Shown here: in pieces, positions 1-59,767 of the stretch
How positions within the stretch are numbered: position 1 is the stretch's first letter
How the letters are laid out: each line of letters begins with the position of its first letter
Assembly (NCBI GenBank): GCA_020445765.1
Contig: JAGRFY010000051.1
Span: forward strand, 22,850 to 82,616
Origin: Rhodocyclaceae bacterium
Lineage (GTDB): Bacteria; Pseudomonadota; Gammaproteobacteria; Burkholderiales; Rhodocyclaceae
Direction: 5' to 3'
Length of the DNA stretch: 59,767 bases
Position numbers and translations under genes: made by a program
The notes under the pieces: model-generated
Databases searched by the model: none
What the model was told of the DNA's origin: nothing
What the model saw: only the letters and a program-made list of their open reading frames with translations

Positions 1-2684
1 TTGCAGTTGTCGTAGATCGCGATCAGCGCCTGCAGCGTCGTGCGGATGTCGTTGAAGTCCATCTCCTGGGCATGCAGCGAGCGGCCCGAGGTCTGGATGT
101 GGTACTTCAACTTCTGGCTGCGCTCGTTGGCGCCGTACTTGTTCTTCATCGCCACCGCCCAGATGCGGCGGGCGACGCGGCCGATCACGGTGTATTCCGG
201 ATCCATGCCATTGCTGAAGAAGAAGCTGAGGTTGGGCGCGAAGTCGTCGATGTGCATGCCGCGGGCGAGATAGCTCTCGACGTAGGTGAAGCCGTTGGCC
301 AGCGTGAAGGCGAGCTGGCTGATCGGGTTGGCGCCGGCCTCGGCGATGTGATAGCCGGAGATCGACACCGAGTAGAAGTTCCTGACCTGGTGATGGACGA
401 AATACTCCTGGATGTCGCCCATCATCTTCAACGCGAACTCGGTCGAGAAGATGCAGGTGTTCTGGCCCTGGTCTTCCTTCAGGATGTCGGCCTGCACCGT
501 GCCGCGCACCGTCGACAGCGTCCAGGCGCGGATCTTCTGGTGCTCGTCCTCGGTCGGCTCGCGGCCGTTGTCGGCCTTGAACTTCTCGACCTGCTGGTCC
601 AGCGCAGTGTTGAAGAAGAAGGCCAGGATGATCGGCGCCGGGCCGTTGATGGTCATCGACACGCTGGTACTCGGCGCGCACAGGTCGAAGCCCGAGTACA
701 GCACCTTCATGTCGTCCAGGGTCGCGATCGAAACGCCCGAGTTGCCGACCTTGCCGTAGATGTCCGGGCGCGGGTCCGGGTCGCAGCCGTACAGGGTCAC
801 GGAGTCGAAGGCCGTGGACAGGCGGTGGGCCGGCATGCCCTCGGAAACCTTCTTGAAGCGGCGGTTGGTACGGAAGGCATCGCCCTCGCCGGCGAACATC
901 CGGGTCGGATCCTCGCCCTCGCGCTTGAAGGCGAAGACGCCGGCGGTGTAGGGGAAGGAGCCCGGCACGTTTTCCTTCATCAGGAAGCGCAGCACCTCGC
1001 CGTCGTCCTCGAAGGCCGGCAAGGCGACCTTGCGGATCTTGCTGCCGGACAGCGATGCGGTGGTGAGCTGGGTGCGGATCTCCTTGTCGCGGATCTTGAC
1101 GACGTACTCGTCGGCGGCGTAGAGCTCCTTCTCCTTCGGCCACATCGCCAGCAGCTTCTTGGCAGCCGGGGTCAGCTCGCCATCCTTCCAGTCGATCAGC
1201 TCGTCGAAGGTGGCGAGCTGCGGGCCGTCCGCCTTGCCGCACTGCTCGAACAGGCTCTTGGCGGTCTTCAGCGACTGGCGCTCGCGGGCGACGCGCGACT
1301 GCTCGGCGGTGTGCTGATGGTAGTCGCGCACGGTGTCGGCGATCTCGGCGAGATAGCGGACACGCTCGGCCGGCACGATCGCCCGGCCCTTGCTGGAGGC
1401 CTTGACGCCGACCGGCGGCAGCTTGCCCTCCATCGCCTTCAGGCCCTTGCCCTTGAGCGCCGGCAGCATCGCCTGGTACAGCCCGGTGACGCCGTCGTCG
1501 TTGAAGCGCGCCGCCATGGTGCCGAACACCGGCATCTCGTCGGTCGGCACCGCGAACAGCTCGCGGTTCCTCTGGTACTGCTTGCGCACGTCGCGCAGGG
1601 CATCCTCGGCGCCCTTGCGGTCGAACTTGTTGATCGCGACGAAATCGGCGAAGTCGAGCATGTCGATCTTCTCGAGCTGGCTGGCGGCGCCGAACTCCGG
1701 CGTCATCACGTACAGCGAGACGTCGACGAAGGGCACGATCGCGGCATCGCCCTGGCCGATGCCGGAGGTCTCGACGACGACCAGGTCGAAGCCGGCGAGC
1801 TTGCACGCGGCGATCACTTCCGGCAGCGCCTTCGACACTTCGGAGCCGGTGTCGCGGGTGGCCAGCGAGCGCATGAAGATGTTCTCGTGCTCGATGGCAT
1901 TCATGCGGATGCGGTCGCCCAGCAGCGCGCCGCCGGTGCGCTTGCGGGACGGGTCGATCGAGACGATCGCCAGCTTCAGCGCATCCTGCTGGTCGAGGCG
2001 GAAGCGGCGCACCAGTTCGTCGGTCAGCGAACTCTTGCCGGCCCCGCCGGTGCCGGTGATGCCCAGCGTCGGCACCGTCAGATCCTTGGCGGCATCGATG
2101 ATCGCGGCGCGGGTCTTGTCGTCGTAGCTGCCGTTTTCCAACGCGGTGACGATGCGCGCGAGCGCCCGCCGGTCGCCGGACTGCAAGGCCTTGACCGCAT
2201 CCTTGGATTTCGGCGCCAGCGGCGAAAGGTCGTAGTCGGACCGTTCGACGACGTCGTTGATCATGCCCTGCAGTCCCATTCGGGCGCCATCGTCGGGCGA
2301 GTAGATGCGGGTCACGCCGTACTGGTGCAGTTCTTCGATCTCGGCCGGCACGATCACGCCGCCGCCGCCGCCAAAGACCTTGATGTTGTCGCCACCATGG
2401 GCGCGCAGCAGGTCGATCATGTACTTGAAGAACTCGACGTGGCCGCCCTGGTACGAGGTGATCGCGATGCCCTGCACGTCCTCCTGCAGCGCCGCGTTGA
2501 CGATCTCGCCGACCGAGCGGTTATGGCCGAGGTGGATCACTTCGGCACCCGAACCCTGCAGGATGCGACGCATGATGTTGATCGATGCATCGTGGCCATC
2601 GAACAGGGATGCCGCGGTCACGAAACGGACCTTGTGCTTCGGCTTGTAGTTGACGGCCTTCTTGGCCACGCTCATGTCGGTCAT
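1..2684 (-). CDS. icmF: Fused isobutyryl-CoA mutase (IcmF), C-terminus outside window
   Basis: Adenosylcobalamin-dependent acyl-CoA mutase fused to its own G-protein chaperone. About 894 residues are visible; the family is near 1,090, so the C-terminal part lies beyond base 1. Order from the N-terminus: B12-binding domain with the DGHDAS form of the D-x-H motif (about residues 28-33), MeaI-like GTPase with P-loop GTGGAGKSS (about 212-220), a linker, then the mutase TIM barrel with [16 protein letters not shown] and [14 protein letters not shown] segments. The start ATG is chosen because GGGAG lies 7 bases upstream. It interconverts isobutyryl- and n-butyryl-CoA in the family; some members use pivalyl- or isovaleryl-CoA and I cannot assign the substrate. 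The divergent AraC gene is a candidate regulator. Confidence 0.95.
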
Positions 2685-2832
2685 GTGGGGCTCCCTCGAT
2701 CGATCGTTATCAGTGACCGTGCGATCTTAGAGTGCCGTGGTTGGGCAGGCCATTGTCGGCGCGGCCGTAAATCGTGCAAAATCCGCCAATCTTTGCAGCG
2801 GGTGCCGCGGTGCCGGCCGCAAGCCACATCCG

Positions 2833-3957
2833 ATGTCCACGGAATTCGCCGGAATGAGCAAGGAAGGTGCAAAAAATGCCGGAAAATCGCCAACGGTGGC
2901 CGGGGGTTTCGTCACCGGCATGTTGGCCGGCATGCATCGCAATGGGCTCGACACGACACCACTGCTGAACGAGTTCAGCATCGATCTGGCAAACCCTGCC
3001 ATCCGGATTCCGCTCGATCACTATGCCAGGCTGTACAACCGGGTGATCGCGATGTGCGACGACGAGGCCTTCGGACTGATGCCCGAGCCGATGCGTCCGG
3101 GCAGCTTCGAGTTCCTGTGTCGGGCGATGCTGGGCTCGCCGAATCTGGGCGAGGCGCTCGATCGCGGGCGACGCTTCCTGGCCATCGTGCTGCCGGCAAT
3201 GACGGTGGACATCGACCGCGACCGCACGCTCGCGCGGCTGATTCTGCGCGAACAGGGCCGGCCGCTCGGACATCGGGACGATCCCGGGCGCGTGTTCGCC
3301 TTCGAATGGCTGCTGCGGCTGCTCCACAGCCTGTCGTGCTGGCTCGTCGGTCGGGGGCTGTCGCTGTTGCGAGTGCGCTTTCCGTACCGTTGCCCCGCCC
3401 ACGGCGACGACTACGCGCTGGTGTATACCGAGCACTCGGAATTCGGCGGCGACGAACTGGTGGCAGAGATGCGCGCCGATCTGTTCGATCTGCCGCTGCG
3501 CCGCGACGAGGCGGCGCTGGCGAGCTTTCTAGACGGCGCGCCGGGAAAGATCTCGATGCTCTACCGGCGCGACCGCGAAATGGTGTTGCGGGTGCGCGAC
3601 CTGTTGCGCGGCGCGCTGCCGGAGTCGCCGACGATCGAGGCGGCGGCCGAGCGCCTGCACCTGTCGCCGCGCACGCTGCACCGTCGGCTGCACGAGGAAG
3701 GCACCAGCTTTCGCGCAATCAAGGACGCGATCAGGCGCGACATCGCGCTGGCGCGACTGACCAAGACCCGACGTTCGATCGCCGACGTCGCGGCCGAACT
3801 GGGCTATGCCGACACCTCGGCCTTCTACCGCGCATTCACCGGCTGGACCGGCCGTTCGCCCCAACGCTTCCGCCGGCAACTGCTCGGCCACGGGGCGGCT
3901 GGCGACGACGGCGCCGAGCCGCACCCGACGCCGCGGCCCGGACGAGGGGCGCGTTAG
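2833..3957 (+). CDS. AraC family transcriptional regulator (OruR-like)
   Basis: A 374-residue regulator with an N-terminal ligand-binding domain of the 'Arabinose_bd' type (about 30-220) and a C-terminal AraC double helix-turn-helix (about 265-355; the typical second-helix segment IADVAAELGYADTSAFYRAF is present, followed by GRSPQRFRR). The open frame extends upstream to 2737 but those residues look non-coding; ATG 2833 and ATG 2854 are both possible and neither has a strong ribosome site. It is divergent from icmF across about 150 bases, which suggests it controls icmF; the inducer is unknown. It ends 35 bases before the kinase gene. Confidence 0.85.
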   Translation: MSTEFAGMSKEGAKNAGKSPTVAGGFVTGMLAGMHRNGLDTTPLLNEFSIDLANPAIRIPLDHYARLYNRVIAMCDDEAFGLMPEPMRPGSFEFLCRAMLGSPNLGEALDRGRRFLAIVLPAMTVDIDRDRTLARLILREQGRPLGHRDDPGRVFAFEWLLRLLHSLSCWLVGRGLSLLRVRFPYRCPAHGDDYALVYTEHSEFGGDELVAEMRADLFDLPLRRDEAALASFLDGAPGKISMLYRRDREMVLRVRDLLRGALPESPTIEAAAERLHLSPRTLHRRLHEEGTSFRAIKDAIRRDIALARLTKTRRSIADVAAELGYADTSAFYRAFTGWTGRSPQRFRRQLLGHGAAGDDGAEPHPTPRPGRGAR

Positions 3958-3992
3958 AATCCTGACGACGGGCAGCATGGGAGCGGAAGCCG

Positions 3993-6059
3993 ATGGCCGA
4001 CAACACGGCGAAACCGGAACCGGCACGGGCCGGCAGCCACCCGGACGAGAAGCGACGTTACGACCTGCTGCTGGCCGGTCTCGACCTGCTCGACCAGGGC
4101 CTCGCGGTATTCGATTCGGCACCGCAGCTGGTGGCCTGGAACAAGGCCTTTCTGCGACTGCTGGATTTCCCCGAGACGATGGTCCGGGTCGGCACGCCGT
4201 TCGAGCACTTCGTGCGCTACAACGCCGAACGCGGCGAGTACGGCCAGGGCGAGTACGAATCCCAGGTGGCCGCGCGGATGGCTGCGGTGCGCGCCTTCCA
4301 GCCCCACTACACCGAGCGCGTGCGGCCGAACGGCGAGGTGCTGGCGATCCGCGGCGTACCGATTCCGAACCTGGGCTTCGTCTCGCTATGGACCGACATC
4401 ACCGAGCAGCGGCGCTATGAGGCGTTGATCCAGAAGCAGAATTCCGAACTCGAATTGCGGGTCAAGGCCCGTACCCGCGAACTCGAGGAAGCCAACAGCC
4501 GGCTCGCCCGGGCCAATGCCGAGATCGACCAGATCGCCGGCGCCCTCCGGCGCAGCGAGTCCCGCCTGCGCCTGATCATGGATTCGATCCCGGCCCTGAT
4601 CGCCTACGTCGACGCCGATCAGCGCTACCAGTTCGCCAACCGCGGCTACGCCGAATGGTTCGGCTTGTCCGCCAGCGCCATCGTCGGCCGCAGCATCGAG
4701 CAGGTCTTCGGCGCCGAGACCTACCGCGAGATCCACGCCCACCTCGATCGCGCCTATGCCGGCGAAGCGGTTACCTACGAATACACCCGCAATACCGGGG
4801 AGGGACGCAGCGCCTACGCGCGCAGCGTGGTGGTGCCGGAGATCGGCGGTGACGGCCAAGTGCTCGGCGCCTTCGTGCTGTCGATCGACATCACCGAGCA
4901 GAAGGCCAGTCAGGCGGCACTGATCCAGGCCCAGAAGATGGAGGCTGTCGGCCAGCTGACCGGCGGCCTGGCCCACGACTTCAACAACCTGCTGACGATC
5001 ATCATCGGCAATCTGTGCGGCCTGCAGGAACAGTTGCCCGCCAACCCAGAGCGCGCCGGCGAGTACGTCGCCCCGGCGCTCGACGCCGCCCGTCGCGGCG
5101 CGGAACTGATCAAGCGCCTGCTGACTTTTTCGCGGCGCCAGGCGCTCGAGCCGGCGGCGGTCGAGATCGGCGCACTGGTGCAGAACATGACGCAGTTGCT
5201 GGTGCGATCGCTGACTGAATCGATCGAGATCCAGACCCGGCTGCCGACCGCCCGCCTCTACGCCATGGTCGATCCGCACCAGCTCGAGAACGCGCTGCTC
5301 AACCTCGCCATCAACGCGCGCGACGCGATGCCCGGAGGCGGCTTGCTGTCGATCAGCGTCGGCGAGCGCCACATCGGCGAGAACCTGTCGCGGATGACCG
5401 AGATCCCCGAGGGCGACTACGTCCAGATCGACGTCAGCGACACCGGGGTCGGCATCGATCCGGCGCTCTTGCCACGCGTGTTCGAACCCTTCGTCACGAC
5501 CAAGGCCTTCGGGGCCGGCAGCGGGCTCGGGCTGTCTATGGTGTATGGCTTCGTCCGCCAGTCGGGCGGCAACATCCGGATTCTCAGCACGCCCGGCAAC
5601 GGCACCAACGTGCGCTTCGTGCTGCCCAAGGCCGAGGCGCCCTCGCCGGCGCCGGCGCCGGCTGCACGAACGAGAGTGCCGGTGGCCAGCGGCCGCCTGG
5701 TGCTGCTGGTCGAGGACGAAGCCGAGATCCGGCGCATCGTGCGGCTGCAGCTCGGCGAACTGGGGTATCCGGTGATCGAGGCCGCCAGTGGCATCGACGC
5801 CCGCCAGATGCTCGACGACGTCGACGAGATCGGGCTGATGATCTCCGACGTGGTGATGCCGGGCGGCGTCGGTGGCCGCGAACTGTTGGCCTTCGCCCGC
5901 GAGCGGCGGCCGGATCTGCCGGTCCTGCTGATCACCGGCTTTGCCGGCGATGCGGCGCCGACGCCCGACGCGCCGGTCCTGCGCAAGCCGTTCGACCGCA
6001 ATGCGCTGGCCGCGGCGCTGGACGCGCTCGAATCACGCAGCGAGAATGCCCCGCCATGA
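3993..6059 (+). CDS. PAS-domain hybrid sensor histidine kinase
   Basis: A 688-residue soluble kinase with no membrane segment. Domains: a PAS-7 type sensor (about 25-140), a coiled coil rich in Arg/Glu (about 145-185), a second PAS (about 190-305), HisKA with phospho-acceptor motif AHDFNNLL (about 328-335), HATPase_c with N box (LAINARDAM), G1 (DTGVGIDP) and G2 (GSGLGLS), and a C-terminal receiver (about 570-685) with acidic pocket EDE and acceptor Asp in [15 protein letters not shown] precedes the ATG at good spacing. It overlaps the next gene by four bases (ATGA), so the two are translated together. The signal is unknown; lack of membrane anchors suggests a cytoplasmic cue such as redox or a metabolite. 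Confidence 0.9.
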
Positions 6060-6784
6060 AAGCCTCCGACGCCGCCAATGCCGCCCTGATCCACGTCCTC
6101 GAAGACGAGCCCGAGATCGGGCGCCTGATCTGCACCACCCTCGAGGAATACGGCTTCCGCAGCGAGCTGTCCGGCAGCGGGCGGCAGTTCCTGTTGCGGG
6201 CACGCCAGACCAGTCCCGAACTGTGCATCGTCGACCTCGGGCTACCTGACATGGACGGCATGCAGGTGGTGCGCGAACTGCAGGAACGCCAACCCTGCGC
6301 CGTGCTGATCCTGACCGGACGCAACGACGTCACGGACCGCGTGCTCGGGCTCGAGCTCGGCGCCGACGACTATCTGGTCAAGCCGTTCGAACCGCGTGAA
6401 CTGGTGGCACGGGTGCGGTCGATCCTGCGCCGCTACCTGCGCAACCCCAACCGCGACGACGACAGCACCGAGCCGCAGTTCGCGGCCTTCGCCAGCTGGC
6501 GCTTCGACACCCAGCGCCTGATGCTGACCGCGCCGGACGGACGCGAAGTCCATCTGTCGGCCGCCGAGGCCGGGCTGCTGAAGACCCTGCTGCGACGACC
6601 CAACAAGATCCTCAATCGCGAACAACTGCTCGGGGAGCGAGACGTGGACCCGTTCGACCGTTCGATCGACGTGCGCATCTCACGCCTTCGCCGCAAGCTC
6701 GAGGAAGATCCGCAGGATCCGCGGATCATCAAGACGGTTTATGGCGCCGGCTACATGCTGACCGCGTCGGTGGACTGGTCGTAG
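6056..6784 (+). CDS. OmpR/PhoB family response regulator
   Basis: A 242-residue regulator: receiver domain (about 11-125) with the acidic pair EDE, acceptor Asp in CIVDLGLPDMDG, the conserved Thr (LTGRND) and Lys (YLVKPFEP), then a winged-helix DNA-binding domain (about 140-238; SAAEAGLLKTLLRRPNKILNREQLL is cut here by its typical recognition region RSIDVRISRLRRKL). It is coupled by an ATGA overlap to the hybrid kinase and is its obvious partner. A hybrid kinase feeding an OmpR regulator normally needs an Hpt domain or direct transfer; no Hpt gene is in the window. Target genes unknown. Confidence 0.93.
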   Translation: MKASDAANAALIHVLEDEPEIGRLICTTLEEYGFRSELSGSGRQFLLRARQTSPELCIVDLGLPDMDGMQVVRELQERQPCAVLILTGRNDVTDRVLGLELGADDYLVKPFEPRELVARVRSILRRYLRNPNRDDDSTEPQFAAFASWRFDTQRLMLTAPDGREVHLSAAEAGLLKTLLRRPNKILNREQLLGERDVDPFDRSIDVRISRLRRKLEEDPQDPRIIKTVYGAGYMLTASVDWS

Positions 6785-7040
6785 CACGGCAGGAAGGCTG
6801 CCGGCCGGCCACGAAGGAGCACGCCCGCCGAGGGGCCCGAGAGCCGATGAGCCGCCGCCGACTGGCGGGGTCCCGCGTCGCGAACGCCACCGCCGCATTG
6901 CGGCGAGGCACCGTACCCGCGGAGCGGGGCCGACAAGGAACGAGCGAGGCCTGATCGTCGCCGGCGAGTGCGACGTGGCGCGGTCGATGACTGCCGCCGT
7001 CGCATGTTGGCGCCGCCCGTCGCGAAAGCCCGCGATGTGG
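6785..7040. other. Intergenic stretch, no gene seen
   Basis: Very GC-rich spacer between the response regulator and the VOC gene. No open frame with coding character, no clear intrinsic terminator; only the promoter of the next gene follows it. Confidence 0.6.
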
Positions 7041-7069
7041 TCGACTGGCGGCCCGCAGCTATCTATAAT
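7041..7069 (+). promoter_or_regulatory. Sigma70 promoter of the VOC gene
   Basis: A -35 hexamer TCGACT (7041-7046; four of six match TTGACA), a 17-base spacer and a perfect -10 TATAAT (7064-7069), followed by an AT-rich start region and AGGAG (7086-7090) six bases before the ATG. It is one of the few consensus-like housekeeping promoters in this GC-rich window. Confidence 0.8.
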
Positions 7070-7096
7070 TATTAATTTTTAATACAGGAGCTGTTC

Positions 7097-7573
7097 ATGA
7101 CCGCGCGCCCGTTCAAGATCCTCGGCATCCAGCAGATCGCCATCGGAGGACCGAGCAAGGACAAACTGAAGAAGCTCTGGGTCGACATGCTCGGCCTCGA
7201 AGTGACCGGCAACTTCGTCTCGGAGCGCGAGAACGTGGACGAGGACATCTGCGCGATGGGCCAGGGGCCGTTCAAGGTCGAAGTGGACCTGATGCAACCG
7301 CTCGATGCGGACAAGAAGCCGGCGGTGCATGCGACGCCGCTCAACCACGTCGGACTCTGGGTGGACGACCTGCCCAAGGCCGTCGAGTGGCTCTCCGCCA
7401 ACGGCGTGCGCTTTGCCCCCGGCGGCATCCGCCGCGGCGCCGCAGGGTTCGACATCACCTTCCTGCATCCGAAGGCCAACGACGAGTTTCCGATCGGAGG
7501 CGAGGGCGTGCTGGTCGAGTTGGTGCAGGCGCCGGCCGAAGTGGTCGAGGCGTTTGCCAGGCTGGCCGGCTGA
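7097..7573 (+). CDS. VOC (glyoxalase/epimerase fold) family protein
   Basis: A 158-residue single-chain vicinal-oxygen-chelate protein with two beta-alpha-beta-beta-beta modules. Plausible metal ligands are seen at the usual places: Gln/Ile-Gln-Gln at the first strand, His in LNHVGLW at the start of module two, and Glu in [10 protein letters not shown] near the end. Lengths and the C-terminal VELVQAP tail resemble glyoxalase I and methylmalonyl-CoA epimerase relatives, and an acyl-CoA mutase gene lies 4 kb away, but I cannot choose between these. Own promoter (TATAAT) and AGGAG site; followed by a hairpin. Monocistronic. Confidence 0.75.
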
Positions 7574-7596
7574 GCGATCCGCGACCGGAAAAGAAA

Positions 7597-7617
7597 CGGG
7601 CGGCCACCGGCCGCCCG
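7597..7617. terminator. Strong hairpin after the VOC gene
   Basis: CGGGCGGCC-ACC-GGCCGCCCG, a perfect 9-bp stem with a 3-base loop, 24 bases after the stop codon. No T-tract follows on the plus strand; an A-rich run precedes it, so it would look like an intrinsic terminator only when read from the minus strand. Probably a 3'-end stabilising hairpin or weak terminator. Confidence 0.5.
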
Positions 7618-7713
7618 ACCATACAGAGAGGGTGGCGCAAAGTGCCCTCCGCCGATCCAGGGGGCCCGGAGATTGCGATCGGACACTCTACGCCTGCTGC
7701 CCATGATGCCCGT

Positions 7714-7742
7714 CGACACTTAAGCCTTCCTTAAGGGTGTCG
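7714..7742. repeat. Imperfect inverted repeat before the TpsB gene
   Basis: CGACAC-TTAAG and CTTAA-GGGTGTCG arms face each other around a short loop, with a two-base bulge. It sits about 140 bases upstream of the next start codon in the otherwise featureless 7574-7880 spacer. It may be an operator or a weak terminator; no T-tract. Confidence 0.35.
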
Positions 7743-7880
7743 CGGTGGTGCGCGGCGCCGCAAGTCGAACCTGCGTCACACCGTTGCCAGCGGCAGCGCG
7801 AAAGCGGACCGAAACGCCGATTCGCACTGCCGGGCCACCGCCTGTATCATGCCATTCGAATACACGATAATGTCATTCGC

Positions 7881-9595
7881 ATGGTTTCGATCCCGCCACG
7901 CCGACAGGTGCTCCTGCTCGCCGCCCTCATCCCCGTTTGCGCAGCGGCCCAGCTGGCACCGCGCCCGATTCCCGACACCCCGGATCCGTCGCTCGAACAC
8001 CAGCGCCAGCAACAGCGCGCCGCATTGCTGAGGCGCGGCCTCGAACAAGCGGCTGACGTGCATCGCCCGGCTGCGCCGGCGCCTGACATCACGCGCCTGC
8101 CCGCTGACGAACAGCCCTGTTTCGTGATCCACCGGGTCGCGCTCGACGGCGACGCCGGCGCGTTCCGGGGACTGGAAGATGCGCTCGAAGGCCGCGACGG
8201 GCGCGACCCGCCGCAGGGTCGTTGCCTCGGCAAGACGGCCGTCGAACTGTTGGCGAGGCGAACCCAGAATGCCCTGCTGATCGACGGCTACGTCACCAGC
8301 CGGGTCGCGGTCCCGGCGCAGGACCTGGCAACCGGCACCCTGCATCTCGTGGTCCATGCCGGCACGGTCGATCATCTGCGCTTCGCCGACGACGGCGGGC
8401 CGCAGACGTCCCTGGCCACCGCGATGCCGATTGCCCGTGGCCAGCTCCTGCAACTACGGGACATCGAACAGGGGCTGGAGAACCTCAAGCGGCTCGCGAG
8501 CGCCGAAGCCGACATCGAGATTCACCCGGGGCAGGCGGTGGGCGCCAGCGACCTGGTCGTGCACTACAGGACGCGTTCACCGTGGCATGTGACGCTGACC
8601 GCCGACGACGGCGGACGCAAGGCCACCGGCCGCTACCAGGGCGGGGTCACCGTCGCCTACGACAATCCGCTGGGCGCAAACGACTTCGCCTATCTCGCCC
8701 TCAGTCACGACCTGATGGCCGACGGCGCCCGCCGGGGCACCTGGGGCGCCCTCGGGCACTATTCGATCCCCTACGGCTACTGGAACCTGGCGCTGACGCT
8801 CGGCCGCAACCGGGACCGCCAGAGCGTACAGGGCGCCACCACCCGCTACGTCTACGGCGGCTTCAGCACCTCGGCCGAACTCGAGCTGTCGCGCATCGTG
8901 CATCGCGACGCTGCGGGCAAGAGCTGGCTCGGCGCGGGCGCCTGGCGGCGCACGGCGCGCAACGACATCGACGGCACCGAGGTCATCGTCCAGCGGCGCC
9001 AGACCGCGGGCTGGCTGGCGAGCGCCGGCCACCGCCGATTCGTCGGCAACGCGGTCATCGACGCGAGCGTGGACTATCGCCACGGCACCGGTGCCTTCGG
9101 CGCCATCGCAGCGCCCGAAGAAGCCTTCGGCGAAGCGACCTCGCGCATTCGCAAGACGGTCGCCGAAATTCGCCTGGACACGCCGATCGAGACGGGCGGA
9201 CTGCGCCTCGGCTACTCGGGCGCACTGCGCGCGCAGTGGAATCATTCGCGGCTGAATCCGCAGGAACTGTTCGTCATCGGCGGTCGCTACACCGTCCGCG
9301 GATTCGACGGCGAAAGCGTGCTCGCCGGCGAGCGTGGCTGGTGGCTGCGCAACGAGCTGTCGTCGCCATTGCCGCTGCCGGCAGCCCGGGCCTACGTCGG
9401 TATCGATCATGGCCGCGTTGCCGGCAGCACCGCCGATCGCCTCGTCGGGCGGCAACTCACCGGCGCCGTGCTCGGCGTACGCGGCCATCATCGACATGCA
9501 GGCTACGAATTCTTCGTCGGCGCGCCGATCGACAAGCCGTCCGGTTTCGAGGCGTCCGGCACCACGCCGGCTTTCGCGTGTCCTTCGCGCTGTAG
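7881..9595 (+). CDS. TpsB/FhaC-ShlB family outer-membrane transporter, frameshifted at the last codons
   Basis: Two-partner secretion pore. The signal peptide RRQVLLLAALIPVCAAAQ supports ATG 7881. A POTRA/TpsB region follows (PCFVIHRVALDG, RCLGKTAVELLARR, LLIDGYVTSRV) and a barrel with ELFVIGGRYTVRGFDGE, the conserved TpsB VRGF tetrad region. Length about 571 residues, normal for the family. The reading frame breaks in the last dozen codons: the frame used for the whole barrel reads past 9560 into unrelated residues, while one frame over gives AGFRVSFAL and a stop at 9593-9595, the usual aromatic-ending C-terminal strand. A single missing base near 9560-9568 explains this (mutation or sequencing error). 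No TpsA partner gene is in the window. Confidence 0.8.
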
Positions 9596-9653
9596 CCCGA
9601 TTCGCCCTCCACGCGCGCTCCGGCCGACCCGGCTTGCCCTCGAATCCGGCACA

Positions 9654-10469
9654 TCAATCGTCGCCGGCGGCACAGGCGTCCTGGGCGTCGATCGCGGCCT
9701 GAACCACGGCATCGGGGTCCGCGCCCTCGCCGCACACCGGGCACGCTTCGTCGCGGGTGATGCGCACCTGATGCCAGTCCATCGACTGGGCGTCGAACAG
9801 CACCAGCTGGCCGTCGAGCGGACTGTCCTCGCCGAGCAGCAGGCGGATCGCTTCGGCCGCCTGCAGGGTTCCGATGACGCCGACCAGCGGTGCGAACACG
9901 CCCATCACCGCGCAGCGTTCGCCGTCGTCGGTCCCGGTCGCCGGGAACAGGCAGTGGTAGCACGGCCCTCCCTCCTTGCGGCGGTCGAACACCGCCACCT
10001 GGCCCGAAAAGCGAATGCCGGCACCGCTGACCAGCGGTCGTCGCAGCTTGACGCAGGCCGCGTTGATGGCGTGTCGGGTCGCGAAATTGTCGCTGCAATC
10101 GACGACGACGTCGGCTCCAGCGACCAGGGTCGAGAGCTCCTCCGGACCGACCCGGCGTCCGACCGGCTCGACCTGGCAGTCGGAATTGATCTCGGCGATC
10201 GCCCGACGCGCCGATTCGGCCTTGTTGACGCCGATCGTCGCCTCGCGGTGGATGATCTGGCGCTGCAGATTGGTCAGGTCCACCTCGTCGCCATCGCACA
10301 CGGTCAGCCGGCCGACGCCGGCCGAGGCCATGTACAGGGCGGCAGGCGCCCCGAGTCCGCCGGCACCGATCATCAGCACGTGGCCGTCGAGCAGGCGTTG
10401 CTGGCCCTCGATGTCAATCGGCGCCAGCATGATGTGGCGGCTGTAGCGGATCAGTTGTCGATCGTCCAT
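9654..10469 (-). CDS. ThiF/MoeB-type sulfur-carrier adenylyltransferase
   Basis: E1-like enzyme, 271 residues, expected to adenylate the C-terminal glycine of a MoaD-like sulfur carrier for pterin cofactor synthesis. Seen: N-terminal RYSRHIML, nucleotide motif GAGGLGAP (about 36-43), DGDEVDLTNLQRQ, the conserved VVDCSDN, and two CxxC zinc pairs (CYHC and CPVC). The C-terminal rhodanese domain of MoeZ-type proteins is absent. Its start overlaps the stop of the MoeA-like gene (ATGA), so both come from one mRNA. The MoaD-like gene in the opposite operon is the likely partner. Confidence 0.88.
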   Translation of the reverse strand: MDDRQLIRYSRHIMLAPIDIEGQQRLLDGHVLMIGAGGLGAPAALYMASAGVGRLTVCDGDEVDLTNLQRQIIHREATIGVNKAESARRAIAEINSDCQVEPVGRRVGPEELSTLVAGADVVVDCSDNFATRHAINAACVKLRRPLVSGAGIRFSGQVAVFDRRKEGGPCYHCLFPATGTDDGERCAVMGVFAPLVGVIGTLQAAEAIRLLLGEDSPLDGQLVLFDAQSMDWHQVRITRDEACPVCGEGADPDAVVQAAIDAQDACAAGDD

Positions 10470-11407
10470 CAGCAGCGACCTCCAAAGAATTGAACCGGAA
10501 CGCTCTGGCCCGCCGCCAGCAGCGTCTCAGCGGGTGACATCACGATATAGCAGTTGGCAGCAGACATCGAACCGAGCCGGCCGGCCTCGTCACGGCTCGC
10601 GTGCACCATCCATCGCCCGCCGCGCTCGAACAGGATGCCTTGCACGAACTCGCTGCGGCGATGGTTCTTGGTCAGTGGTTCGGCCAGCGTGGCGGGCAGG
10701 CGCGGCCATGCCGGCGGCAGGCGCTCGCCACCGAGACGGCGCAAGGCATCAGCGACGAGATTCAGGAAGACGGCGAGAACCCCCGATGGCTTGCCCGCCA
10801 GCGAAAAGATCCAGGCGCGGCCGATTCGCCCGAACGCCATCGGGCGCCCGGGACGCATCGCGACGCGACGGATCAGCACTTCGCCGTCTGCCTCGATGGC
10901 CTCGCACACCAGGTCTGCGTCGCCCGCGGAAGCGCCGCCGGTGGTGACGATCGCGTCGCAATCCGCCGCCGCCCGCGCCATGCACCGACGCAGGCTGTCG
11001 ACCCGGTCGGGCGCCACGCCGAGATCGACCACGTCAACACCACACTTGGCCAGCAGCCCGGCCAGCAGGTAGCGGTTACTGTCGTGGATCTGGCCCGGCG
11101 CCAGCGCGTGACCGACCGGGCACAATTCGTCTCCGGTGCACAGCACCGCGACCCGTGGACGGCGATAAGCGCGCACCTCGGCACATCCGCCCGCAGCCAC
11201 CAGGCCGATGTCGGTCACCCGCAGCCGGTGCCCGTCAACCAGGCCGGCCTGGGCCCCGGCCAGGACCCGCCCCAGCGCCCGTGCCAGCGCAACGTTCTCG
11301 ACGCCCGTCGGCGACTCGATGCGCGCCAACATCGCTGTGCGCACGGCTGCCGGTTCCCATGCCGTCTCGCGCCCGCCTCCGTCCGTACAGCCGGGATCGG
11401 AATGCAT
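10469..11407 (-). CDS. MoeA-like molybdenum/tungsten insertase lacking domain II
   Basis: A 312-residue MoeA relative; normal MoeA is about 400. The N-terminal linker ends in ALGRVLA and then runs straight into AGLVDGHRLRVTDIGLVAAGG, so the roughly 100-residue domain II, including the DNSAMDGYA segment with the metal-contacting Asp of E. coli MoeA, is cleanly absent in frame. The MogA-like domain III (VAVLCTGDEL, TTGGASAGDAD, RPGRPMAFG) and domain IV remain, but the usual PGNP is replaced by AGKPSG. GAGG lies about 8 bases before ATG 11407. It is divergent from the aldehyde oxidoreductase genes and probably serves their cofactor; whether it is active on its own is unclear. Confidence 0.85.
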   Translation of the reverse strand: MHSDPGCTDGGGRETAWEPAAVRTAMLARIESPTGVENVALARALGRVLAGAQAGLVDGHRLRVTDIGLVAAGGCAEVRAYRRPRVAVLCTGDELCPVGHALAPGQIHDSNRYLLAGLLAKCGVDVVDLGVAPDRVDSLRRCMARAAADCDAIVTTGGASAGDADLVCEAIEADGEVLIRRVAMRPGRPMAFGRIGRAWIFSLAGKPSGVLAVFLNLVADALRRLGGERLPPAWPRLPATLAEPLTKNHRRSEFVQGILFERGGRWMVHASRDEAGRLGSMSAANCYIVMSPAETLLAAGQSVPVQFFGGRC

Positions 11408-11546
11408 TCTGATTTGCCTCGCTTTCCCTTATGCGCCCGATTGCCTATACAAACGATATGCCATGGCAAATCGGGACCAATCCCCGCGCTCGAGGCCGAT
11501 GCAACGGCAACCCGATGCGCAAGCACCAGCCCGTGCAGGGCACCTT

Positions 11547-11563
11547 TGCTCCACAATGGAACA
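11547..11563. promoter_or_regulatory. Activator palindrome upstream of aor operon
   Basis: TGCTCCA-CAA-TGGAACA, centred about 104 bases upstream of the -12 element of the aor promoter. The same palindrome occurs upstream of the other sigma54 promoters here. A related half-site (TGCTCCA) starts at 11566. Probable site for an AcoR-type activator. Confidence 0.7.
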
Positions 11564-11645
11564 CCTGCTCCAATGCGCAACGCGCCATCGGACAGGGTGT
11601 CGCCGATTTCGTCGATGCGAGTGGCGGTTCCCGAGCAAACGAACG

Positions 11646-11661
11646 CGGCACGGCTCTTGCG
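11646..11661 (+). promoter_or_regulatory. Sigma54 promoter of the aor operon
   Basis: CGGCACGGCTCTTGCG: GG at 11647-11648, exactly ten bases, GC at 11659-11660, matching TGGCACG-N4-TTGCW except for the first and last base. It lies 60 bases before the ferredoxin gene. The 11408-11720 spacer holds this promoter, the activator palindrome and presumably the divergent moeA promoter, which I cannot identify. Confidence 0.85.
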
Positions 11662-11720
11662 CCTGTTTTCCCCGTTGGACGAGACATCGCACCAAACCCG
11701 AATAACCGGAGGACCAGCCC

Positions 11721-12191
11721 ATGTTGAAATCGCTGCACCTCGACCCGCAGAAATGTACCGGCTGCCTGCAATGCGAAATGGCCTGCTCGTACGAGAAGAC
11801 CGGAGTCGTCAATCCCGCCAAGTCGCGCATCAAGATCTTCAACTTCGAGGCCGAAGGCCGCAAGGTACCCTACACCTGTACCCAGTGTGCGGAAGCCTGG
11901 TGCATGGCTGCCTGCCCGGTCGAGGCCATCAAACTCGACAAGAGCACCGGCGCGAAAGTGGTGCTGGAAGACACCTGCGTCGGATGCAAGGTGTGCACGA
12001 TCGCCTGTCCGTTCGGCACCGTGAATTACATGGCCGACGTCGGCAAGGTCCAGAAATGCGACCTGTGCGGCGGCGACCCGGCCTGCGCCAAGGCCTGTCC
12101 GACCGGCGCGATCACCTACATCGACTCCGACTGGACCGGACTCGACAAGATGCGCGCATGGGCCGAGAAGGCCAATTCGGCGGCCCTGTAA
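11721..12191 (+). CDS. aorA: Aldehyde oxidoreductase polyferredoxin subunit (AorA-like)
   Basis: A 156-residue ferredoxin with sixteen cysteines in four CxxC groups (C12-C22, C53-C65, C86-C96, C113-C126), enough for four [4Fe-4S] clusters. It passes electrons from the tungsten subunit encoded next to the FAD subunit. In Aromatoleum aromaticum the homologous AorA and AorB stack into filaments capped by AorC, so this protein may form the same kind of electron wire. GGAGG is 8 bases upstream of the ATG. Cotranscribed with the catalytic gene 12 bases downstream. No signal peptide: cytoplasmic. Confidence 0.92.
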   Translation: MLKSLHLDPQKCTGCLQCEMACSYEKTGVVNPAKSRIKIFNFEAEGRKVPYTCTQCAEAWCMAACPVEAIKLDKSTGAKVVLEDTCVGCKVCTIACPFGTVNYMADVGKVQKCDLCGGDPACAKACPTGAITYIDSDWTGLDKMRAWAEKANSAAL

Positions 12192-12203
12192 GGAGAAGAG
12201 ACC

Positions 12204-14051
12204 ATGGCATGGAACAGGAAAGTCCTGCGGGTGAACCTCACCAACGGCACCTGCAACGCGGAACCGCTCAACATGGAGTGGGCCAACGACTATCTCGGCT
12301 CGCGCGGCCTCGGCACCAAGTACCTGTTTGAAGAGACCGACGCGAAGGTCGATCCGCTGTCGCCGGACAACAAGATGATCATGGCCACCGGTCCCCTGAC
12401 CGGCACGATGGCGTCCACCGGCGGCCGCTACACGGTGATCACCAAGGGCCCGCTGACCGGCGCGATCGCCTGCTCGAACTCCGGCGGCTACTTCGGGGCC
12501 GAGCTGAAGTTCGCCGGCTGGGACATGATCATCTTCGAGGGCAAGTCGTCCAAGCCGGTCTATCTCTACCTCGAGAACGACAAGGCCGAGCTGCGCGACG
12601 CCGGCCATCTGTGGGGCAAGACCTGCTGGGAAACCGAGGAGTTGATCAAGGAAACCCACCAGGATCCGCAGCTCCGCGTCTGCTCGATCGGTCGTTCGGG
12701 CGAGAATCAAGTGCTGTTCGCCTGCATCGTGAACGATCTGCACCGCGCCGCGGGCCGCTCCGGCGTCGGCGCCGTGATGGGCTCGAAGAACCTCAAGGCG
12801 GTTGCGATCCGCGGCACCAAGGGGGTTTCCGGCGTCAAGGATTTCGCGGCATTCATGAAGGCCAGCGACGCCGCCAAGAAGGTGCTCAAGGACAACGCCG
12901 TCACCGGCCAGGGCCTGCCCACCTACGGCACCCAGGTGCTGATGAACGTGATCAACGAGGTCGGTGCGCTGCCGACCCGCAACCACCGCGACGTCCAGTT
13001 CGAGGACGCTTCGAAGATCTCGGCGGAAGCGATGCACGAAGTACGCGAAAGCGACGGCAAGAAGCACCTGGTGACCAACGCCGCCTGCTTCGGCTGCACG
13101 ATCGCCTGCGGTCGCATCTCGAAGATCGACCAGAACCACTTCACCGTGGTCAACAGCCCGAAGTACTGGGGCGCTTCCGGCGGTCTGGAATATGAAGCAG
13201 CCTGGGCCCTCGGTGCCGCCAACGGCGTCGGCGACCTCGAGGCACTGCAATACGCCAACATGCTGTGCAACGAGGACGGCTACGATCCGATCACCTTCGG
13301 CGCCACCGTCGGCGCGGTGATGGAACTCTACGAGATGGGCGTGCTGACCAAGGAGCAGATCGGCATCGAGGCGCCGTTCGGCTCGGCCAAGGCACTGGCC
13401 TTCCTGGCCGAAAAGGTCTCCAGTGGCGAGGGCTTCGGCAAGGAAGTCGGCCTCGGCTCCAAGCGCCTGTGCGAGAAGTACGGCCACCCGGAACTGTCGA
13501 TGAGCGTCAAGGGCCAGGAATTCCCGGCCTACGACGGACGAGGCATCCAGGGCATCGGACTGAACTACGCCACGTCCAACCGGGGCGCCTGCCACGTCCG
13601 CGGATACACGGTCGCCTCCGAAGTGCTCGGCATCCCGGTCAAGACCGAGCCGACCGCCACTGAAGGCAAGCCCGAACTGGTCAAGGCCTTCCAGGACGCC
13701 ACGACGATCTTCGATTCCGCCGGCATCTGCCTGTTCACATCGTTCGCCTGGACCCTGGCCGATGTGCAGCCGCAACTCGAAGCCGCCTGCGAAGGCGACT
13801 GGTCGATGGAGAAGCTGAACCTGGTCGGCGAACGGATCTGGAACCTCGAGCGCCAGTACAACCTGGCCGCCGGCTTCACGCGCAAGGACGACGACCTGCC
13901 GCCGCGCCTGAAGAAGGAAGCCGCCAAGACCGGGCCGGCCAAGGGCGTGGTCAGTCACGTCGAAGAGATGCTGCCGGAGTACTACAAGGTCCGCGGCTGG
14001 GACAGCGAAGGGGTTCCGACCGGCGAGACCAAGACCCGCCTGGGCATCTGA
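12204..14051 (+). CDS. aorB: Tungsten-containing aldehyde:ferredoxin oxidoreductase catalytic subunit
   Basis: A 615-residue AOR-family enzyme that oxidises aldehydes to acids (and can reduce acids at low potential) at a bis-pterin tungsten site. Seen: N-terminal pterin-binding region (SRGLGTKYLF, ATGPLTGT, STGGRYTVITKGPLTG), [4Fe-4S] ligands C295, C298 and C302 in AACFGCTIACG, and the fourth ligand C509 in DSAGIC with the pterin-contacting Asp504. Length is typical. AGGAG precedes the ATG. Location after the polyferredoxin and before the FAD subunit matches the AorABC architecture of Aromatoleum. Expected to remove the aldehyde formed by the alcohol dehydrogenase of the same sigma54 regulon. 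Confidence 0.96.
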   Translation: MAWNRKVLRVNLTNGTCNAEPLNMEWANDYLGSRGLGTKYLFEETDAKVDPLSPDNKMIMATGPLTGTMASTGGRYTVITKGPLTGAIACSNSGGYFGAELKFAGWDMIIFEGKSSKPVYLYLENDKAELRDAGHLWGKTCWETEELIKETHQDPQLRVCSIGRSGENQVLFACIVNDLHRAAGRSGVGAVMGSKNLKAVAIRGTKGVSGVKDFAAFMKASDAAKKVLKDNAVTGQGLPTYGTQVLMNVINEVGALPTRNHRDVQFEDASKISAEAMHEVRESDGKKHLVTNAACFGCTIACGRISKIDQNHFTVVNSPKYWGASGGLEYEAAWALGAANGVGDLEALQYANMLCNEDGYDPITFGATVGAVMELYEMGVLTKEQIGIEAPFGSAKALAFLAEKVSSGEGFGKEVGLGSKRLCEKYGHPELSMSVKGQEFPAYDGRGIQGIGLNYATSNRGACHVRGYTVASEVLGIPVKTEPTATEGKPELVKAFQDATTIFDSAGICLFTSFAWTLADVQPQLEAACEGDWSMEKLNLVGERIWNLERQYNLAAGFTRKDDDLPPRLKKEAAKTGPAKGVVSHVEEMLPEYYKVRGWDSEGVPTGETKTRLGI

Positions 14052-14078
14052 GCCAGCCGGGCAGACCCGTCGTGACAG

Positions 14079-14114
14079 CGCCGGGGTCGCGGGCAGCCGC
14101 GCCCCGGCGTTTTT
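14079..14114 (+). terminator. Intrinsic terminator inside the aor operon
   Basis: CGCCGGGG (14079-14086) pairs with CCCCGGCG (14102-14109), followed directly by five T. It lies between the catalytic and FAD genes and probably lets only part of the transcripts continue, giving more ferredoxin and catalytic subunits than FAD subunit. Confidence 0.75.
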
Positions 14115-14167
14115 CCGGATCACTCCGCCCTGGGCTCGCGGCGAGCCCATGACTCGAGGATGGAACA

Positions 14168-15508
14168 ATGAAACACCTGATTCTGGGCAATGGCCCGACC
14201 GGCGTGGTTGCGGCCGAGACCCTGCGCGGCGTTGCACCGAACGACGAGATCGTGATGGTCGGCAGCGAACCCGAGCCGCCGTATTCGCGCATGGCGATCC
14301 CCTATCTGCTCGAAGGCAACATCGACGAGCGTGGTACCTACCTGCGCAAGACCGATAGCCACTTCGGCGATCTTTCGATCCGCCAGAAGAGCGGTCGTGC
14401 GACCGCCCTGGATACGGCCAGCCAGCGCGTCACCTTCGACGACGGCAGCGTCGAGACCTACGACCGGCTGCTGATCGCCACCGGCTCCCACCCGGTGCGC
14501 CCGCCGATCCCGGGCGTCGATCTGCCGCAGGTACAGACCTGCTGGACGCTCGAGGATGCCAGGGGCATCGCCAAGCTGGCGGCGCCGGGCGCGCGCGTGC
14601 TGCAGCTCGGTGCCGGCTTCATCGGCTGCATCATCATGGAAGCGCTGGCCAAGCGCGGCGTCGAACTGACCGTGGTCGAAATGGGTGACCGCATGGTGCC
14701 GCGGATGATGACGCCGAAGGCCGGCGGCATGATCAAGCGCTGGGTCGAGGAGAAGGGCATCCGCGTCGTCACCGGCGCCGGCGTGCAGCGCATCGATCCG
14801 GCCGGGGCCAACAGCGCCGGCGGCATCGGCGGCGTGATCCGTTCGGTGGTGCAGAGCGTGACCGGCAACAAGCCGGGCGACGCCGGCGCACTGACGGTCA
14901 CGCTGTCCACCGGCGACAAGCTCGAATGCGATCTGGTGATCGTGGCGGCCGGCGTGGCACCGAATGTCGACTTCCTGAAGGACACGACGATCGAGGTCAA
15001 CAAGGGGGTCGTGGTCAATCTCGCGATGGAGACCGGTGTCGACGGCGTCTATGCCGCCGGAGACGTCACCGAGGCGCCCGATCTCTTGACCGGCGAGAAC
15101 ATCGTCTCGGCAATCCAGCCCAACGCCGCCGACCAGGGCCGCATCGCGGCGCTGGGCATGGCCGGGCGCAAGGTGAGCTTGCCCGGCGTACTGCCGATCA
15201 ACGTCCTCGACACGCTGGGCCTGATCTCGGTGTCGTTCGGCCAATGGTGGGGCGAGACGCCCGAGAACGACGGCAGCGGCGTCGAACTGGCCGACGAGGG
15301 CCTGTGGCGATACCTCAGCCTGCAGTTCCAGGGCGACGTGCTGATCGGTGCGACCGCGATCGGACGGACCGATCAGGTCGGCGTGCTGCGCGGCCTGATC
15401 CAGAACCGCACGCCACTGGGCAAATGGAAGGACATCCTGATGGAAAGTCCGACCCGCTTCGTGGACGCATACATCGCCACCAGTCAGCCGATTTCGATCG
15501 CAGCCTGA
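14168..15508 (+). CDS. aorC: FAD-dependent NAD(P)H oxidoreductase subunit (AorC-like)
   Basis: A 446-residue pyridine-nucleotide-disulfide-type flavoprotein without the redox-active cysteine pair. Seen: FAD motif GNGPTGVVAAE at the N-terminus, the ATG-type segment LLIATGSHPVRPP, the NAD(P) motif LGAGFIGCIIMEA (about residue 150) and DGVYAAGDVTEAPDLL. It would link the ferredoxin chain to NAD(P). GAGGA precedes the ATG. An intrinsic terminator separates it from the catalytic gene, which fits a minor cap subunit in an (AorAB)n-AorC assembly. Confidence 0.9.
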   Translation: MKHLILGNGPTGVVAAETLRGVAPNDEIVMVGSEPEPPYSRMAIPYLLEGNIDERGTYLRKTDSHFGDLSIRQKSGRATALDTASQRVTFDDGSVETYDRLLIATGSHPVRPPIPGVDLPQVQTCWTLEDARGIAKLAAPGARVLQLGAGFIGCIIMEALAKRGVELTVVEMGDRMVPRMMTPKAGGMIKRWVEEKGIRVVTGAGVQRIDPAGANSAGGIGGVIRSVVQSVTGNKPGDAGALTVTLSTGDKLECDLVIVAAGVAPNVDFLKDTTIEVNKGVVVNLAMETGVDGVYAAGDVTEAPDLLTGENIVSAIQPNAADQGRIAALGMAGRKVSLPGVLPINVLDTLGLISVSFGQWWGETPENDGSGVELADEGLWRYLSLQFQGDVLIGATAIGRTDQVGVLRGLIQNRTPLGKWKDILMESPTRFVDAYIATSQPISIAA

Positions 15509-15603
15509 CCCGTCGCTCGCTACCGCCCGGGCCGACACCGGGCGGCAGAGAACTCCCGAGCGCGCCTGCTGTCCCAACGGCGCCTCCCCCATCGGAACTG
15601 CGC

Positions 15604-15855
15604 ATGAATATCACGCTCAAGCTGTTTGCGACCCTCACCGACTATCTGCCCGCCGGCGCCAAGGGCAACATCGCGCAGCTGCAGCTGACCGACGATGCCC
15701 GGCTCGGCGACCTGCTGGACGAACTGAAGCTGCCCGAAAAACTGGTGCATCTGGTGCTGGTCAACGGCGCCTACGTCGCACCGGATGCGCGCACCGAGCA
15801 CCGCCTGGTCGAGGGCGATACGCTGGCGATCTGGCCACCGGTGGCCGGCGGTTGA
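15604..15855 (+). CDS. MoaD/ThiS family sulfur carrier
   Basis: An 83-residue ubiquitin-fold protein ending in Gly-Gly (PPVAGG), the tail that is adenylated and thiocarboxylated. The family role is donating sulfur to the dithiolene of molybdopterin. The MoeB-like protein encoded 5 kb upstream on the other strand is the likely activating enzyme. The dedicated copy in the aor operon suggests cofactor made for this enzyme; MoaE and the early moa genes are not in the window. Confidence 0.88.
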   Translation: MNITLKLFATLTDYLPAGAKGNIAQLQLTDDARLGDLLDELKLPEKLVHLVLVNGAYVAPDARTEHRLVEGDTLAIWPPVAGG

Positions 15856-15861
15856 CAAGCG

Positions 15862-16149
15862 GTGCCGGCCACCGAGTTCGAGCGCGATGTCTCGGCCACG
15901 CTCGACGAACTCGCCGCATGGATCTCGAAGGCCTACCCCGACGCCGAGCGCCGGGGCGTGGGTGACCATCTGATCACCCGTCGCGGCGCCGTGCTGGAGC
16001 TCGTCGCCACGCCCGGCCCGGAGCGGCGCATCGCCCTGCTGCGACTGCCCACACTCCGGATTCGCTACCGCTTCACGGCGGGTGACGCCGAAGACCGCGC
16101 CGCCCTGCTCAGCAGGCTCGATCTCTTCATGCACCGCGGCGGCGGCTGA
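15862..16149 (+). CDS. Small protein of the aor operon, function unknown
   Basis: A 95-residue acidic/basic mixed protein from a GTG start, six bases after the MoaD-like stop; no clear ribosome site, so translation probably depends on coupling. It contains no Cys and no membrane segment; the C-terminus carries three Gly (HRGGG), but a long Arg-rich beta region precedes it. Its place suggests a role in aldehyde oxidoreductase maturation. I do not recognise a family with certainty. Confidence 0.65.
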   Translation: MPATEFERDVSATLDELAAWISKAYPDAERRGVGDHLITRRGAVLELVATPGPERRIALLRLPTLRIRYRFTAGDAEDRAALLSRLDLFMHRGGG

Positions 16150-16434
16150 CACCGCTGTCCGCTTCGCGCAGGGCCACCGACACCGAGCCCGCCGCAAAGG
16201 AATCGGTCGCCCGGTCGCCCAGTTCAGGATCGCCCGACAACAGCCCGCTCGGGCTCCCTCGACGCTCCGAAAAGCCCGGCATCGCCGCCGGTGCGGCGCC
16301 CGTCCGACGTGGCACCACAGCGGACCGGCAGCCGGGACGGTGACCCGGGTTACAGATCCCCTGCAACGGACGGGGCATATTCCGGTCATCGCCGAACGAC
16401 ACCCGCCGGCGCCAGATCCTTGATACCCCGGAGA

Positions 16435-16998
16435 ATGACCGTGACCATCCGCAATTTCCTGACGACCGCCGCCGGTGCGCTGCTGCTGTCCACCGCCGCC
16501 AGTGCCCAGGCCCAGGGCTGGCGCTTCGCGCCCGTGTTCACCGATGCCGATTTCAAGCTCGATCCGACCCTCGCGCTGACGGTCGGAGCAGTCCGCCCGG
16601 ACGGCGGCGACGACGACTCGCTGAGCGCATTCGGACTCGAAGCCAATTTCAATTGCGGCTTGCTGCAATCCCCCGACAACCGCATTCGCAGTCACCTGGC
16701 GCTCAGCCGCATCGATGACGACGGTGTCGAGGTGACGACGCTCGAGCTGTCGCCGCGATACACCGTCCCGGTCAGCGCCTCGGTATCGATCGGCGTCGGA
16801 CCGAGCCTCGCCCTGCTGCAGGTCGACAACGGCAGGCGCGACGAGGATCTGTTCGGCTACGGCATGGCCGCCGGCCTCGACTATCGCGCCGGCAGCCTCT
16901 ACGCCGGCGCCGACCTGCGTTACCAGGAAACGACCGAGGAACATCGACTGGATTTCGCCAACTGGGCCGTCACGGCCAAGATCGGCGTCAACTTCTGA
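16435..16998 (+). CDS. Predicted small outer-membrane beta-barrel protein
   Basis: A 187-residue protein with a clear signal peptide (FLTTAAGALLLSTAASAQAQ) and alternating amphipathic strands ending in AVTAKIGVNF, an aromatic C-terminus typical of outer-membrane barrels. An OmpA/opacity-like eight-strand barrel is likely from the size. The start is open: ATG 16435 has GGAG only two bases away, whereas GTG 16441 has it at a better distance. The 285-base spacer before it shows no clear promoter. The 3' end overlaps the convergent acetyltransferase gene by 11 bases. Confidence 0.7.
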   Translation: MTVTIRNFLTTAAGALLLSTAASAQAQGWRFAPVFTDADFKLDPTLALTVGAVRPDGGDDDSLSAFGLEANFNCGLLQSPDNRIRSHLALSRIDDDGVEVTTLELSPRYTVPVSASVSIGVGPSLALLQVDNGRRDEDLFGYGMAAGLDYRAGSLYAGADLRYQETTEEHRLDFANWAVTAKIGVNF

Positions 16999-17479
16999 TC
17001 GGTGACAGCTCGAACGCCATGCGGAAGTTGGTCAGCCGGCACTGCCCGCGCGGCACGCTCTGCCGGCGCAACACGCAAAAACCCGCCGCCTCGAACAGGG
17101 GTCGGGCAAGCAGACTGGCGTCGCATTCCAGGCTCCGCCAGCCAAGGGCGCGCGCACGCACCAGGGCGCGCGCGATCAATGCCCGTCCGATTCCCTGCCT
17201 CGCGCAGCCCGGGTCAACGAACAGCAGATCGACGATGCCGGGTGCCCGCAGCGCGACGAATCCAGCAAGCTGCAAGTCCGCCCATGCCACGATCACGTCG
17301 GCATCGGCCAAGCGTTGCCGCCAGCCTGCCTCGTCTGGCAGCGCGGACAGCCAGGCATCGATCTGGTCGTCGTCGTAGCAGGTTCGCGCGGTGCCGGCGA
17401 CTGCGCGCCGAAGCAGCTCCAGCAAGGCCTCGGGCGCATCGCCGTGCCAGCGCTGCAGGCGTATCGACGCCCCGCTCAC
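16988..17479 (-). CDS. GNAT family N-acetyltransferase
   Basis: About 163 residues with the GNAT fold: LAGFVALRAPGIVDLLFVDP as strands 4-5 region, acetyl-CoA loop ARQGIGRALIARAL (the Q/RxxGxG/A motif), and the terminal FEAAGFCVLRRQ. A GTG at 17479 with GAGG six bases upstream is preferred to a TTG at 17515. Substrate unknown. Convergent with the barrel gene and divergent from the rhodanese gene. Confidence 0.8.
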   Translation of the reverse strand: MSGASIRLQRWHGDAPEALLELLRRAVAGTARTCYDDDQIDAWLSALPDEAGWRQRLADADVIVAWADLQLAGFVALRAPGIVDLLFVDPGCARQGIGRALIARALVRARALGWRSLECDASLLARPLFEAAGFCVLRRQSVPRGQCRLTNFRMAFELSPIRS

Positions 17480-17551
17480 CAACCGCCTCGCGCGCTCGGC
17501 ACGCGGCTGAGCCAAAATAGGGATGCCAGTCCCGCCACGGAGGATTTCACA

Positions 17552-17962
17552 ATGAAAAGTACGCTTCTTTCAGCCATCCTGATGACCTTGTCTGCCAGCT
17601 GCCTGGCCGAAGTCGTCACGATCGAAGTCGAGGACCTCGGCAGACTCGTCGCACGCGGCGTCCCGCTGGTCGATGTGCGGACCGCCGGCGAATGGCAGGA
17701 AACCGGGGTCGTGCCGGGCAGCCGGACGCTGACCTACTTCGACGAACAAGGACGCGCCAACCCGGAAGCCTGGATGCAGGACTTCAAGGTGATTGCCGGG
17801 CCCGACGACGAGGTCGCGATCATCTGCCGCAGTGGCGCGCGGAGCCGGGCCGTGGCGGAGTTTCTCGACAAGGAGCGCCACTACAGCCGGGTCTATACGG
17901 TCGCCGGCGGCGTGATCGGATGGAAGGCGCTGGGTCATCCGACGGTTCCGCCTCAACCCTGA
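17552..17962 (+). CDS. Exported rhodanese-like protein
   Basis: A 136-residue single-domain rhodanese with a signal peptide (LLSAILMTLSASCLA), so periplasmic. Active-site loop CRSGARSRAVAEFL (Cys about 96) and the substrate-side LVDVRTAGEWQETGVVPGS motif are complete. Perfect GGAGGA site before ATG 17552. Expected to handle periplasmic sulfane sulfur; it is not the CXXCW-motif protein that often accompanies PQQ-linked ABC systems. Monocistronic. Confidence 0.88.
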   Translation: MKSTLLSAILMTLSASCLAEVVTIEVEDLGRLVARGVPLVDVRTAGEWQETGVVPGSRTLTYFDEQGRANPEAWMQDFKVIAGPDDEVAIICRSGARSRAVAEFLDKERHYSRVYTVAGGVIGWKALGHPTVPPQP

Positions 17963-18054
17963 CGAAACATCGCGGCGCGGGCCGGGCGCTTGCCGACGTC
18001 GGCACCCCGGAAGCCGGATAGAATATCGGATCGATATCGCTTGCGGGGCGCCGG

Positions 18055-18315
18055 ATGCTGTTTTTTCCCGAGTTGATCCAGGAACTGGAAGTCTTGTCGC
18101 GGTTCGATCCGGGCAATCACCAGCAGGGCATCAAGATACACGGCAGCGCCGACCGCGAGGTCATCGAGGCGACCCGACGGCTGTATCACAAGGGCTTGAT
18201 CAGTCAGGTGGACGGCGGCTATCTGACCAGTCTCGGACTCGAAGTGGTGGATCACCTGCAGGCGACGCTGACGATCCTCTCCAGTGCCTGCCCGGCACCG
18301 GCCGGACACGACTGA
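18055..18315 (+). CDS. TIGR02647 family protein
   Basis: An 86-residue conserved protein (LFFPELIQELEVLSRFD, KGLISQVDGGYLTSLG) of the TIGR02647 family, described as putative DNA-binding and common in gammaproteobacteria. Length and conserved centre match. No role known; tail-to-tail with the sigma54 activator gene. Confidence 0.8.
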   Translation: MLFFPELIQELEVLSRFDPGNHQQGIKIHGSADREVIEATRRLYHKGLISQVDGGYLTSLGLEVVDHLQATLTILSSACPAPAGHD

Positions 18316-18351
18316 GGTCGAATCGGGCCGGTGCGATAGCGTGGCGGTCGA

Positions 18352-20400
18352 TCACATGCGACCGAGCTTGCGATAAAGCGTGTTGCGGCTGATGCCGAGC
18401 CGTCGGGCCGCCGCCGAAACATTGCCCTGGCACTCCGCCAGCACGCGCTCGATCGCGCGCAATTCGATGACTTCCAGCGACTCGCCGGAGGCCGGTGCGG
18501 CCGGCGCCTCGCCGATCAGCGGCCGCCGCAGCGACGCCGGTTGCAGCGACGGCGGCGTATCGAAACGTTCCGACGAGGCATCGCTGTCGCATTCGATCGC
18601 AAACAGCTCCTCGGGCAGGTGTGCGGAAGTGATCTCGGTCTCGTCGGGATCGAGCAGCGCCAACGCCACCCGCAAGACGTTCTGCAGTTGACGGATGTTG
18701 CCGGGCCAGCCGTAGCGGGCAAAGAAATCCTGGACCTCTTCGGACACCGCCACCAGTTGCCCGGGCTCCGCCTCGATCTCGATGATGGTGTCGATCAGAC
18801 TGCGGATGTCGGAGCGCTCGCGAAGCGCTGGCAGCGTCACCGTCAGGCCATTGACACGATAGTAGAGATCCTGGCGGAAGACGCCCGTACGCACTGCCTC
18901 GGGCAGGTTTCGGTGGGTCGCGCAGACCAGCGAGATGTCGACCGGAACCGACTTGACGCCGCCCAAGGGCACCACGATGCGTTCCTGCAGCACACGCAGC
19001 AGCCGCGCCTGCAGCGACAGCGGCATGTCGCCGATCTCGTCGAGGAACAGGGTACCGCCACTGGCCTGCTGGATCTTGCCGGCATAGCCTTCCTTGCGGG
19101 CGCCGGTGAAGGCGCCACCGACGTAGCCGAACAATTCCGATTCGATCAGGTTCTCGGGAATGGCCGCGCAGTTCAATGCCACGAACGGCTTGTCGCGGCG
19201 CGGACCGCTGTGGTGGAAGCCTTTCGCGAACATTTCCTTGCCGACGCCCGACTCGCCGAGGATCAGCAGCGGGATGTCCTTGCCGACCACCTTGCTGGCG
19301 CGCTGGACCGCCGCCCTCAGGCGCGGATCTCCGGTATCCAGACAGGCCAGGGTCGGCGTCTCGGGGGTCTCGCAGGTGCGCGCCGTGCGCGGCTTGACGT
19401 CGGCGATCACCGGCGCGCTCGGCGCCGCGGCTGGCGTCACCGACGGACCGCTGCGGGCGATCGGCACGCGCATCCGCGCGAACACCCGCTCGCCGTGACG
19501 CAATGACAGCGAACTCAAGGTATGGGGATCACGTGCCGCGCGATCGACGAAGCTGCCGAAGTCGCCCTCGAACAACATGCCGAAATCGAGCTGGCCGATC
19601 ATCGCCCGGTTGATGCTGAGCGCCTCGACCGCCGGCCGGTTGGCAGCCAGCAGGGTGCCTTCGGGTGCAAATGCAAGCACCCCTTCCTGCAAGGTTCCGA
19701 CGTATTCCATGCGTGGATGGAAGAACACCAGATATTCCTGTGCAAACTCGGCTTCGAACAGACGCTTCTCCATGATTTGCGATGTCAGCCTGACCAGACC
19801 GAGGGTGTGTCGCTGATGGACACGGAAGTCGCCCGAAATGTCGAGCGCCCCGAGCAGTCGCCCACGGGCATCGAAGATCGGCGAAGCGCTGCAGGTGAGG
19901 AAGCTGTTGCAGTCGAAATAGTGCTCGCTGCCGACGATCTCCACCGGGCGCTGTTCGACCAGGGCAGTACCGACCGCGTTGGTTCCGCGCATGGTCTCGG
20001 ACCACGACGCACCGGGCCTCAGGGCCACACGGTTGGCACGATCGACGAACTCCGGGTCGCCGAGGCTCTCGAGCACCATGCCGGAGCTGTCCGACAGGAT
20101 CACGACGCTGCCGGTCGAGCGGATCTGTTCGTAGAGGTGGTTCAGGATCCCTCGCGAGTGCGACAGCAGGAAGGCATTGCGATCACGCGCCTCGCGCAGC
20201 GCGTTCTGCGCGGCGCAGCCGACGTCGCCGCCGCGCACGTCGTGGTCGAGGCCGAGCTGGCGGCAGCGCTGCCAGGATTTGACGATTCCCGAGGTTGCGA
20301 CGTCGACCGCGGTGCTCTTGTCCCGTCCCTCGAAGAACGCCCGCCGCGCATCGCGCACCTGGGCATCCCGTGCCTCCATCGGTAACACAAGTCCGCTCAT
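18352..20400 (-). CDS. AcoR-family sigma54-dependent activator (1)
   Basis: A 682-residue enhancer-binding protein. N-terminal segment with SWQRCRQLGL and a GAF domain (about 80-200; SETMRGTNAVGTALVEQRPVEI is the typical region, given here by its ends SETMRG and RPVEI), a PAS-like part, the AAA+ domain with Walker A GESGVGKE, the sigma54-contacting GAFTGA loop, Walker B DEIGDMP, and a Fis-type helix-turn-helix at the extreme C-terminus (NVSAAARRLGISRNTLYRKL). GAGGAG precedes the ATG. It is divergent from the PedF-like cytochrome gene, whose sigma54 promoter and palindromes lie between them, making it the prime candidate regulator of the whole alcohol/aldehyde regulon. Confidence 0.93.
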   Translation of the reverse strand: MSGLVLPMEARDAQVRDARRAFFEGRDKSTAVDVATSGIVKSWQRCRQLGLDHDVRGGDVGCAAQNALREARDRNAFLLSHSRGILNHLYEQIRSTGSVVILSDSSGMVLESLGDPEFVDRANRVALRPGASWSETMRGTNAVGTALVEQRPVEIVGSEHYFDCNSFLTCSASPIFDARGRLLGALDISGDFRVHQRHTLGLVRLTSQIMEKRLFEAEFAQEYLVFFHPRMEYVGTLQEGVLAFAPEGTLLAANRPAVEALSINRAMIGQLDFGMLFEGDFGSFVDRAARDPHTLSSLSLRHGERVFARMRVPIARSGPSVTPAAAPSAPVIADVKPRTARTCETPETPTLACLDTGDPRLRAAVQRASKVVGKDIPLLILGESGVGKEMFAKGFHHSGPRRDKPFVALNCAAIPENLIESELFGYVGGAFTGARKEGYAGKIQQASGGTLFLDEIGDMPLSLQARLLRVLQERIVVPLGGVKSVPVDISLVCATHRNLPEAVRTGVFRQDLYYRVNGLTVTLPALRERSDIRSLIDTIIEIEAEPGQLVAVSEEVQDFFARYGWPGNIRQLQNVLRVALALLDPDETEITSAHLPEELFAIECDSDASSERFDTPPSLQPASLRRPLIGEAPAAPASGESLEVIELRAIERVLAECQGNVSAAARRLGISRNTLYRKLGRM

Positions 20401-20479
20401 AGCTTTTGGCTCTCCTCACCTAGTTGGAATTTTTGTTGTTGTTATCGTTACTTACATTTGGGCAACAGACCCTAACACC

Positions 20480-20496
20480 TGTTCCACATTGGAGCA
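20480..20496. promoter_or_regulatory. Activator palindrome upstream of cytochrome operon
   Basis: TGTTCCA-CAT-TGGAGCA, about 166 bases upstream of the -12 element. A further half-site TGCTCCA starts at 20515. It lies in the 20401-20717 spacer between the activator gene and the cytochrome gene. Confidence 0.75.
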
Positions 20497-20640
20497 ATCC
20501 TGCACCGCAGCGGCTGCTCCACTTATAGGCAAGGCCCATGCCACGTTGCGCACGTGAAAACCGCGTCGAATGGCGCCGAAGCCGCCTGGAACGCGGCATG
20601 GTGCGCGGCTCGGCACCATCGGCCGGCGATTGCGGCACCG

Positions 20641-20656
20641 TGGCATAGCCCTTGCA
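20641..20656 (+). promoter_or_regulatory. Sigma54 promoter of the pedF-like operon
   Basis: TGGCATAGCCCTTGCA: GG at 20642-20643, ten bases, GC at 20654-20655. Matches the -24/-12 consensus at nearly all conserved positions; 62 bases before the ATG. Confidence 0.9.
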
Positions 20657-20717
20657 CTTGGGTTGCTGCACGCAAGCAACACCGCGACAGCCGACCAACC
20701 AACGCAAGGAACTATTC

Positions 20718-21152
20718 ATGGCCACTACTCAAAAGCCCCGCCGCGCGCTGCGACGCGCCATTGCCATTGCTGCCTTCGGAATTGCCGGCAGCGCCTTCGC
20801 TCACGGCGACGTGACACCGCAGGCAGTGGACGTCACCAGTCTCAAGCCGCTCGGCGACGAATGGCTCGAGAGCAACCCCTATCGCGGTGATGCGGAAGCG
20901 ATCCGGATCGGCACCTCGGCCTTCAACCAGAACTGCGCGCGCTGCCATGGCATCGGCGCGGTATCCGGCGGCATCGCACCGGACCTGCGCTACCTGCCGG
21001 TCGAAGACGAAGGCGACGAGATCTTCATCATGCGCATCCGCAACGGAGCGACCCGCAACGGACGCGTGTACATGCCGCCGTTCGAGGGTATCCTCCAGCA
21101 GGAAGCGATGTGGGCCATCCGGGCCTATCTGGAGACGGTGCATGTGGAATAG
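20718..21152 (+). CDS. pedF: PedF-like cytochrome c550
   Basis: A 144-residue periplasmic mono-heme cytochrome: signal peptide with AIAAFGIAGSAFAHG cleavage region, heme motif CARCH (about residue 77), distal Met in YMPPFEG. The PedF family accepts electrons from PQQ alcohol dehydrogenases in pseudomonads. AAGGA lies 7 bases before the ATG; a sigma54 promoter drives it. It overlaps the next gene by 11 bases, so the cytochrome and the binding protein are coupled. Confidence 0.9.
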   Translation: MATTQKPRRALRRAIAIAAFGIAGSAFAHGDVTPQAVDVTSLKPLGDEWLESNPYRGDAEAIRIGTSAFNQNCARCHGIGAVSGGIAPDLRYLPVEDEGDEIFIMRIRNGATRNGRVYMPPFEGILQQEAMWAIRAYLETVHVE

Positions 21153-21990
21153 ACGCAGCGCTCTGCGCGGTCTTGCGACACTGGCGCTGGCGATAGCCAG
21201 CGCCAGTGTCGCGGCGCTCGCCGAGCCGGTGGAGACGATGACCCCCGGCCGGCTGCGGATAGCGGTATACGACGATTTCGCGCCCTATTCGGGCGACGGT
21301 TCGGGAATCGACGTGGCACTCGGCCGGGAACTCGCGAAACGACTGGGCCTCGAGCCCGAAGTGGTTGAGTTCGCGGCCGACGAGGACATGAACGACGACC
21401 TGCGCAACATGGTCTGGAAGGGGCACTACCTCGGCACCCGGCCGGCCGACGTGATGCTGCATGTGCCGGTCGACCAGCGGCTAGCCGACCGCAATGAGCA
21501 GGTGCGGATCTTCGGCCCCTACCATCTCGAGAGCCTCGCCGTGATTCGCGACCCGAAACGCGTGCCGCCGGTCGAGGGTTCCGCGGCGCGGGCACTGGAG
21601 GTATTTACTCGTGAGCGCATCGGCGTCGAGACCGCAACGCTGGCCGACGATTTCCTGCTGCAGGTGTTGAACGGCCGACTGCGCGACAACGTGGTGCACT
21701 TCCGGAGTGTCGCCGATGCAGTCAAGGCGATGGAGGCCGGCGACGTCGTCGCCGTCATGGCCACCCGCGCGGAAATCGAAGGGGCGGCCCGGGGCGCGGA
21801 TTCGCGCTTCGTGCTGACCACCGTCAAGATGCCGGAACTCAGGATTCAGGGCTGGCCCCTCGGCATGGCCGTCAAGGCGGAATCGACGGGCCTCGCCGAC
21901 GCTCTGGCCCAGGCCATGATCGAGATCCAGCGTGACGGCACCCTCGCACGCATCTTCAGCGACCATGGCGTGACCCTGCAGAAGCCGTGA
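21142..21990 (+). CDS. Quinoprotein-associated periplasmic binding protein (XoxJ/PedB-like)
   Basis: A 282-residue solute-binding-like protein of the group found beside PQQ dehydrogenases (TIGR03871/XoxJ-like), with signal peptide LATLALAIASASVAALA and the fold-3 opening LRIAVYDDFAPYSGDGSGIDVALGRELA split over PYSGDG. Proposed family roles are cofactor loading or activation of the apo-dehydrogenase. The ATG lies inside the cytochrome gene. A perfect 17-bp inverted repeat falls in the signal-peptide codons. Ends before a strong terminator. Confidence 0.88.
   Translation: MWNRRSALRGLATLALAIASASVAALAEPVETMTPGRLRIAVYDDFAPYSGDGSGIDVALGRELAKRLGLEPEVVEFAADEDMNDDLRNMVWKGHYLGTRPADVMLHVPVDQRLADRNEQVRIFGPYHLESLAVIRDPKRVPPVEGSAARALEVFTRERIGVETATLADDFLLQVLNGRLRDNVVHFRSVADAVKAMEAGDVVAVMATRAEIEGAARGADSRFVLTTVKMPELRIQGWPLGMAVKAESTGLADALAQAMIEIQRDGTLARIFSDHGVTLQKP
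21175..21212. repeat. Perfect 17-bp inverted repeat in signal-peptide codons
   Basis: GCGACACTGGCGCTGGC (21175-21191), loop GATA (21192-21195), then the exact complement (21196-21212). It encodes part of the binding-protein signal sequence and starts 34 bases after its ATG; in mRNA it would form a very stable hairpin. Confidence 0.9.
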
Positions 21991-22026
21991 TCCGCCGCGG
22001 GGCGAGAGTGGCCCCGACATACTGAC

Positions 22027-22062
22027 TGCGCGCCCGAAGCATCGAGAGGCGCGCATTTTTTT
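22027..22062 (+). terminator. Intrinsic terminator of the cytochrome/binding-protein operon
   Basis: TGCGCGCC (22027-22034) pairs with GGCGCGCA (22048-22055), followed by seven T. Located 37 bases after the stop codon. Confidence 0.9.
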
Positions 22063-22452
22063 GGCGATTTCCTGTTCTGGCCTTATATAAGACATCAGAC
22101 CAGACACAGAATTGTCCAGGATGTGGGCAAGCATGCGACTCACAATAGAGCAGCTGCTCCATTTATGAACAGTCATTCGATCTTGAATTGTTCCGCGGCT
22201 ACGCGTTTTGGCCCGAACTGGCGCCCATGACCGCCACGGGCCGGGGCGCGCATCGGCGAAATTTGGGGCGCGGTGATACGCGGCGGCGAACAGCGCCCCG
22301 TTCAGTCAAGCGATCGCCATCGCCCGAGCCACTTTGACGGCAGGCCTTCACGGGGAGGGCATCTGCGCAGCCGGCCAGACGCGCCGCATCGCACGCCGCT
22401 ACCGGTTCGCCGGCGGCCGGCGCCGGCAGACCACCCGGGGCCTCCGCAGCTG
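22063..22452. other. Intergenic stretch with one palindrome-like site
   Basis: Lies between two convergent operons. It contains TGCTCCA-TTT-ATGAACA at 22155-22171, which resembles the activator palindrome (12 of 14 arm positions), and an AT-rich TTATATAA patch around 22083. No correctly spaced -24/-12 promoter or credible gene is near, so the site may be chance or may serve an unseen small RNA. Confidence 0.4.
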
Positions 22453-23262
22453 CTAGCCACCGCGGCCCGTTCGTTTCAGCATGCCGCGCTGGGGGTCGTA
22501 ACCGAACACGGCGATTGCAAAGAAGGCCAGCAGACAGCCGACGACAACCAGAAACGAAGTCGCCTGGAATTGTCCGTACATCGCGAAGCGCACCAGTTCG
22601 ACCGCATGGCTGAAGGGGTTGAAGCGGGCCGCCTGGTGCAGCCACTCCGCGCCCGACTCCTGCAGTTTCCACAGGGGATAGAGCGCCGGCGAGATGAAGA
22701 ACATCGGGAAGATCACGAAGTTCATGGTGCCGGCAAAGTTCTCGAGTTGCTTGACGTGAACGGACAGCACCAGCCCGAGGGCTCCGAGCATCATGCCTGC
22801 GAGCACCAGGGCGGGCAGCACCAGCAGCATGCCCTCGAGCGGCAACTCGACGCCGATCAGCCAGGCGATCGCGAGAAAGCCGACAGCCTGCAGCACCGAC
22901 AGCACGGTGCCGGCGACGAGCTTCGACAGCAGCAGATACCAGCGCGGCACCGGTGCGGTCAGCAGCAGCCGCATCATTCCCATTTCGCGGTCGTAGACCA
23001 TCGCCAGCGACGACTGCATGCCATTGAACAGCAGGATCATGCCGAGCAGACCCGGTGCGATGTAGACCTGATACGGGATGTAGGTCTCGTAGGGCGGGAT
23101 GATCGAGACGCCGAAGACGTTCTGGAAGCCGGCGGCAAACACCACCAGCCACAACAGCGGGCGCACCAGGGCCGAAAAGAAGCGCCCGCCCTGGTGCACG
23201 AACTTCTCGACTTCGCGGCCGGCGACCGCGCCGAGGACCCGGAGGCCATGGGCCGGCGTCAT
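22453..23262 (-). CDS. ABC-2 type permease of the PQQ alcohol dehydrogenase system
   Basis: A 269-residue inner-membrane permease with about six hydrophobic spans (LLWLVVFAAGFQNVFG, LLGMILLFNGMQS, VLSVLQAVGFLAIAWLIG, LLVLPALVLAGMMLGALGLV, FVIFPMFFISPALYPLW, FLVVVGCLLAFFAIAVFG). Matches the PedC/TIGR03861 permease found with PQQ catabolism genes. Pairs with the ATPase three genes upstream. Last gene of a seven-gene operon. The substrate of this exporter-type transporter is not known. Confidence 0.88.
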   Translation of the reverse strand: MTPAHGLRVLGAVAGREVEKFVHQGGRFFSALVRPLLWLVVFAAGFQNVFGVSIIPPYETYIPYQVYIAPGLLGMILLFNGMQSSLAMVYDREMGMMRLLLTAPVPRWYLLLSKLVAGTVLSVLQAVGFLAIAWLIGVELPLEGMLLVLPALVLAGMMLGALGLVLSVHVKQLENFAGTMNFVIFPMFFISPALYPLWKLQESGAEWLHQAARFNPFSHAVELVRFAMYGQFQATSFLVVVGCLLAFFAIAVFGYDPQRGMLKRTGRGG

Positions 23263-23284
23263 CGGCGGCTCCGTGACGCGTCGA

Positions 23285-24460
23285 TCAGAACTTGCATTGG
23301 CTTTCCCGTTGGTCGAATCCGAGCGTATCGAGCGTATTGGTCTGGTGCATGAAGCCCTGGATCGGCGCCCGCTCGATCACCGCGTTGTGGGTCGCCAGCA
23401 GCATTGGCTGGCGCAGTTGGTGGTTCCAGCTGCGGAAGGAAAGACGATGGCCCTTGAAGCCGTCGATCGTGATCTCGGGCCCGAGCAGGTACTCGCGGAT
23501 CTTGCCGAAATCCGCGCCGCCGGTGCGCTGCATCGCCTCGATGACCGTCTTCGCGGCCATCCACGCGGCCCATCCCGCCTCACTCATCCGGTACTTGGCC
23601 TGCCGTTCGAATCGGGTATTGAGTTGCGGCGCGCCGTTGCGCTCCCAGGACCAGTGCCAGCCGACCGCGACCAGGCCTTCGGCACCGACCACCGGTCGCG
23701 GCCGCACGGTGCTGTAGGGCACGCCGCGGGCAAATTCGCCGTCACTGTCGGCGACGAAGACGACGTCGTAGTCGGCATTCGAGGTGAGCAATCCGACGTT
23801 GCCCTGATCGCGCTCGCGGGGATCGTTGGACAGGATGAAGTCGCGCTTCGCCTCGATCTTGATGCCGAAACGCTTGGCCGACCGCTCGAAGGCCTGGGCG
23901 ATCAGCGCATCCTCCGGGAGAGGCCCCTGCAACACCAGCACCGATCGCCATTTCCTGGAAACCAGGTACTGCGCCAGGGCGTCGGCCTGCATCGCGTGAC
24001 TGGGCGCGGTATGCAGCAGGTTCGCCTGGCACTGTTGCTGGCGCAGTGCGTCGTCGTGGGCCGAGACGTTGAACAGCAGCACATCACGCCCCTTGACCGC
24101 CGCGGCGACTTCCGCCACCACCGACCCGGGCGCGTCGATCAGAAAATAGCGCGTGCCCTCCCCGTACAGCCGCTCGATCGCGGCGACCAGTCCCTTGGCG
24201 TCGTCGGCGCGCACCTGCTTCTCGCCCAGTTCGACACCGACTGCCTTGGCGTTGAAGCGGGATTCGCGCAGCGCCACTGCGAGGCCGGGCTCGGGTTCGC
24301 CCTCGCCCTGCGCCAGGTTGCGCGCATAGATGCGATCCTCGTGGTAGCGGTCGTCGCGGGACAGGCCGAGATAGCCGAAATCGAGCGACGCCGCCGTCGA
24401 CGCGCTGGCGAGCCCTGCGATGGCGGCAGCCATCAGAATCGTGCGCAACTTGAATTTCAT
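23285..24460 (-). CDS. ABC-system periplasmic binding protein, PQQ dehydrogenase type
   Basis: About 391 residues with signal peptide LRTILMAAAIAGLASASTA; a leucine/branched-chain-binding-like fold of the TIGR03863 family (LDFGYLGLSRDDRY, YFLIDAPGSV, LLTSNADYDVVFVADSDGEF). ATG 24460 gives a classical signal peptide; ATG 24481, overlapping the upstream stop, is the alternative. Its partners are a type-2 exporter permease rather than an importer, so it may sense or deliver rather than bind for uptake. Confidence 0.85.
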   Translation of the reverse strand: MKFKLRTILMAAAIAGLASASTAASLDFGYLGLSRDDRYHEDRIYARNLAQGEGEPEPGLAVALRESRFNAKAVGVELGEKQVRADDAKGLVAAIERLYGEGTRYFLIDAPGSVVAEVAAAVKGRDVLLFNVSAHDDALRQQQCQANLLHTAPSHAMQADALAQYLVSRKWRSVLVLQGPLPEDALIAQAFERSAKRFGIKIEAKRDFILSNDPRERDQGNVGLLTSNADYDVVFVADSDGEFARGVPYSTVRPRPVVGAEGLVAVGWHWSWERNGAPQLNTRFERQAKYRMSEAGWAAWMAAKTVIEAMQRTGGADFGKIREYLLGPEITIDGFKGHRLSFRSWNHQLRQPMLLATHNAVIERAPIQGFMHQTNTLDTLGFDQRESQCKF

Positions 24461-24473
24461 GATGGCGGCGATC

Positions 24474-25448
24474 TCAGTCATCGACCACCACGCCATAGGG
24501 AACCCGTCCGACCGGAACGGATTTCAGCACCCGGCGCTTGCCGGTATCGACGATCGACAGGTCGTCCGACAGGCCATTGACCACGTAGAGCGTCTTCTCG
24601 TCGCGGGACAGCGTGGCGCCCCATGCCCTGCGGCCAACCAGGATGTAGTCCTCGATCTCGCGCTTGGCGACATCGACGACCGCGACGTGATTTGCCCGCC
24701 CGAGCGTGACATAGGCCGTCTTGCCGTCGCGGGTCATGACGATGCCCACCGGCGTGACGTCCTCGTCGCGAAAGCCCTTGGGCTTGAACGGGATCGTGCC
24801 CTTGATCCGGTCGGTCTTGCCGTCCAGGATCGTCACCTCGCCGGCCAGCTCGCTGGTGACCCAGACTTCGCCGCCGTCGGGGGTGATCGCAAAGCGCCGC
24901 GGCCGGTTGCCGACGGTGACGTTGTTGCGGATCTGGTTGGTCGCGGCGTCGATCACGTGGACCATGCTGGCGACCTCCGAAGTGGCGTAGACGGTCTTGC
25001 CGTCCGGGCTCACCTTGACCCCCTCGGGCTCTTCGCCGACCTCGATCTCGGCGACCTGCCGGCCGCTGGCGACGTCGATCACCGAGACCGCCGCGTCCTC
25101 CTCCATCGAGATGTAGAAGTGCTTGCCATCCGGCGCGACATCGAATGCCTCAGGGTCCTCGCCGACATCGATGCTCTTGTTCACTTCCAGGGCCGCGACG
25201 TCGATCAGATCGATCCGGCCCGAGTCGCTGGCGACCACGTAGAGAATCGCGTGATCGGGCGAGAACTGCATGTGGCGCGGTCGCTCGCCGGTGGCGATGA
25301 CCTTGACGACATCGAGGCTCTTGCCGTCGAGCACCGTGACCGCGTGGTCCTTCTCGCTGCTGACGAAGATCCGGCCACTGTCCTTCGCCGTGGCGACCCC
25401 GACAAACGACAGCAGCAGTGCTGCGGCACCGGCCTTGATCATGCGCAT
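24474..25448 (-). CDS. PQQ-catabolism-associated YVTN beta-propeller protein
   Basis: A 324-residue exported seven-bladed propeller (signal peptide AAALLLSFVGVATA) with repeated units such as RIFVSSEKDHAVTVLDG, KTVYATSEVASMVHVID and KTAYVTLGRANHVAVVD; TIGR03866 family, regularly coupled to PQQ-dependent alcohol systems. GGAGATACGA precedes the ATG. Not a PQQ enzyme itself: no cofactor motifs. Function unknown, periplasmic. Confidence 0.9.
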   Translation of the reverse strand: MRMIKAGAAALLLSFVGVATAKDSGRIFVSSEKDHAVTVLDGKSLDVVKVIATGERPRHMQFSPDHAILYVVASDSGRIDLIDVAALEVNKSIDVGEDPEAFDVAPDGKHFYISMEEDAAVSVIDVASGRQVAEIEVGEEPEGVKVSPDGKTVYATSEVASMVHVIDAATNQIRNNVTVGNRPRRFAITPDGGEVWVTSELAGEVTILDGKTDRIKGTIPFKPKGFRDEDVTPVGIVMTRDGKTAYVTLGRANHVAVVDVAKREIEDYILVGRRAWGATLSRDEKTLYVVNGLSDDLSIVDTGKRRVLKSVPVGRVPYGVVVDD

Positions 25449-25459
25449 TCGTATCTCCT

Positions 25460-26236
25460 CTATGGCTTCGGGTTCGGGTTGTCCGGGGTAGCGCGCCCAC
25501 CGCCCTCGGTCAGCTGCGCGAAAGCCCCGGCAAGGCTGTCGACGCCGACCGTGGCAATCAGTTCTGCGGGCGTGCCTTCGGCCCGCACCCGTCCCTGGTG
25601 CAGCAGGACGACGCGATCGGCGCGTTCGGCCTCGTCCACCAGGTGCGACGCCCACAGCACGCCGACACCACGCGTCACGCACAGGCCATGGACCTGCGCC
25701 AGCAGCGTCGCCCGCGAACCGGGATCGAGGCCGACGGTGGCCTCGTCCATCAGCAGCACGCGGGGCTCATGCACCATCGCACGCGCCAGTTCGACCTTGC
25801 GCCGATTGCCTCCGGAAAGGTCGCGCACGCGGTCGCCACGGCGGTCGACGAGCCCCTGCGCCGCCAGTTCCTCGCCGACGCGCCGACGGGCAACCGGGCC
25901 ACCAAGGCCATGCAGGCGGGCGTGGAACATCAGGTTGCGCTCGACCGAAAGATCGAGATCTAGGGTCGCCTGCTGGAAGACGATGCCGATCCTGGCGAGC
26001 GCCTTCACCGGGGAACGGCGGATATCCTGGCCGCAGATCGTGATGTGGCCGCCATCGGCGACGAACAGTCCCGACAGCAACTGGAACAAGGTGCTCTTGC
26101 CCGCGCCGTTGGGGCCCAGCAGGGCCACGAACTCGCCCTCCGAAATCGCCAGCGAAACGCCATCCAGCGCCTTGCGGGCGCCGTACGACTTGGCAACGTT
26201 GTCCACCGTCAGCAGGGCGGCATTCGATTCGGTCAT
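25460..26236 (-). CDS. ABC ATPase of the PQQ alcohol dehydrogenase system
   Basis: A 258-residue nucleotide-binding subunit (TIGR03864 type): Walker A GPNGAGKST, Q-loop VFQQ, signature LSGGNRR (canonical LSGGQ with Asn), Walker B LLMDEATVGLD, switch His in WASHLVDEA. The ATG overlaps the stop of the upstream gene (ATGA). Drives the ABC-2 permease encoded at the operon end. Confidence 0.92.
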   Translation of the reverse strand: MTESNAALLTVDNVAKSYGARKALDGVSLAISEGEFVALLGPNGAGKSTLFQLLSGLFVADGGHITICGQDIRRSPVKALARIGIVFQQATLDLDLSVERNLMFHARLHGLGGPVARRRVGEELAAQGLVDRRGDRVRDLSGGNRRKVELARAMVHEPRVLLMDEATVGLDPGSRATLLAQVHGLCVTRGVGVLWASHLVDEAERADRVVLLHQGRVRAEGTPAELIATVGVDSLAGAFAQLTEGGGRATPDNPNPKP

Positions 26237-26994
26237 CAGGCAGCATCCTGGGCGTCGCCGCCGAGCCCGGCGAGCAGGCCGGGATGGCGCGACAGCAGCT
26301 CTTCGTACATCGTTCCGATTTCGGTCGACTGCGGATCCCGCGGGCGCGGCAGTTCGATCCGGTGTTCCAGCACGATCCGCCCCGGCGACGACGACAGGAA
26401 GCACACCCGGTCGGCCAGCGCCAGCGCCTCGCGCAGGTCATGGGTCACGAACAATACCGTCGCGCGGCGCCGCTGCCAAAGCGTGATCAGCATCGAGCGC
26501 AATCGGCCCGCGGTCGGCGCATCGAGCGAAACGAACGGTTCGTCCATCAGCAGCAGGCGCGGTTCGATCACGAAGGCGCGGGCCAGCGCCACCCGTCGCT
26601 GCATGCCGCCCGACAGGGCGCCGGGAAACGCATCGACGACCTCGCCCAATTCCATCGCCTCGAGCAGTTGCCGGGCCATGGTCGCAGCCTCCGGGCGCTC
26701 GCCGCAAACCAGGCAGACGTTCTGCATCACCGTCAGCCACGGCATCAGGCGGGGCTCCTGGAACATGAAACCGACACTGGCGCCGGGGGCACCGGCGTCC
26801 AGGCCGACACTCGCCTCGGCGGCGGCATCGAGGCCGCCGATGATGTTGAGCAGGGTGCTCTTGCCGCAGCCGGACGGCCCGACCAGGCAGACGAACTCGC
26901 CCTCGGCGGCCGACAGCCTGAGGTCGCGCAGCGCCACGTGACGCTTGCCGCCACGGTCGGCATAGTGCTTTTCGCGAACATGCACGCTCAGCAT
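26236..26994 (-). CDS. ABC importer ATPase, nitrate/sulfonate/taurine type
   Basis: A 252-residue SsuB/TauB-like ATPase: Walker A GPSGCGKST, MFQEPRLMPW Q-loop with the family PRLMPW signature, ALSGGMQRR, Walker B LLMDEPFVSLD, H-loop VTHDLREAL. One base separates it from the permease gene. It belongs with the binding protein and permease upstream in the same operon. Confidence 0.92.
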   Translation of the reverse strand: MLSVHVREKHYADRGGKRHVALRDLRLSAAEGEFVCLVGPSGCGKSTLLNIIGGLDAAAEASVGLDAGAPGASVGFMFQEPRLMPWLTVMQNVCLVCGERPEAATMARQLLEAMELGEVVDAFPGALSGGMQRRVALARAFVIEPRLLLMDEPFVSLDAPTAGRLRSMLITLWQRRRATVLFVTHDLREALALADRVCFLSSSPGRIVLEHRIELPRPRDPQSTEIGTMYEELLSRHPGLLAGLGGDAQDAA

Positions 26995-26995
26995 C

Positions 26996-27817
26996 TCACT
27001 GCCTCCAGCGGTTCAGGCGCCGCTCCATCGGGCGCATCGCCAGCGCTTCGACCAGCAGCACGACGGCTGCGAACACCAGCGTGTAGGCGAGGATGCCGGC
27101 GATGTCGAAGAACTGGAAGAAGACGTTGAGCTGGAAGCCGATGCCTTCGCTGCGGCCCAGCAGCTCGACCACCAGCACGATCTTCCAGATCAGCGACAGG
27201 CCGGCCCGCGCGGCGGCGAACAGGTACGGGTAGAGCTGAGGAAGATACACCTGGAGGAACTTGCGGGCGGGCGGCAGGCGATAGGCGCGAGCCACCTCCA
27301 TCAGCCGCGGGTCGATCGCCCTCGCGCCTTCGCGCACGGTCACCACCACGGTCGGAATCTTGTTCAGAGCGACCGCCAGGATCGCCGCCCAGTCGTTGAG
27401 GCCGAACCAGATGTAGCACAGGATGATGGTCACCAGCGCCGGGATGTTCAGGCCGAGCACCAGCCAGCCGTCGAGGAAGCGATCCAGCGCCGGCCAGCGC
27501 CCCATCGCGATGCCGATGGCGGCACCGATCAGCATCGCTGCGGCAAAGCTGATGGCGACCCGGAACAGGGTCACCCCGAGATGATGCGGCAAGTCCATCG
27601 ACGCGACCTCGGCGCCGATGCGCTCGAATACCACGGCCGGCATCGGTACGGTGGGATCCTGCGCGACGACGGCCACCAGTTGCCACAGCAGCAGGAATAC
27701 CACCAGCGAGGCGAGACGCAGCAGGACATCGCGCCCTGGTCGCCACGGTGCGCCGCCCTTGCCTGGAGATCCCAGCACGCCTGCGGTCGCTGTCGACGCG
27801 TCGGCCGGTCGATTCAC
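26996..27817 (-). CDS. ABC importer permease, nitrate/sulfonate/taurine type
   Basis: A 273-residue BPD_transp_1 permease with six hydrophobic spans and the EAA-type loop (EGARAIDPRLMEVARAYRL). GTG 27817 overlaps the TGA of the binding-protein gene (GTGA); the open frame continues upstream but that part is Arg-rich shadow. Forms an importer with the flanking ATPase and binding protein. Confidence 0.88.
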   Translation of the reverse strand: MNRPADASTATAGVLGSPGKGGAPWRPGRDVLLRLASLVVFLLLWQLVAVVAQDPTVPMPAVVFERIGAEVASMDLPHHLGVTLFRVAISFAAAMLIGAAIGIAMGRWPALDRFLDGWLVLGLNIPALVTIILCYIWFGLNDWAAILAVALNKIPTVVVTVREGARAIDPRLMEVARAYRLPPARKFLQVYLPQLYPYLFAAARAGLSLIWKIVLVVELLGRSEGIGFQLNVFFQFFDIAGILAYTLVFAAVVLLVEALAMRPMERRLNRWRQ

Positions 27818-28797
27818 CGGCCGCCGCCCGGCCAGAAGACACCGTCGGCGAGTTCGGTGGCGTCGCCGACCAGCGCTGCGCCGCCTTCGCGTGCCAGCAC
27901 CACGAAGGCCTGCCGGGCCGCAACCTCGGCCTGGGCCACCGTGCCGGTCGGAATACCCGCGCGGAAGCCTTCGCGCAAGGCGGCGAAGGTCGCTTCGTCT
28001 TCGGCCTTCATCAGCGGCCGCAGTCGCTCCCATTCGGCGTCCGACTCGGCGAGTATCTTCTTGGCCGCCGCCGATGCCCGCAGGAATCCGTCGACTGCCG
28101 CCGGCTGCGACCGCGCCCAGGATTCCTTGAACACCCAGCCGACCATCGGCAGCTCGCGGTCGATGCCCAGGCCCGCCAGCACTTCGTCGATCGAGATCAG
28201 GCGCCGCATGCCGGCCGCCTCGAGGCGCGCCGCGTAATGCCAGAAATTGAGCACGGCGGGCAGCTCACCCTGCAGCATCAACTGGTTGAGCAGAGGTGGC
28301 GCGGCGAAATTGGGCTCGACCAAGTCCTTGGCATCGCGCCCGGTCTGGCGACGGCTATAGGCCCGCAGCAGCAACCAGCTCTTGTCGAGCGCACCACCGG
28401 CGACACCGAGCCGCTTTCCCGCCAATGCCTGCAGGCTTTCAATGCCGGCGTCAGGCCGGACCATGACGCTGCCCTCGGCACGGGAATACGGATGGAACAC
28501 GTAGTCGCGGCGCTCCGAGCGCTGGCGCGCCACCCACAGCCAGTCGCTGACGATGACGTCGACCGAGCCACCCTGCACTGCGACTGCGGCCGCATCCTTG
28601 AGCGCCAGCGGGATGATCTCGAGCCGCACGCCGTTGGCCTGGTCGAGGCCATGGTGCCGGATCACGTCGAGTTCCCAGCTCACGGTGCCGTACTTCAGCA
28701 CGCCCACGCGAATGGTCGCGGCATCGGCGGCCATCGACGACATCGGGACAACAACAACGAGCAAGGCGGCCAGCCCTGCGATCAGTTGGCGCAACAT
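27814..28797 (-). CDS. SsuA/NMT1-like periplasmic substrate-binding protein
   Basis: A 327-residue binding protein (signal peptide LIAGLAALLVVVVPMSSMAADA) with the type-2 fold typical of taurine, sulfonate and thiamine-precursor importers (IRVGVLKYGTVSWELDVI, GSVDVIVSDWLW, ALAGKRLGVAGGALDKSW). GGAGACTCG site before ATG 28797. First gene of the seven-gene operon behind a sigma54 promoter. The ligand is unknown. Confidence 0.88.
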   Translation of the reverse strand: MLRQLIAGLAALLVVVVPMSSMAADAATIRVGVLKYGTVSWELDVIRHHGLDQANGVRLEIIPLALKDAAAVAVQGGSVDVIVSDWLWVARQRSERRDYVFHPYSRAEGSVMVRPDAGIESLQALAGKRLGVAGGALDKSWLLLRAYSRRQTGRDAKDLVEPNFAAPPLLNQLMLQGELPAVLNFWHYAARLEAAGMRRLISIDEVLAGLGIDRELPMVGWVFKESWARSQPAAVDGFLRASAAAKKILAESDAEWERLRPLMKAEDEATFAALREGFRAGIPTGTVAQAEVAARQAFVVLAREGGAALVGDATELADGVFWPGGGR

Positions 28798-28875
28798 TCG
28801 AGTCTCCTTCCATTGCCGGCTTTGCCGAGCGGCTTGCCGGTCTGATGCGGCGCGAGCCGCAATGTTCCCCTCGGG

Positions 28876-28891
28876 TGCAAGCGGTGTGCCA
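28876..28891 (-). promoter_or_regulatory. Sigma54 promoter of the ABC/propeller operon
   Basis: On the minus strand TGGCACACCGCTTGCA: GG complementary to 28889-28890, ten bases, GC complementary to 28877-28878. Almost perfect consensus, 79 bases before the start codon and just downstream of the terminator that ends the preceding minus-strand unit. Confidence 0.92.
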
Positions 28892-28907
28892 GCGCTCAAC
28901 GCAGGTC

Positions 28908-28944
28908 ACACAAAAAAACGGGCGGTCCGCATGCGGCCCGCCCG
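28908..28944 (-). terminator. Intrinsic terminator (minus strand)
   Basis: Minus strand: CGGGCGGGCCGCATGCGGACCGCCCG would be one hairpin; its arms are CGGGCGG and CCGCCCG plus an inner CCGC/GCGG with one mismatch, followed by seven T. It lies 280 bases after the GGDEF gene and 26 bases upstream of the sigma54 promoter, insulating that promoter. Motif spans 28911-28943 approximately. Confidence 0.8.
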
Positions 28945-29185
28945 GAAGTTACGCCATCGAGGGAGAAAACGTGGGTGGACCGAGCCGAACTCGCGGCGAT
29001 GTCAGGCGCTCGACGAGGCACGGGGCGGAAGAGGGAGGGCCGCCCGGCCGGTGTCACCCACACGACAATCAATGCATCAGCCATGCCTGAATCCTCGGTC
29101 AGCCCGCAAACGCCCACCCGCCAAGGGATTCCAGGCCATTGCGGCGGATCGGCCAGGTTGGACACGTGCACCGAAACTGGACAGG
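28945..29185. other. Spacer between terminator and palindrome, no gene seen
   Basis: Either the 3' untranslated part of the GGDEF transcript or a small-RNA gene ending at the terminator. A minus-strand open frame runs through it but its tail is encoded by the terminator hairpin, so I do not call it. Confidence 0.5.
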
Positions 29186-29202
29186 TGTTTCAGCACGGAA
29201 CG
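29186..29202. promoter_or_regulatory. Activator palindrome for the ABC/propeller operon
   Basis: TGTTTCA-GCA-CGGAACG, about 316 bases upstream of the minus-strand -12 element. Weaker than the other three (11 of 14 arm positions), but its arms closely match the TGTTTCA-ATA-CGGAACA form read from the minus strand at 44486-44502. Confidence 0.55.
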
Positions 29203-29224
29203 CAGGAGTGATGATCGCCCCGGA

Positions 29225-30523
29225 TCAGGCGCCACTGCGCTCGACGCGGTTGCCACCGGCCCTGCGCGCCCGGTGCACGGCCTGGTCCGCCCGCCCCAGC
29301 AGGGTCGATGCGCCGACCTGTCCGGCGCGCCCGAGGGCATCGCCGGCAACACCGATGCTGACCGTCACGCTGGCTGTACGCCGGCCGATCGCGACCGGCG
29401 TGTCACCGACCTGGGACCGCAACCGTTCGGCGATCTCGGTCGCCTGCTTGACGTCCGTGGCCGGCATCAGCACTGCGAATTCGCCGGTGCTGGTACGGGC
29501 CGGGAAATCGGTCGAACGACTGACATGGCGTACGCGGTCGGCGACCGAGAGCACCAGCGAACTCAACAGGTGCTCGCCATATTGCTCGGCGAGCTGGTCG
29601 AAACCGTCGATCTCGACGATCGCGAGCGACGACGGCGTCTCCAGCACCATCGCGCGCTCGGTCTCGATCGCGAGCTGGCGCTGCAGGCTGCCACGGCTCC
29701 ACAGGCGGGTCAGCGGGTCGACCGCCTGTTCGACCTTGTCGGCGCTGGTGCCGGCAGCGAGCTCGCGCGCCGGCGCCAGATCCGCCTTCGGCAGCGGCTC
29801 GGGCGCGACCGCCGCATCCGGCGCCTCGGGCAAGGCCCGCGTGTCGGCCGCGGCAGGCCGCGCCGAGACCGCCGGTGCGCGTGAGCCGCGCGTCAGCAGG
29901 GTCACCAGCAGCAAGGTCAGGATGCCCGCCATGGCGGTCGCCAGCGCTACGAATCGATTCAGATCGTGGCGTCGCTCGAGGGCCGCGTCGCGCGCATCCT
30001 CGAGCTCGAGCCGGACGTGGGCGAGCAGGGATTCCGCCTCTTCGGTCAGTTGATCGACTTCCCGATCGAATCGCTCCATCGCCGCAGCGCCATCGGTCAG
30101 CCGGGTCTCGCTCGGCCAGTTGAGCAATACCGTGCCCATCTGTCTGGCCACCGCCCAGCGGCGCATCATCTCGGAGAGTCGCTGCTCCTCGCTGGGGTGA
30201 CCGAAATCGGTATTGCGGAGCAGCTCCCCGAACAGGCGCTCGATCTGGCCGGCGATCAGCTCGAAACGGATGCGCTCGTCGGCGCCGCCGTGAATCAGGA
30301 AGTCGTTTGGCGGCATCGCGCTGCGCGCCAGCATCAGCTGCAGCCGCGAAACGTCCTCGAACCGTGCCTGGACGTCGTCGGCGATGACCTCGATGTCCCT
30401 CTGCAAGGGGCGATAGACCCATAGGTTGGCAAACAGCAGCACTGCGACGAACGGCACCACGGCGCCCATCACGGCGAGCGCGAGTCGAACTCGGCGGGGA
30501 AGGCCCTGGAGCAGTCCGGTCAT
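29225..30523 (-). CDS. Membrane protein with degenerate GGDEF domain
   Basis: A 432-residue inner-membrane protein: TM1 about 13-36, a helical periplasmic sensor (about 37-185), TM2 about 188-210, a Pro/Ala linker, then a GGDEF fold (about 265-428). The catalytic loop is STGEF (in RTSTGEFAVLMPA) instead of GGDEF, and the following conserved positions are partly lost, so cyclic-di-GMP synthesis is unlikely; a receptor or scaffold role is more plausible. Monocistronic, ending at the minus-strand terminator. Divergent from the second sigma54 activator. Confidence 0.82.
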   Translation of the reverse strand: MTGLLQGLPRRVRLALAVMGAVVPFVAVLLFANLWVYRPLQRDIEVIADDVQARFEDVSRLQLMLARSAMPPNDFLIHGGADERIRFELIAGQIERLFGELLRNTDFGHPSEEQRLSEMMRRWAVARQMGTVLLNWPSETRLTDGAAAMERFDREVDQLTEEAESLLAHVRLELEDARDAALERRHDLNRFVALATAMAGILTLLLVTLLTRGSRAPAVSARPAAADTRALPEAPDAAVAPEPLPKADLAPARELAAGTSADKVEQAVDPLTRLWSRGSLQRQLAIETERAMVLETPSSLAIVEIDGFDQLAEQYGEHLLSSLVLSVADRVRHVSRSTDFPARTSTGEFAVLMPATDVKQATEIAERLRSQVGDTPVAIGRRTASVTVSIGVAGDALGRAGQVGASTLLGRADQAVHRARRAGGNRVERSGA

Positions 30524-30659
30524 CGAACGGTCAGTAACGGGGAAGCCTGTTGCGAGGCGGTCAGACCGAAGAATATCCCGAGCCGTCGGTCCACGCGATC
30601 AAAGTGCGCGAACTGCCCCAGGCAGACGTCCCAGCCCGGCAACACTTTGCATCCGCCGA

Positions 30660-30676
30660 TGTGCAATTCTGGAGCA
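30660..30676. promoter_or_regulatory. Possible activator site between GGDEF and activator 2 genes
   Basis: TGTGCAA-TTC-TGGAGCA: right arm perfect, left arm two mismatches. The 30524-30827 spacer holds no -24/-12 element with correct spacing (30638-30650 has GG-N9-GC), so this could be an autoregulatory site or chance. Confidence 0.4.
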
Positions 30677-30827
30677 GGTGTGGCAAATCGAATGAGCAAT
30701 CGCGGACAGACCCGCCGATTGCCCGATGTGCGCCGAAGCGTGGCAAACCGGCCCCTGCAAACGTCATTTGGTAATCCCTGCGAGCCCGCCATACGGTGCG
30801 GCATGTTTCGTGCAAGCCCGCGTCCCC

Positions 30828-32678
<1,851 letters not shown>

Positions 32679-32698
32679 CTGCCCGGGGACGGCGCCCG

Positions 32699-34171
32699 CT
32701 AAAGCGTCTTCAGATACTCCACCAGCGCATCCTTGTCCTCAGCGGACAACGCGGTGCCGAACTCGTGGCCACGGTTGCTGCCGCCGCGCTGCCGGGTGTC
32801 GTGCAGCGTGCCGACCCGCTCCGCCTCGGCGCCGGTGGTCACGAATCCGACCTTCTGCGCATCGTAGACGTTGTACCCGCGACGGAAGGTGAGCGGGCGC
32901 GCCGCCACCGGCTCGAGGAGATCCCGCAGCGTCGGCACCGAGCCATTGTGCAGGTACGGCGCCTTGATCCAGATGCCGTCGAGGAAGGCGGCGACATAGC
33001 CGCGCAGCGGTTCCTCGACCAGCCCCTTGCGCCGGATGCCCATCTCTTCGACCACGGCGTTGGCTTCCCGTGCGGCCCGCTCGTTCCAGGTATCGAGGCG
33101 GTCGCGACTGGTGCCGATCTCCTCGACCGGCACTACCGTGCCGGTTCGGGCACTCTCGTGGCAACGCGCGCACTCGGCCTCGAACAGCCCGCGCCCGCGA
33201 TCCGCCAGTGCGCGATCGATGGCGAACGGATAGGGCGGCGCGCGGCGCGCGGTGAAGTACTCGAGCATCCAGTCGATGTGGTCGAGGAACTCGCGATTGT
33301 CCTTCGGTGGCGCACCGAGCAATCCCAGCGCCGAATCGATCAGCACCGAGTAGGCGTCATGGCTGTCGCCGGCGAAGTTCATGCGCATGCCCTGGTCGGA
33401 CTTGTACTTGCCGAGGTTCCACAAGGACGGCATGTCGGTCGGACCGAAGCTGTCGTCCATCGGCCACTGGATCATGAAGTACTTGGTCAGGTTCATCGCA
33501 TCGTCGCGGCCCCGCCCCCAGTCCGGAAACCCCGGGTGATAAAGCCATGCGAACTGGTGCTCGCGCTCGAGCAGGCGCTTCTTGGTGATCGGGATCAGCA
33601 CGAAACGGTAGATCAGACGCTGGCTCAGCGACAGATCGGTGACCAGGGCGATCTCCCGCATCAGGTTGTCCGGATTGAAGCGCGGATCCTTCGCGCAATC
33701 GATCAGGAAGCGGAAGAATGCGGCCAGATCTAGGGTGTGGTTGGGCGCCAGCGGCACGAACACCGGCGTCGAGTCTTCGCTCACGCGATAGCTGCCGGTA
33801 TGGCAAACGGCACAGGTGTTGGCCACCCGCGGGAATCCGATGGTCTTCTTGGTGAAGCCGACCGGCAGCTCCATCCCCTGCTCCCAGGCCACGCCGAAGG
33901 CCGCGTAGCCGCCGGGACCGGGCAGCTTCTCCGGGAACATCCGCGGCAGCACATAGAAGATCCAGTACGGAATGCCGGCGTCGTTCTCGGCGCCGATCGA
34001 ACCGTACTTGAAACGCATCTCCGGATCTTCGGTGATCCAGGCCGGCTGCGGCTCCTCGTGGAAGAACTGGTACCAGCCCCAGACACCGGCGGCGGCGGCA
34101 AAGATCAGCAGGATGCAGATCGCGGTGATCCAGCTTCGGCAGCGGCGGGAGCGGCAAGCGGTCGGGGTCAT
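32699..34171 (-). CDS. RoxA-like di-heme cytochrome c (A)
   Basis: A 490-residue protein with one N-terminal membrane anchor (about 14-34) and the rest periplasmic. Heme sites CAVCH (120-124) and CARCH (334-338). The C-terminal block GIWIKAPYLHNGSVPTLRDL is typical of RoxA-type rubber oxygenases and their di-heme cytochrome c peroxidase-like relatives. About 35-40% of visible blocks match the next gene's product, so the two are paralogs. GGAG precedes the ATG. Last gene of a five-gene operon. Peroxidase, oxygenase or electron-transfer role cannot be separated from sequence. Confidence 0.85.
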   Translation of the reverse strand: MTPTACRSRRCRSWITAICILLIFAAAAGVWGWYQFFHEEPQPAWITEDPEMRFKYGSIGAENDAGIPYWIFYVLPRMFPEKLPGPGGYAAFGVAWEQGMELPVGFTKKTIGFPRVANTCAVCHTGSYRVSEDSTPVFVPLAPNHTLDLAAFFRFLIDCAKDPRFNPDNLMREIALVTDLSLSQRLIYRFVLIPITKKRLLEREHQFAWLYHPGFPDWGRGRDDAMNLTKYFMIQWPMDDSFGPTDMPSLWNLGKYKSDQGMRMNFAGDSHDAYSVLIDSALGLLGAPPKDNREFLDHIDWMLEYFTARRAPPYPFAIDRALADRGRGLFEAECARCHESARTGTVVPVEEIGTSRDRLDTWNERAAREANAVVEEMGIRRKGLVEEPLRGYVAAFLDGIWIKAPYLHNGSVPTLRDLLEPVAARPLTFRRGYNVYDAQKVGFVTTGAEAERVGTLHDTRQRGGSNRGHEFGTALSAEDKDALVEYLKTL

Positions 34172-34183
34172 CTTTGGCTCCGT

Positions 34184-35698
34184 TCAGAAGGTCTTCAGGT
34201 ACTCGACCAGGGCGTCCTTGTCGGCGGCCGGCAAATCGGTGCCGTAGGCCGCGCCTTCGTGCCCCCGGTTGCCGTTGCCGGGCAACGTGGTGTCGAACAG
34301 GAACAGGCGCTGCCCGCCTTCCTCGGCACGGTCGGAGACGAAGCCGACCCGCGCCGGGTCATAGACATCGTTGCCGCGATAAAACGTGGATGGTCGCCTG
34401 GCGGCCGGTTCGAGCAGGTCCCGCAGGCTCGGTACCGAGCCGTTGTGCAGATACGGCGCCCGCAGCCAGATGCCGTCGAGCGGCATGTTGGCGTAGCCGA
34501 AGGTCTTCCTGAAATGGCGGAAACGGTGCGGGTAGCCGGCGTAGAGCGTGGCCTGATTGACCGCCAGCTCATAGGTGTAGGAGTCGAGCCGCGCCCGGTC
34601 GCTGGCGATGTCGGCGATCGGCGTCACATGGCCGACCCGGGCGCCGCTGAAGTCGCGGCCGTCACGTCCGTGGCAGTCGGCACAGTAGTGTTCGTACAGG
34701 GGCATGCCGCGTTGCGCCAGTGCCGAATCGATCGGGTAGGGCCAGGGCGGAGGCTGGCGCTTCAGCAGCCAGTCCTCGACCCGGCCGATGGCGCCCAGTT
34801 CGATCGTCGGCGGCGTCGTGCCGGTGCCGAACGCGGCGCTCTTGTTGCGCTCCTCGGTGTGGGTGTTGTTGCCGTCCCAGTGCAGTTCCATGCGCTCGCC
34901 GTCGTCGCGTAGCATGCGCGGTCCCTGCAGCCAGATCGACGGGAAATCCGAGGCGCCGAGCAGTTCCTTGGCGGGCAGTTGGTGCATCGGGAAATTGAAC
35001 AGCACCTTGGCCGAGTTGAAGGTATCGACGCGGCCCGGTCCCCACTCCGGCTGGTCGAAGACGAAGTCGAAGCGCGCCTTCAGCATCAGCAGGCGTTCGC
35101 GCATCAGTCCGATCGCAACCGGATAGACCACGGTCCGGTCGAGCCACGACAGGCCGCCGTTCATCGCCTCGATCTCGGGGACGATGAACTCCGAGCGGAA
35201 CTTTGCGCTGGACGCACAGTTGAAGAAGAAGGCTTCGAAGGCCCGGATATCGAAGCGATGGGCCGGCATTCCCAGCACCAGGCGCGGCGCCGCACCGGGC
35301 GAGTCGCGCACGGTGCTGGCATGGCACACGGCGCAGTTCAGGAACACCCGATCGATGCCGAGGTGAAAGCGCTTCGACACACCGACCGGCAGGTCCTTGC
35401 CCGGCTCGTAGATCATGCCGAGCGAAGCGTAGCCTTCGCCCGGCAGATGTTCCGGGCAGACCTTCGGCAGCGCGCGCCAGATCCAGTATGGAAAGCCCGA
35501 CTCGCGCTCGCCGCCGGTGGAGCCGTACTTGAAGTGCTCGGCGATGTCGCGGTAGGTGACCGGCTCGTCGGCACCGAAGCGCCCGACCGCATACACGGCG
35601 ACCAGCACCGCGAGCACCCACGGCAGCCACAGCGCCGCACGCCGCATCGGGCGCAGCCAACGCGCCGTGAGGCTAGTGTCGTCGTCGGGTCGCTGCAT
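34184..35698 (-). CDS. RoxA-like di-heme cytochrome c (B)
   Basis: A 504-residue paralog of the downstream gene product: anchor about 22-42, shared start block HFKYGSTGGERESGFPYWIW, heme sites CAVCH and CADCH, and the common GIWLRAPYLHNGSVPSLRDL block and EYLKTF ending. AGGAGG before ATG 35698. Twelve bases to the next gene. Side-by-side paralogs suggest a heterodimer or two-step electron path. Confidence 0.85.
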   Translation of the reverse strand: MQRPDDDTSLTARWLRPMRRAALWLPWVLAVLVAVYAVGRFGADEPVTYRDIAEHFKYGSTGGERESGFPYWIWRALPKVCPEHLPGEGYASLGMIYEPGKDLPVGVSKRFHLGIDRVFLNCAVCHASTVRDSPGAAPRLVLGMPAHRFDIRAFEAFFFNCASSAKFRSEFIVPEIEAMNGGLSWLDRTVVYPVAIGLMRERLLMLKARFDFVFDQPEWGPGRVDTFNSAKVLFNFPMHQLPAKELLGASDFPSIWLQGPRMLRDDGERMELHWDGNNTHTEERNKSAAFGTGTTPPTIELGAIGRVEDWLLKRQPPPWPYPIDSALAQRGMPLYEHYCADCHGRDGRDFSGARVGHVTPIADIASDRARLDSYTYELAVNQATLYAGYPHRFRHFRKTFGYANMPLDGIWLRAPYLHNGSVPSLRDLLEPAARRPSTFYRGNDVYDPARVGFVSDRAEEGGQRLFLFDTTLPGNGNRGHEGAAYGTDLPAADKDALVEYLKTF

Positions 35699-35713
35699 CT
35701 CGCGCCTCCTGAT

Positions 35714-37660
35714 TCAATGGGTCGCACACACCGGCAGATCGGCATAGGCCGACGCTGACAGCCCGGCTGGATCGAGGCCTTGGGCGCGCATGCTGCGCTC
35801 GAGGTAGTCGCGCATCGCGCCCAGGCCGTCGGACTCCGCGAATCCCACCGCCTGCGCGCTGGCCGGCGGCGGCATCGGTGTCTTGCCGCGAGCGTCGCGC
35901 GGCAACTGCCACATCGCCAGTCGTCTCAGCATGCGCGGCGCACAGCCAGCGAGGCGGGCGCGAACCTGATCGGCGGTGCCGGTCAGGAATCCCGGCGGAA
36001 AAGGGTCGGCGGTATCGTGGCAGGCTGCGCAGTGGCGATAGAACGGTTGCAGCTCGGTATCGGCGATTGCGCCGGCCGGCGTCGCCTGCGCGGCCGCCAG
36101 TACCGGCAACTCGGGCGTCGGCGACGGCGCAGGCAGTCCGAAGCGCGCCAGCAACGGTGCCAGCAGCCGCTCGCGTGACAACGGGCCGTCGCCAAAGGGC
36201 CCGGCACCGGCCTTGCCGAGTTCTTCCGCGATCGCGCTGTCGATCGCAGCGAACTCGTCGACCCAGAACGCACGCAGGTCGCTGCCGGCGACCACCAGAC
36301 GGCGCAGGGCTGCCCCGCCCGCGTCGCGCACGACGGCACCGTGACTGCGATAGCCGCCATCGTCAACGACGAATTCTCTGCCGTAGCTCACCACGCCGGC
36401 ACCCGATGCGAAACGGTCGAGCCGGAGTCGGTCGGCAAAGGCCCGGCCGGACAGGCTGACACCGTCGGCGCCGGTGCACAGGACGTCGCGCCGAGCTGCG
36501 CGCTGCCGCCAGCGACAGTCGAGCCGTTGCTCGCGAAGGACCGACTGCGCGCTCCGAAGAACCGCCTCACGCAGCGCGTCGATCTCGGCCGGCGACAGGA
36601 AGCCGGCGATCGCCCCGACCACCCGTGCCAGCGCCGCCGGCTGATCGAGCCGCCAACGCGCGATCGGCGCCCTGACGGCCAGGGGATCGAAAGCGGCGGC
36701 GACATCCGCCGCCCGCCGAAGCCCGTCCGCGTCGATTCGGGCGAGGGCTTCCGGCGGCAGCGCGGAAAATGGCAGGCGATTGGGGATGTCCGGATTCGGG
36801 ATCTCGATGCCGTCGTGCCAGTGTCGATCGGCATGGGCACGCAGCGGCGCCAGTGCCGGCTCCTCAAGCAGTGCGCCGGAGGTCGGCACGCCCGAAAAGC
36901 GCGAACGCAGCGCGAGGGTCCACAGGCGCGCGCGGCAGCGCATGCCCGGCTCGCCAGGGCCGCAACCCGCCCGCCAGACGCGTTGGGCGACCGACAGCAG
37001 GTTGGCGCGTTCGGTGGCATCGTCGATCGCATTGGCGAGATCCACGCCGCGGCGCCAGTCGAGACCATAGTAGTCGCGTCCGGTGGCCGCCAGCATTTCA
37101 GCGATGCGCGGGCTGGCACTGGTCTCGTCCCAGGTCTGGCGGGCGAACAGCGGCGCGTCGTTCTGATGGCAGGCAAGGCACAGGCTGCGGTTCGCCGCGC
37201 GCAGCCGCGGTGAGGCGCCAGGGCGATAATCGTCCACCAGCTCGAATTCGAAGCGCCCGAGGCCCGGGGCATAGCTGATCACCTCGAGCACGCCGGCCTT
37301 CTCGTGGTAGCCGAGATAGAGCCGGTCGCGCAGCAACGGCGCCGTGGTGTCCCGCGGCTCACCGGTCACCGCGACCACGACCCGCGGATAGCGGAAGTAG
37401 TCGGCGTCTCCGGCGGCGTTGCGCTGCAACGAACGCCCCAGCGGCACCAGCACCGCAGGCCGCCCGGCGAACGGCGCACCGCCCGGCGCCAGTTGCGCGT
37501 CGATCAGCGCGAGCAGCCTTGGCAACGGGAACGGCACCTGCTGGTCAGGGCCGAGCAGCGCGCGAAACACCGAAGGCGGCGTCGTGGCGGCGCCGGCGAC
37601 ACCGGCACCGAGCACCAGCGCCAGCGCCAGCAGGCCGCGCACGGTCGTGATCGCGCACAT
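35714..37660 (-). CDS. Exported di-heme cytochrome-like protein, unknown family
   Basis: A 648-residue periplasmic protein (signal peptide LLALALVLGAGVAGA). Two heme-attachment motifs lie far apart: CLACH (NRSLCLACHQNDAPLF, about 170) and CAACH (FYRHCAACHDTADPFPPGF, about 565). The middle is Arg/Ala-rich without a recognised domain. GGGAG precedes the ATG. Third-from-last in the operon, so probably part of the same periplasmic electron-transfer assembly. Confidence 0.7.
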   Translation of the reverse strand: MCAITTVRGLLALALVLGAGVAGAATTPPSVFRALLGPDQQVPFPLPRLLALIDAQLAPGGAPFAGRPAVLVPLGRSLQRNAAGDADYFRYPRVVVAVTGEPRDTTAPLLRDRLYLGYHEKAGVLEVISYAPGLGRFEFELVDDYRPGASPRLRAANRSLCLACHQNDAPLFARQTWDETSASPRIAEMLAATGRDYYGLDWRRGVDLANAIDDATERANLLSVAQRVWRAGCGPGEPGMRCRARLWTLALRSRFSGVPTSGALLEEPALAPLRAHADRHWHDGIEIPNPDIPNRLPFSALPPEALARIDADGLRRAADVAAAFDPLAVRAPIARWRLDQPAALARVVGAIAGFLSPAEIDALREAVLRSAQSVLREQRLDCRWRQRAARRDVLCTGADGVSLSGRAFADRLRLDRFASGAGVVSYGREFVVDDGGYRSHGAVVRDAGGAALRRLVVAGSDLRAFWVDEFAAIDSAIAEELGKAGAGPFGDGPLSRERLLAPLLARFGLPAPSPTPELPVLAAAQATPAGAIADTELQPFYRHCAACHDTADPFPPGFLTGTADQVRARLAGCAPRMLRRLAMWQLPRDARGKTPMPPPASAQAVGFAESDGLGAMRDYLERSMRAQGLDPAGLSASAYADLPVCATH

Positions 37661-37686
37661 CGGCGGCTCTCCCGACGGTCCGCCGC

Positions 37687-38595
37687 CTAGTGTGCCGCGA
37701 CGTCCAGCCGATGGACCTGGGTACCGCTCCAGCAGTCCTCGGCGACCTGACCGGTACGCCGGAATTCCGCTTCGCCGGCCTTGGCGACGTCATCGTTCCA
37801 CAGTACGAAATTGACGAGGAAGGCTCGATCGACGTAGGCGCGGCCGAGGTAGAGACCGGGCCTGACCATGCGGATCTCATCGCGGATCGCGAAGCCGTCG
37901 CGCCCGGCCATCACGTCCGGCATGCGCCGGTAGCCCGGCAGTTCGTCGGTGAAGGCGTAATCGATGATGATCGACTCGCGACGACCATCGAGCAGACTCT
38001 GGCCGCAGTACAGGCGAGCCGGGAACAGCAGCCACTGGTCCCGGCCGGCGACCTCGATCTTGGTCAGCGGATTGGCCGTGCCGCCGTCGTCGACGAGTCC
38101 GACCCGCTTGAGCGATCGCAGGTCCTCGATGCGGTTGCGCAGCAGGCGCTGGTCGCGATAGAAGACCTTCCCCTTCCACAAGAGCTCGCCGATCGCATCG
38201 AGCTTGCGGCCGGCAACATTCACCAGAAGGCCCTTCAAGCCGCCGCCGGCGATTTCGGACAGCCGCAGCTTGCCGCTGATGCCGCGCGGGAAGAACAGGT
38301 CGCCCTCGTAGGGGCCGTCCGGAATCGGGCCGGCCGACAGCCTCGCGTAGATCTGGTCGATCTGTTCCTGTTCGAGCAGTGACAGCAGTTCCGGCGTGAT
38401 GCGGTAGAGATCCTTTACCGACAGCGGATGATCGTGCTCGACTGCGGCGAAGTCCGGTTTGGCCGAATGGGTCACACCGTAAGCGGCAAACGGGAAGTCG
38501 ACTTCGAATTCCTGCTTCTTGCGCTTCTCTTCCTGGCCGCAGCCGGCAACCAGCGTGCAGGCAACGAGGGCGATCGCGAATCGCTTGATCTGCAT
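37687..38595 (-). CDS. Predicted lipoprotein of the cytochrome operon
   Basis: A 302-residue protein with lipobox LVAGC (Cys19 after a 15-residue hydrophobic run); charged linker EEKRKKQEFEVDFPF, then a globular domain without recognised family. GGAG lies 7 bases before ATG 38595, which is 14 bases after the large cytochrome stop. The residue after the lipid Cys is Gly, not Asp, so outer-membrane sorting is expected. Function unknown. Confidence 0.75.
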   Translation of the reverse strand: MQIKRFAIALVACTLVAGCGQEEKRKKQEFEVDFPFAAYGVTHSAKPDFAAVEHDHPLSVKDLYRITPELLSLLEQEQIDQIYARLSAGPIPDGPYEGDLFFPRGISGKLRLSEIAGGGLKGLLVNVAGRKLDAIGELLWKGKVFYRDQRLLRNRIEDLRSLKRVGLVDDGGTANPLTKIEVAGRDQWLLFPARLYCGQSLLDGRRESIIIDYAFTDELPGYRRMPDVMAGRDGFAIRDEIRMVRPGLYLGRAYVDRAFLVNFVLWNDDVAKAGEAEFRRTGQVAEDCWSGTQVHRLDVAAH

Positions 38596-38609
38596 GGCGT
38601 CTCTCCGCT

Positions 38610-41189
38610 TCACAGGGTTGCCAGAAAGGCGGTCAGCGCCTTCTTGTCTGCATCGGACAGACCCTCGCCAAAACGATGGCCTGCGTTTTCGACTTCGGCA
38701 AAGCAACTGCTGTAGACCTGCTTGACCAGATACGGCCGCTTCTTCAGCGCTTCGACCAGCCCGTTCGGTGACTTGCGGACCTCCTTGACGATCGCCTTCA
38801 GATCGGCGAGCACCTTCTTGCCATCGCGCGGGCCCAGGCGCTGCTCGAGCCGGGCTTCGACCTCGTCGGGCTTGAACTTGGCCTGCACCAGGTCGACCAC
38901 GAATTCCTTGTGGCGGAAGTTGCCGATGGTGCCGGCGGTGACCCCACGACCGTCGATCTCGGCCGGAATCGTCAGCTGGAAACCGAGCAGCCGCTCCTTG
39001 TCGGTGCCGTCCCACAGCCTCGGGCCGACCCGCAGCGTGACGTCCTGGTTGAGCAGGGTGACCTTGGGAATGCGCCGATCCGGATTCAGCAGCGCGTCCA
39101 TCGAGCGCTTGTAGAGCTCGAACCGTCCCGCCACGCTGGGGTCGTAGGGCAGGCATCCGGGCTGCTGGTCGGGCGGCAGCAGGCGAATGCTGCTGGCATC
39201 GACGTAGCGGGGCCGCATCGCGTAGAAATCGTTGTCGGCGTCTGCCGGCTTGCCGCAGATCTCGGGCCCGATCGCATTGTTGTGCATGAACGGGGCATGG
39301 GCCCACAGGTTCAGCAGCGAGATGTTGCGGTAGTAGCCGCGCCCGCCGTCGGCCGGCTCGGCAATGTTCGGGTCGGGTGGCTGCGAACGCAGGGTCTCCG
39401 ATCCGTATTGCTGCCAGACGTGCCCTGCCACATGGTTCGAGTGCAGCGCCCGGCAGCGGAAGGTACCGACCTCCGAGACCGGCGTCGGACGATCGTTGCC
39501 GAGCCAGTCGGCACGCAGGCCGCTGGCCTCGTCGAGGCGATGGAAATCGAGTCCGCCGGTCTGGCCGGCGGCCGCCTCCGGCTGGCTGGAATGACAGCGT
39601 GCGCAGTTCGCGGCGAAGACCTCGGCGCCGCGGGCAACCGCGCCATCGCCGAATTCGCTTTCGAGGTCGGCGATGAAGTCGCTCTCGCTGTACTCGGCGC
39701 GCGGATTGAAGGACTTCAGGTCGTTCTCGCGGGCGACCCGCAGATCGCTGGCATGGGCCTCGGCCGACAGGAAGAAGTCGAGGATGTTCTGCAAGCGGTC
39801 CTCGATCGCCCGGAAATTCGGGCAATCGCGGCGGCACTGGCCGATGTCGAATGGTGTCTGGCCATAGCCGCGCTGCTGCGGATCGACCACCCTGAGATCG
39901 GTGAGGTGATTGACCCAGCACTGCTCCGAACAGGATCCGATGTTGAAATAGACGCGCTGGATTGCCTCCAGGGCACCGATCGAGTCCTCGCCGCCCTTCA
40001 GGATGTGGTGCACGGTCTCGTCCTGCAGCGCTTTCGACCAGCACTTGCCGTCGCGCTCCGGTTCGCACCAGCAGGTCTCGGCGCTCTGACCTTCGCAGCT
40101 CTTTGCCTTGCGCCACTTCAGCACCGACTCTCCGGCGAAGACCGGGCGCCGGGCGATGTTGATCAGCGCGTTGATCGTGCCCGGATTGTTCACCTGGTCG
40201 TTGGGTATTGCCGAGGTGTCGGTGGTGCCGGGCCGGGCGTGGGCGAACATCTGCCATTCCAGCGTGTTGCTGGGCATGCCCGAGACCATCACCTCGGAGA
40301 TGCGGGTGTACTGGTTGCCGATCAGGCCGACGATGTTCTCCCACCGCGGGCGTGACGGGTCATCGGGCGGATTCGTCGGGTCGAAGGCGATGTGGCAGGA
40401 GCCGCAGGAGGTGCCGATCAGATACGGCGGTTCGATCGAGCCATCCCACAGGCGGCTCTTGGCCGGCTCGCCTTCGCCGCCGGCTGCGGCGATCCGCTGG
40501 TTGTAGCCCAGCCAGCTGCCGGCGCGCCCGTTGACGGCGATCCAGCGCGCGCGATCGAAGCGGGGATTCGGAAACTTGCGGATGCCGAGCGCACCGGTGG
40601 AGGTGCCGAACTTGAGGTCGCAGGCGGACTGGCGCTGATCCTGCGGACCGTGCATGTCACCTTCGGCGAGCGGCGCATCCCGGAAGTCGCAGGCCGGGTC
40701 GCGGTAGCCATGCTTGCCGACGTACGACAGCAGTTGTTCGTCGCCCGGGCACCAGTCGAGTCCGTAGGTCTCGTCCAGGCTCCTGGCCGGGCAGCCGAGC
40801 GAGCCCGGCGTGCAGCAACTCGGATCGTTGATCGCACCCCAGGCGGCGAAGCGGTCACCCCGCTGGTCCGAGCGCAGCACGCGGAACCAGTCGATCATGA
40901 CGCCGACCCGCTGCTGGAAGACGTAGGTGTGGAAACGGTCGTTGCCGGCCGTCGCCTTGAACCAGATCAGCCGTCCCGCACATTCGGAGTCGTTCAGGCC
41001 TTCGCGCGCGCACGCCTCGTAGTAGGGAACGTCCTGCTCGTGTACCACGGCGCGACCCGCGATCTGGGTCGGTCCCTGGTCGCGCACCCAATCCGGCGCG
41101 GCATCGGACGGCTGGGCGAGCGCCGCCGGACAGATCCACGCAAGGGTGGCGACTGCGAGGGCACGGATCAACTGCTTTGCGGCTTTCAT
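38610..41189 (-). CDS. Large RoxA-related di-heme cytochrome c
   Basis: An 859-residue exported protein (signal peptide LAVATLAWICPAALAQ). Heme motifs CGSCH (262-266) and CARCH (FAANCARCHSSQPEAA, about 530). The N-terminal half holds many extra cysteines (C60, C70, C125-126, C133, C147, C167, C190) that suggest disulfides; APFMHNNAIGPE resembles the substrate-channel block of RoxA-type enzymes. GGAGG precedes ATG 41189; the open frame starts seven codons earlier. First gene of the five-gene operon. Much larger than RoxA (about 680), and I know no characterised protein of this layout. Confidence 0.78.
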   Translation of the reverse strand: MKAAKQLIRALAVATLAWICPAALAQPSDAAPDWVRDQGPTQIAGRAVVHEQDVPYYEACAREGLNDSECAGRLIWFKATAGNDRFHTYVFQQRVGVMIDWFRVLRSDQRGDRFAAWGAINDPSCCTPGSLGCPARSLDETYGLDWCPGDEQLLSYVGKHGYRDPACDFRDAPLAEGDMHGPQDQRQSACDLKFGTSTGALGIRKFPNPRFDRARWIAVNGRAGSWLGYNQRIAAAGGEGEPAKSRLWDGSIEPPYLIGTSCGSCHIAFDPTNPPDDPSRPRWENIVGLIGNQYTRISEVMVSGMPSNTLEWQMFAHARPGTTDTSAIPNDQVNNPGTINALINIARRPVFAGESVLKWRKAKSCEGQSAETCWCEPERDGKCWSKALQDETVHHILKGGEDSIGALEAIQRVYFNIGSCSEQCWVNHLTDLRVVDPQQRGYGQTPFDIGQCRRDCPNFRAIEDRLQNILDFFLSAEAHASDLRVARENDLKSFNPRAEYSESDFIADLESEFGDGAVARGAEVFAANCARCHSSQPEAAAGQTGGLDFHRLDEASGLRADWLGNDRPTPVSEVGTFRCRALHSNHVAGHVWQQYGSETLRSQPPDPNIAEPADGGRGYYRNISLLNLWAHAPFMHNNAIGPEICGKPADADNDFYAMRPRYVDASSIRLLPPDQQPGCLPYDPSVAGRFELYKRSMDALLNPDRRIPKVTLLNQDVTLRVGPRLWDGTDKERLLGFQLTIPAEIDGRGVTAGTIGNFRHKEFVVDLVQAKFKPDEVEARLEQRLGPRDGKKVLADLKAIVKEVRKSPNGLVEALKKRPYLVKQVYSSCFAEVENAGHRFGEGLSDADKKALTAFLATL

Positions 41190-41588
41190 GAAACCTCCCG
41201 CTCGGGGCAATGACGTCCATCCCCCCGGCGGCGGCCACGAAGCCGTTCAGCCGATGCTGCCTGGGGGTCCTGGCGACGTGCTGCACCGAGCGCAGCCGGT
41301 CGCAAGCCCGTCTGTCGATTGCTGCGGCGCACCGATCATTGCCGTCGCGCCCTGCAACACTTTTTTATTCTCGGTAAGTACATTAGTAGCATGGCCGATT
41401 GGCATTTCAATTGGCATGATCCCAAAACCGTGCGATATGCCATAGAAGGGGATCGGCGCCTGCCGGATTTCGACGCGGCCGCCATGCATTCGCGATAGCA
41501 GCGCCGGCTTGGAGACGGTCCCCTTGCATGGCCGCGGAGCGCGGACGAGGCCAGGCCATGCGGGCGGACCATCGATGTGTCACGCACG
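41190..41588. other. Upstream region of the cytochrome operon
   Basis: AT-rich between 41355 and 41430 against a GC-rich background. Direct repeat ATTGGCAT at 41398-41405 and 41410-41417 (12-base period) and a weak minus-strand sigma70-like pair (TTGAAA at 41405-41410, TACTAA at 41383-41388, 16-base spacer). No -24/-12 element with exact spacing found, so this operon may have different control from the surrounding regulon. Confidence 0.45.
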
Positions 41589-41618
41589 AAAAAAAAGGGC
41601 GCTGCCGTGGCAGCGCCC
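41589..41618 (-). terminator. Intrinsic terminator after the small cytochrome gene
   Basis: Minus strand: GGGCGCTGCC-AC-GGCAGCGCCC followed by eight T; a perfect 10-bp stem 23 bases after the stop codon. It separates the small cytochrome from the large cytochrome operon. Confidence 0.92.
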
Positions 41619-41641
41619 GTCGGGCCCGTCGCACTCGCCGC

Positions 41642-42025
41642 TTACTGGCCGAGCGACAGGATCCAGCTGACCAGCAGGCGGGCGTCGGTCTCCTTGATCG
41701 CCGACGCGTTGGGCGGCATCGACAGACCACTGACCTTGCCTTTCCAGTGGCTGCTGTAGGGGCTCGATCCCTCGAGCACGACCCGGGTCAGGAAATCCTG
41801 CGCGCCGGGCTTGCCACGGTACTGGGCGGCCACGTCCTGCCAGGCCGGTCCGATCGGGTCCATGCCTTTGGGGCCGGGCTTGCCGGATTCGATCGAGTGG
41901 CAGGTCATGCAACCACTCGAAGCCGCGAGCTTGTGCATCGCGTCGTCGTTCTCGCCGCCGGCGACGGCCGTACCCGCGACCGCCACGCCGACTGCCGCGA
42001 GCATCGTTGTGAAAGCAACTCTCAT
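41642..42025 (-). CDS. Small periplasmic cytochrome c
   Basis: A 127-residue class I cytochrome: signal peptide AAVGVAVAGTAVAG, heme motif CMTCH (SSGCMTCHSIESGKPGPKG split by the heme), axial Met in GLSMPPNAS. Resembles c551/c5-type carriers. AGGAGG lies before ATG 42025. Its position just downstream of the alcohol dehydrogenase suggests it is an electron acceptor for it; own terminator follows. Confidence 0.9.
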   Translation of the reverse strand: MRVAFTTMLAAVGVAVAGTAVAGGENDDAMHKLAASSGCMTCHSIESGKPGPKGMDPIGPAWQDVAAQYRGKPGAQDFLTRVVLEGSSPYSSHWKGKVSGLSMPPNASAIKETDARLLVSWILSLGQ

Positions 42026-42416
42026 CTGAAACCTCCTGACGGATTGTCGTTGAAAACCGCGCTTCCGCATCCGGGGTCGGTACGCCGGCGGATTCCGCCC
42101 GCAGGCCCCGCATACACAAAATCAAAACTCACCCGGACCACACACCGACCGCGCCATCGCACGCCATTGCGGCGCTGGCCAGGGCCTGTGCATCCGTTGC
42201 AAAAGTGTGCCATCGAGGACAGTTTGCTCTGATGCTGCAACAGTCATGCCAATTGCAACGGGTGAATGTCACGCTGCGATTCGACGCCCGCGGGCCCGGC
42301 CCACGCGACGCAGATCCGCTACTACTGCCCGCCACCGCACCAAAGACAGCGGCACGACAGCGCATGCTGCCGTGCCGCCGCTGCCCGGGACGCTCGACCC
42401 GGGCCATGCTCATCGA
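42026..42416. other. Spacer between dehydrogenase and cytochrome genes
   Basis: Contains tandem hairpins: GCCCGGG-N8-CCCGGGC (42383-42404) and an imperfect 13-bp stem (42348-42382) ending in GTCTTT on the minus strand, a plausible terminator for the dehydrogenase. At 42198-42212 the minus strand reads TGGCACACTTTTGCA, a sigma54-like element with nine instead of ten bases between GG and GC. No gene seen. Confidence 0.5.
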
Positions 42417-44204
42417 TCAGGACTTGTGCAGCTTGAAGACCCAGATCGAGCCACCCTGCTCGAGGAAGTTCACGCGCTTCGCAACGTCACCTCCCCACAA
42501 CGGAACGGCGCCACCCCAACCGGCCGAAACGGCAATGTATTGCTCACCGTCCTGCTCCCAGGTGATCGGCGGCGCGACGATGCCGGTGCCGACCTGGAAG
42601 CTCCACAGCTCCTTGCCGGTCTTGGCGTCGAGTGCCTTGAAGTAGCCTTCGGGCGTGCCGTAGAAGGTCAGGCCACCAGCGGTCGTCAGCACGCCACCCC
42701 ACAGCGGCGCATAGTTCTTGTTTTCCCAGACGATCTTGCCGGCCACCGGATCAACTGCGCGAAGCACGCCGATGTAGTCTTCGTGCAGCGCCTTGATGGT
42801 GAAGCCGGCGCCGAGATAGGCGGCACCCTTCTTGTAGGAGACCGGCTCGTTCCAGATTTCCATGCCCCACTCGTTGGCCGGCACGTAGAACAGGCCGGTC
42901 TTCGGGTTGTAGGCGATCTGCATCTGGTTCTTGCCACCGAGGAAGGACGGCACCGCGAACACCACTTCGCCCTTCTTGCCGTCGGACGAGGACGCCGGAT
43001 TGCCCGGACGATTCGAGTCGACATACACCGGCCGTCCGGTCTCGAGATCGATCCTCTCGGCCCAGCTGATGTCGTTGACGAACGGGAAGGCGTTCAGCAG
43101 CTTGCCGTTGGTGCGGTCATTGACGAAGAAGAAGCCATTGCGGTCGGCCTTGCCGCCGGCCTTGATCACCTTGCCCGACTTCGGATCCTTGTAGTCGAAC
43201 GAGACGAACTCGTTGACGCCGTCGAAGTCCCAGCCGTCGTGCGGGGTGTTCTGGTAGTGCCAGACGATCTTGCCGGTGTCGGGATTGATCGCGACGGTCG
43301 ACGACGAGAACAGGTTGTCGCCCGGACGCAGGTGACTGTTCCACGGCGCCGGGTTGCCGGTACCGGCGAAGATCAGGTTGGTATCGGGATCGTAGGTGGC
43401 GCCGTTCCAGGTCGCCGAACCGCCGGTCTGCCAGAGATCGCCAGGCCAGGTCGCGTTCTTGGTACCGGAAACACCGTTCTCGACCTTGTTGCCCTTGTCG
43501 TCGAACGTGTAGCCCATGTGGCCTTCGACCGTCGGCCGGATCCACTTCAGCTTGCCGGTCTTGGCGTCGCGCGCCTCGATGCGACCGATCACGCCGAATT
43601 CGCCACCCGACACGCCGGTGATGACCATGCCATTGACGATGATCGGCGCGGCGGACATCGAGTAGCCGGCGGCGTAGTCGTCCACCTTCTCGCGCCACAC
43701 GCGCTTGCCGGTCTCGACGTCGAAGGCCAGCAACTGGGCATCGAGCGTACCGAAGATCACCAGATTGTCGTACAGGGCCGCACCGCGGTTGACGACGTCG
43801 CAGCAGGGCATGATGCCGTCGGGCAGGCGGTGCTCGTACTTCCACAGCTTCTTGCCGGTCTTGGCGTCGAAGGCGAACAGCCGGCTGTAGGAGGCGGTCA
43901 CGAACAGGCGGCCGTCATGCACCAGAGGCTGGCCCTCCTGGCCGCGCTGCTTCTCGCCGCCGTAGGACATCGTCCACGCCGGCACCAGATCGCCGACGTT
44001 GCCGGAGTTGACCTTGTCGAGCGGACTGTAGCGCTGACCCTGGGTGCCGATGCCGAAGGAGACCACGTCGCCGGTGGTCGTGGCGTCGTTCACGATGTCC
44101 GCATCGGTCACGCCGGCGCTGGCCGAGCCCCATGCCAGAACCGAGGCCGCGATGACGCTCAACGTCAGGCTGCGGGCCGGACGAGTCTTGCTCCATTCTT
44201 TCAT
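42417..44204 (-). CDS. PQQ-dependent alcohol dehydrogenase, predicted lanthanide type (PedH/ExaA-like)
   Basis: A 595-residue periplasmic quinoprotein (signal peptide [17 protein letters not shown]) with an eight-bladed propeller. Seen: vicinal cysteines C134-C135 in GIMPCCDVV, metal ligands Glu202 (GGEFG) and Asn284 (GTGNPAPWN), catalytic Asp326 in WDFDGVNE with Asp328 two residues later. That second Asp is the lanthanide mark of XoxF and PedH; calcium enzymes have Ala or Ser there. Only ATG 44204 exists (the codon before it is TTG); GGAGG precedes it. Sigma54 promoter and activator palindrome upstream. The type I ethanol-dehydrogenase layout suggests C2 and longer alcohols, with no fused heme domain, so it needs a separate cytochrome. 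Confidence 0.93.
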
Positions 44205-44281
44205 CAAAATACCTCCTCACTTTTTTTCGGTGCGTCCCCGACCGCCCGGGTCCGGATCTGAGCGGGGTGCCAATCCTGCTG

Positions 44282-44298
44282 CGCAAGGGACATGCCAC
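44282..44298 (-). promoter_or_regulatory. Sigma54 promoter of the alcohol dehydrogenase gene
   Basis: Minus strand TGGCATGTCCCTTGCG: GG complementary to 44295-44296, ten bases, GC complementary to 44283-44284; about 78 bases before the start codon. Confidence 0.9.
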
Positions 44299-44485
44299 TT
44301 GGCGACCCGCGGATTTTTGGATCCGGTTCTCGTGAAAATCGCCAGGCGAACACACCCGAAATCGGGCCGAAAGGCGCGTCGGCAATAGGTTGGAGGCCCA
44401 TACGCTTTCGTTTGTGCGCAGGCGTCGTCGGCGCGCCGCAAGCAATGCCGGCACACTGCGGCCGGGTGCTCCGAAAGTTGCCAAG

Positions 44486-44502
44486 TGTTCCGTATTGAAA
44501 CA
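44486..44502. promoter_or_regulatory. Shared activator palindrome between dehydrogenase and tonB promoters
   Basis: Plus strand TGTTCCG-TAT-TGAAACA. Its centre is about 210 bases from the minus-strand -12 and about 93 bases from the plus-strand -12, so one bound activator could serve both divergent promoters. A weaker half-site TGCTCCG starts at 44467. Confidence 0.7.
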
Positions 44503-44573
44503 AGGCAGGCCCGGCGCGGGACGCAACGCCGCCGCACCCGGAAGATGGGTCGGTCGCGGTCGAGCGCTTTCAC

Positions 44574-44589
44574 TGGCACTGCGCTTGCA
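44574..44589 (+). promoter_or_regulatory. Sigma54 promoter of the tonB operon
   Basis: TGGCACTGCGCTTGCA: GG at 44575-44576, ten bases, GC at 44587-44588; 42 bases before the proposed TTG start. Matches the consensus at every strongly conserved base. Confidence 0.92.
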
Positions 44590-44630
44590 CCAGACTCCGT
44601 CTCGTTGATCAGCCCAATCCGTCCACTGCA

Positions 44631-45416
44631 TTGAGTCCGACCGTCCCGACCGCCCCGATTCCCGAACCGCGACAGCATGCGATCGTCAGCCCGCGCGCGA
44701 TGGTCGCGTTGCTGGCCTCCCTGCTCGTGCACGGCGCACTGCTCGCGGTCCTGCCGGACTGGCGCGCCGCACGCGAGCCGGAGGCGCGATTCCTGCGCGC
44801 CTTCATGATCGACCCACCGCGCAGTCCGCCTCCGGATTTCGCGGTACCGGCACCGATCGTCGACGTGCCGCCGCCAGTGTTCGATCCACCGCCGCCGCCG
44901 ATCGTCGCGGCGAGGCCAAGGCCGACACCGAAGCCCAAGTCGAAGCCGAAGCCGGTCGCGAAACCGAAGCCGAATCCGGCACCCATGCCGACGCCAGAGC
45001 CGGCACCGAAAGCAGAGCCCGGGCCGGCACCGCCGGCAACGTCCGCACCACCGTCGCCGACACCCACGCCGCCACCACCGGCGCCGACGCCGGCGCCCAA
45101 GCCCCCACCGCCGGACCCGCGGCTGCTGGCGCGCTATGGCGACACGCTGTCCGAGCACTTCGCCAGCGCCCAGACCTATCCCAGGCTTGCCGCGATGCGA
45201 GGCTGGGAGGGCGAAGTGATGCTTCGACTCACCATCGGCCGCGATGGCAGCCTGGTGTCGGTGCGGGTGCTGCGCTCGAGCGGGCACGAGATCCTCGACC
45301 GGCACGCCATTGCGCTGGTCGAGGGCAGCGGCCCGCTGCCGCGACCGCCGCGCGGCTTCGACCGGCAGGACCTCGAAATCACCGTACCGGTACGCTATCG
45401 TCTGCGGTCGGGCTAG
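44631..45416 (+). CDS. TonB-like energy transducer
   Basis: About 261 residues: N-terminal membrane anchor (VALLASLLVHGALLAVLP), a long Pro/Lys/Ala periplasm-spanning region, and a C-terminal TonB domain (about 175-258; YPRLAAMRGWEGEVMLRLTIGRDG, with RVLRSSGHEILDRHA). The start is uncertain: TTG 44631 fits the promoter, ATG 44700 gives a shorter cytoplasmic tail; neither has a ribosome site. ExbB/ExbD are not in the window. Dedicated partner of the receptor encoded next. Confidence 0.85.
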   Translation: MSPTVPTAPIPEPRQHAIVSPRAMVALLASLLVHGALLAVLPDWRAAREPEARFLRAFMIDPPRSPPPDFAVPAPIVDVPPPVFDPPPPPIVAARPRPTPKPKSKPKPVAKPKPNPAPMPTPEPAPKAEPGPAPPATSAPPSPTPTPPPPAPTPAPKPPPPDPRLLARYGDTLSEHFASAQTYPRLAAMRGWEGEVMLRLTIGRDGSLVSVRVLRSSGHEILDRHAIALVEGSGPLPRPPRGFDRQDLEITVPVRYRLRSG

Positions 45417-45442
45417 GCACGACTCCTGCTCGCGACAACGAG

Positions 45443-47842
45443 ATGAACAAGAACGACATGAGACACTCCTCCCCGCGCCACTGGCAGATGGCGACCGTCG
45501 TCGCCGCGATCGGCTCGACCTCAGCACTCGCGGCCGAGCCGCAGACGATCGCACCGGTCGAGATCATCGGCACGACCCTGCTGCCCGGCATCGGCGTGGC
45601 CAGGGACCAGATCCCGTCGAACCTCCAGCAACTGCCGGCCGAGGCGCTGCGCGCCGCCGGCGGCGCCTCGGCGACACGGGCGCTCGAGCGCAAGATCGGC
45701 GCCGTCACCGTCAATGAAATCCAGGGCAATCCCTTCCAGGCCGACCTCAACTACCGCGGCTTTACCGCGTCGCCGCTGCTCGGCACGGCCCAGGGCCTGT
45801 CGGTCTATGTCGACGGTGTGCGCGTCAACGAGCCGTTCGGCGACGTCGTCAACTGGGATCTGATCCCGCGGGCGGCGATCGACACGATCACCGTCGTGCC
45901 CGGCTCCAACCCGCTCTACGGACTGAACACGCTCGGCGGCGCACTGTCCTTGCGGACCAAGCGCGGCTGGACCCATCCGGGCACCGAGGTCGAACTGTCC
46001 GGCGGGTCGTTCGGCCGTGTCGACGCGGTGGTGCAGCACGGCGGCAGCCGGGACGACCTGTCCTGGTTCGTCGCCGCCGAAGGCTTCCGCGACGACGGCT
46101 GGCGTGACCGCTCGCCATCGGAGATCGGGCAGCTCTTCGCCAACCTGTCCTGGCGCAGCCGAGCAACCGAGTTCGGGGCAACGGTGCTGGCAGGCAGCAC
46201 CGATCTGATCGGCAACGGCCTGCTGCCCGAGTCGATGCTGGCCCGCGACCGCGAGTCGATCTTCACCCATCCCGACAACACCCGTAACCGCTCGACTACG
46301 GTGGCGGTCGACGGCAGCCACTGGCTCGGCGACCGCGATCAGCTCTCGGGTCAGGTCTATGTGCGTCGCACCCGGACCCGGACCCTGAACGGCGATGGCA
46401 ACGACGACTTCGAGGACAGCCCGTTCAACGCAAGCTGCGAGGCCGACCAATTCGAGCCGGGATCGGAGGACGAGGCGATCTGCCTCGCGTCCAACGCCAA
46501 CGGCGGCAGCATCGAGGATTCAGGGGTCAACAACCGCACCCGCACCGACCAGGACGCGGTCGGCGGCGCCATCCAATGGACGCACATCGCCGACGACCAC
46601 CAGATGGCACTGGGCCTGTCCCACGATCGCAGCCATGCCCGCTTCGAGCAGACCGCGCAGGAAGGGGCGCTCGACGCGAGCCGTGGCATCGCCGCCGATG
46701 GCGAGGCCGAACTCGAGAACAGGCTGTCCGGTCGAACCCGCACCACCAGCCTGTATCTGACCGATACCATGACGTTCGGCGAGTCCCTCAGTGCCACCGC
46801 GTCGCTGCGCTACAACCGCACCCGGGTGATCAACCGCGACAAGCTCGATTTCGAGCCCCCCAACCTCGACGGTGACTTCACCTACCACAAGCTCAATCCG
46901 GCCCTCGGGCTGAGCTGGCGAGCCGCCAGCCAACTGACGGTGTATGGTGGCTTCAGCCAGGGCAATCGGGCACCGACGCCGATCGAACTCGGCTGTGCCG
47001 ATCCGGAGAACCCCTGCACGCTGCCGAACGCGCTGGCCGCCGACCCCTTCCTCGAACAGGTCGTCGCCCGCACCTGGGAGGCCGGGGTACGCGGCCGCCA
47101 TGGCGGCATCGCCTGGAATGCAGGGCTGTACCGGACCACCAACCACGACGACATCGTGTTCGTCGGCACGTCGCGAAGCGCCGGCTATTTCACCAATTTC
47201 GGGCGCACCCGACGGGAAGGCGCCGAACTGGGCGTGGCCGGGCGCCTCGGCCGCACGCTCGACTGGAAGCTCGACTACAACTGGCTGCGGGCCACCTTCC
47301 AGTCCTCCGCCTGCCTGTTGTCGGAAGCCAACTCGAGCCGCGGCACGGCCGCCGAATGCACGACCGACGGCCAGGACGACGAAATCCTGGTGACCGCCGG
47401 CGACCGCCTGCCCGGCTTGCCCGAGCATGCGCTCAAGCTGGCCATCGCCTGGCGTGCGTCCGAAGCATTGCGGCTTGGTGTCGATGTCGTCGGCTATTCC
47501 GACCAGTATGTCCGCGGCAACGAGAACAACCGCCACCGCGCCGGCGAGGCCACCGACGCCTTCGGCGAGACCCGGGACTTTGGCGGCAGCGGCAAGCTCG
47601 CCGGCTATGCGGTGGTCAATGTCGATGCCGAATTCGGGATGGGCGGCGGCTGGACCCTGTTCGGGCGGATCGACAACCTGTTCGACCACGAGTACGCGAC
47701 CGGCGGCGCGCTGGCCGAGAATCCGTTCGATGAATCAGGCGCCTTCCTTGCCGACAGCGAAAGCTGGGCCGACGAACAGTTCGTCGCGCCGGCAGCACCA
47801 CGTGCGCTGTACCTGGGCGTTCGCTACCGCTGGGGTGGCTAG
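45443..47842 (+). CDS. TonB-dependent outer-membrane receptor
   Basis: A 799-residue receptor: signal peptide (MATVVAAIGSTSALA), plug domain (about 45-165; LNYRGFTASPLLGTAQGLSVYVDGVRVNEPFGDVVNWDL shown by NYRGF and VYVDGVRVN), 22-strand barrel and C-terminal FDHEYATGG...YLGVRYRWGG. Two Cys pairs in extracellular loops (SACLL/AECTT, GCADPENPCT). Its cargo cannot be read directly; because it is transcribed with a kinase and regulator and from a promoter divergent to a lanthanide-type dehydrogenase, a metal chelate, PQQ or a hydrophobic substrate are candidates. Confidence 0.88.
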   Translation: MNKNDMRHSSPRHWQMATVVAAIGSTSALAAEPQTIAPVEIIGTTLLPGIGVARDQIPSNLQQLPAEALRAAGGASATRALERKIGAVTVNEIQGNPFQADLNYRGFTASPLLGTAQGLSVYVDGVRVNEPFGDVVNWDLIPRAAIDTITVVPGSNPLYGLNTLGGALSLRTKRGWTHPGTEVELSGGSFGRVDAVVQHGGSRDDLSWFVAAEGFRDDGWRDRSPSEIGQLFANLSWRSRATEFGATVLAGSTDLIGNGLLPESMLARDRESIFTHPDNTRNRSTTVAVDGSHWLGDRDQLSGQVYVRRTRTRTLNGDGNDDFEDSPFNASCEADQFEPGSEDEAICLASNANGGSIEDSGVNNRTRTDQDAVGGAIQWTHIADDHQMALGLSHDRSHARFEQTAQEGALDASRGIAADGEAELENRLSGRTRTTSLYLTDTMTFGESLSATASLRYNRTRVINRDKLDFEPPNLDGDFTYHKLNPALGLSWRAASQLTVYGGFSQGNRAPTPIELGCADPENPCTLPNALAADPFLEQVVARTWEAGVRGRHGGIAWNAGLYRTTNHDDIVFVGTSRSAGYFTNFGRTRREGAELGVAGRLGRTLDWKLDYNWLRATFQSSACLLSEANSSRGTAAECTTDGQDDEILVTAGDRLPGLPEHALKLAIAWRASEALRLGVDVVGYSDQYVRGNENNRHRAGEATDAFGETRDFGGSGKLAGYAVVNVDAEFGMGGGWTLFGRIDNLFDHEYATGGALAENPFDESGAFLADSESWADEQFVAPAAPRALYLGVRYRWGG

Positions 47843-49240
47843 GTGTTCCGCCGGATGGTGAGTCGACTCCACGATCGTATCGGCCTGCTGGTGACCGGCG
47901 CGGCCGGCCTCATCCTGCTGCTTGCCGGCCTGTGGTGGGGCGTGACCACGCGCAATGCGATCGAAGAGGAGATCACCGCGGCGACCCGCGTCGCCGAGCA
48001 GTGGCTGACGGTGTTGGCCGACGAGGCCGAGGTGCGCGGGGATACCGCAATGCTGACCGACCAGCTCGCCGCAGTCGGCCGCGTGCGCGCCAATTCGCTC
48101 GAGGTGCGCGATTCCGAGGGTCGCCTGCGCTACCGCTCACCGGGCTCCACCTACAAGCTCGGCCGCGACGCCCCGGACTGGTTCGCAGCATTGCTGATGC
48201 CGCATTTCGAGCCGACCATCCGCGACATCGACGGCCTGCGCCTGACCTTGATCCCGGACGCCTCGCGCGCGACGCTGGACGCCTGGGACGACCTGGTGCA
48301 GGTCGGGGGCTGGGCACTCGCGCTGCTGGTCGTGCTCGGCCTGGCCGTGCGTCATGCCATCAACCGCACGCTGCGACCCCTGGTGGCGCTCGAAACCGCC
48401 CTCGAGCAGACCGCCGACGGACGCTTCGACGTGCGCCTGCCGAGTCACGGCGTGGCCGAACTGGACCGGCTCGCCGAGCGCTACAACCGGATGGCCGACG
48501 AACTCGACTCCAGTCTCGCACGCAACGCCCGTCTGGAGCAGGACCAGGCCTTTCACCAGGCGCTGCAACACCGGCTCGAGGAAGAGCGCAGACAGATCGC
48601 CCGTGAACTGCACGACGAGATCGGTCAGAGCGTGACCGCGGTGCGCGCGATGGCGGGTGCCATTCTGCAGCGAAGCGCAGAGCAGCCGGGCATCCACGGC
48701 AGCGCCCAGGCGATTCTCGCGATGACCAGCCAGATGCAGGACGGCGTGCGCCACATCCTGGCGCGCCTGCGCCGCCCCGAACCGCTACCCCGGGGCCGCC
48801 TCGCCTCGGCCCTGGTCGAATACTGCGATCACTGGTCCGGACTCTATCCCGACATCGTCCTCGAGCAGGCGATCCGGGCGGAACCGGTGTCGCTGGACGA
48901 GGACTTCTGCCTGGCGGTGCTGCGGGTGCTGCAGGAAAGCCTGACCAATGTCGCGCGCCACGCCAAGGCCACCCGTGTCAAGGTCCAGGCCAGTTGCAGC
49001 GACACCCACCTGAATCTGAGCGTCAGCGACGACGGCGAAGGCTTCGCCGGCCAGACCGGCCATGACCGCTACGGGCTGACCGGCATGCGTGAGCGGGTCG
49101 AGGCCCTCGGCGGCCACCTCGATCTCGAACGCAGCATCGACGGCGGCGCCCAGGTCAGCGTGCTGCTGCCGCTGCCGAATCGTGCCGCGGTCGACGCCCG
49201 CAGCCCGGCGTCGCAACCCAACGACGGAGACGAAACATGA
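47843..49240 (+). CDS. NarL-type sensor histidine kinase
   Basis: A 465-residue membrane kinase starting at GTG right after the receptor stop (ATG 47855 is the alternative). TM1 about 14-34, periplasmic loop of about 115 residues, TM2 about 152-172, HAMP (about 173-225; LRPLVALETALEQ), HisKA_3 with EEERRQIARELHDEIGQSV around His260, and HATPase with ESLTNVARHA and GHDRYGLTGMRERVEALGG. Pairs with the LuxR-type regulator that overlaps it. Family members of this type include ExaD and PedS2, which sense alcohol or lanthanide; the sensor domain here is not assigned. Confidence 0.9.
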   Translation: MFRRMVSRLHDRIGLLVTGAAGLILLLAGLWWGVTTRNAIEEEITAATRVAEQWLTVLADEAEVRGDTAMLTDQLAAVGRVRANSLEVRDSEGRLRYRSPGSTYKLGRDAPDWFAALLMPHFEPTIRDIDGLRLTLIPDASRATLDAWDDLVQVGGWALALLVVLGLAVRHAINRTLRPLVALETALEQTADGRFDVRLPSHGVAELDRLAERYNRMADELDSSLARNARLEQDQAFHQALQHRLEEERRQIARELHDEIGQSVTAVRAMAGAILQRSAEQPGIHGSAQAILAMTSQMQDGVRHILARLRRPEPLPRGRLASALVEYCDHWSGLYPDIVLEQAIRAEPVSLDEDFCLAVLRVLQESLTNVARHAKATRVKVQASCSDTHLNLSVSDDGEGFAGQTGHDRYGLTGMRERVEALGGHLDLERSIDGGAQVSVLLPLPNRAAVDARSPASQPNDGDET

Positions 49241-49890
49241 GCAGCAGCCAGCCGCTGGCACGGCTTCGGGTCGTGCTGGCCGACGACCACGCCGTCGTGC
49301 GCGCCGGATTTCGCATGCTGATCGAGGGCGCCGGTGCGAGCATCGTCGCCGAGGCATCGAACGGCGACGACGCGGTGCGGGCCTTCGACGAGCACCACCC
49401 CGATGCGCTGGTCATGGACGTCAGCATGCCGGGCATCGGCGGTCTCGGCGCGCTCGAGCGCATCCGCGCCCACGACGAGCGGGCGCGGGTGCTGATGCTG
49501 TCGGCGCACGACGACCTGCAGATTCCGTCGCGTGCGCTCAAGCTCGGCGCCACCGGCTATCTGTCGAAACGCGCCGATCCACAGGATCTGGTCCGGGCGG
49601 TGGCCCAGGTGGCCCGCGGCGAGCGCTACCTCGACCCCGAACTGGCACCCCGGCTCGCGCTGGCCCGCTTCGGCGATGCCAGCGATCCGGCCGAAGCACT
49701 GACCGACAAGGAATTCGCCGTTTTTCTGCAACTGGCGCGCGGCCAGTCGGTCAATCAGGTCGCCGAGAGCCAGCACCTGTCACCCAGCACCGTCGGCACC
49801 CATCTCTACAACATCAAGCGCAAGCTCAATGCGTCGAATTCGGCCGAATTGGCGCTGATCGCGGTACGCGCCGGGCTGATCGACGCATGA
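49237..49890 (+). CDS. LuxR/NarL family response regulator
   Basis: A 217-residue regulator: receiver (about 12-125) with DDH pocket, acceptor Asp in ALVMDVSMPGIGG, Ser/Ala and Lys switch residues (LMLSAHDD, YLSKRADPQ), and LuxR HTH (about 150-212; LTDKEFAVFLQLARGQSVNQVAES, with TVGTHLYNIKRKL). Overlaps the kinase gene and the next gene by four bases each (ATGA twice). ExaE-like in architecture. Confidence 0.93.
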   Translation: MSSSQPLARLRVVLADDHAVVRAGFRMLIEGAGASIVAEASNGDDAVRAFDEHHPDALVMDVSMPGIGGLGALERIRAHDERARVLMLSAHDDLQIPSRALKLGATGYLSKRADPQDLVRAVAQVARGERYLDPELAPRLALARFGDASDPAEALTDKEFAVFLQLARGQSVNQVAESQHLSPSTVGTHLYNIKRKLNASNSAELALIAVRAGLIDA

Positions 49891-51998
49891 TCGGCAAACT
49901 GCTGGCCGCATGCGGCGCCTGCTGGCTGGCGCTGGCCGCCGTGCCGGCCGCTGCCGGCGATCTCTCGCGCGCGGAGGTGGCCGCCCATTTCCCGCCACCG
50001 CTGCAGGTCGGCGAGCAACTCCACGACCTGCCGGCATGGCCGATCACCAGCGAACTGCGCCCCGATGACGGCCCGATCGGATACGCCTTCGAATCGATCG
50101 ATCTGGCACCCATCCCCGGTTTCGAGGGGACACCGATCAATCTGCTGATCGCGCTCGACGGCGCGGGCAATTTCCTCGATGTCGCGCTGCTGCGCCAGCA
50201 TGAACCGGTCTTTCTCGGCGGCCTCGGGGAAGATCCGCTGAAGGCCTTCCTGAAGCAGTACCAGGGTCTCAGCCTGTCGTCACCGATATCGGTCGGATCG
50301 AAATACGGCGGCGCCGGCGCCGCCCGCGACGAACGCCGGGTCGTGCTCGACGGGGTCACCAAGGCCACCGCGTCGATTCGCATCATCAACCAGACCGTGC
50401 TGACCAGCGCCCTCGCAGTAGCTCGCGCCAGGCTTGGCTTCGCCGGTGAAAACCAGAGCGGGCCGCCAGCCACGGTTCGCGAGGAGGTCTTCGAGCGGCT
50501 CGGATTCGACGAGTTGCTGGCCCAGGGCGCGATCGCCCATCTGCGCCTCACCAATGCCGAAGTCGAGGCCCTGTATGCCGATTCGCCGGTGGCGGGCGAC
50601 GATCCTCTGGCCCGCACTGACCCGGAAGGAACCTTCCTCGAATTGTGGGTGGCCTACCTCAACGTACCGAGCATCGGCCGCGCACTGCTCGGCGACGACG
50701 GATTCGCCCGCCTGCAGGACCGCCTCGACCCCGGACAGCATGCCTACTGGATCGCCACGGCCGGGCGCGAAGCGCTGGTTGACGACGATTTCGTCCGCGG
50801 TACCAATCCGCAGAAACTGACCCTCAGCCAGGGCAACACGCCTTTCGAGTTGCGCGACCTGGACATGGACCTGCCGCGGCTGGCCGACCAGCCCGCGTTC
50901 AACAGCCAGCTCAACGTTGCACTGCCACCGATCTCCGGCCTCGACCCGGGTGGCGACGTCAGGATCGACTACGCCCTGCTGCGCAAGAAGGGCTTCATCC
51001 TGCCGGAACTGGTCTTTCGCCAGGCGGCGCTCGCCTACCACCCGCCGCAGCGCTGGTTCGATCGCCCGCCGCCGCCGCCCCCGGAATGGATGCAGGCATG
51101 GCAGGCCCGCCGCACCGAACTGATGACGATCGGCGCCGCCCTGCTGCTGTTGTTCACGGTGCTGGCCAGACCCCGCTGGATCGTCGAGGACGCACGTCGT
51201 CTCAAGGTCTTCCGGTGGACCTTCCTGGCCTTCACGCTGGGCTATGTCGGCTGGTACGCCCAGGGACAGTTGTCGATCGTGCAACTGACCGGTGCAATCA
51301 AGTCGCTGAATGCCGGCGCCGGCCTCGGCAGCTTCCTCTACGATCCGGTCTCGCTGCTGATGATGGCGGCAACGCTGGTGACCTTCCTGATCTGGGGGCG
51401 CGGCACCTTCTGCGGCTGGCTCTGTCCGTTCGGTGCCCTGCAGGAGTTTTCGGCCCTGATCGTGCGCAAGCTCGGCATCCGCCCGCGCCGACTGCCGCCC
51501 GGCCTCGCCCGCGCGCTGTCCCGCGGGCGCTACCTGATTCTTGCGCTGCTGCTTGCCGCCGCTGCGTTCGCGCCCGGGATCGCCGAGCGGCTGGTCGAGA
51601 TCGAACCGTTCAAGACGTCGATCACGGTTGCCTTCGACCGCAGTTGGCCCTTCGTCGCCTACGCCGTGCTGCTGCTGCTGCTCGCCGGCGTCTATTACAA
51701 GTTCTTCTGTCGCTACCTGTGCCCGCTGGGCGCGTTCATGGCCATCGGCGGCAGGATGCGCCTGCTGGCGTGGCTGCCCCGCCGCAGCGAATGTGGCCGG
51801 CCTTGCCAGCGCTGCCGCCACGACTGCGCCTATGACGCGATCCACGTCAGCGGCGCCATCGACTATGACGAATGTTTCCAGTGCCTCGACTGTGTCGGCA
51901 TCTACCACGACGCCGAGCGCTGTGCGCCGGTGATGCTGTATCGGCGCAAGGGTCGCCAGCTCCAGCCGGCCGGCCGCGCGGTCGTCGACCCTGCCTGA
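49887..51998 (+). CDS. NosR-like membrane flavo-polyferredoxin
   Basis: A 703-residue inner-membrane protein: signal peptide, periplasmic FMN_bind domain (about 95-190; the flavin-attachment Thr is expected near KATASIRI), five or six membrane spans (about 415-600), two CxxxCP motifs (FCGWLCPFGALQE and FCRYLCPLGAFM), and a C-terminal [4Fe-4S] region (CGRPCQRCRHDC, CFQCLDCVG). NosR/NirI proteins pass quinol electrons to periplasmic enzymes; here there is no nos or nir gene, and it follows a two-component system in a sigma54 operon for alcohol use. Its partner may be the quinoprotein or the RoxA-like cytochromes. Confidence 0.88.
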   Translation: MIGKLLAACGACWLALAAVPAAAGDLSRAEVAAHFPPPLQVGEQLHDLPAWPITSELRPDDGPIGYAFESIDLAPIPGFEGTPINLLIALDGAGNFLDVALLRQHEPVFLGGLGEDPLKAFLKQYQGLSLSSPISVGSKYGGAGAARDERRVVLDGVTKATASIRIINQTVLTSALAVARARLGFAGENQSGPPATVREEVFERLGFDELLAQGAIAHLRLTNAEVEALYADSPVAGDDPLARTDPEGTFLELWVAYLNVPSIGRALLGDDGFARLQDRLDPGQHAYWIATAGREALVDDDFVRGTNPQKLTLSQGNTPFELRDLDMDLPRLADQPAFNSQLNVALPPISGLDPGGDVRIDYALLRKKGFILPELVFRQAALAYHPPQRWFDRPPPPPPEWMQAWQARRTELMTIGAALLLLFTVLARPRWIVEDARRLKVFRWTFLAFTLGYVGWYAQGQLSIVQLTGAIKSLNAGAGLGSFLYDPVSLLMMAATLVTFLIWGRGTFCGWLCPFGALQEFSALIVRKLGIRPRRLPPGLARALSRGRYLILALLLAAAAFAPGIAERLVEIEPFKTSITVAFDRSWPFVAYAVLLLLLAGVYYKFFCRYLCPLGAFMAIGGRMRLLAWLPRRSECGRPCQRCRHDCAYDAIHVSGAIDYDECFQCLDCVGIYHDAERCAPVMLYRRKGRQLQPAGRAVVDPA

Positions 51999-52044
51999 GG
52001 GCCGGGCCCGGGACGGCCTCGTTGCTCGCCGGAAGCGGGCGAGG

Positions 52045-52067
52045 AATCGGCGGGCAGCGCCGATTTT
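52045..52067 (+). terminator. Intrinsic terminator of the tonB-NosR operon
   Basis: AATCGGCG (52045-52052), loop GGCAG, CGCCGATT (52058-52065), then TT. Forty-seven bases after the stop codon. TATTCT at 52071-52076 could be the -10 of the next operon. Confidence 0.75.
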
Positions 52068-52104
52068 CGCTATTCTGCATAGCCAGGACCCGGATTTCCG
52101 TGCG

Positions 52105-53601
52105 ATGCCGCCGCTATCCCAGATGAATTGCCATTCGTGCCACCAGCCGATCAGGGCCGGCTCCAAGTTCTGCCCGTTGTGCGGCGCTGCGCAGGCGCCG
52201 GTCACGCCTTGCCCCGCCTGCCACGCACCGGTCGTGGCGGGCAAGACCGCCTGCCCGCAGTGCGGCGCGTCCCTCGACGTTGCGGTCGGCGAGCCGGCGC
52301 CGAACGACGACCTGACCCGCCTGATCGTGCCGGACAAGGCCGATTTCGAAGACCAGATCGACGCCGACCTGTCGAGTCCGCAGCAGGCGCCGACCAACGA
52401 ATTCGTCGAGGAACCCGACGAACCGTTCACAGAGATGTTCCTCGAGAGCAACTGGCAGTCCGAAGGCAGTTTCAGTGACCTGTCGCGGCAGATCGACGGC
52501 AGCACCGGGCTCGACCCGTCCGCGCCCGCCGACGAGGCTACCGATCGCGGCCTGCTGCCGACGCAGTCGGCGCCACCACCTGGCCCGACGAAGGCGGACT
52601 CCAGCGCATCCGGCATCGACGCACCGACCCGGCCGACCTCGGACGAAGATCTCGAACGAACGGTGATCATGCGCTCGGGCATCGACCTTGCCCCCCCGCG
52701 CGCGCCGTCCGCCGCGCCCGTGCCGCCTCCAGCGCCGGCCCCGATGACCGATCAGGGCGCCGCCGACGACGACGCGGCCGACTGGGGCGCGGAGACCGTC
52801 CGCTACAGCGCAGAGGCCCTGCAACAGGCACGCGAGGCGCCGCCGCCGGCGCCGGCGCCAAGCCGGCCGACACGCGCGCTGGCGATCGCCAGCGCGATTG
52901 TCGTCGTGCTGCTGGGCGGGGCGATCTGGTGGCTGACGCGTAGCGAAGAACCCGCGGCAACGGCGGTCGTCGGCACCACCCCGAACGGCGCTGGCCGGCC
53001 CCCGACGGTGGCAGAGCCACCGGCCAGCATTCGGTACGACTCAACGTCGCTGCCATCGCCGGCGCCGTCGGAGACTTCGGCGCCAGCGAGGGACATCGAG
53101 GCCGGCGGCGATGCGGCGACCCCGTCGGCGGGGTTGCCGTCATTGCCCGAGGAGAGCGCCGACCAGAGCGCGACCGATGGCGTCGGCGACAGTCCGGATG
53201 GCGGCAGCGCGCGACCCGAGGCGGGTTCGTCGCCTGACACTGGCGCCGCCGAACCCATGCCGGCGGCCGCCGCGCCCGCCGTGGTTACACCGCCCCCCCC
53301 GCCGCCAGCGCCCAAGCCGCAGCCCCGGCCGAAGCCACCGCCCAGGCCCGCACCGAGGCCTGCGCCGAGGCCGGCACCACCGCCCGAGCCCATTGCCGCG
53401 CCGGCACCCGCGCCGGCCACCGAACCGCTGCCGACACCGGCGGCACGGCCGAGCTGGCAGCTTCGCCTGCGCGAGGAACTGGCCGTCTGCGACCAGAAGT
53501 CGTTCATCGCCAAGGCGCTGTGCCGCGAGAAGGTGCGCTGGAGCTACTGTGCACCCGATCGATGGGACACCGTGCCCGAATGCACGGTGAAGAATCCGTG
53601 A
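52105..53601 (+). CDS. Zinc-ribbon single-span membrane protein, unknown function
   Basis: A 498-residue protein (ATG 52105, or ATG 52123 giving MNCHSC). N-terminal double zinc ribbon with CxxC pairs (CHSC-CPLC and CPAC-CPQC, residues 8-52), a Ser/Asp/Glu-rich region with DDLTRLIV, one membrane span about 258-275 (ALAIASAIVVVLLGGAIWWL), a long Pro/Ala-rich tail, and a C-terminal Cys cluster (LAVCDQKSFIAKALC, WSYCAPDRWDTVPEC) likely disulfide bonded in the periplasm. Ends in GTGA shared with the next start. Confidence 0.75.
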   Translation: MPPLSQMNCHSCHQPIRAGSKFCPLCGAAQAPVTPCPACHAPVVAGKTACPQCGASLDVAVGEPAPNDDLTRLIVPDKADFEDQIDADLSSPQQAPTNEFVEEPDEPFTEMFLESNWQSEGSFSDLSRQIDGSTGLDPSAPADEATDRGLLPTQSAPPPGPTKADSSASGIDAPTRPTSDEDLERTVIMRSGIDLAPPRAPSAAPVPPPAPAPMTDQGAADDDAADWGAETVRYSAEALQQAREAPPPAPAPSRPTRALAIASAIVVVLLGGAIWWLTRSEEPAATAVVGTTPNGAGRPPTVAEPPASIRYDSTSLPSPAPSETSAPARDIEAGGDAATPSAGLPSLPEESADQSATDGVGDSPDGGSARPEAGSSPDTGAAEPMPAAAAPAVVTPPPPPPAPKPQPRPKPPPRPAPRPAPRPAPPPEPIAAPAPAPATEPLPTPAARPSWQLRLREELAVCDQKSFIAKALCREKVRWSYCAPDRWDTVPECTVKNP

Positions 53602-55013
53602 GCAGCGCGGAGCCGGCACGCGACGCGGCAATCGCCGGCGCGACACCGGCTCATGAACGGCAATTGATCGCACTCGGCGCCGCTGTGCTGGGCGGCGCCC
53701 TCGACGGCCTGCGCACACCGGCGGTGCTCGGCCTGTTGTCGGCCGGCCTGCTGGCTCTCGGTCTCGCCACCGGACTCGCCAACGCGCTGGCGCTGCTCGC
53801 CGATTCGGTCGCGCTTGCCGGCCTGCTGAACCTGGTGGTGCTGGTGTTTGCCATGGTCGCCGCCCAAGCGGCCGGTGTCGCACTGACGGATCGCGCCAAC
53901 GGCCGTCCCGTTCGCCGGCTTCCGGCATCGCTGGCCGCGGGCGCCCGCTCGCTGGCCTTGCTGGTGGTCGTCGCGCTGATCGTCGCAGCCGCCCAGTTCG
54001 TCTTCGCGATGGCTGCGACGGCACTGCTGTGGGCGTGCCGGCTGCCGGCGGTCGGACCGTTTCTGCTGGTGTTCCTGATGCCGGCGCTGATCGCCGGTGC
54101 GGCCGTTCTGTTGGCCGGCTCGGCGGCCACCTTGTTGCTCTGCGCACCCGCCTTCTGGTCGGGACAATCGCTGGGCGCGGGACTGCGCTCGACGCTGGCA
54201 CGGCTGCGCCAGCGGCCGCTGGAGATCCTGCTGTCGCTGTTGCTGGTCGGCTTGGTCGCGGCCGTGCTGGCAACAATCGTCGCGATGCTGTGGCTTTACG
54301 GTACGGTCTTCGTCGGCGGCCTGGCCGGTGCCGTCGTCGGTGCCGATGTCGCGATGGCGATCGCGTCCGGCGACTTCGATGCCGCCGCGGCAGCCGGCGG
54401 CGGCCTGGCGATTGCCGCAATGACCGGCATCAGCATCCTGGTGCTGCAGAGTGCCGTGCTGCCACTGGCCGCCCAGATCGGTGGCCTGTGCCGGCTCCAT
54501 TGCCGACTCGATGATTTCGACGCCCACCCGGCGCCGATCGCGGAAGCGGAAGCGGAAGCGGAAGCGGAAGCGGAAGCGGAAGCGGACAGGATGTTCGATG
54601 CGGGTGCCGATGCCGCCGCCGAGGCCGGCGGCGACGCTGCCGACGATTCGATGCCCGATGCGCCGCCCGCGGATGCAGAATTGGCTTCGACAGTGAAGAC
54701 CATGGCGCTGCAGCCGGAAGGAAGGCGCGGAACCGACATGGCGGCGCGCCGAGCGTCCACCCTCGCCCGGCAGGATCCCGGACCGCCAAAGCCGGAGGCC
54801 GATCGCGACAGGCCGGCGCCGCGCGCTCTCGAGAACCTTCCGAGCACCGGATTCCGCGCTGCGGACGCCGGCCTCGAAGTGACGATGATCGTCGGGCCCG
54901 GCCGCTGTTCGGCCTGTGGCGCCCGAATCGAACGTCGAGACCACTTCTGCGGCGAATGCGGGCAAAGGCTGACCGATGCCGAACCCGATCAAGACGAAAG
55001 GGACGAGCCATGA
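53598..55013 (+). CDS. Multi-span membrane protein with C-terminal zinc ribbon
   Basis: A 471-residue protein from a GTG start overlapping the previous stop. Six to seven hydrophobic Ala/Leu-rich spans (about 35-300), a cytoplasmic acidic region with an (Ala-Glu)7 run encoded by a hexanucleotide repeat, then a C-terminal zinc ribbon CSACG...CGECG. It shares the zinc ribbon with the preceding protein, so they may form one complex. Overlaps the ADP-ribosylglycohydrolase start (ATGA). Confidence 0.7.
   Translation: MSSAEPARDAAIAGATPAHERQLIALGAAVLGGALDGLRTPAVLGLLSAGLLALGLATGLANALALLADSVALAGLLNLVVLVFAMVAAQAAGVALTDRANGRPVRRLPASLAAGARSLALLVVVALIVAAAQFVFAMAATALLWACRLPAVGPFLLVFLMPALIAGAAVLLAGSAATLLLCAPAFWSGQSLGAGLRSTLARLRQRPLEILLSLLLVGLVAAVLATIVAMLWLYGTVFVGGLAGAVVGADVAMAIASGDFDAAAAAGGGLAIAAMTGISILVLQSAVLPLAAQIGGLCRLHCRLDDFDAHPAPIAEAEAEAEAEAEAEADRMFDAGADAAAEAGGDAADDSMPDAPPADAELASTVKTMALQPEGRRGTDMAARRASTLARQDPGPPKPEADRDRPAPRALENLPSTGFRAADAGLEVTMIVGPGRCSACGARIERRDHFCGECGQRLTDAEPDQDERDEP
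54540..54587 (+). repeat. Hexanucleotide tandem repeat (GCGGAA)7 plus GCGGAC
   Basis: Seven perfect copies of GCGGAA and one variant in the zinc-ribbon membrane-protein gene. The unit of six bases preserves the frame; copy number changes would lengthen or shorten the Ala-Glu run. Confidence 0.95.
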
Positions 55014-56080
55014 GCGAACGGACGATCGCGGACCGCGCAGGCGGCGCTCTGATGGGTGCCTTCATCGGCGACGCCCTGGCGCTCGGCCCCCACTGGTATT
55101 ACGACCTCGACGAGATGCGCCGGCGCTACGGGGAATGGATCGACGGCTACACGACGCCTCGGGCGGACCACTACCATGCGGGCCTGGCCGCCGGTGACGC
55201 CTCGCAGGCCGGCTTGCTGCTGGCGATGACGGCCGAGTCGCTGGTGGCCTGCGACGGATACGACGAGTCCGATTTCTGCCGACGACTCGACGAAGACCTT
55301 TTTCCGCGCCTGGATGGCTCGCCGATGAGCGGTCCTGGCGGCTACACCAGCCAATCGATCCGCGAGTGCTGGCGCAAGCGGGTCGAGCAGGGTCTGCCCT
55401 GGGGTCGGTGCGGCGGCTCGGCCGACACCACCGAAGCGATCGAACGCGGCATCGCGCTGGCCGTGCGCTACGCCCGTGATCCGCGACAGCTGGCGATATC
55501 GACCACCCGCAACACGATGCTGACCCAGACCGATGAGAGCGTCGTGGCGATGAGCGTGGCCTTCTGCTCGGTGCTCGGACTGCTGGTGGCAGGGGCGCCA
55601 CTCGACGCGGAAATCTCGGGCCGGCTGATGACGATGTGCAAGGATGGTCGCCTGCCCTTCCATACCGTCACCTCGGGCACCGCGATGAAGGCACCCGCAG
55701 GCGGGGAGAAGGCCAGAATCGGCAGCTTCGCGTCGCCGGATGCCTTGCTGACGCCGTCCTTCGTCGCCCGGGCGGCCGCCGATCCGTCGATCCGGATCGA
55801 ACCGGCCTGGAAGGTTTCGCTGGTCTACGGCATGCCGTGCGCGATCTACCACCAGTTGCCGGCGGCCTATTATCTGGCCGCCCGCTTCCGCGACGACTTC
55901 GAATCGACGGTGCTCCACGCGGTCAATGGCGGCGGCCAAAATCTGGCGCGGGCGATGCTGGCCGGCGCGCTGGCCGGTGCCCAGGTCGGGCTCGGCGGCA
56001 TCCCCCGTCGCTTCATCGACGGCCTCGCCGACTCGCGTGAGCGGCTCGAGCTCTGCGAGCGGCTGGCGGCGCAGGCATAG
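55010..56080 (+). CDS. ADP-ribosylglycohydrolase family protein
   Basis: A 356-residue ARH/DraG-fold hydrolase. N-terminal GGALMGAFIGDALALGPHW carries the Gly-Asp pair of the family, the SADTTEAIERG block and the C-terminal HAVNGGGQNLARAMLAGALAGAQVG correspond to the metal-binding DxxD/NxxG regions, though the final acidic pair is changed (QNLAR instead of DTDT). It may cleave ADP-ribose or have lost the usual second metal site. GGGACGAG site before ATG 55010, which overlaps the upstream stop. Linked by translation to two zinc-ribbon membrane proteins. Confidence 0.82.
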   Translation: MSERTIADRAGGALMGAFIGDALALGPHWYYDLDEMRRRYGEWIDGYTTPRADHYHAGLAAGDASQAGLLLAMTAESLVACDGYDESDFCRRLDEDLFPRLDGSPMSGPGGYTSQSIRECWRKRVEQGLPWGRCGGSADTTEAIERGIALAVRYARDPRQLAISTTRNTMLTQTDESVVAMSVAFCSVLGLLVAGAPLDAEISGRLMTMCKDGRLPFHTVTSGTAMKAPAGGEKARIGSFASPDALLTPSFVARAAADPSIRIEPAWKVSLVYGMPCAIYHQLPAAYYLAARFRDDFESTVLHAVNGGGQNLARAMLAGALAGAQVGLGGIPRRFIDGLADSRERLELCERLAAQA

Positions 56081-56169
56081 GCTGCGCCGCAACCGTGCCT
56101 GCGCGGACGTGTAAGGAAGCGCCGGCCTGCGCAGTCCAATGAATGAATCCGTCCGGGGAGAAGTCCGCC

Positions 56170-56619
56170 ATGAGCATTCGCAAACGCCTGTTGGCAGTCA
56201 TTCTGTGCATTCCGCCGCTCGCCCACGCGGCAGACGGCCTGATCGTCGTCGAGAGCTCGCACCCGCCGGCGGCGACGATGGATCGTCTCGAAGCGGCTGC
56301 GACCGCGAAGGGCATGAAGGTCTTTGCGCGCATCGACCATGCCGCCGGCGCACGCTCGATCGGCAGCGAGATGCGGCCGACCGAACTGCTGATCTTCGGC
56401 AACCCGAAAGGCGGTACGCCATTCATGGCCTGCGCTCAGACCGTGGCGATCGACCTGCCGCTGAAGGCGCTGGTGTGGCAGGACGAGGCCGGCAAGGTCT
56501 GGCTCGGCTACAACGACCCGGTCTGGATCGCGGCGCGCCACGACGCCGGCGACTGCCCGGTGGTGGGCAATGTCGCGGGCGCACTGAAGGCGCTCGCCAC
56601 CGCTGCGACGGCACCCTGA
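56170..56619 (+). CDS. Exported DUF302 domain protein
   Basis: A 149-residue periplasmic protein: signal peptide LLAVILCIPPLAHA, then a DUF302 domain (DRLEAAATAKGMKVFARIDHAAGA, PTELLIFGNPKGGTPFM, LPLKALVWQDEAGKVWLGYND). Fold is compact and often found in stress or redox neighbourhoods; no enzymatic activity is established. GGAG precedes ATG 56170. Ninety bases after the hydrolase gene. Confidence 0.85.
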   Translation: MSIRKRLLAVILCIPPLAHAADGLIVVESSHPPAATMDRLEAAATAKGMKVFARIDHAAGARSIGSEMRPTELLIFGNPKGGTPFMACAQTVAIDLPLKALVWQDEAGKVWLGYNDPVWIAARHDAGDCPVVGNVAGALKALATAATAP

Positions 56620-56648
56620 ACGCGGAGCCGGATTCACCGCGGTGAACG

Positions 56649-56680
56649 GCGACGGGCGCAGCATTGGCTGCGCCCGTCGC
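56649..56680. terminator. Bidirectional hairpin between convergent genes
   Basis: GCGACGGGCGCAGC, loop ATTG, and its exact complement: a perfect 14-bp stem. Only a weak T-run follows on either side. Located between DUF302 and gltD stops. Confidence 0.65.
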
Positions 56681-56698
56681 TCGAGCAGTCGGTTTCGC

Positions 56699-58159
56699 CT
56701 AGCGCGGCAGGACCGATTCACCCATCAGGAAGACATCGACCTCGCGGGCACACTGCCGGCCTTCGCGGATGGCCCACACCACCAGCGACTGGCCGCGACG
56801 CACGTCGCCGGCCGCGTACACCTTGTCCACGTTGGTCGCATAGCAACCCTCGCCATCGGTGTCGGCCTTGGCATTGCCACGCACGTCCTTGTCGACGCCG
56901 AAAGCCTCGAGCAACGACGCGGACGGATTGGTGAAACCCATCGCGAACAGCACCAGATCGGCTGGAATCTCGAATTCGGAGCCCGGCACCTCGCTCATCT
57001 TGCCGTCCTTCCAGTCCAGCCGAACGCCGATCAGCGCCTTGACGGTGCCGCCTTCGCCGACGAACGACTTGGTCGCCACCGCGAAATCCCGCTCGCAGCC
57101 TTCCTCGTGGGACGACGAAGTTCGCATCTTGATCGGCCAATAGGGCCAGGTCAGCATCTTGTTTTCCTGCTCGGGCGGCTGCGGCAGCAACTCGAACTGG
57201 GTGATCGACCTGGCGCCGTGCCGGTTCGACGTGCCGACGCAGTCCGAGCCGGTATCGCCGCCGCCGATCACGACGACGTGCTTGTCCTTGGCTGAGATCG
57301 GGTTGCGGTCTCCACCGGCGACTTCCTTGTTCTGAGGAATCAGGAACTCGAGGGCGAAATGAACGCCGTCGAACTCGCGCCCCGGCACCGGCAGGTCGCG
57401 CGGCGTCTCGGATCCGGCGGCCAGGATCACCGCATCGAACTCGGCGGTGAGCTGCGCGGCGGACACCTCGGTCGCCGCATCGTTGATGACGCCTTTCGGC
57501 GGCGCCGCCGCGACGCAGATGCCGGTACGGAACTCGACCCCTTCCGCTTCCATTTGCTGGATCCGGCGATCGATCAGAGGCTTCTCCATCTTGAAGTCGG
57601 GAATGCCGTAGCGCAGCAGGCCACCGATCCGGTCGTTCTTCTCGAACACCACGACATCGTGACCGACCCGCGCCAGTTGCTGCGCGGCGGCCAGCCCGGC
57701 CGGCCCGGAACCGACGATGGCGACCTTCTTGCCGGTCTTGGCGGCCGGCGGCTGCGGCACCACCCAGCCCTCGGCCCAGGCCTTGTCGATGATCGCCCGT
57801 TCCAGCGACTTGATGCCGACCGGATCGGTGTTGATGTTCAAGGTGCAGGCCGCCTCACACGGGGCCGGGCAGATGCGGCCGGTGAACTCCGGGAAGTTGT
57901 TGGTCGAGTGCAGCACGCGGATGGCTTCCTGCCAGTCGCCGCGATACACCAGATCGTTCCAGTCCGGGATGATGTTGTTGACCGGGCAACCGTTGTTGCA
58001 GAACGGGATGCCGCAATCCATGCAACGCGCACCCTGCTTCGACGCGTCCTCGTCGCTCAGCGCGACCGTGAACTCCTTGTAGTGCTTGACCCGCTCGTCC
58101 GTCGGCGCGTAGGCCTCCGACAGGCGCTGGAACTCCATGAATCCGGTGGGCTTCCCCAT
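56699..58159 (-). CDS. gltD: Glutamate synthase small subunit
   Basis: A 486-residue NADPH:acceptor flavoprotein. Seen: N-terminal cysteine cluster ([29 protein letters not shown]) for the [4Fe-4S] centres, FAD motif [23 protein letters not shown] motif [14 protein letters not shown], and the end [10 protein letters not shown]. It feeds electrons to GltB for glutamate formation from glutamine and 2-oxoglutarate. One base separates it from gltB, and GGAGG lies in the gltB end 8 bases before the ATG. Confidence 0.97.
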
Positions 58160-58160
58160 G

Positions 58161-59767
58161 TTACGCAGCCTCCAGTTGCTTCTGCTTCTCCGCGGCCATC
58201 TCGCTCAGCACGCGGCGATATTCGTGCGGCAGCACCTTGACGAACTTGTCGCGGTAGCTCGCCCAGTCGTCGAGGATCGTGGCGGCCCGAACGCTGCCGG
58301 TGAATCGCACGTGACGCTCGATCAGCGCCTTGATGATGCGCTCGTCGGCCATCTCGAGGTGGTCGATATCGACGCGGCCATGGGATTCGAGCTCGTCGCC
58401 CGATTCCGAACCCTTGCGCGCTTCGATCTCTTCCTCGACCGGCTCCAGCGCCACCTGGGCCATGTTGCAGCGGCCGGCGAAGTCGCCCGCCTCGTCGAGC
58501 ACGTAGGCGATGCCGCCGGACATGCCGGCCGCGAAGTTGCGACCGGTCTCGCCGAGCACCAGCACCGTGCCGCCGGTCATGTATTCGCAACCATGGTCGC
58601 CGACCCCCTCGACCACTGCCGTGCCGCCGGAGTTGCGGACGCAGAAGCGCTCGCCGCCGACGCCGGCGAAGAAGGCCTCGCCCTCGATGGCGCCGTACAT
58701 CACGGTGTTGCCGATGATGATGTTGCGCATCGCCTCGCCGCGGAAGTCCGCGTCCGGCCGCACGATGATGCGCCCGCCCGACAGGCCCTTGCCGACGTAG
58801 TCGTTGCCCTCGCCGACCAGTTCCAGCGTCACGCCGCGCGCCAGGAAGGCACCGAAGCTCTGTCCGGCGGTACCGGACAGCTTGATGTGGATGCTGTCTT
58901 CCGGCAGTCCGGCGTGGCCATACTTGAGGGCCACCTTGCCGGACAGCATGGCACCGACGGTACGGTTGATGTTGCGTACCGGCAGATCGATCGCAACCCG
59001 TTCGCCGCGCTCGATGGCCGGCGCCGCGAGTTCGATCAGGCGGTTGTCGAGTGCCTTGTCGAGCCCGTGATTCTGCGACTCGGTGTTGAAGCGGCCGACG
59101 CTCTCCGGCACCGCCGGACGATAGAAGATCCGCGAGTAGTCTAGGCCACGCGCCTTCCAGTGCTCGACGCCCTGCTTCATGTCGAGCAGGTCGGAGCGCC
59201 CGATCAGCTCGTCGAAGCTGCGGATGCCGATCTGCGCCATCAGCTCGCGCACTTCCTCGGCGATGAAGAAGAAGAAGTTCACCACGTGCTCGGGCTGGCC
59301 GGAGAATTTCTTGCGGAGTTCCGGATCCTGGGTCGCAACACCAACGGGACAGGTGTTGAGGTGACACTTGCGCATCATGATGCAGCCCTCGACGACCAGC
59401 GGCGCGGTCGCGAAACCGAACTCGTCGGCACCGAGCAGGGCGCCGATCAGGACATCGCGACCAGTCTTCATCTGGCCGTCCACCTGCACCCGGATGCGGC
59501 TGCGCAGGCGGTTCATGACCAGGGTCTGCTGGGTCTCGGCGAGACCCAGTTCCCACGGCGTGCCAGCGTGCTTGATCGACGACAGCGGACTGGCACCGGT
59601 ACCGCCGTCGTGGCCGGCGATGACGACATGATCGGCCTTGGCCTTGGCGACGCCTGCGGCCACCGTGCCGACGCCGACCTCGGAGACCAGCTTGACACTG
59701 ATCGAAGCCGACGGATTGGCGTTCTTCAGGTCGTGGATCAGTTGCGCCAGATCCTCGATCGAATAGA
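58161..59767 (-). CDS. gltB: Glutamate synthase large subunit, N-terminal part outside window
   Basis: About 535 C-terminal residues of the 1,500-residue GltB. Visible: end of the FMN-binding synthase barrel ([55 protein letters not shown] with the [3Fe-4S] cysteines, written here in parts [11 protein letters not shown]) and the C-terminal beta-helix domain ([23 protein letters not shown]). The open frame runs off the right edge. First gene of gltBD. Confidence 0.97.

What the first reader, a model, noticed from the sequence alone, without database searches (positions are those of the whole stretch)
11547..44589. A five-operon sigma54 regulon defined by -24/-12 promoters and a shared 17-bp palindrome
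Seen: five promoters with exact GG-N10-GC spacing at 11646 (aor), 20641 (cytochrome/binding protein), 28876 (ABC operon, minus), 44282 (alcohol dehydrogenase, minus) and 44574 (tonB operon). Upstream of them lie TGCTCCA-CAA-TGGAACA (11547), TGTTCCA-CAT-TGGAGCA (20480), TGTTTCA-GCA-CGGAACG (29186) and TGTTCCG-TAT-TGAAACA (44486). Known: AcoR-type activators bind such dyads and contact sigma54 through GAFTGA. Inference: the two activators at 18352 and 30828 bind these sites and coordinate alcohol oxidation, aldehyde oxidation, transport and sensing. I did not find the spacing in other intergenic regions of the window except near-misses with nine bases.
Basis: partly seen in the sequence, partly recalled or inferred. 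Interest (0 to 1): 0.85.

Follow-up and report, generated by a model that had tools for sequence, protein, structure and literature searches.

The report
Sigma54 alcohol-oxidation regulon with 3' operator
A set of bacterial genes for burning alcohols and aldehydes shares one DNA switch sequence next to a special type of promoter, and relatives keep an extra copy of that switch at the far end of one of the gene groups, where no promoter was found and its job is unknown.

Summary
Five GG-N10-GC sites and four 17-bp dyads are at the stated positions. In the 4.84-Mb genome the exact dyad TGYTCCRNNNYGGARCA occurs twice, both in this window. All five promoters and dyads recur in one same-genus genome and four in another. 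The pedF promoter-dyad pair recurs in 36 of 36 assessable loci, and the exaA/divergent pair in six loci of two other genera. Best reading: a sigma54 alcohol/aldehyde-oxidation regulon of Rhodocyclaceae driven mainly by A1 (18352-20400); A1 orthologs track the exact dyad (41 of 55 genomes against 21 of 144). Binding is inferred; A2's part is unproven.

Unexpected: the copy of the dyad that most often keeps the exact consensus is not at a promoter. It lies at the 3' end of the pedF operon (34 of 36 loci, 27 exact), with no sigma54 promoter above background, and in a subset inside a long inverted repeat. Its role is open: distal enhancer, terminator-like hairpin, or both. The regulon is a new member of a known kind; the 3' operator is a new variant.

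The parts
11547..11582 (.). tandem dyads (TGCTCCACAATGGAACA at 11547, TGCTCCAATGCGCAACG at 11566, 19 bp apart) upstream of aor
   Evidence: same layout with weaker copies (2 mismatches each) at L095 7576/7595
11646..11661 (+). sigma54 -24/-12 promoter-like site of aorABC (2 mismatches)
   Evidence: CGGCACGGGATTTGCG at L095 7675 (one relative)
11721..15508 (+). aorABC: 4Fe-4S protein AorA, AFOR large subunit AorB, pyridine-nucleotide oxidoreductase AorC
   Evidence: Pfam/NCBIfam
18352..20400 (-). activator A1: GAF, sigma54 AAA+ with GAFTGA, Fis-type HTH (SRNTLYR)
   Evidence: orthologs
20480..20496 (.). dyad TGTTCCACATTGGAGCA between A1 and pedF
   Evidence: pedF 5' dyad with 3 or fewer mismatches in 36 of 36 loci, 2 or fewer in 31
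20528..20543 (-). extra GG-N10-GC site pointing at A1 (TGGCATGGGCCTTGCC)
   Evidence: also at L095 15495 and L098 6804
20641..20656 (+). sigma54 promoter of pedF, exact consensus
20718..21990 (+). pedF cytochrome c-550 (TIGR04494, above cut-off) and a family-3 solute-binding protein, PedG-like by family and position (inference)
22155..22171 (.). window copy of the 3' operon-end dyad (TGCTCCATTTATGAACA, 2 mismatches)
   Evidence: exact in 27 of 36 loci
22453..28899 (-). ABC operon: NMT1/SsuA-like protein, permease, ATPase, then PQQ_ABC_ATP, propeller, PQQ_ABC_bind, PedC permease (TIGR03864/03866/03863/03861, all above cut-off)
28876..28891 (-). sigma54 promoter of the ABC operon, exact consensus
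   Evidence: exact sites at L028, L096, L098, L101
29186..29202 (.). weak dyad TGTTTCAGCACGGAACG, 310 bp (start to start) from the ABC promoter
   Evidence: counterpart L028 1309
30660..30676 (.). weak dyad TGTGCAATTCTGGAGCA between the GGDEF gene and A2; identical at L096 6509
30828..32678 (+). activator A2 (46% to A1): GAF, sigma54 AAA+ with GAFTGA, Fis-type HTH (TRTTLYR); the ORF opens at 30726 but homology to most hits starts near 30828 or later
42236..42251 (-). extra sigma54 promoter-like site TGGCATGACTGTTGCA between exaA and the cytochrome c gene
   Evidence: L097 6203, L099 10684, L100 3978
42417..44207 (-). exaA-type PQQ alcohol dehydrogenase (TIGR03075, above cut-off)
44282..44297 (-). 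sigma54 promoter of exaA
44486..44502 (.). dyad TGTTCCGTATTGAAACA shared by two divergent promoters
44574..44589 (+). sigma54 promoter of the tonB operon
44631..49890 (+). TonB, TonB-dependent receptor, sensor kinase, LuxR-type response regulator

Best explanation
This is a sigma54-dependent regulon for oxidation of alcohols and the aldehydes they yield. A1 (a GAF, AAA+, Fis-HTH activator) senses a substrate or product, probably a short-chain alcohol or aldehyde (inferred). It binds TGYTCC-N5-GGARCA dyads, often in tandem 19 bp apart, about 60-310 bp upstream of -24/-12 promoters, loops to sigma54-RNA polymerase and opens the complex (sigma54 mechanism from general knowledge). Targets: pedF with its binding-protein gene, exaA, the ssu/ped ABC operon, the divergent TonB/receptor/kinase/regulator operon, and aorABC (in many relatives an aldehyde dehydrogenase gene carries such a site). 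A2, a paralog whose relatives often sit beside that aldehyde dehydrogenase gene, probably adds a second input at a subset of sites. Shown here: sequence sites, conservation, gene content, A1-dyad co-occurrence. Inferred: binding, inducer, expression.
For: Exact dyad only in the window within the genome. pedF promoter-dyad pair in 36 of 36 distinct assessable loci: promoter 0-1 mismatch, dyad 3 or fewer, 31 of 36 with 2 or fewer. All five promoters with dyads in the same-genus genome G104; four of five in G170, whose contig lacks the aor start. exaA dyad between two divergent sigma54 promoters in six loci of two other genera (L075-L078, L080, L082, picked because they held exact dyads) and in L073 of a third. 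Dyad plus promoter at the aldehyde dehydrogenase gene in relatives. 28 of 32 hand-listed promoter-type dyads have a GG-N10-GC site with 2 or fewer mismatches within 380 bp, background 9.6%. Exact dyad in 41 of 55 genomes with an A1 ortholog of 650 bits or more against 21 of 144 others, Fisher p 1.7e-15; reversed pattern 8 of 55 against 12 of 144. Family assignments.
Against: No binding or RNA data. 14 of 55 A1 genomes have no exact dyad. Co-occurrence is not corrected for phylogeny. The aor promoter has 2 mismatches and was compared in one relative only, where both dyads have 2 mismatches. 42236 has no dyad near it. Five of 36 pedF 5' dyads have 3 mismatches, which shuffled 380-bp pieces reach in about 14%. 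Four of 32 promoter-type dyads lack a good promoter. Eight of the 20 regions held an exact dyad with no regulon promoter or target gene beside it (L081, L083, L084, L090-L094), so exact copies by chance do occur. The own genome holds a third activator, 54-55% identical to A1, at G000:C90, with the same SRNTLYR helix, so A1 may not be the only binder.
Confidence: 0.85

Rival explanations
1. A2 (or A1 and A2 together, or the 54-55% paralog A3) is the main binder of the dyads, and A1 has another job.
For: A2 and A3 have related HTHs; an A2-like gene (41-61%) lies beside the aldehyde dehydrogenase gene in 11 loci and 2.
Against: All 22 genomes with close A2 orthologs are among the 55 A1 genomes; of the 33 A1 genomes without one, 22 still hold the exact dyad (hand count). 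More distant A2-like genes exist in some of these, so this is not decisive. That the pedF dyad adjoins A1 in every locus is partly by construction, since loci were found through A1.
Confidence: 0.12
2. The 3' operon-end dyad is a transcription terminator hairpin (often between convergent genes) rather than an activator site.
For: Outside the 17-bp core the flanks pair without a break for 2.7 positions on average, against 0.95 in permuted flank pairs (0 of 2000 reached it); 5' sites do not (0.19 against 0.33). 13 of 34 stems fold below -18 kcal/mol. 8-mers with 5 or more T after the stem: 4 of 34 sense, 5 of 34 antisense, against 2.7% at random genomic positions. Positions 3/15 are Watson-Crick pairs in 22 of 31.
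Against: Counting all 14 flanking positions the excess is small (5.35 paired against 4.88 permuted, 121 of 2000 reached it), and relatedness is not corrected. The core is the same sequence as the promoter dyads, not merely complementary; positions 3/15 are C/A in 6 and T/G in 3 of 31. Many elements are tandem dyads 19 bp apart with short arms. Most lack a U-tract.
Confidence: 0.35
3. The palindrome is a chance or generic repeat and the five promoters are unrelated.
For: Degenerate copies are common (144 places at up to 2 mismatches, 95 for the control), and some exact copies elsewhere in the family look like chance.
Against: Conservation at the same promoters within and beyond the genus and genome-wide rarity of good copies.
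Confidence: 0.03

Closest known systems
BmoR/Pbmo of Thauera butanivorans (alcohol-responsive sigma54 activator)
   Same: sigma54 activator answering to alcohols, with an upstream site 193 bp from a -24/-12 promoter and an inverted repeat in that region (PMC8899819 passages; PMC6366067 passages)
   Different: controls an alkane monooxygenase promoter; PMC8899819 reports that removing the putative repeat left the response like wild type (passage); no BmoR sequence was compared here; regulon size and a 3' operator were not described in what I saw
Predicted sigma54 regulons AorR (aor-moaD) and AdhR (adhA) of Clostridiales
   Same: sigma54 activators with Fis-type HTH, TGT-N10-12-ACA sites, aor and alcohol dehydrogenase targets (PMC6615313 passages)
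   Different: other phylum, alcohol synthesis rather than PQQ-linked oxidation; AorR and AdhR listed with one target operon each in the table rows seen; their scan covered only -400 to +50 from start codons, so 3' sites could not be seen
Pseudomonas ped/exa cluster
   Same: pedF, PQQ-ADH and PedG genes (PMC12997753 passages); Ped ABC families by NCBIfam names
   Different: there under AgmR and hybrid-kinase regulators (passages); the one place with sigma54 in that paper concerns CbrB
AorABC of Aromatoleum aromaticum
   Same: three-subunit aldehyde oxidoreductase operon in a betaproteobacterium (PMC6365974 passages)
   Different: no promoter or regulator described there (the words regulator, promoter and sigma54 do not occur in its main text)

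Membership tests
sigma54 enhancer-binding activators | sigma54 interaction AAA+ domain with GAFTGA loop | tested here: met
   PF00158 at 1.2e-63 (A1) and 1.1e-59 (A2); GAFTGA read in both
sigma54 enhancer-binding activators | Fis-type HTH at the C-terminus | tested here: met
   PF02954 in both
AcoR-like group (grouping recalled, not from a call) | N-terminal GAF domain | tested here: met
   PF01590 in both
AcoR or BmoR orthologs | orthology by sequence or a named equivalog above cut-off | tested here: inconclusive
   no NCBIfam model among the 25 best shown per protein reached its cut-off; AcoR and BmoR sequences were not compared
sigma54 promoters | GG-N10-GC near TGGCAY-N5-TTGCW, conserved in relatives | tested here: met
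sigma54 promoters | RpoN-dependent transcript start | not testable with these tools
   needs RNA
TGT-N10-12-ACA class of activator sites (PMC6615313) | inverted TGT/ACA with 10-12 bp between | tested here: met
   TGYTCC-N5-GGARCA reads TGY-N11-RCA. The third base is often C, a departure from the strict TGT/ACA form
intrinsic terminators (3' element) | G+C-rich hairpin followed by a U-tract | tested here: inconclusive
   13 of 34 stems below -18 kcal/mol; 5 or more T after the stem in 4 of 34 (sense)

The most novel reading that the evidence does not exclude
The most consensus-like operator of a sigma54 activator is fixed at the 3' end of a target operon, 1.2-3.0 kb downstream of its promoter, and follows the operon's end rather than a set distance. 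The activator bound there works as a distal downstream enhancer or closes the operon into a loop between its 3' and 5' ends, possibly joined with termination.
Probability: 0.35. Interest if true: 0.8.

Novelty: new variant of a known kind. Interest (0 to 1): 0.55.

Why it matters
It gives a testable regulator, operator and target list for PQQ-linked alcohol oxidation in Rhodocyclaceae, where I found no described sigma54 activator for these genes (search listings; open-licence papers only). It also shows a conserved activator-type operator at an operon's 3' end, a place that a scan limited to upstream regions, such as the one in PMC6615313 (passage), cannot see. That makes natural downstream action of a sigma54 activator, or an operator-terminator hybrid, directly testable.

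Tried and rejected
Tried: (1) A hidden sigma54 promoter beside the 3' element. Of 34 elements, 1 has a GG-N10-GC site with 2 or fewer mismatches facing away from the operon and 2 facing back, within 380 bp; background pieces 9.6%. A matrix from the pedF promoters scores at most 9.3 near the 3' elements within 350 bp, against 18.6-27.2 for its training set. (2) The 3' element serving a neighbour gene: the neighbour varies (pedC operon, aldehyde dehydrogenase region, others). (3) 3' and 5' dyad strengths compensating for each other: no trend by eye on the mismatch counts. (4) Pure hairpin reading: partly supported, kept as rival. (5) PHROGs, PADLOC, Rfam and structure prediction: not run. (6) Literature on sigma54 activator sites downstream or at operon ends: the listings showed nothing on point by title or abstract start; of these papers I saw passages of PMC6710252 only, which describes looping and tolerance of upstream site position.

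Selection and drops: of 23 loci, L044 was left out (37% partial hit) and L031, L032, L033, L038 end before pedF; 18 were assessed. Of 20 regions, L055 and L071 are paralog loci without pedF and L070 repeats L029; 17 were kept, chosen partly knowing where dyads were. With the window that makes 36. On the 18 found by protein alone the 3' dyad has 2 or fewer mismatches in 18 and is exact in 14. An earlier count said 27 and 35 of 37; after removing the repeat it is 27 and 34 of 36. In L072 the operon may continue past the gene I took as last, so its end is uncertain. Some loci and G-genomes are the same genomes (contig lengths of L022 and G170:C189, L028 and G104:C175, L029 and G140:C65, L023 and its G194:C47 match, agree), so they are not independent. 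The place list was cut: 75 of 100 forward sites were listed and used, where '3 prime' means 1.2-3.6 kb upstream of the A1 start, gene context read only in the fetched loci.
Full report
What was checked. By genome-wide search good copies of the dyad are rare and concentrated here: 2 exact copies of TGYTCCRNNNYGGARCA in 4.84 Mb, both in the window, and the three best places for TGTTYCANNNTGRAACA, all in the window. At up to 2 mismatches the motif is little above its reversed control (144 against 95 places). The four 1-mismatch copies outside the window lie in open frames and have no GG-N10-GC site with 0-1 mismatch within about 380 bp. Exact TGGCAYNNNNNTTGCW sites occur at 27 places in the genome, four of them in the window; at up to 1 mismatch the count is 249 against 140 for the control. 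It recurs in three relatives between exaA and the next genes, a cytochrome c gene or a kinase/regulator pair. A further GG-N10-GC site, 20528(-), points at A1 and recurs in two relatives.

Genes. A1 (18352-20400, minus) and A2 (30828-32678, plus) are 46% identical paralogs with GAF, sigma54 AAA+ and Fis-HTH domains and GAFTGA loops. Proposed targets are pedF (TIGR04494) with a family-3 binding protein; an exaA-type PQQ alcohol dehydrogenase (TIGR03075); an ABC operon holding PedC, PQQ_ABC_bind, PQQ_ABC_repeats and PQQ_ABC_ATP behind an SsuABC-like set; aorABC; and TonB, TonB-dependent receptor, histidine kinase and LuxR-type regulator.

Conservation. The genome-contig search with A1 gave 23 loci in Rhodocyclaceae and kin, 18 of them assessable; 17 more distinct assessable loci came from family genomes. 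In all 36 assessable loci, window included, A1 is divergent from pedF, with a -24/-12 site of 0-1 mismatch and a dyad starting 83-177 bp upstream of it. Of the 5' dyads 8 of 36 are exact, 31 have 2 or fewer mismatches and 5 have 3; shuffled 380-bp pieces reach 3 or fewer in about 14%, so those five are weak. In the genus, G104 has all five promoters with dyads (aor dyads with 2 mismatches each), G170 has the four that lie on its contig, and G140 has the exaA/tonB pair. In six loci of two other genera, chosen because they held exact dyads, exaA and a divergent gene set that includes the kinase and regulator share one exact dyad between two sigma54 promoters; L073, of a third genus, has the same at exaA. 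Aldehyde dehydrogenase carries a dyad and promoter in many relatives, where this window has aor. A second dyad at 19 bp, with a 2-bp linker, is common at both promoter and 3' sites. Against: 8 of the 20 regions held an exact dyad without regulon genes or promoters beside it.

A1 against the dyad. In 199 family genomes, 41 of 55 with an A1 ortholog of 650 bits or more hold an exact dyad, against 21 of 144 others; the reversed pattern is in 8 of 55 and 12 of 144. This is not corrected for relatedness. Close A2 orthologs (577 bits or more) are in 22 genomes, all of which also have A1. A1 helices read SRNTLYR (SRNTIYR in L074) and A2 helices TRTTLYR in the loci read.

The 3' element. In 34 of 36 loci a dyad with 2 or fewer mismatches (27 exact) begins between 29 bp before and about 200 bp after the stop codon of the last pedF-operon gene, whether that operon ends after the binding protein or continues to cytochrome b561. 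L072 and L073 lack it. Shuffled 380-bp pieces reach 2 or fewer mismatches in 1.7%; real pieces of the same loci, true sites included, in 5.7%. Promoter and 3' element are 1183-3021 bp apart. The window's own copy, 22155, is a weak one. Among 60 listed exact sites in A1 genomes, 26 (in 25 genomes) lie 1.2-3.6 kb upstream of the A1 start, the place of this element, against 5 at the pedF 5' place. No sigma54 promoter is near it above background. Uninterrupted outer pairing is 2.68 positions on average against 0.95 when flanks are permuted (0 of 2000), while 5' sites show none (0.19 against 0.33); counted over all 14 flanking positions the excess is small (5.35 against 4.88, 121 of 2000). This argues for a hairpin in a subset. 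13 of 34 stems fold below -18 kcal/mol, and 5 or more T follow the stem in 4 of 34. Position 3/15 letters in sites of 0-1 mismatch are C/G 18, C/A 6, T/A 4, T/G 3, so the half-sites lean to pairing but are not strictly coupled. The best reading is an A1 operator that in some genomes is also a hairpin; whether it is an enhancer, a loop anchor or a terminator is undecided.

Known and new. sigma54 regulons for alcohol and aldehyde genes are known in kind: BmoR (PMC8899819, PMC6366067, passages) and AorR/AdhR predictions in Clostridiales (PMC6615313, passages). Pseudomonas ped genes are described under other regulators (PMC12997753, passages). I found no paper on this regulon in the searches listed, which cover only open-licence papers and of which I saw listings. 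From memory, not from a call: sigma54 control of exaA in Azospirillum has been reported, and enhancer action at a distance and from downstream positions is known for NtrC and FleQ-type activators.

Verdict. The regulon is real by sequence and conservation; mechanism and inducer are inferred. It is a new member of a known kind, and the 3' operator makes it a new variant.

Noticed in passing
window 22155-22171; L025 6843, L034 6979, L028 8213, L069 5365/5384 and others: Activator-type dyad fixed at the 3' end of the pedF operon, with no promoter near it; the place where exact copies of the motif are most often found in the family.
   Followed up: yes
window 42236-42251 (-): Exact sigma54 consensus between exaA and a cytochrome c gene, recurring in three relatives, with no dyad close by.
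   Followed up: partly
window 20528-20543 (-): GG-N10-GC site facing A1, with the dyad 20480 on its downstream side: possible autoregulation of A1.
   Followed up: partly
window 30660-30676: Weak dyad between the GGDEF gene and A2, identical in L096.
   Followed up: no
L055 (G000:C90:3506-5509): Third activator, 54-55% identical to A1, without good dyads around it (best copies have 2 mismatches).
   Followed up: partly
L078 12088-12104: Exact dyad between a second exaA-like gene and a kinase gene, with no promoter found by the pedF matrix.
   Followed up: no
window 32699-37660: Two RoxA-like di-heme cytochrome/peroxidase-type proteins and a 648-aa protein without Pfam or NCBIfam match, beside A2 here and in same-genus loci L096/L099.
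   Followed up: no
window 15520-16944: 474-aa ORF with no Pfam or NCBIfam match, between aor and A1; partial matches only in relatives.
   Followed up: no
window 52105-56080: Two zinc-ribbon proteins followed by an ADP-ribosylglycohydrolase-family gene.
   Followed up: no
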